This document shows, one piece after another, positions 1 to 14,511 of a stretch of DNA of 14,511 nucleotides. Under the pieces are notes generated by a model, which was given only the letters and a program-made list of their open reading frames with translations, did no database searches and was not told the origin of the DNA. The first letter of the stretch is position 1. Each line of letters begins with the position of its first letter. The DNA lies in assembly GCA_016209865.1 (NCBI GenBank), contig JACQVL010000341.1, positions 1 to 14,511 of the forward strand, in the 5' to 3' direction. This stretch comes from Candidatus Latescibacterota bacterium (GTDB lineage Bacteria > JAAXHH01 > JACQVL01). A program made the position numbers and the translations under genes.

Positions 1-383
1 GGTATCACGTCAACGCCCACATCCCGTCCGAGAAGTACCTCATCCCCACCGACCTGAAACTGACGCCCTTCAAGGGTCTCACCGTCGAGCCGGCGCTCTA
101 CCCCACGCCGATCCAGAAAGCGATGGAGTTCGTCGAGGGGAAGAAACTCGCCCTGTACGAGGGCAAGTTTGTGATCGGCCTGATCGCACGCGCCGGCAAA
201 GACCTGCCGGTCGGGCGGCAGACGCTCAAGGGCACGCTCCGGTACCAGGCGTGCAACGATCAGGTCTGCCTGCCCCCCGACGACATTCCCGTCGAGATCG
301 TGTTCGACGTGATCACGCCGGGACAGCCATCCCGGCCGGTGAACGCGAGCCTCTTCGCACAGCCGCCGTTTAAGAAGCAGTGA
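1..383 (+). CDS. DsbD alpha/DsbC-like periplasmic domain protein, C-terminal part (5' end outside window)
   Basis: The reading frame is open from base 3 to the TGA at 381-383. It contains an immunoglobulin-like beta-rich segment ending in a motif reading LRYQACNDQVCLPP, the two-cysteine signature of the DsbD N-terminal (alpha) domain, which passes reducing equivalents to periplasmic thiol proteins. The cysteines are separated by four residues; E. coli DsbD has five. The protein stops about 35 residues after this motif, with no membrane segments following, so this is not a full DsbD but a protein that ends with the domain, probably secreted or periplasmic. The partner electron donor is not visible. 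The stop codon is the first three bases of a TGACGAG heptad array. The domain assignment is fairly secure; the whole protein is unknown because its start is missing. Confidence 0.8.
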   Translation, partial: YHVNAHIPSEKYLIPTDLKLTPFKGLTVEPALYPTPIQKAMEFVEGKKLALYEGKFVIGLIARAGKDLPVGRQTLKGTLRYQACNDQVCLPPDDIPVEIVFDVITPGQPSRPVNASLFAQPPFKKQ

Positions 384-480
384 CGAGTGTTTAGTGACGA
401 GTGACGAGTACGATCTGGGGCAAAATTATCAAAGCTCCCATTTATGTTCATGCTTTTACTCGTCACTTGTCACTCGTCAC
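381..480. repeat. Two-armed heptad repeat element A (TGACGAG type)
   Basis: Left arm 381-410 reads in 7-base steps TGACGAG, TGTTTAG, TGACGAG, TGACGAG. Right arm 458-480 reads ACTCGTC, ACTTGTC, ACTCGTC, AC, the reverse complement of the left-arm unit. The centre (about 411-457) is unrelated and AT-rich. The element fills the space between two convergent genes and its first heptad provides the TGA stop of the upstream one. It could form a long hairpin, but neither side shows the U-tract of an intrinsic terminator. Confidence 0.85.
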
Positions 481-485
481 CGCCC

Positions 486-2126
486 TTAAAACCGCGACGC
501 GGTGAGGGTCACGTCCGCGCGCGCCCACGCCTTCTTGAACCGCTGCTCCACCGCTGCGGCCTCCTGGACGGCTTTTCGCGCACGCAAGCACTGAAGCAGG
601 CCGTAGAGCGACCAGCCGTTGTCCGGGTTCTGTTTCAAGTCCTCCCGGTAGACCGCCTCCGCTTCAGTCGCTCGTCCCGCCGCGAGCAACACCGCGCCCA
701 ACGACTGACGCACCGGGTAGTACCAGTCGGGCGGTTCGTTGTACCGGAGTCCATCCTGGAGATGGATGGCTTCCTTGAGCGCTGTGACCGCCTTGTCAAC
801 CTGACCTCGTTTGGCCGCCAGCTCGCCCGCCAGGGCGTTCGAGGCGATGCTGAGCAAGGTTGCTCCTGAATTATTCCCCACCACCTGGTCGGCCGGCATC
901 GCGACCGCGATCGCCTTGACGCTGTCCGCTTCAACCGCCGCCTCGTTCACCCGTCCGGTCGCGGTGAACGCCAGCCCGCGGGCGTAGCGCCAGATTGCCG
1001 TCGTGAACCGCAGATCCGCCGGAGGCGGCGGTTGCTTCAGCACCTCCTCCCACTTCCCGAATCGTACGAGGGCGAACAGCACCGTCGGGGGGACGAACTC
1101 AAGCGCCGGCATCTGACGGGCCATCTCCACCGGCAATTGCGCGACGACCTCACGGGCCATCTGGAGTGCCTCCGCGCTCCGTCCTTCCATGCTCAGCGCC
1201 GCCCATCGGAAATGGATGTTGTGGGGGTAGTACATCATCGGGTAGACGCCCTGGGGGGCCTGCTTGCTGATGTAGTCACGATCCACCGTGATGGCGCGTG
1301 CGTTCGCCTCCGCCGCGTCGGTATACCGCCCGACCCGCATGTAGATATGGGAAGGCATGTGGACGAGGTGTCCCGCTCCGGGCACTAACGTGGTCAGCCG
1401 GTCGGCGGCCGCCAGCCCTCGATCCGGACGGGGGGATCCTTCGATGGCATGAATGTAGTAGTGGTTCGCGCCGGGATGGTTGGGGTTGCGCTGTAAGACC
1501 GACTCCAACGTGGAGACGATGTCGAGTGTCCCCGGTTGCGGCTGTCCGTCGTTCGTCCACAGCGCCCAGGGGCGCAGGTTCATCATCGCTTCCGCGAACA
1601 GAGTCGTAGCGTCGAGGTCGTCGGGGTATTGCCGGGCGACCTCCCGCATCGCGTCCGCGTACGCCTGCTGCAGGGCGTTCCGGTCGGCATCCGGAGCGAT
1701 CGAATACCGCTTCGACAGCGCCTCGATGTACGCCCGCTCCGGCTTGCTCACCCGTGAGGAGAGGGCTAAGGCCTTCTGAACCGCGTCGTACGCCACGCGA
1801 TCCTGGGTCGGGTCATCTAAGTTGATGTTCGGGCCGAGGGCGAGCGCCATTCCCCAGTACGCCATCGCGCAGGTCGAGTCGAGATGTGCCGCTTCTTTGA
1901 ACGCACGGATTGCTTCCTCGTGGTTGAAGGCGTAGACGAGCCGAAGCCCCTGATCGAAGTACCGCTGAGCCGTCGGGGAAGCCGTCGTGACCGTATGATG
2001 GTACGTGCCCAGGTTGTCGAACAGCGGGACGGCGACGGATGAGGCTGCATGCTGGTGCGGTTGGGCCGCCGCCGGACGGGTGAAGAAGAGGAAAATCAGA
2101 CACAAGCAGAAAAGATGATAGACCAT
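486..2126 (-). CDS. Exported tetratricopeptide-repeat protein with conserved-looking His motifs
   Basis: A 546-residue protein. Residues 1-21 form a signal peptide (hydrophobic core LFCLCLIFLFF, then an AAA/Q cleavage site). TPR-like helices are seen at about 55-100 (YFDQGLRLVYAFNHEEAIRAF...), 230-285, 310-350, 385-470 and 480-530. The centre is rich in ordered histidines: NHPGANHYYIHAIE (217-229), GHLVHMPSHIYMRVGRY (252-268) and YYPHNIHFRW (299-308). TPR proteins usually hold protein partners together; the histidines could instead mark a metal or other ligand site, which is inference. The ATG at 2126 is preceded by AAGGGGGTG at a good ribosome-binding distance. It is convergent with the DsbD-like gene and downstream of the M20 gene on the same strand. 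I recognise the family as common in environmental genomes but know no assigned function. Confidence 0.85.
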   Translation of the reverse strand: MVYHLFCLCLIFLFFTRPAAAQPHQHAASSVAVPLFDNLGTYHHTVTTASPTAQRYFDQGLRLVYAFNHEEAIRAFKEAAHLDSTCAMAYWGMALALGPNINLDDPTQDRVAYDAVQKALALSSRVSKPERAYIEALSKRYSIAPDADRNALQQAYADAMREVARQYPDDLDATTLFAEAMMNLRPWALWTNDGQPQPGTLDIVSTLESVLQRNPNHPGANHYYIHAIEGSPRPDRGLAAADRLTTLVPGAGHLVHMPSHIYMRVGRYTDAAEANARAITVDRDYISKQAPQGVYPMMYYPHNIHFRWAALSMEGRSAEALQMAREVVAQLPVEMARQMPALEFVPPTVLFALVRFGKWEEVLKQPPPPADLRFTTAIWRYARGLAFTATGRVNEAAVEADSVKAIAVAMPADQVVGNNSGATLLSIASNALAGELAAKRGQVDKAVTALKEAIHLQDGLRYNEPPDWYYPVRQSLGAVLLAAGRATEAEAVYREDLKQNPDNGWSLYGLLQCLRARKAVQEAAAVEQRFKKAWARADVTLTASRF

Positions 2127-2169
2127 GGTACACCCCCTTCGCGCAGGTTTATCCCTTATTGGTTTTTAC

Positions 2170-2190
2170 TGACCACCGACCACCGACCAC
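2170..2190. repeat. Single-armed heptad array B (CGACCAC type)
   Basis: Three consecutive 7-base units, TGACCAC, CGACCAC and CGACCAC, fill 2170-2190, two bases before the stop codon of the M20 gene (its complement begins at 2193). No inverted partner arm is seen in the 43 bp before the TPR gene start, so this is either a decayed element or a one-armed form. It lies in the leader of the TPR gene. Confidence 0.75.
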
Positions 2191-2192
2191 CC

Positions 2193-3779
2193 CTACGTCG
2201 TCTTCCATTCCGCGTACGTGTACAGAATGTCCACGAACGATTTCTCCGCTTCGGCGATCCCGGCGACTCTGTCATTCCCATCGATGACGATGTACTCATC
2301 GACGCTGTGCGCCCGTGCGCCGTGACCCATTCCACCCCCGCAGGTCGGCAGGCTGAGGGGCGGTCGGGTATACAGATAAAACGGCGCACTGCCGCCCGTG
2401 TGCGGCCAGATCACCGGTCTGATGTTGTTCTTCTGGTAGACGTTCAGCACCGCCTGGACGACCGGCTGGGTCACGCTCGTTTTCGACCACTCGTACCCGG
2501 AAAGCTGTCGGATCTTGATGTCGGTAAACCCGTGCTTGTCTAAGTGCGCCCGGATGAGCGGGATGATGTCTTTCGCTTCCTGGTTGGGAACGAGCCGGAC
2601 GTCGATCTTGCACGTCGCCTTGTGCGGGAGGATCGTCTTCGTGCCCGGCCCGGTGTACCCCGCCCAGATGCCGTCGAGATTCAGCGTGGTCGAGTACAGG
2701 TACTTCTTGAGCAGGTCGATCCCCTCTGCGTTGTCGATGAACACGTCCACCGCGTTCGCTTTCCGCCAGTTCTCCACGTTGAACGTCTTGACCAGTTCGG
2801 CTAACAGGGCTTCATCCTCCTGGCTGGGCGGCGCGACTCTGTCGTAGAAATGCTCGATCATGATGGAGTTCCCATCCTCGGATGTCATCGAGGAGAGCGC
2901 CTTCAGGAGCCGCCAGACCGGGCTGTCCACGGCCGCCTTGAAGCTGCTGTGGATCTCCCGCTGCGTCGGGCCGCGTCCCCAGTCCGTCCCGGAGCACTCC
3001 AGCTCGAAGTAGACGATGCCCTTATTGCCGAGCGACATCGTCACCGACCCGTCCAGTGCCTGCGTCGGGTCCGGGTTGAGCACCGCGTTCGCCGTCTTCA
3101 GCCGGTCGGCATACTGCTCGATGATCTGGTGGAAATGCGGGCTGCCCAGCTCCTCCTCGCCTTCAGCCGTGAACATGATGTTGACCGGCAGCTTGCCCTC
3201 GACGGCGATGATCGACTCCAGGGCGTTCAGCCACATCCGATACGACCCCTTACTGTTGATCGCGCCCCGGGCCCGGAGGACGAGCGGGAACGGGTCCATC
3301 TTGACTAACTCCGCCGCGAACGGAGGCGTCGTCCACTCTTTCTCCTCGACCGGCTGGACGTCGTACATGCTGTAGTTGACGATCGTTTTCGCGCCCTTGA
3401 CCCCGCAATCGTAGTACGCCCAGATGCCGGGGTTGCCATCGGTCTTGACCATCTCGACTTCTTGACAGTCGAGGTCGCGGTAGTAGCCCGCCAGCATCTC
3501 CGCGCACCGTTCGATGCCGATGTGCTGGGCGCTCACGCTCGGCTGACGGAGGTATTCCTGCAGCCTGGCGATGTGCCGCTGTTTGTTCTCCTCGATATGC
3601 CTGTAGACCTTCTGGATGGCTTGCTGGGCTTTAGCAGACAGGGTGAACGGCTTCGCAGGTTTGGCCGGTTTCTGCGCCGCCGCGTCGTCGAACAGGCCGG
3701 TGAGTCCCGACCCGGCCAGCCCGACCCCCATCGCGGCTTTCCCGGTGAGTTCGAGAAATTCTTTCCGTGTCATCGACAT
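2193..3779 (-). CDS. M20-family metallohydrolase with variant metal site, exported
   Basis: A 528-residue protein when started at the ATG at 3779, which has AGGAGGG 11 bases upstream; the longer frame from 3827 runs through that site and a hairpin and is unlikely. The N-terminus (SMTRKEFLELTGKAAMGVG) resembles a Tat signal with RK in place of RR, followed by an alanine-rich cleavage region, so export is likely. The M20 fold is shown by YDVQP (139-143), RGAINSKG, EGEEELGS (206-213), an IHSS motif in the lid domain, and a final AHSVDEYI. M20 peptidases and deacetylases use a two-zinc site. Two usual ligand motifs are altered: the GHxD histidine is Met138 (SMYD), and the DDKG motif is NSKG. The catalytic Glu pair and terminal His remain. 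It may hydrolyse amide bonds with one metal or have lost activity. It could share a transcript with the upstream DUF1326 gene. Confidence 0.85.
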   Translation of the reverse strand: MSMTRKEFLELTGKAAMGVGLAGSGLTGLFDDAAAQKPAKPAKPFTLSAKAQQAIQKVYRHIEENKQRHIARLQEYLRQPSVSAQHIGIERCAEMLAGYYRDLDCQEVEMVKTDGNPGIWAYYDCGVKGAKTIVNYSMYDVQPVEEKEWTTPPFAAELVKMDPFPLVLRARGAINSKGSYRMWLNALESIIAVEGKLPVNIMFTAEGEEELGSPHFHQIIEQYADRLKTANAVLNPDPTQALDGSVTMSLGNKGIVYFELECSGTDWGRGPTQREIHSSFKAAVDSPVWRLLKALSSMTSEDGNSIMIEHFYDRVAPPSQEDEALLAELVKTFNVENWRKANAVDVFIDNAEGIDLLKKYLYSTTLNLDGIWAGYTGPGTKTILPHKATCKIDVRLVPNQEAKDIIPLIRAHLDKHGFTDIKIRQLSGYEWSKTSVTQPVVQAVLNVYQKNNIRPVIWPHTGGSAPFYLYTRPPLSLPTCGGGMGHGARAHSVDEYIVIDGNDRVAGIAEAEKSFVDILYTYAEWKTT

Positions 3780-3806
3780 AGTCTGGTCATCCCTCCTGAG
3801 ATACGA

Positions 3807-3839
3807 AGGGCGCTCCCAGCCTACCACTGGAAGCGCCCT
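3807..3839 (-). other. Stem-loop between the DUF1326 and M20 genes
   Basis: AGGGCGCTCCCAG (3807-3819) pairs with CTGGAAGCGCCCT (3827-3839) with one mismatch, leaving a 7-base loop: a strong GC-rich hairpin. Read on the minus strand it ends about 10 bases before the AGGAGGG of the M20 gene and is not followed by a U-run, so it looks less like a classical terminator than an RNA-processing, stability or attenuating structure between two co-oriented genes. A weak or Rho-assisted terminator cannot be excluded. Confidence 0.6.
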
Positions 3840-3905
3840 GTGTTTCGCGGGAGTGCCTTGCTCGAGTTCAGGTGCCTAACACTCCTCCCTCTGAAGAGAT
3901 CACTC

Positions 3906-4613
3906 TCACATGGTATCCTTCGAGGTGATGTCAAGGGTGATCATGAAGCCATTCGTGCCCTTAAACTCGTAGCGCTTATCCCCCGCCCGGTACGCCTCCA
4001 CCTCGTTCGGCATCAACACGAAGCCATCGTTCCGGGGGACACCCCAGTACTTGAGGTTCTTGATCACCGTCGGCTCACCGGTCATCGCCGACGGATTGTG
4101 CCGGAGCACCACTTCGGCGGTTTTTCCGCCATCGAGCCGAGCTTCCGCGCGATCCTTCGTGGCCTTCCATTCCATCACTGCATCTTTGGCTATCGTAAAC
4201 GAATTCCACTTCACCGGGTAGACGCGGCCCAGGATCGTGGCGATGGCATCCCGCTGCTCTTTCGTCACCGCGGAGTCGAACGTCAGCACCGCCCAATCCA
4301 TCTGCCCCTTGGAGAAGTCGCCGCCGAGGTCTCCGGCGACCCAGAATTTAGCCCCGTCGAGTTTGACGGTGCCGTACATTCCTTTATTGACCTGGAAGGC
4401 ATTGTTGAATCGGCAAAAGTGCTGACCTTCGTGGCTTGGTGCCGGTTCAGCGTTGAAATAGCACTGACAGAACATCGGACAGCTACACGCCTCGATGATC
4501 GTCGCGTTGAACGACCAGTCCGGTGTCGCGGAAGACTTGGCGCCCTGGGCTGCCACAGAACCCACAGCGATCAGCAGCAAACCGAGCACGATCAGCAACA
4601 CACGCGCACGCAT
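3906..4613 (-). CDS. DUF1326 domain protein, exported
   Basis: A 235-residue protein from the ATG at 4613, which has AAAGGAGG seven bases upstream; a frame extending to 4745 has no comparable site. Residues 1-22 are a signal peptide (MRARVLLIVLGLLLIAVG, cleavage after AQ). The mature part carries the DUF1326 hallmark near its start, EACSCPMFCQCYF, giving cysteines at 43, 45, 49 and 51 and another at 67 (HFCRF). The C-x-C-x3-C-x-C arrangement could bind a metal or form disulfides; the family has no established biochemical role that I know of. It lies upstream of the M20 gene on the same strand, about 130 bp away with a stem-loop between. A promoter on the minus strand is proposed at 4831-4858. 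Family assignment is fairly certain; function is unknown. Confidence 0.8.
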   Translation of the reverse strand: MRARVLLIVLGLLLIAVGSVAAQGAKSSATPDWSFNATIIEACSCPMFCQCYFNAEPAPSHEGQHFCRFNNAFQVNKGMYGTVKLDGAKFWVAGDLGGDFSKGQMDWAVLTFDSAVTKEQRDAIATILGRVYPVKWNSFTIAKDAVMEWKATKDRAEARLDGGKTAEVVLRHNPSAMTGEPTVIKNLKYWGVPRNDGFVLMPNEVEAYRAGDKRYEFKGTNGFMITLDITSKDTM

Positions 4614-4830
4614 AGGGATACCTCCTTTATCTATGGAAACACTTGTAGAAAGACCGGAAGGCATCGATCGCAGGGAAGCCCTGACGAACGAGCTAACCCC
4701 CGGTCGAGGAATGACGCCACGAGCTCGAGCATGGGCACCGCCCACGAAGGGGTAGAGTTGAATATAAGACTAATGAATAGCGGACAAGGTCATTCGTGAC
4801 ATCGAGAACAGGAAGGATATGTCTGTATGC

Positions 4831-4858
4831 AGTATACCACCTGTAATTCATTTGTCAA
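4831..4858 (-). promoter_or_regulatory. Sigma70-type promoter for the DUF1326 gene
   Basis: On the minus strand TTGACA (4858-4853) and TATACT (4836-4831) are separated by 16 bp: a perfect -35 and a -10 with five of six consensus bases, in an AT-rich setting. The start site would be about 210 bases before the ATG at 4613, giving a long leader. The -10 hexamer lies within the left heptad arm. Confidence 0.6.
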
Positions 4859-4885
4859 TAAAATTTTTCAATCACGGGGGAGGTT

Positions 4886-4905
4886 TATCAGGGCGGCCCC
4901 TGATA
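4886..4905. other. Perfect 8-bp stem with CGGC loop
   Basis: TATCAGGG, CGGC, CCCTGATA. It lies inside the centre of the CATACTG-type element, between the two divergent promoters, with no U-run on either side. It could be a protein-binding palindrome or a structural feature of the repeat element; no family is recognised. Confidence 0.5.
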
Positions 4906-4946
4906 GAGATAGACTGGGTCAATTGATCACGCTTCTCAAATTTTGC

Positions 4947-4975
4947 TTGCCAGTTGGTTCCTGTTGCTCTATGCT
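4947..4975 (+). promoter_or_regulatory. Possible promoter for the M14 peptidase/fbp pair
   Basis: TTGCCA (4947-4952) and TATGCT (4970-4975) with a 17-bp spacer match five and four of six consensus bases. It would start transcription about 100 bases before the peptidase ATG, reading through the dRS3-like repeat. The -10 is at the edge of the right heptad arm. This is the best candidate in the spacer but is only moderate. Confidence 0.35.
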
Positions 4976-5002
4976 ACATACTGCATACTGAGCGTAAAAG
5001 GT

Positions 5003-5072
5003 GTCATTCCCGCGCAAGCGGGAATCCATATGGCAGTTCAAAGACCTGGATGCCCACCTTCGCGGGCATGAC
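5003..5072. repeat. dRS3-like double inverted repeat (GTCATTCCCGC...GCGGGAAT family)
   Basis: Two 26-base units in opposite orientation, 5003-5028 and 5047-5072, are separated by 18 bases. The first contains ATTCCCGCGCAAGCGGGAAT, a perfect 8-bp stem closed by a GCAA tetraloop, matching the ATTCCC-N8-GGGAAT form of the Neisseria dRS3 repeat, which is widespread in other bacteria. The second is a diverged copy (ATGCCC...GGGCAT). Translated, it gives the familiar spurious sequence CHSRASGNP...MPTFAGMT, so coding should not be assigned here. Confidence 0.85.
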
Positions 5073-5079
5073 AAGTGGA

Positions 5080-6450
5080 ATGTTACTGCATCGAACAGAT
5101 ATCAACCGGGCTTTTGAGGCTGTGCGTCAGGTCACTCAGGATATCGAATACGTCGGCGCCGAGGCCATTGAACCGGCGTGTTGGGCGTTGCATGACACAG
5201 CGCCTGGGATAGAGGTGACCGGGATCGGCCGCTCGCGGGAAGACCATCCCATCCTGGCGTTGACCGTCGGCCATGGGGACGTAACGATCACCGTCAAGGG
5301 CAATGCGCACGCGGACGAACCGGCCGGGACCGCCACCTGTCTGCTCATCGCCCGGTTGCTGGCCGAGCATCCGGCCTGGCGGCTGCTGGCCGACCGCGCC
5401 CGATTCTGCCTGATCCCGACGGCCAACCCGGATGGCCTCGCCCGGAACCAGGGGTGGCTCGTCCCGCCGTTCGACCTGCGCCGGTACTTTCTGCACGTCT
5501 ACCGCGACCTCCCCCGCGACGACGTGGAATTCGGCTATCCCTCCGGAGATGACCGTGCTGGCAGGCCGGAGAACCTGGCATGCGCCCGGTTCTTCGAATC
5601 GTGCTCGCCCATCGCCGCGCACCTGAGTCTGCACAGCATGGTCTTCACCGGGGGTGCCTGGTTTCTGATCGCGGCGGCGGACATTGCCCCGTTCGCGCCA
5701 GCGCTGGCATTCTTGACTGATGCCTGCGACTGGGAAGGCCTGCCGCTCCATGACGAAGACCGGCGCGGGCAGCGCGGGTTTGCCCGGCTGCGACCGGGCT
5801 TCCACACGATCCCCACGGTCGAGGGGATGCGGGCGTTCTACGAACGGTCGGGGGATGCGGCGCTCGTCCGCCAGTTCCGGCTCAACTCGATGCAATATGC
5901 CCTCTCCCGTTGCGGCGCGCGGTTTGCCGCTGTCTCCGAGCTCCCGCTCGCATACGACCCGGTCCTGGCGGATATGACACCAGCCGACCAGACGCGCGTG
6001 GAGATCGAGCGACAGCGCATCACCGAGCAGTCCGAGTCGCTGGATGAGCTGGACGCGATCGTCGATCGGCTGGCTGGCGTGTCGTTGAGTGATGAAGGGC
6101 AGTCCTGGCTGGCGTATTACCGTGGGTACCTGTCCTACCGGCGGTCAGGACTGCGGTCGTTGGCCGATGACCTCGACCGGTACGCGGACAGACCGGCGCT
6201 CGGGCGGGACCTGCACGATGTGGCGCTCGCCCGTCTGCGCGACCGGGTGTTCAACGCCGCGGCCGGAGTCAGGCTGCTCCACAGCAGTCAGGATGACCAC
6301 CTGCGCCGGCGGCAGACGACGTACAGACAGGAGTTCGATGCACGGTTCGATGAGATGATGTCCCGGTTTCACTTCCGTCCCCTCCCGCTCAGAGACCAGG
6401 TCCGACTCCAGGCCGCGACCATCCTGGCGGGTTTCTTGGCGGGACATTAG
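5080..6450 (+). CDS. M14-family zinc carboxypeptidase-like protein
   Basis: A 456-residue protein if begun at the ATG at 5080. The frame is open from 4954, but the first 40 codons translate the dRS3-like repeat, so they were dropped; an ATG at 5068 inside the repeat is an alternative and neither start has a strong Shine-Dalgarno. The M14 zinc site is recognisable: HADE (H77, E80; HxxE motif), NPDG (116-119), SLHS (H185) as third ligand, and TVEG (E248) as a possible catalytic glutamate. M14 enzymes remove C-terminal residues or cut unusual peptides such as cell-wall stem peptides. No signal peptide is seen, so it is probably cytoplasmic. The C-terminal 150 residues are helical and charged, of unknown role. 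Only 15 bp separate it from fbp, so the two are probably co-transcribed. Substrate is unknown. Confidence 0.8.
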   Translation: MLLHRTDINRAFEAVRQVTQDIEYVGAEAIEPACWALHDTAPGIEVTGIGRSREDHPILALTVGHGDVTITVKGNAHADEPAGTATCLLIARLLAEHPAWRLLADRARFCLIPTANPDGLARNQGWLVPPFDLRRYFLHVYRDLPRDDVEFGYPSGDDRAGRPENLACARFFESCSPIAAHLSLHSMVFTGGAWFLIAAADIAPFAPALAFLTDACDWEGLPLHDEDRRGQRGFARLRPGFHTIPTVEGMRAFYERSGDAALVRQFRLNSMQYALSRCGARFAAVSELPLAYDPVLADMTPADQTRVEIERQRITEQSESLDELDAIVDRLAGVSLSDEGQSWLAYYRGYLSYRRSGLRSLADDLDRYADRPALGRDLHDVALARLRDRVFNAAAGVRLLHSSQDDHLRRRQTTYRQEFDARFDEMMSRFHFRPLPLRDQVRLQAATILAGFLAGH

Positions 6451-6465
6451 CGCGGAGGATATCTT

Positions 6466-7467
6466 ATGTATAAAGGAACGACCTTCACCCGGTTTCTCAT
6501 CGCCGAGCAGCGGAAATTCCCCGGCGCGACCGGAGAATTCACCAGCCTGCTGACCGAACTGGCAACGGCGGCGAAGATCATCGCCCATGAGGTCAACCGG
6601 GCCGGTCTGGGCAACATCCTGGGGGCCGCCGGCCGGACGAACGTGCAGGGCGAGCAGGTTCAGAAGCTGGACGAGTTCGCCAACGAGACGATCATCCGGA
6701 TGGTCGACCATACCGGCCATCTCGCCGGCATGGTCTCGGAGGAGATGGAGGACATTTTCCATATCCAGGAACATCATCTCAGGGGGAAATACCTGCTCCT
6801 CTTCGACCCGCTCGACGGCTCGTCTAACATCGACGTGAGCGTGGGAGTCGGCACGATCTTCGGCATCCACCGGAAGATCACACCGGGCGAGGATGCCACG
6901 CCGGAGGATTTCCTGCAAAAGGGACGGGCGCAACTGTGCGCCGGCTATCTGCTGTACGGCTCCAGCACGATGCTCGTCTACACGGCTGGCCAGGGGGTGC
7001 ACGGGTTTACCCTCGACCCGAACGTCGGCGAGTTCCTCCTCTCTCATGAGCAGATGACCATCATGAAGCGCGGGAAGACGTTCAGCGTGAACGACGGCCG
7101 TTACTTCCTCTGGGATCACCCCATCCGGCACTATATCGACGACCTTCGGGGCAAGGAAGGCGGCAGCCCGTACAGCTCCCGGTATATCGGTTCGCTCGTC
7201 GCCGACTTCCATCGCAACCTCCTCAAAGGGGGCATCTACCTCTACCCGGGCGACCGGGAAAGTCCGTCTGGGAAACTGCGGCTGTTGTACGAGGCCAACC
7301 CACTCGCGTTCATCGTCGAGCAGGCGGGGGGACGGGCGAGCAGCGGGACGGAAGCGATCCTCGACATCCAGCCGATCACCCTCCACCAGCGCACTCCCCT
7401 GTTCATCGGGAGCGAAGAAGACGTGCGGATGGTGGAAGCGTACATAAAAGAAGGGGGAAAAAGGTGA
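6466..7467 (+). CDS. fbp: Fructose-1,6-bisphosphatase class I
   Basis: A 333-residue protein, the usual length of the class I enzyme, which hydrolyses fructose 1,6-bisphosphate to fructose 6-phosphate in gluconeogenesis and the Calvin cycle, in the cytoplasm with Mg2+. Seen in order: metal-binding SEEMED (91-96) and DPLDGSSNID (114-123), the substrate-phosphate signature RYIGSLVADFHRN (239-251), KLRLLYEANPLAF (270-282) with the metal-binding glutamate at 276, and the family-typical end LHQRTPLFIGS. All key motifs are intact. GGAGG sits seven bases before the ATG. It follows the M14 gene closely and probably shares its transcript; a functional link between them is not obvious. A heptad array starts 16 bases after its stop. 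Confidence 0.96.
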   Translation: MYKGTTFTRFLIAEQRKFPGATGEFTSLLTELATAAKIIAHEVNRAGLGNILGAAGRTNVQGEQVQKLDEFANETIIRMVDHTGHLAGMVSEEMEDIFHIQEHHLRGKYLLLFDPLDGSSNIDVSVGVGTIFGIHRKITPGEDATPEDFLQKGRAQLCAGYLLYGSSTMLVYTAGQGVHGFTLDPNVGEFLLSHEQMTIMKRGKTFSVNDGRYFLWDHPIRHYIDDLRGKEGGSPYSSRYIGSLVADFHRNLLKGGIYLYPGDRESPSGKLRLLYEANPLAFIVEQAGGRASSGTEAILDIQPITLHQRTPLFIGSEEDVRMVEAYIKEGGKR

Positions 7468-7480
7468 AAAGGGGACAGCA

Positions 7481-7500
7481 TAGTGACGAGTGACGAGTAC
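7481..7500. repeat. Single-armed heptad array F (TGACGAG type)
   Basis: TAGTGACGAGTGACGAGTAC, two TGACGAG units plus flanks, is identical over 20 bases to 392-411 in element A. No inverted arm is found before the next gene, whose ATG lies 14 bases further on. It fills most of the short fbp-oxidoreductase spacer. Confidence 0.8.
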
Positions 7501-7514
7501 AAGCGAGCAAAGAC

Positions 7515-8708
7515 ATGGTGAAGACAGCGGATATCGTCATCATCGGGGGCGGGTGTATGGGGGCGAGCTTAGCGTTTTCCCTCGCCCGGCGCGGGGTGAA
7601 ACACGTCGTCCTCCTCGAACGGAAGCGTCTGGCCTCCGGGCCGACGGGCAAATCCCTGGCCATCCTCCGCCAGCACTATGGGGTCGAGTCGATGGTCTTC
7701 ACGTCGCAACGGTCGCTGGAAATTTTCTCTCACTTCGACGACGCCGTCGGCGGGGACACCGGGTTCGTCCGGACCGGCTACGTCAAGTGGGTGGCGGCGC
7801 ATGACCGGGCGGCGCTGGAGGCGAACGTCGCCATGCAGCGCCGAATAGGGGCGAACGTACTGCTCCTCGATGCCGCCGACCTGGCCGGCATCTGCCCCGG
7901 CGTGCAGGTCGACGACGTGGCGGCGGCGGCATACCATCCCGACTCTGGGTACGCCGACCCGATCGCCACGACTCTCGCGTTCGCCCGGCGGGCGCGCGAC
8001 TTCGGGGCGACGATCGTTGAAGGGGTGACCGTCACCGGCCTCCGGCTGTCTGCGGGACGCATCGCCGCGGTCGAGACCTCGGAGGGGGTGATCGCCACTC
8101 CGGTCGTCGTCAACTCGGCCGGGGCGTGGGGCGCACGCGTCGCCCGGATGGTCGGGGTCGAACTGCCCATCCAGACGATCCGCCCGCAGATCTGCCTGTT
8201 CAAACGCCCGCCCGCCCTCGACGGGATGCACCCGATCTACTCCGATTCGGTCACCGGGATGTTCTACCGTCCCGAGCAGGCCCGGCTGAGCTTCGTCGGC
8301 ATCGATGTCTCCGAGGGCGAGATCGCGAAGCCCGCCGACCCGGACGCCTACGACGAATCGGTCGACTCCGGTCTCATCGCCCGGCTCCGGCCGCCGATGG
8401 AGGCCCGGCTGCCCGCGATGCGGTGGGGCGTCTCCCGCGGTGGCTACGCGGCCATCTACGACATGACTCCCGACGAGCAGCCGATCATCGGACACATCCC
8501 GGAGGTCGAGGGGTTCTCCTGCAACCTCGGCTGGAGCGGTCACGGGTTCAAACACTGCCCGGCGATCGGCCTGTTGATGGCGGAACTGATCACCGAAGGC
8601 CGGACGACGGGTTTCGATATCACCGCGTTCCGCGCGAGCCGGTTCAAAGAAGGCCAGCCGATCACAGAGAGAAAGTATCAGGGTGGATCGAAGGAGTGGA
8701 TGAGATAA
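7515..8708 (+). CDS. FAD-dependent oxidoreductase, DAO family, sarcosine oxidase beta-like
   Basis: A 397-residue flavoprotein. The N-terminal ADIVIIGGGCMGASLAFSLA (residues 5-24) is a Rossmann GxGxxG FAD-binding motif followed by an acidic adenosine-ribose position (LLERKRL). The segment GKSLAILRQHYGVESMV and the C-terminal DEQPIIGHIPEVEGF...GWSGHGFKHCPAIG are typical of the sarcosine oxidase beta/DadA group, which oxidises amines or N-methyl amino acids with FAD. No alpha, gamma or delta subunit genes of a four-subunit sarcosine oxidase are nearby, so a stand-alone amine oxidase or dehydrogenase is likely. No Shine-Dalgarno is evident before the ATG; a heptad array occupies that position. 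Downstream a Gfo/Idh enzyme and a glycine-oxidase-like gene suggest a shared catabolic theme. The exact substrate is unknown. Confidence 0.85.
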   Translation: MVKTADIVIIGGGCMGASLAFSLARRGVKHVVLLERKRLASGPTGKSLAILRQHYGVESMVFTSQRSLEIFSHFDDAVGGDTGFVRTGYVKWVAAHDRAALEANVAMQRRIGANVLLLDAADLAGICPGVQVDDVAAAAYHPDSGYADPIATTLAFARRARDFGATIVEGVTVTGLRLSAGRIAAVETSEGVIATPVVVNSAGAWGARVARMVGVELPIQTIRPQICLFKRPPALDGMHPIYSDSVTGMFYRPEQARLSFVGIDVSEGEIAKPADPDAYDESVDSGLIARLRPPMEARLPAMRWGVSRGGYAAIYDMTPDEQPIIGHIPEVEGFSCNLGWSGHGFKHCPAIGLLMAELITEGRTTGFDITAFRASRFKEGQPITERKYQGGSKEWMR

Positions 8709-8713
8709 AACAC

Positions 8714-8830
8714 GGGGTACGGGATTCGGGGTTCGGGAAAAGCAACAGATGATTTGTCTTACCCATACCCCGTACCCCGAATCCCGGGTTTTCTTCCCGA
8801 ATCCCTAACCCCGAACCCCTAACCCCGAGA
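8714..8830. repeat. Two-armed heptad repeat element C (GGGRTTC type)
   Basis: The left arm reads GGGGTAC, GGGATTC, GGGGTTC, GGGAAAA (8714-8741). After a short AT-rich centre the right side has two blocks of reverse-complement heptads: CCCCGTA, CCCCGAA, TCCCGGG (8768-8788), then CCCGAAT, CCCTAAC, CCCGAAC, CCCTAAC, CCCGAGA (8796-8830), split by TTTTCTT. The element begins 5 bases after a stop codon and its last heptad overlaps the probable ribosome-binding site of the next gene (GAGAGGA, 8826-8832). Confidence 0.85.
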
Positions 8831-8840
8831 GGATTTTGCC

Positions 8841-9923
8841 ATGCACGACCCAGACCTCGACCTGGACTATCGCCCCAAGCTGGGGGCAAAACGAGATTAC
8901 GGCATCGGCATCGTCGGGGCGGGCGCGATCGTGAACGCGGCCCATCTGCCCGCCTACCGGAAGGCCGGGTTCACGGTGGCTGGCATCACCGACCTGTCGC
9001 GGGAGAAGGCGAGCGAGACCGCCAGACGGTTCGAGGTGCCGACGGTCTATGAGAGTGTGGACGCGCTGCTCGCCGACCCGGCGGTCGAGATCGTCGATAT
9101 CGCGGTGCCCCCGTGGAACCAGTTGGACCTCGTCCGGAAGGCGACGGCGGCCCGGAAGCCTCTCCTCTGCCAGAAGCCGCTGTCGGACACGTACGCGGGC
9201 GCGCAGGAGATCGTCCGGCTCGCCCAGGCGGCGGGAGTGAAGCTCGCCGTCAACCAGCAGATGCGCTGGGATCAGACCATCCGGTCGGCGCGCACCCTCG
9301 TGACGCGCGGCTGGCTGGGGACGCCGACGGCGGCGACGATCGACGTCAACATCTTGACTGAATGGAGCGTCTGGCCGTGGCTGCTCACCGTGGACGGCCT
9401 GGATTTGATGTACCATAGCATCCATTACTTCGACAGTCTTCGATCCCTGTTCGGCCAGCCCGACCGCGTCTGGTCGTCCTGTTCCGCCTACCCCGGCCAG
9501 GCCCCGAAGGGAGAGACCCGGACGATCACGGTGTTCGAGTACCCCGCCGGCCTCCGCGCGCTCGTCGCCGTCAACCACAACAACTGGACGGACGACCGGT
9601 ACGCTACCCTCCGCATCGACGGGACGGACGGGCTTGCCAAGGGGACGTTCGGCCTCCTGTACAATTACCCGTACGGCCGGCCGGACACCTTTGAATTTAC
9701 CTCAAAGAAGGCGTATCCGCACCTGTCGTTCAGTCATCGGTTCGAGGAGATGTGGCTTCCCGACGCGTTCATCGGGCCGATCGGCGACCTGATGCGGGCG
9801 ATAGAGGAAGGCCGGGAACCGGAGACGAGCGGAGCGGATAACCTGAAGACCCTCCAACTCGTCCATGCCGCCTACCGGTCGATCGCGGAGAAACGGGCGG
9901 TCGCGCCCGACGAGATCGTATGA
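8841..9923 (+). CDS. Gfo/Idh/MocA family NAD(P)-dependent oxidoreductase
   Basis: A 360-residue protein. The Rossmann motif GIGIVGAGAIVNAAHLPAY (21-39) binds NAD(P); CQKPLS (110-115) is the family's EKP motif with Gln replacing Glu and the catalytic Lys kept (K112); NQQMRWD (138-144) and LMYHSIHYFD around residue 195 match the substrate-binding half, including the usual catalytic His. These enzymes interconvert hydroxyl and keto groups of sugars, inositols and similar polyols. The ATG follows GAGAGGA by 8 bases; the first 20 residues are an acidic/basic leader before the Rossmann fold. Its last codons overlap the next gene (ATGA at 9920-9923), indicating translational coupling with the glycine-oxidase-like protein. 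Substrate cannot be read from sequence. Confidence 0.88.
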   Translation: MHDPDLDLDYRPKLGAKRDYGIGIVGAGAIVNAAHLPAYRKAGFTVAGITDLSREKASETARRFEVPTVYESVDALLADPAVEIVDIAVPPWNQLDLVRKATAARKPLLCQKPLSDTYAGAQEIVRLAQAAGVKLAVNQQMRWDQTIRSARTLVTRGWLGTPTAATIDVNILTEWSVWPWLLTVDGLDLMYHSIHYFDSLRSLFGQPDRVWSSCSAYPGQAPKGETRTITVFEYPAGLRALVAVNHNNWTDDRYATLRIDGTDGLAKGTFGLLYNYPYGRPDTFEFTSKKAYPHLSFSHRFEEMWLPDAFIGPIGDLMRAIEEGREPETSGADNLKTLQLVHAAYRSIAEKRAVAPDEIV

Positions 9924-11074
9924 CCCCGGACGTCCTCATCATCGGCGCGGGCGTGATCGGACTGTCGATCGCTCACGAATTAGCCGGGCGCGGGCTGCGG
10001 GTCACGGTGCTCGATGCAGGCGAGGCCGGGAAAGGCGCGTCGTGGGCATCGGCGGGCGTCCTGGCCCCGCAGGGCGCGCGTCCGAGCGCGGGTCCGTACC
10101 TCGACCTGTCCCTGTGGAGTCGGGAGGTGTACGGGACGTTCGCCGAACGACTGAAGGAGGAGAGCGGGGTCGACATCGAATACCGGACGGACGGAGGCCT
10201 CCACATCGCCCTCGATGAGGCGGAGCAGGCGGAATTGGATGACCGGTACCGCCACCAGCAGGCCCTCGGCCTGCCGGTCGAACGGCTGACGGCCGAGGAG
10301 GTGCTCGCCCTCGAACCGTCGCTCTCCCCGGACGTCCGTGGCGGGCTGTTCTTCCGGGGGATGCACCAGATCGACAACCGCAAGCTCATGCGGGCGCTCA
10401 TCGTCGCCGCGGTCCGGCGCGGGGCGCAGGTCGTCTGCGGCACGCCCGCGACCGGACTCACCGTCCGCAAGGCGCAGCTCATCGGGGTTGAGTCGTCCAG
10501 TACGACATGGAAGGCGGGGACTATCATCAACGCGGCGGGCTGCTGGTCGCGGCTGATCAGCGGCGTCGATCCAGCGCTTCAGCCTCCGGTGAAGCCGGTC
10601 CGCGGGCAGATGCTTGCCCTCGACGTGGGGACGACCGCTCCTGTTCGGCGCGTCATCCACGGCCTGGGCGCGTACCTCGTCCCCCGGCACGACGGCCGGC
10701 TGCTCGTCGGCGCGACCGTCGAGAAGGTGGGGTTCGACGTGCGGGTGACGGCGGGCGGTATGGCGACCCTGCTCAACGCGGCGCTCCGGATGGCTCCAGG
10801 CTTGGACGGCGCGCCGCTCTCGGAGGTCTGGGCCGGCCTCCGGCCGATGTCGAAAGATGGCAAACCGATCCTCGGTCCGACCACCCTCCCCGGCCTCGTC
10901 ATGGCGACCGGCCATTACCGTCAGGGCATTCTCCTCGCCCCGATCACCGCGCGGCTGATCGCGGACTCGGTCGTCACCGGGAACGTCTCGCCGGAGCTGG
11001 AGCCGTTTTTGCTGGAGCGGTTCGGACGGAATAGACACACTGGTACCCCCAATCTCGATCCACCTCTCCCATAA
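9920..11074 (+). CDS. thiO: Glycine oxidase ThiO-like FAD oxidoreductase
   Basis: A 384-residue flavoprotein of the DAO family. DVLIIGAGVIGLSIAHELAG (4-23) is the FAD Rossmann motif. GASWASAGVLAPQ is close to the ThiO pattern, and GLRPMSKDGKPILGP with GHYRQGILLAPITA at the C-terminus is highly characteristic of glycine oxidase ThiO. ThiO oxidises glycine to the imine used in thiamine thiazole synthesis; related enzymes oxidise sarcosine or D-amino acids. No thiS, thiG or other thiamine genes are seen here, and the gene is translationally coupled to a Gfo/Idh enzyme, so a catabolic amino-acid oxidase role is possible. The frame is intact. A new promoter begins six bases after the stop. Confidence 0.85.
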   Translation: MTPDVLIIGAGVIGLSIAHELAGRGLRVTVLDAGEAGKGASWASAGVLAPQGARPSAGPYLDLSLWSREVYGTFAERLKEESGVDIEYRTDGGLHIALDEAEQAELDDRYRHQQALGLPVERLTAEEVLALEPSLSPDVRGGLFFRGMHQIDNRKLMRALIVAAVRRGAQVVCGTPATGLTVRKAQLIGVESSSTTWKAGTIINAAGCWSRLISGVDPALQPPVKPVRGQMLALDVGTTAPVRRVIHGLGAYLVPRHDGRLLVGATVEKVGFDVRVTAGGMATLLNAALRMAPGLDGAPLSEVWAGLRPMSKDGKPILGPTTLPGLVMATGHYRQGILLAPITARLIADSVVTGNVSPELEPFLLERFGRNRHTGTPNLDPPLP

Positions 11075-11079
11075 AAATC

Positions 11080-11108
11080 TTGACAATAAACCTCTTGAGT
11101 GCTATAAT
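11080..11108 (+). promoter_or_regulatory. Consensus sigma70-type promoter of the regulator-cysK unit
   Basis: TTGACA (11080-11085), 17-bp spacer, TATAAT (11103-11108): both hexamers and the spacing are perfect consensus, in a locally AT-rich patch between GC-rich genes. The start site should fall near 11115. Such a strong promoter normally requires repression, which the overlapping palindrome can provide. Confidence 0.88.
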
Positions 11109-11131
11109 GTTGACTAAAATGGTCAACATTA
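11105..11131 (+). promoter_or_regulatory. Operator palindrome, IscR type-1-like, for the Rrf2 regulator
   Basis: Two perfect 10-base arms, TAATGTTGAC and GTCAACATTA, flank a 7-base centre (TAAAATG). It covers the 3' part of the -10 box through the start site, so binding would block initiation. The core TTGACTAAAATgGTCAA resembles the E. coli IscR type-1 consensus (YYGACTRWWWYAGTCRR), supporting recognition by the Rrf2 protein encoded immediately downstream and hence autoregulation. Type and regulator are inferred; the palindrome itself is plain. Confidence 0.8.
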
Positions 11132-11156
11132 ACGCGCGTCATGAGGGAAATGTTCC

Positions 11157-11603
11157 ATGCGAGTGTCAGCGAAAGCGGAGTACGCGTGTCGGGCGATGCT
11201 GGAATTGTCCCGGTGTTACAAGGTCTTAGAAGTCATTCAGATTCATGATATTGCGACCCGGCAGGATATCCCGAAGAAGTATCTGGTGCAGATCCTGCTG
11301 CAGTTGCAGCGTGCGGGCCTCGTCAAGAGCAAGCGGGGGGCGGCCGGCGGGTATACCCTGGCGAAGCCGCCGTCGGAGATCAGCCTGGGGGATGTCCTGC
11401 GGACGACGGACGGGCCGTTAGTGGCGATCGAGAGCCTGGAGGAACACGGGGCCGGGAACGGGCGGCGTCCGCTCGAGGCGCACTCGGCGTTGCGCGAGGT
11501 CTGGCAGGATGTCCAGGAGCAGGTCTCGCGGGTGGTGGACAGTATCTCATTCGAGGACATCTGCCGGCGGGCGGACAAATCCACGATGATGTACTATATC
11601 TGA
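11157..11603 (+). CDS. Rrf2-family regulator, CymR-like (no Fe-S cysteines)
   Basis: A 148-residue DNA-binding protein. The N-terminal winged helix (about 1-70) shows the Rrf2 signature: [17 protein letters not shown], a recognition region [21 protein letters not shown], and the wing [13 protein letters not shown]. IscR, NsrR and RsrR hold an iron-sulfur cluster with cysteines around residues 90-105; here that stretch (about 90-115) has none, and the only cysteines are at 11, 20 and 136. This matches CymR, the cysteine-metabolism repressor of Firmicutes, whose C-terminus (MFYI) also resembles the MYYI end here. CymR works in complex with CysK, and cysK is the next gene, 13 bases away. GAGGG precedes the ATG by nine bases. 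An autoregulated repressor sensing cysteine supply is likely; direct evidence is lacking. Confidence 0.88.
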
Positions 11604-11616
11604 TACAGGAGACTGC

Positions 11617-12567
11617 ATGGCGCGACGGATTTATGAGAGTGTCGTGGACCTGATCGGGGACACTCCGCTCGTCCGGCTGAACCGGATCGTGCCGGAGGGC
11701 GCCGCGACGGTGCTGGCCAAGGTCGAATCCGCCAACCCGGCCGGGAGCGTGAAGGATCGGATCGGGCTGTCGATGATTCTGGACGCCGAACAGCGGGGCG
11801 TGCTGAAGCCGGGAGGGACGATCGTCGAACCGACGAGCGGGAATACCGGCCTCGGTCTGAGCATGGTGGCCGCCGTGCGCGGGTACAAGGTCATCCTGAC
11901 GATGCCCGACAACATGAGCGCGGAGCGGCGCAGTTTGCTTGCTTCGTACGGCGCGGAGATCATCCTGACGCCGGGGCTGGAAGGGATGGCCGGGGCTGTT
12001 CGGAAAGCCGAAGAGATCGTGTCCTCCAACCCCGGGTATGTGATGCCTCAGCAGTTCAAGAACCCGGCCAACCCGGCCATCCATCGGACGACGACGGCGG
12101 AGGAGATCTGGGAGGCGACGGGAGGGAAGGTGGATGCGTTCGTCGCCGGGGTGGGGACCGGGGGAACGATCACGGGGGTTGGCCAGGTGCTCAAGGAACG
12201 GAACCCGGCGGTCCGGGTGGTGGCGGTCGAGCCGACGTCGTCCCCGGTGCTGTCCGGCGGGCGGATCGAGAGCCTCGTCCACGGGATTCAGGGCATCGGG
12301 GCCGGGTTCATCCCGGACATCCTGGATCGGACGATCCTCGACGAGATCCTGACCGTCACGGATGAAGAGGCCTATTTTACGGCGAAGCGGCTGGCCACCG
12401 ATGAGGGGCTGCTCGTCGGGATTTCCGGAGGCGCGAACGTGTTCGCCAGCCTCAAGGTGGCACAAGAATTAGGAACTGGTCGCGCCGTCGTGACCATCCT
12501 CCCGGATACCGGGGAGCGCTACTTGAGCCTCCGGGAATACTACGAGGGCCAGTCGGTCAAGCACTGA
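11617..12567 (+). CDS. cysK: Cysteine synthase (O-acetylserine sulfhydrylase), CysK type
   Basis: A 316-residue PLP enzyme, close to the usual length, that makes cysteine from O-acetylserine and sulfide in the cytoplasm. PLP lysine is K46 in NPAGSVKDR; the substrate loop TSGNTG (73-78), the phosphate-binding GTGGTITG (180-187), [11 protein letters not shown] and PDTGERYLS are all present. GIQGIGAG follows CysK rather than the CysO-using CysM of Mycobacterium, so free sulfide may be its normal donor. AGGAG precedes the ATG. The gene lies 13 bp after the CymR-like regulator and 56 bp before a CysO-like carrier, most likely in one transcript under the 11080 promoter. No cysE is visible in the window. 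Confidence 0.95.
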
Positions 12568-12623
12568 GTCGTTCTTCATTTCGTATCTTATTTGTCATTT
12601 CCGTTATAGAAAGGGAGCCTCGA

Positions 12624-12929
12624 ATGCCAGTGACCGTCCGCATTCCGACGCCGTTGAGAAAGTTGACCGCCAACCAGTCCGACGTTCAGGTCGAGGGGGA
12701 GACGATCGCGTCGGTCTTGGGGAACTTAGACGCCGCCTACCCGGGCCTCCGGGAGCGGCTCTGCGATGAATCCGGGAACGTCCGCCGGTTCATCAACATC
12801 TACGTGAACGAGGAGGACATCCGGTTCCTCGACGGGACGGCCACCCGGGTGAAGGACGGGGATCGCGTGTCCATCATCCCGGCCATCGCGGGCGGGGCGA
12901 CGACAACAATTTTAGATTTTGGATTTTAG
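12624..12929 (+). CDS. CysO-like MoaD/ThiS-family sulfur carrier with C-terminal extension
   Basis: A 101-residue ubiquitin-fold protein. RIPTPLRKLT, RRFINIYVNEEDIRFLDG (54-71) and GDRVSIIPAIAGG (79-91) closely match mycobacterial CysO, which carries sulfur as a thiocarboxylate on its terminal diglycine for cysteine synthesis; its position after cysK supports this over MoaD or ThiS roles. Mature carriers must end in GG. Here residues 92-101 (ATTTILDFGF) follow, and codons 96 to the stop are exactly three heptads of element D, suggesting that repeat DNA replaced the original end. A JAMM/Mec-type protease could trim it, but no such gene or activating E1-like enzyme is in the window. AAAGGGAG precedes the ATG by a suitable distance. 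Confidence 0.87.
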   Translation: MPVTVRIPTPLRKLTANQSDVQVEGETIASVLGNLDAAYPGLRERLCDESGNVRRFINIYVNEEDIRFLDGTATRVKDGDRVSIIPAIAGGATTTILDFGF

Positions 12930-13038
12930 ATTGTGGATTAGAGAGAAAGAGCAGGAAGAACAGTGTGACTGTCTCGTCTCGCAGTTCATCGCTTTAATCG
13001 CCCTTAATCCAAAATCCAAAATCTAAAATCCAAAATGG
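12909..13038. repeat. Two-armed heptad repeat element D (ATTTTRG type)
   Basis: The left arm reads ATTTTAG, ATTTTGG, ATTTTAG, ATTGTGG, ATTAGAG (12909-12943). The right arm reads TTAATCC, AAAATCC, AAAATCT, AAAATCC, AAAATGG (13004-13038), its reverse complement. The 60-base centre is purine-rich then pyrimidine-rich and not repetitive. The left arm encodes the last codons and stop of the CysO-like gene; the right arm ends within ten bases of the homoserine kinase ATG. Its AT-richness contrasts with the GC-rich genes on both sides. Confidence 0.88.
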
Positions 13039-13047
13039 ATGCTCTCC

Positions 13048-13956
13048 ATGCCGACAGTAAGCGTCAGAGTGCCCGCCACGACGGGGAATGTGGGGTCGGG
13101 GTTCGATTGCCTCGGCATGGCGCTCGAGCTGTACAACACCGTGGACGTCAGCGAGGACGGCGACGGCCTCACCGTTGAGGTCGTCGGAGAGGGGGCTCAG
13201 ACTGTCCCACGGGACGCGACCAACCTGTGTGTCCGCGCCGCCCAGACGGTGTTCGACCGGGCGGGCGTCAGGCCGGCGGGCCTCCGGTTCGTCCTCCATC
13301 ATGCGATCCCGGTCTCTCGCGGACTGGGCAGCAGCGGGGTGGGGATCGTGGCGGGGGCGGTCGCGGCCAACGAACTGGCCGGTTGTCCTCTCGACACGGC
13401 CGGGCTGCTTCGCGTCTGCACCGACCTCGAAGGCCATCCGGACAACGTCGTCCCGTCCCTGCTCGGCGGGCTGTCGATCAGTGGGGAGCGGGACGGACAG
13501 ATTGTCTACCGGACGTTTGACATCCCGCGCAACCTGATGGGGGTGGTGGCGGTCCCGGACTTTACCCTGGACACGGCCGTCGCGCGGCGTGCGTTGCCCG
13601 ACCGCGTCCCGATGCATGACGCGGTCTTCAACCTCTGCAGCGTCGGGCTGCTGGTCAGCGGGCTGCTCAGCGGGGATTACAGCCTGATCCGGGCGGGGAT
13701 GGACGACCGGCTCCACCAGCCGTACCGCCAGCATCTCATCCCAGGCCTCCCGGACGTCATCGCGGCCGCGCTCGACGCGGGCGCGCATGGAGCCGCACTG
13801 AGCGGGGCGGGGCCGACGGTCATCGCGCTGGCCAGCCACTCGCAACCGCAGATCGGCGCGGCCATGATTGACGCGTTCAGGCGGCACGGGATCACCAGTC
13901 GCTCTCTGATCCTCCACGCCGATAACGAGGGAACGCAGGTGATGCGACGTGAGTAA
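13048..13956 (+). CDS. thrB: Homoserine kinase (GHMP family)
   Basis: A 302-residue protein from the ATG at 13048; a second ATG three codons earlier (13039) directly abuts the heptad array. Only a partial GGATG precedes 13048, and there is no clear Shine-Dalgarno for either. The enzyme phosphorylates homoserine with ATP, the step before threonine synthase. VRVPATTGNVGSGFDCLGMA (7-26) matches the ThrB N-terminus, PVSRGLGSSGVGI (88-100) is the GHMP ATP-binding loop, EGHPDNVVPSLLGG follows the family, and GAALSGAGPTVIAL is the third GHMP motif. The length is typical and the frame intact. No other threonine genes are in the window. Heptad elements lie immediately before and after it. Confidence 0.92.
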   Translation: MPTVSVRVPATTGNVGSGFDCLGMALELYNTVDVSEDGDGLTVEVVGEGAQTVPRDATNLCVRAAQTVFDRAGVRPAGLRFVLHHAIPVSRGLGSSGVGIVAGAVAANELAGCPLDTAGLLRVCTDLEGHPDNVVPSLLGGLSISGERDGQIVYRTFDIPRNLMGVVAVPDFTLDTAVARRALPDRVPMHDAVFNLCSVGLLVSGLLSGDYSLIRAGMDDRLHQPYRQHLIPGLPDVIAAALDAGAHGAALSGAGPTVIALASHSQPQIGAAMIDAFRRHGITSRSLILHADNEGTQVMRRE

Positions 13957-13968
13957 GGGCGAAAAGAC

Positions 13969-14108
13969 GGGGTGCGGGATTCGGGGTACGGGGTTCGGGA
14001 GACAATAAAGACTGTAGGTCGTACGCAGAAGGTGGTGGAATGGTCTGTGCTGCCTTCTGTTTTTTTCTGCCTTTCCCGAACCCCGAATCCCGAACCCCGA
14101 ACCCCGAG
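13969..14108. repeat. Two-armed heptad repeat element E (GGGRTTC type)
   Basis: The left arm reads GGGGTGC, GGGATTC, GGGGTAC, GGGGTTC, GGGAGAC (13969-14003). The right arm reads CCCGAAC, CCCGAAT, CCCGAAC, CCCGAAC, CCCGAG (14075-14108). The centre of about 70 bases carries a smaller GCAGAAGG/CCTTCTG inverted pair and a T-run. It is the same family as element C but with a different centre, and occupies nearly all of the space between thrB and the CoA transferase gene. Confidence 0.88.
14026..14066 (+). terminator. Possible intrinsic terminator after thrB, nested in element E
   Basis: CAGAAGG (14026-14032) pairs with CCTTCTG (14053-14059) across a 20-base loop, followed directly by seven T (14060-14066). 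The stem is short and the loop long, so it would be weak alone, although the surrounding heptad arms could strengthen the fold. The same bases may be a decayed TTCTGCC-type heptad pair. Confidence 0.4.
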
Positions 14109-14117
14109 TTTTTCTCG

Positions 14118-14511
14118 ATGCATGCGTTAGACGGTATCCGCGTTCTTGACCTGACACGAGTCCTGGCCGGACCGTACGCGACGATGATCCTGGCGGACCT
14201 GGGCGCTGAGGTGATCAAGGTCGAGCCGCCTGAGGGCGACGAAGCGCGCGGGGTCGGGCCGTTTCAGGACGGGGTAAGCGTGTATTTCCTCAGCATCAAC
14301 CGGGGGAAGCGGAGTGTCGCGCTCGACCTCAAGCATCCTCACGGCCGGGACCTCCTCTTCCGCCTGCTCGCCCACGCTGACGTCGTCGTCGAGAACTACC
14401 GCCCCGGCACGATGGCCGGTCTGGGCCTCGACTATGCAACGCTGCATGCGGCGTACCCCCCGCGGATCTACGCTGCCTGCTCCGGGATCGGGCTGACCGG
14501 CCCGTACGCGA
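14118..14511 (+). CDS. CaiB/BaiF (family III) CoA transferase, N-terminal part (runs off window)
   Basis: The frame is open from the ATG at 14118 to the window end, 131 codons. LDGIRVLDLTRVLAGPYATM (4-23), LADLGAEVIKVEPPEGDEAR, a FLSINRGKRSVALDLKHP segment, VVVENYRPGTMAGLGLDY and IYAACSGIGLTGPYA are the standard N-terminal series of family III CoA transferases, which move CoA between carboxylic acids in the cytoplasm. The catalytic aspartate, expected near residue 170, lies beyond the window. There is no good Shine-Dalgarno; the right arm of heptad element E ends nine bases before the ATG. Substrate is unknown. Confidence 0.92.
   Translation, partial: MHALDGIRVLDLTRVLAGPYATMILADLGAEVIKVEPPEGDEARGVGPFQDGVSVYFLSINRGKRSVALDLKHPHGRDLLFRLLAHADVVVENYRPGTMAGLGLDYATLHAAYPPRIYAACSGIGLTGPYA

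Follow-up and report, generated by a model that had tools for sequence, protein, structure and literature searches.

Tandem repeats with a period of 7 nt occupy several gene spacers in a 14,511-nt stretch of DNA from a Candidatus Latescibacterota bacterium (hereafter the window), and their repeated words are unrelated from one spacer to the next. A preliminary description of this stretch counted seven such spacers, five of them carrying two inverted arms around a non-repetitive centre, and proposed that a common mechanism generates or spreads palindromic heptad arrays. Here we ask what these elements are, how they came to lie between genes, and which of their properties are maintained when the repeated word changes.

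When the window was compared with itself at lags of 2-29 nt, 13 exact runs of at least 10 nt were found at lags 7, 14 and 21 and almost none at other lags. We recovered period-7 arrays in six of the seven spacers, which hold four two-armed elements (A, D, E at 12909-13036 and F at 13968-14107) and two single arms (Table 1). The right arms of these elements match the left arms as reverse complements at 84-96%, as had been described. Two of the arms contribute a stop codon: the DsbD-N-like ORF upstream of element A ends with the first TGA of its left arm, and the element E left arm gives the ThiS-family ORF a new stop codon (the ORF ends at 12929) and a tail past its diglycine. The seventh spacer, previously listed as element C, was rejected as a heptad element, as it contains only one 14-nt inverted repeat, with copies 142 nt apart, and has no clear family among 961 kb. 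Its left part overlaps a sigma-70-like promoter that matches 11 of 12 positions (TTGACA-16-TATACT) in a spacer between divergent genes. From its sequence, this region is better read as a putative divergent promoter region, so the two-armed elements of the window number four rather than five.

Table 1. Heptad arms, elements and the rejected candidate in the window.
Feature	Position	Strand	Description
Element A, whole	379-480		two-armed
Element A, left arm	379-409	+	AGTGACG family
Element A, right arm	458-480	-	faces 3' end of reverse-strand TPR gene (486-2126)
Single arm	2171-2191	-	GGTGGTC family, 3 exact units; faces M20 peptidase stop codon
"Element C"	4818-4992	.	putative divergent promoter region with 14-nt inverted repeat; not accepted as heptad element
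Single left arm	7482-7498	+	AGTGACG family; 15 nt past FBPase stop codon
Element D, whole	8712-8828		two-armed, with two right arms
Element D, left arm	8712-8738	+	GGGGTTC family
Element D, right arm no. 1	8762-8786	-	
Element D, right arm no. 2	8795-8828	-	12 nt 5' of Gfo/Idh/MocA start codon
Element E, left arm	12909-12939	+	ATTTTGG family
Element E, centre	12940-13005	.	non-repetitive
Element E, right arm	13006-13036	-	adjoins thrB start
Element F, left arm	13968-13999	+	GGGGTTC family; past thrB stop
Element F, centre	14000-14074	.	T-rich ahead of right arm
Element F, right arm	14075-14107	-	10 nt before CaiB-like ORF

The window lies within a 3.75-Mb assembly of 356 contigs that is 83% complete (the host genome, G000). 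Allowing at most one mismatch, TGACGAGTGACGAG occurs 764 times in the whole assembly compared with 5 times for its reversed control, and AGTGACGAGTGACG occurs 96 times in 961 kb compared with 0 for its reversed control. Using one detector at every period from 4 to 12 on 313 kb, we found 131 period-7 arrays, whereas a second-order Markov shuffle gave 3 and each of the other periods between 1 and 19, which agrees with the earlier claim that many unrelated units share one layout with a spacing of 7. The 961-kb sample contains 342 period-7 arrays (35.6 per 100 kb). These fall into at least ten unit families, among them AGTGACG, ATTTTGG, AAGGACG, GGTGGTC, GGGGTTC, GGGGTCA, TGGGCAG, GATTGCG, AAATGGG and AAGAGTG. 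An assembly artefact was rejected, since arrays are not enriched at contig ends (4 versus 3.0 expected) and since cyanobacterial plasmids and a genome assembled as one contig contain them too. The heptad elements are real and genome-wide, with hundreds in the gene gaps of the host genome.

With genes called by a home-made caller, 266 of 315 arms lie outside called genes, and all three spacer orientations (convergent, co-directional and divergent) contain arms. Measured from its outer end, an arm has a median distance of 5 nt to a stop codon or 25 nt to a start codon; its inner end is ~100 nt from the other gene. When arms are read on their G-richer strand, six families show a common anatomy, in which an A-rich lead (AAAAGC, AAAATC and similar; weak in the ATTTTGG family) is followed by 3-5 heptads, a partial unit made of the first 2-3 nt of a further heptad, and an A-rich run. 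Arms of the best-sampled families most often contain four heptads. The array length in the six families is n x 7 plus 2-3 nt, with an n x 7 plus 3 rule that is clear in the large families and weaker and blurred in pooled environmental contigs. From the outer to the inner unit of four-unit arms, the fraction of consensus units is.79/.31/.60/.77 in the AGTGACG family,.85/.27/.54/.88 in the ATTTTGG family and.77/.23/.50/.82 in the AAGGACG family, so in each of these families it is the second unit that varies. The ATTTTAG variant of this second unit is dominant in cyanobacterial plasmids and in family f27, and is not dominant in genomes G291 (where arms are mostly perfect), G044 and G055. Units along an arm vary independently of one another; copying of particular whole-arm haplotypes was rejected, as haplotype counts roughly match those of independent units.

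Pairing of the arms also follows rules, and the G-richer strand always reads inward. Of the nearest neighbours within 300 nt (82 in total), same-family convergent pairs make up 60 and different-family convergent pairs 13, with no same-family divergent case. In a test blind to the unit, the G-rich strand is on the left in 64 of 64 inverted pairs of the host genome, and the same polarity is seen in three other genomes (5/5 in G055, 4/4 in G291 and 1/1 in G324) and, with the search families left out, in environmental contigs (29 versus 6). The two arms of an element usually share their heptad unit but not its variant units: none of 18 four-unit pairs is identical, and similarity is lower between the two arms of an element than between arms taken from separate elements. 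Because the arms are never identical and do not share variants, an element's right arm was not recently copied from its own left arm, and no compensation keeps the stem. It is unlikely that this non-identity comes from perfect repeats being lost in assembly, because contig ends are not enriched in arrays. The earlier proposal is supported as to a layout common to many units, but its idea that palindromes are generated has to be limited accordingly.

Across 38 centres, T climbs to 84% at the last sampled position before the right arm and is mirrored by A after the left arm, so the T-rich stretch first noticed in a few elements of the window is general. Centres are mostly unique and often hold other dispersed palindromes; we found no pair of elements with a whole interior in common, and the interiors share only these separate palindromes. 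The elements fold as strong hairpins (z -3.2 to -8.1). Autonomous, gene-bearing copies were also considered and rejected, as convergent arms 300-4000 nt apart show no orientation excess.

To ask whether whole elements are present or absent at orthologous sites, as the preliminary description proposed, we used the Rrf2-cysK-ThiS-thrB-CaiB operon that contains elements E and F. This operon is syntenic in 15 of 15 same-order relatives, as far as the examined stretches reach; these relatives are related at the order level only (thrB 63-71% identical). Between the point where the alignment of the ThiS protein ends and thrB, the host has 142 nt, G011 has 12 nt and G001 has 6 nt; between thrB and CaiB, the host has 164 nt and seven relatives have 10-13 nt. 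No heptads were found at the sites of E and F in the 15 relatives, longer spacers being judged by eye. Both elements are present as wholes in the host and absent at the orthologous sites, which accords with presence or absence of entire elements and not with spacers conserved base by base. Beyond E and F the spacer argument is statistical: genome-wide and in each gene orientation, what remains once two-armed elements are removed resembles an ordinary spacer, with a median of 23 nt in co-directional spacers (34.5 nt when element-free), 19 nt in convergent spacers (29.5 nt; 3 cases only) and 290 nt in divergent spacers (324 nt; 4 cases only). On these alignments and lengths, we take E and F to have shown insertion without net loss, which is strongly supported for the elements in general. 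Target-site duplication was not detectable (longest shared flank word 3.63 versus 3.41 shuffled), reflecting either its absence or the age of the insertions.

In a sample of 384 genomes, 18 from some 15 families carry ATTTTRG arrays; TGACNAG arrays are found in 8 genomes, and only the host genome and G206 have both types. Within the order, arrays were found in G000, G011 and G013, and none was found in eight genomes of genus g3 (172 kb sampled). The host and environmental contigs have 10 unit classes in common, search families excluded, when 2.3 are expected by uniform chance. Phage contigs with AGTGACC arrays were rejected as a two-armed element, their arrays being a conserved phage control region. 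The earlier statement that comparable heptads exist in filamentous cyanobacteria was borne out: plasmids of Sphaerospermopsis and Dolichospermum (Nostocales) contain the ATTTTGG arm exactly, over 31 nt and with its variant second unit. The cyanobacterial heptanucleotide repeats (Calothrix, Nostocales), which we take to be of the STRR type, resemble the host elements in their tandem heptads and in this plasmid arm. The host, by contrast, is non-cyanobacterial and GC-rich and has many more two-armed elements than Nostoc PCC 7120, for which few were reported (PMC4692102).

The expectation that a specific transposase or reverse transcriptase would co-occur with the elements was not supported. We found no match to Y1_Tnp (PF01797, RAYT) in G000 (83% complete) or in G013 (97% complete), both of which bear heptads, and no match to RVT_1 (PF00078) in G000, G055 or the complete genome G259, and with no match in the host genome we rejected both enzymes as resident machinery. 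Heptad arrays are almost absent beside those Y1 genes that were read. Loss of SbcD, which might permit palindromes, was rejected because SbcD is present in the host and in the two other heptad-bearing genera sampled in the order, and loss of mismatch repair was rejected because a MutS1 match was found in 27 of 27 genomes.

Heptamers with some of these properties are known from other bacteria, one word at a time. Rehm et al. 2015 (PMC4692102) linked GGGAATC heptamers of Xanthomonas and GGGGA(C/T)T heptamers of Nostoc to G-quadruplexes, with 70 and 75 convergent GGGAATC pairs in two Xanthomonas genomes and an asymmetric placement in which the 5' side of the G-rich strand is near the gene. Those repeats and ours are alike in their 7-nt units, about four in number, their intergenic position, the same asymmetric placement and frequent convergent pairs, and prominent repeats sit at different loci in sister species of those genera. 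The host differs in having many unit families in one genome, most of them unable to form G-quadruplexes, and in its insertions at heptad-free sites, common borders and pairing by family. The TAACTGA repeats of Beggiatoaceae (MacGregor 2015, PMC4679880) are likewise intergenic direct heptads of scattered phylogeny, but they comprise one unit, lie mostly just upstream of start codons and include a single indirect repeat, with no two-armed element described.

From these data, we lean towards the view that the elements are discrete, miniature, two-ended insertion elements of ~70-230 nt, non-coding and sitting in ordinary gene spacers. Under this proposal, a repeat-adding machinery would place 7-nt repeats on both ends of incoming or broken DNA via a realignment step, in which a microhomology of 2-3 nt (A) and a stretch of 4-5 nt (B) would yield, for any word, steps of 7 nt and array lengths of n x 7 plus 2-3 nt. 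Once placed, the elements would be tolerated filler that drifts by point mutation. They would be non-autonomous and hairpin-forming like MITEs and REPINs, and the trait kept across families would be the layout and not the sequence. Several observations count against this reading: many arms are single, whole interiors are not shared, target-site duplication is not detectable, and searches for Y1_Tnp and RVT_1 found no enzyme.

An origin in place, in which replication slippage in 7-nt steps lengthens arrays within spacers that already exist and the inverted partner arises by template switching, without any mobile element, seems unlikely to us. In most genomes no long simple repeat is commoner than the heptanucleotide, and a polymerase footprint of 7 nt has been suggested (Mrazek et al. 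2007, as cited in PMC4679880); both the independent variation of units along arms and the lack of a detectable target-site duplication fit such growth. However, the E and F spacers of several relatives are too short to hold an element, residual spacers are normal in length, MutS is present, and the two arms of an element resemble each other no more than arms from separate elements do; slippage also leaves the 64/64 polarity, the common A-rich borders and the four units of every large family unexplained. We regard as rather doubtful that the elements have conventional terminal inverted repeats and are moved in trans by one or several transposases reading the heptad arms. REPINs (PMC3116915) are likewise intergenic, hairpin-forming inverted doublets with a variable spacer, and the whole insertions at E and F recall the presence or absence of MITEs at orthologous sites. 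Yet each REPIN class has one conserved 16-mer and a RAYT, whereas the host has neither, its ends being heptad arrays. MITEs differ in existing as many copies that have interior sequence and terminal inverted repeats in common, whereas the host elements have no shared interior. In addition to the missing Y1_Tnp matches, the scarcity of arrays beside Y1 genes and the lack of a detectable target-site duplication, at least ten unrelated end sequences would demand as many recognitions.

Selected functional elements, such as G-quadruplex or terminator-like structures at gene ends, appear improbable. Placement near stop codons, the preference for four units and G-quadruplex formation by GGGAATC and GGGGAYT (Rehm et al., PMC4692102) argue for a function of this kind, and the A/T borders could form a bidirectional terminator. 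GGGGTTC and GGGGTCA units do have the G-tracts for a quadruplex, but AGTGACG, ATTTTGG and AAGGACG, which make up most arms, lack them and still follow the four-unit and polarity rules. Because units unable to form quadruplexes obey the same rules, the G-quadruplex explanation is insufficient. A terminator scan, which allows loops of up to 8 nt and would therefore miss such structures, found none at the arms, arms are not confined to one type of spacer, and variants in the two arms do not compensate. More speculative still, and in our view very improbable, the arms could be chromosomal scars of telomerase-like repeat addition, in which a polymerase with an exchangeable A-B-A' template would add G-rich heptads as caps to the two 3' ends of DNA that is broken or incoming, after which these ends would be joined head to head. 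By analogy, DRT10 (PMC12632851), in which an A-B-A' template with an A of 2-4 nt produces tandem repeats of any word, may serve as a formal precedent for such repeats and their short remainder; the host arms, with a length of n x 7 plus 2-3 nt, fit this pattern. DRT10 differs in making cDNA for phage defence, with 9-nt repeats in one system (PMC12632851), and the host has no RVT_1 match. If true, this origin would explain the inward polarity of the G-rich strand, the single word in both arms, the array length and the free unit sequence, and the enzyme would lie outside RVT_1, have been lost or be supplied by mobile DNA.

For Xanthomonas and Nostoc, heptamers had already been described together with their four-unit preference, placement and convergent pairing, in each case for a single word. 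What is new is one rule set for at least ten words in one genome, including words incapable of forming quadruplexes, together with borders and a profile of unit variation that the families have in common, pairing by family between arms that are not identical, and the insertion of whole elements where relatives have no heptads. Bacterial heptamers had been noted one sequence at a time, and their explanations (quadruplex, translational regulator) were bound to that sequence. Since at least ten unrelated words fall under a single layout in one genome, it is the layout, and not the word, that the underlying process makes or keeps. The rules of polarity, four units, a short remainder and A-rich borders are testable, and the evidence for whole insertions turns a simple-repeat curiosity into the question of an insertion process scattered over many phyla.

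Within the order, SbcD scored above the cut-off in all three heptad-bearing genera (G000, the genome of the window, and the relatives G011 and G013) and in none of the eight heptad-free genomes, all of which belong to one genus, g3. This co-occurrence was observed in the order and is not a general rule among distant heptad bearers.

We also found heptad arrays on contigs filed as viral. Several of these (L237, L242, L252 and others) carry 20-27 arrays, built on many different words, within 8-15 kb, a density above that of G000, and are probably bacterial. A phage-like contig family (L253, L254, L266, L284, L290 and relatives) shares one control region, in which an AGTGACC array lies ~200 nt from CCATACGGAATTCGG repeats.

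The centres of many heptad elements contain dispersed repeats. The palindrome GTGTCATTCCCGCGCAAGCGGGAATCCAT, which we take to be dRS3-like, occurs in a window spacer and, in either orientation, within the centres of many elements of different arm families. A second repeat, around GACCCTTCGCTGCGCTCAGGGTGACA, is common to two centres (84% over 83 nt) whose arms differ.

Coordinates of features in the window and in other stretches examined
Feature	Stretch	Position	Context
GTGTCATTCCCGCGCAAGCGGGAATCCAT palindrome	window	5001-5029	spacer after region C, a divergent promoter region
Sigma-70 consensus and TGTTGACTAAAATGGTCAACAT	window	11080-11135	just upstream of Rrf2 gene
ThiS-family ORF	window	12624-12929	adjoins cysK
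Centre with GTGTCATTCCCGCGCAAGCGGGAATCCAT	L039	2539-2701	
Centre with GTGTCATTCCCGCGCAAGCGGGAATCCAT	L054	8300-8405	
Centre with GACCCTTCGCTGCGCTCAGGGTGACA repeat	L066	4490-4625	
Centre with GACCCTTCGCTGCGCTCAGGGTGACA repeat	L033	9126-9336	

The Rrf2 gene is preceded by a sequence that matches the sigma-70 consensus perfectly (TTGACA-17-TATAAT, with an extended TG) and, after it, by the palindrome TGTTGACTAAAATGGTCAACAT, which is likely to be an autoregulatory operator. The ThiS-family ORF takes its tail, the part that follows the diglycine, from element E, a heptad element; in genus g3 relatives (L307-L317) this tail is Gly-rich and varies in length. A protease would be needed to expose the GG of such tails, in a CysO/Mec+-like manner.

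Follow-up and report, generated by a model that had tools for sequence, protein, structure and literature searches.

Some sulfur carriers, such as QbsE (thioquinolobactin) and HcyS (Wolinella methionine), carry a short tail behind the diglycine that a JAMM protease (QbsD and HcyD, respectively) removes before activation. In Mycobacterium tuberculosis, CysO is sulfurated by MoeZ, and the CysO-cysteine adduct is hydrolysed by Mec (PMC3227635). MoaX of the same species requires a cut behind Gly82 to function (PMC4326299), and in Deinococcus a C-terminal Gly is exposed when DRJAMM cuts MoaD-MoaE (PMC8832034). Burroughs et al. described operons combining ThiS/MoaD, E1, JAB and cysteine synthase genes, and predicted JAB trimming of fused ThiS/MoaD proteins (PMC1779556). 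Heptad repeats at stop codons are also already known, and a close published precedent is Xanthomonas, where GGGAATC heptads occur in tandem, often as convergent pairs, and are concentrated in the 50 bp that follow stop codons, which they sometimes overlap (PMC4692102).

Here we describe a CysO-like carrier whose last six residues and stop codon are encoded by a heptad repeat. The window, meaning the whole 14,511-nucleotide stretch of DNA that was analysed, corresponds to one whole contig (C308) in a fragmented genome assembly (3.75 Mb, 83% complete) and contains the following features:

11157..11603, forward strand: Rrf2-family regulator, which opens the conserved cluster (profile match)
11617..12567, forward strand: cysteine synthase (CysK type), upstream operon gene (TIGR01139, 450 bits; PDB)
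12624..12929, forward strand: CysO-like ThiS/MoaD-family sulfur carrier, 101 aa (Pfam ThiS; NCBIfam SAMP1; CysO 3dwg_C)
12891..12896, forward strand: codons of Gly90-Gly91, the diglycine required to become C-terminal (sequence; invariant in a 30-sequence alignment)
12897..12908, forward strand: non-repeat part of the tail, Ala-Thr-Thr-Thr (residues 92-95), encoded by GCGACGACAACA (sequence)
12909..12929, forward strand: three heptads, ATTTTAG ATTTTGG ATTTTAG, encoding ILDFGF (residues 96-101) and the TAG stop (sequence; TRF)
12909..12939, forward strand: left arm of the heptad element (TRF; inverted-repeat search)
13006..13036, reverse strand: right arm, (CYAAAAT)n, the inverted copy (TRF; inverted-repeat search)
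12909..13036, no strand assigned: complete inverted element with both heptad arms, occupying most of the gap between cysO and thrB (inverted repeat; RNA fold)
13039..13956, forward strand: homoserine kinase ThrB, whose start may be 13048 (TIGR00191, 264.7 bits)

The carrier belongs to the Pfam ThiS family (60.7 bits) and thus to the beta-grasp fold, and its score with the NCBIfam SAMP1 model is barely above the cut-off (61.1 vs. 60). Among solved structures, M. tuberculosis CysO is the closest (3dwg_C, E 1.8e-25); it matches residues 1-91, and the aligned chain finishes exactly at GG. The open reading frame on the forward strand continues, with the C-terminal sequence ...IIPAIAGGATTTILDFGF; Gly90-Gly91 is followed by ATTTILDFGF, placing the diglycine ten residues inside the encoded protein. 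The 101-aa product has no free C-terminal Gly-Gly, which could be reached only by proteolysis. We file the protein as CysO-like rather than as CysO. All body residues that are invariant among relatives, GG included, are kept in this carrier (30-sequence alignment). In the AlphaFold model, the body has pLDDT mostly above 90 (about 91-95 over residues 1-80), and residues 90-101 fall below 50 and appear disordered, which suggests that GG and the tail are flexible and reachable.

Among the closest known systems is the M. tuberculosis CysO/CysM/Mec/MoeZ cysteine pathway: the carrier is of the same family, has a cysteine synthase as its neighbour, and shares its genome with a JAMM protein and a rhodanese-adenylyltransferase. 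However, M. tuberculosis CysO ends at GG whereas the carrier here has a 10-residue tail, the synthase here is CysK-like and not CysM-like (TIGR01139; best PDB matches mostly CysK-type cysteine synthases), and the activator here has a rhodanese domain ahead of its ThiF domain. The cysK gene is adjacent to the carrier gene both in the window and in same-order relatives; each of the order's 16 genomes has cysK, cysO and thrB together, and rrf2 stands beside them in all but one, where the stretch examined was too short to show it.

We then asked whether homologues end at GG, as the original prediction had proposed to check, and found that the picture of CysO-type carriers ending at the diglycine requires correction: most in this branch (106 of the 129 homologues examined) are encoded with residues behind it. 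Among the 129 homologous loci, 23 stop at GG; the extension is 1-3 residues long at 64, 4-56 at 29, and 60 or more at 13, the last group running into an additional C-terminal domain or rhodanese/ThiF sequence. With most carriers tailed, widespread proteolytic maturation is predicted. At three loci (L167, L177 and L179) the CysO-like frame continues directly into rhodanese/ThiF-type sequence, joining carrier and own activator in one chain; such fused chains would have to be cut internally, behind GG.

All 15 same-order relatives are tailed, by 1-56 residues; the tails are S, R, NLV or, at 11-56 residues, Gly-rich strings. On the tree, the order forms one supported clade (15 sequences, 100/98) that is tailed throughout. 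In one genus of the order, the 91-residue bodies are ~94% identical on average and tail length ranges from 11 to 56 residues. The Gly-rich tails are GGxGGP-like and hypervariable within a single genus (L004-L013, L015 and L016). Over the whole tree, tail class changes at least 40 times, on a short alignment with many unresolved forks. Across the family, a tail behind GG is a common feature that varies almost freely.

The reading of the tail in the original prediction, in which codons 96-101 and the stop are exactly the three heptads at 12909-12929, is correct. Apart from the present genome, a single member of the order (G011) has the three-heptad array, which the 14 others of the 16 genomes lack; in G011, R alone is encoded behind GG, with thrB immediately after. 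The presence of tails in all 15 relatives, together with the rarity of the array, argues that the repeat rewrote a tail that already existed. Its contribution was a new end and a stop codon; a tail behind GG as such predates the heptads and does not depend on them. The claim that repeat DNA rewrote the C-terminus therefore holds for the last six residues and the stop codon, but not for the block behind GG as such, which the repeat did not create. Repeat-free homologues with the same tail had been named as evidence against a repeat origin; homologues that lack the repeat do carry a tail, though not one of the same sequence. An assembly error behind the repeat-encoded ending, also raised at the outset, is unlikely given that seven other genes have the same array endings and that relatives are tailed too.

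A search of the genome for a JAMM/Mec protease and a MoeZ/ThiF-type activator, suggested with the original prediction, recovered both. There is one rhodanese-ThiF (rhodanese-MoeB) protein, on contig C88, and one JAMM gene:

C310:7478-7864 (3398-3880 in locus L154, reverse strand in L154): JAMM protease (Prok-JAB, 72.8 bits) with an intact HxHx7SxxD motif, HSHPDHPAYFSDED (genome profile search)

A second ThiS/MoaD-like protein in the same genome terminates exactly at GG. Genomes of 14 of the 15 same-order relatives encode a JAMM, and in the three whose JAMM locus was inspected its gene surroundings look alike. Within the order, JAMM and cysO are not adjacent, lying on separate contigs or at distant positions; outside it, such genes are often found beside cysO, activator-like ones at 48 loci and ones similar to this JAMM at 23. 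The JAMM of one relative (G002, L156 3262-3786, reverse strand) carries a low-complexity NPANPANPANP insert, suggesting that repeat expansion in that genus is not confined to CysO.

At a presence threshold of 40 bits or more, a JAMM was detected in the genomes of 98 of the 106 tailed homologues and of 16 of the 23 that end at GG (Fisher p = 0.006), a result largely driven by one Verrucomicrobiota clade that supplies most of the untailed cases lacking a JAMM. The eight tailed homologues with no detected JAMM come from draft MAGs. The association was not significant in phylogenetically independent pairs, and because a JAMM also accompanies 16 of the 23 zero-tail homologues, the role of the enzyme may be limited to hydrolysing CysO-cysteine, as Mec does. 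This co-occurrence is suggestive: compatible with maturation by JAMM, and no proof of it.

We consider it likely that the carrier is a pro-form that is trimmed by JAMM behind Gly91 and then activated, its repeat-altered tail being tolerated. The protein would be synthesized with its 10-residue tail; the JAMM encoded elsewhere in the genome would cut behind Gly91 and free the tail; and the rhodanese-MoeB enzyme would adenylate and then thiolate the exposed glycine for sulfur transfer. The heptad-armed element would have landed in the short cysO-thrB gap and provided a new stop codon, and the altered tail would be tolerated because tails are so frequent in this family and so little constrained. 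We infer the cut, its position, this JAMM as the cutter, and the neutrality of the new tail sequence. As in QbsE and HcyS, residues lie behind GG and a JAMM with an intact motif is encoded in the genome, with cleavage predicted here; tails of QbsE and HcyS comprise 1-2 residues, whereas this one has 10, the last six repeat-encoded. By analogy with these carriers and with the cleavage chemistry published for MoaX and DRJAMM and the JAB prediction, a JAMM-trimmed pro-carrier would be the best account. The carrier also resembles M. tuberculosis MoaX and Deinococcus MoaD-MoaE in its internal GG with a cut needed behind the second Gly, the Deinococcus cutter being a JAMM, but in those proteins the extension is a functional MoaE domain, unlike the tail here (PMC4326299, PMC8832034). 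The proposal that a JAMM must now cut behind GG is plausible, although the need for cleavage would be an old property of the family that the repeat did not bring about.

The SAMP1 score and the only NCBIfam match of the JAMM, to the haloarchaeal desampylase and below cut-off, would fit a carrier that acts as a SAMP/ubiquitin-like modifier conjugated to proteins, with the JAMM both maturing and deconjugating it and the tail merely delaying conjugation. We regard this as unlikely, since the operon with a cysteine synthase and the closer similarity to CysO favour sulfur transfer, but the two roles are compatible. Somewhat less likely still is that the repeat-derived tail caps the carrier permanently, leaving it inactive while CysK makes cysteine from free sulfide. 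The upstream synthase is of the type that normally uses free sulfide, and the encoded protein lacks a free GG. However, same-order relatives are all tailed too, so that a tail is not a loss; in addition, the invariant body residues and GG are kept, the rrf2-cysK-cysO-thrB cluster is conserved in the order, and both JAMM and activator are in the genome. With its ubiquitin-like body fully conserved and its operon intact, a capped and inactivated carrier, one of the two outcomes originally envisaged, is improbable; the repeat probably altered an expendable tail and did not turn the carrier off.

Beyond this locus, the repeat is widespread in its own genome, with 277 matches to ATTTTRGATTTTRG vs. 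8 for the reversed control, and 148 vs. 0 for three units. At cysO the left and right arms are inverted copies of each other over 24 nt, with 96% complementarity. Tandem arrays, inverted arms and the genome-wide excess together indicate that the heptads behind GG are not there by chance. ATTTTRG heptads generally form convergent arms, typically 45-120 nt apart. We sampled 45 elements by region of this genome, calling open reading frames with a codon-usage heuristic trained on the genes of the window: 28 of the 45 were two-armed, and for 39 a coding 3′ end lay no more than 600 nt away, with the stop inside the array in 16 of these 39 and within 20 nt of it in 17 (33/39 combined). The elements resemble the Xanthomonas GGGAATC repeats in being tandem, convergent and located at stop codons; the heptad is different, AT-rich here and not of G-quadruplex type (PMC4692102).

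Array-encoded ...FGF ends occur on at least seven other, unrelated proteins (L189, L191, L192, L197, L208 and L216): a RecD-like helicase, shikimate dehydrogenase, PRA isomerase, a luciferase-like monooxygenase, LpxK, a lipid A acyltransferase and an arginase-family enzyme. The CysO ending is one instance of this general repeat footprint, a clear case of protein C-termini being overwritten by intergenic repeats, in which unrelated enzymes acquire the same peptide end; such overwriting is tolerated where the C-terminus is disposable. With at least eight unrelated proteins, CysO included, sharing the ending, it might be a functional signal common to many proteins of the genome (a degradation tag or an expression switch), but this is very improbable: the ending is a mechanical result of whichever frame a gene is in when it enters the array, and other genes stop just before the array or enter it in other frames. 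Least credible of all is that a stop-codon repeat gave unrelated proteins a shared ...FGF signal and made CysO activation conditional on JAMM cutting that tail.

As RNA, the element is predicted to fold into a long stem (-51.4 kcal/mol, z = -4.1), and may possibly have a role in mRNA stability or termination; a search for a terminator-like site at the element found none. Matches of the hairpin to miRNA-like Rfam families were sub-threshold only, and we attribute them to chance, the stem being long and AT-rich. We also rejected a MITE with a conserved body, because the spacers differ: most are unrelated, and shared sequence is largely limited to heptad remnants, a short palindromic stretch present in three of them and one pair of near-duplicates.

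The window contains three more heptad-armed inverted structures (364-496, 8713-8828 and 13962-14112; units AGTGACG and CGGGGTT/CGGGATT), each, like the ATTTTRG element, at or just behind a gene end. A heptad-like run (translated FVLAVFVLAVFVL) also occurs at about 800-1300 of locus L155, between moaA-like and rhodanese-moeB genes.
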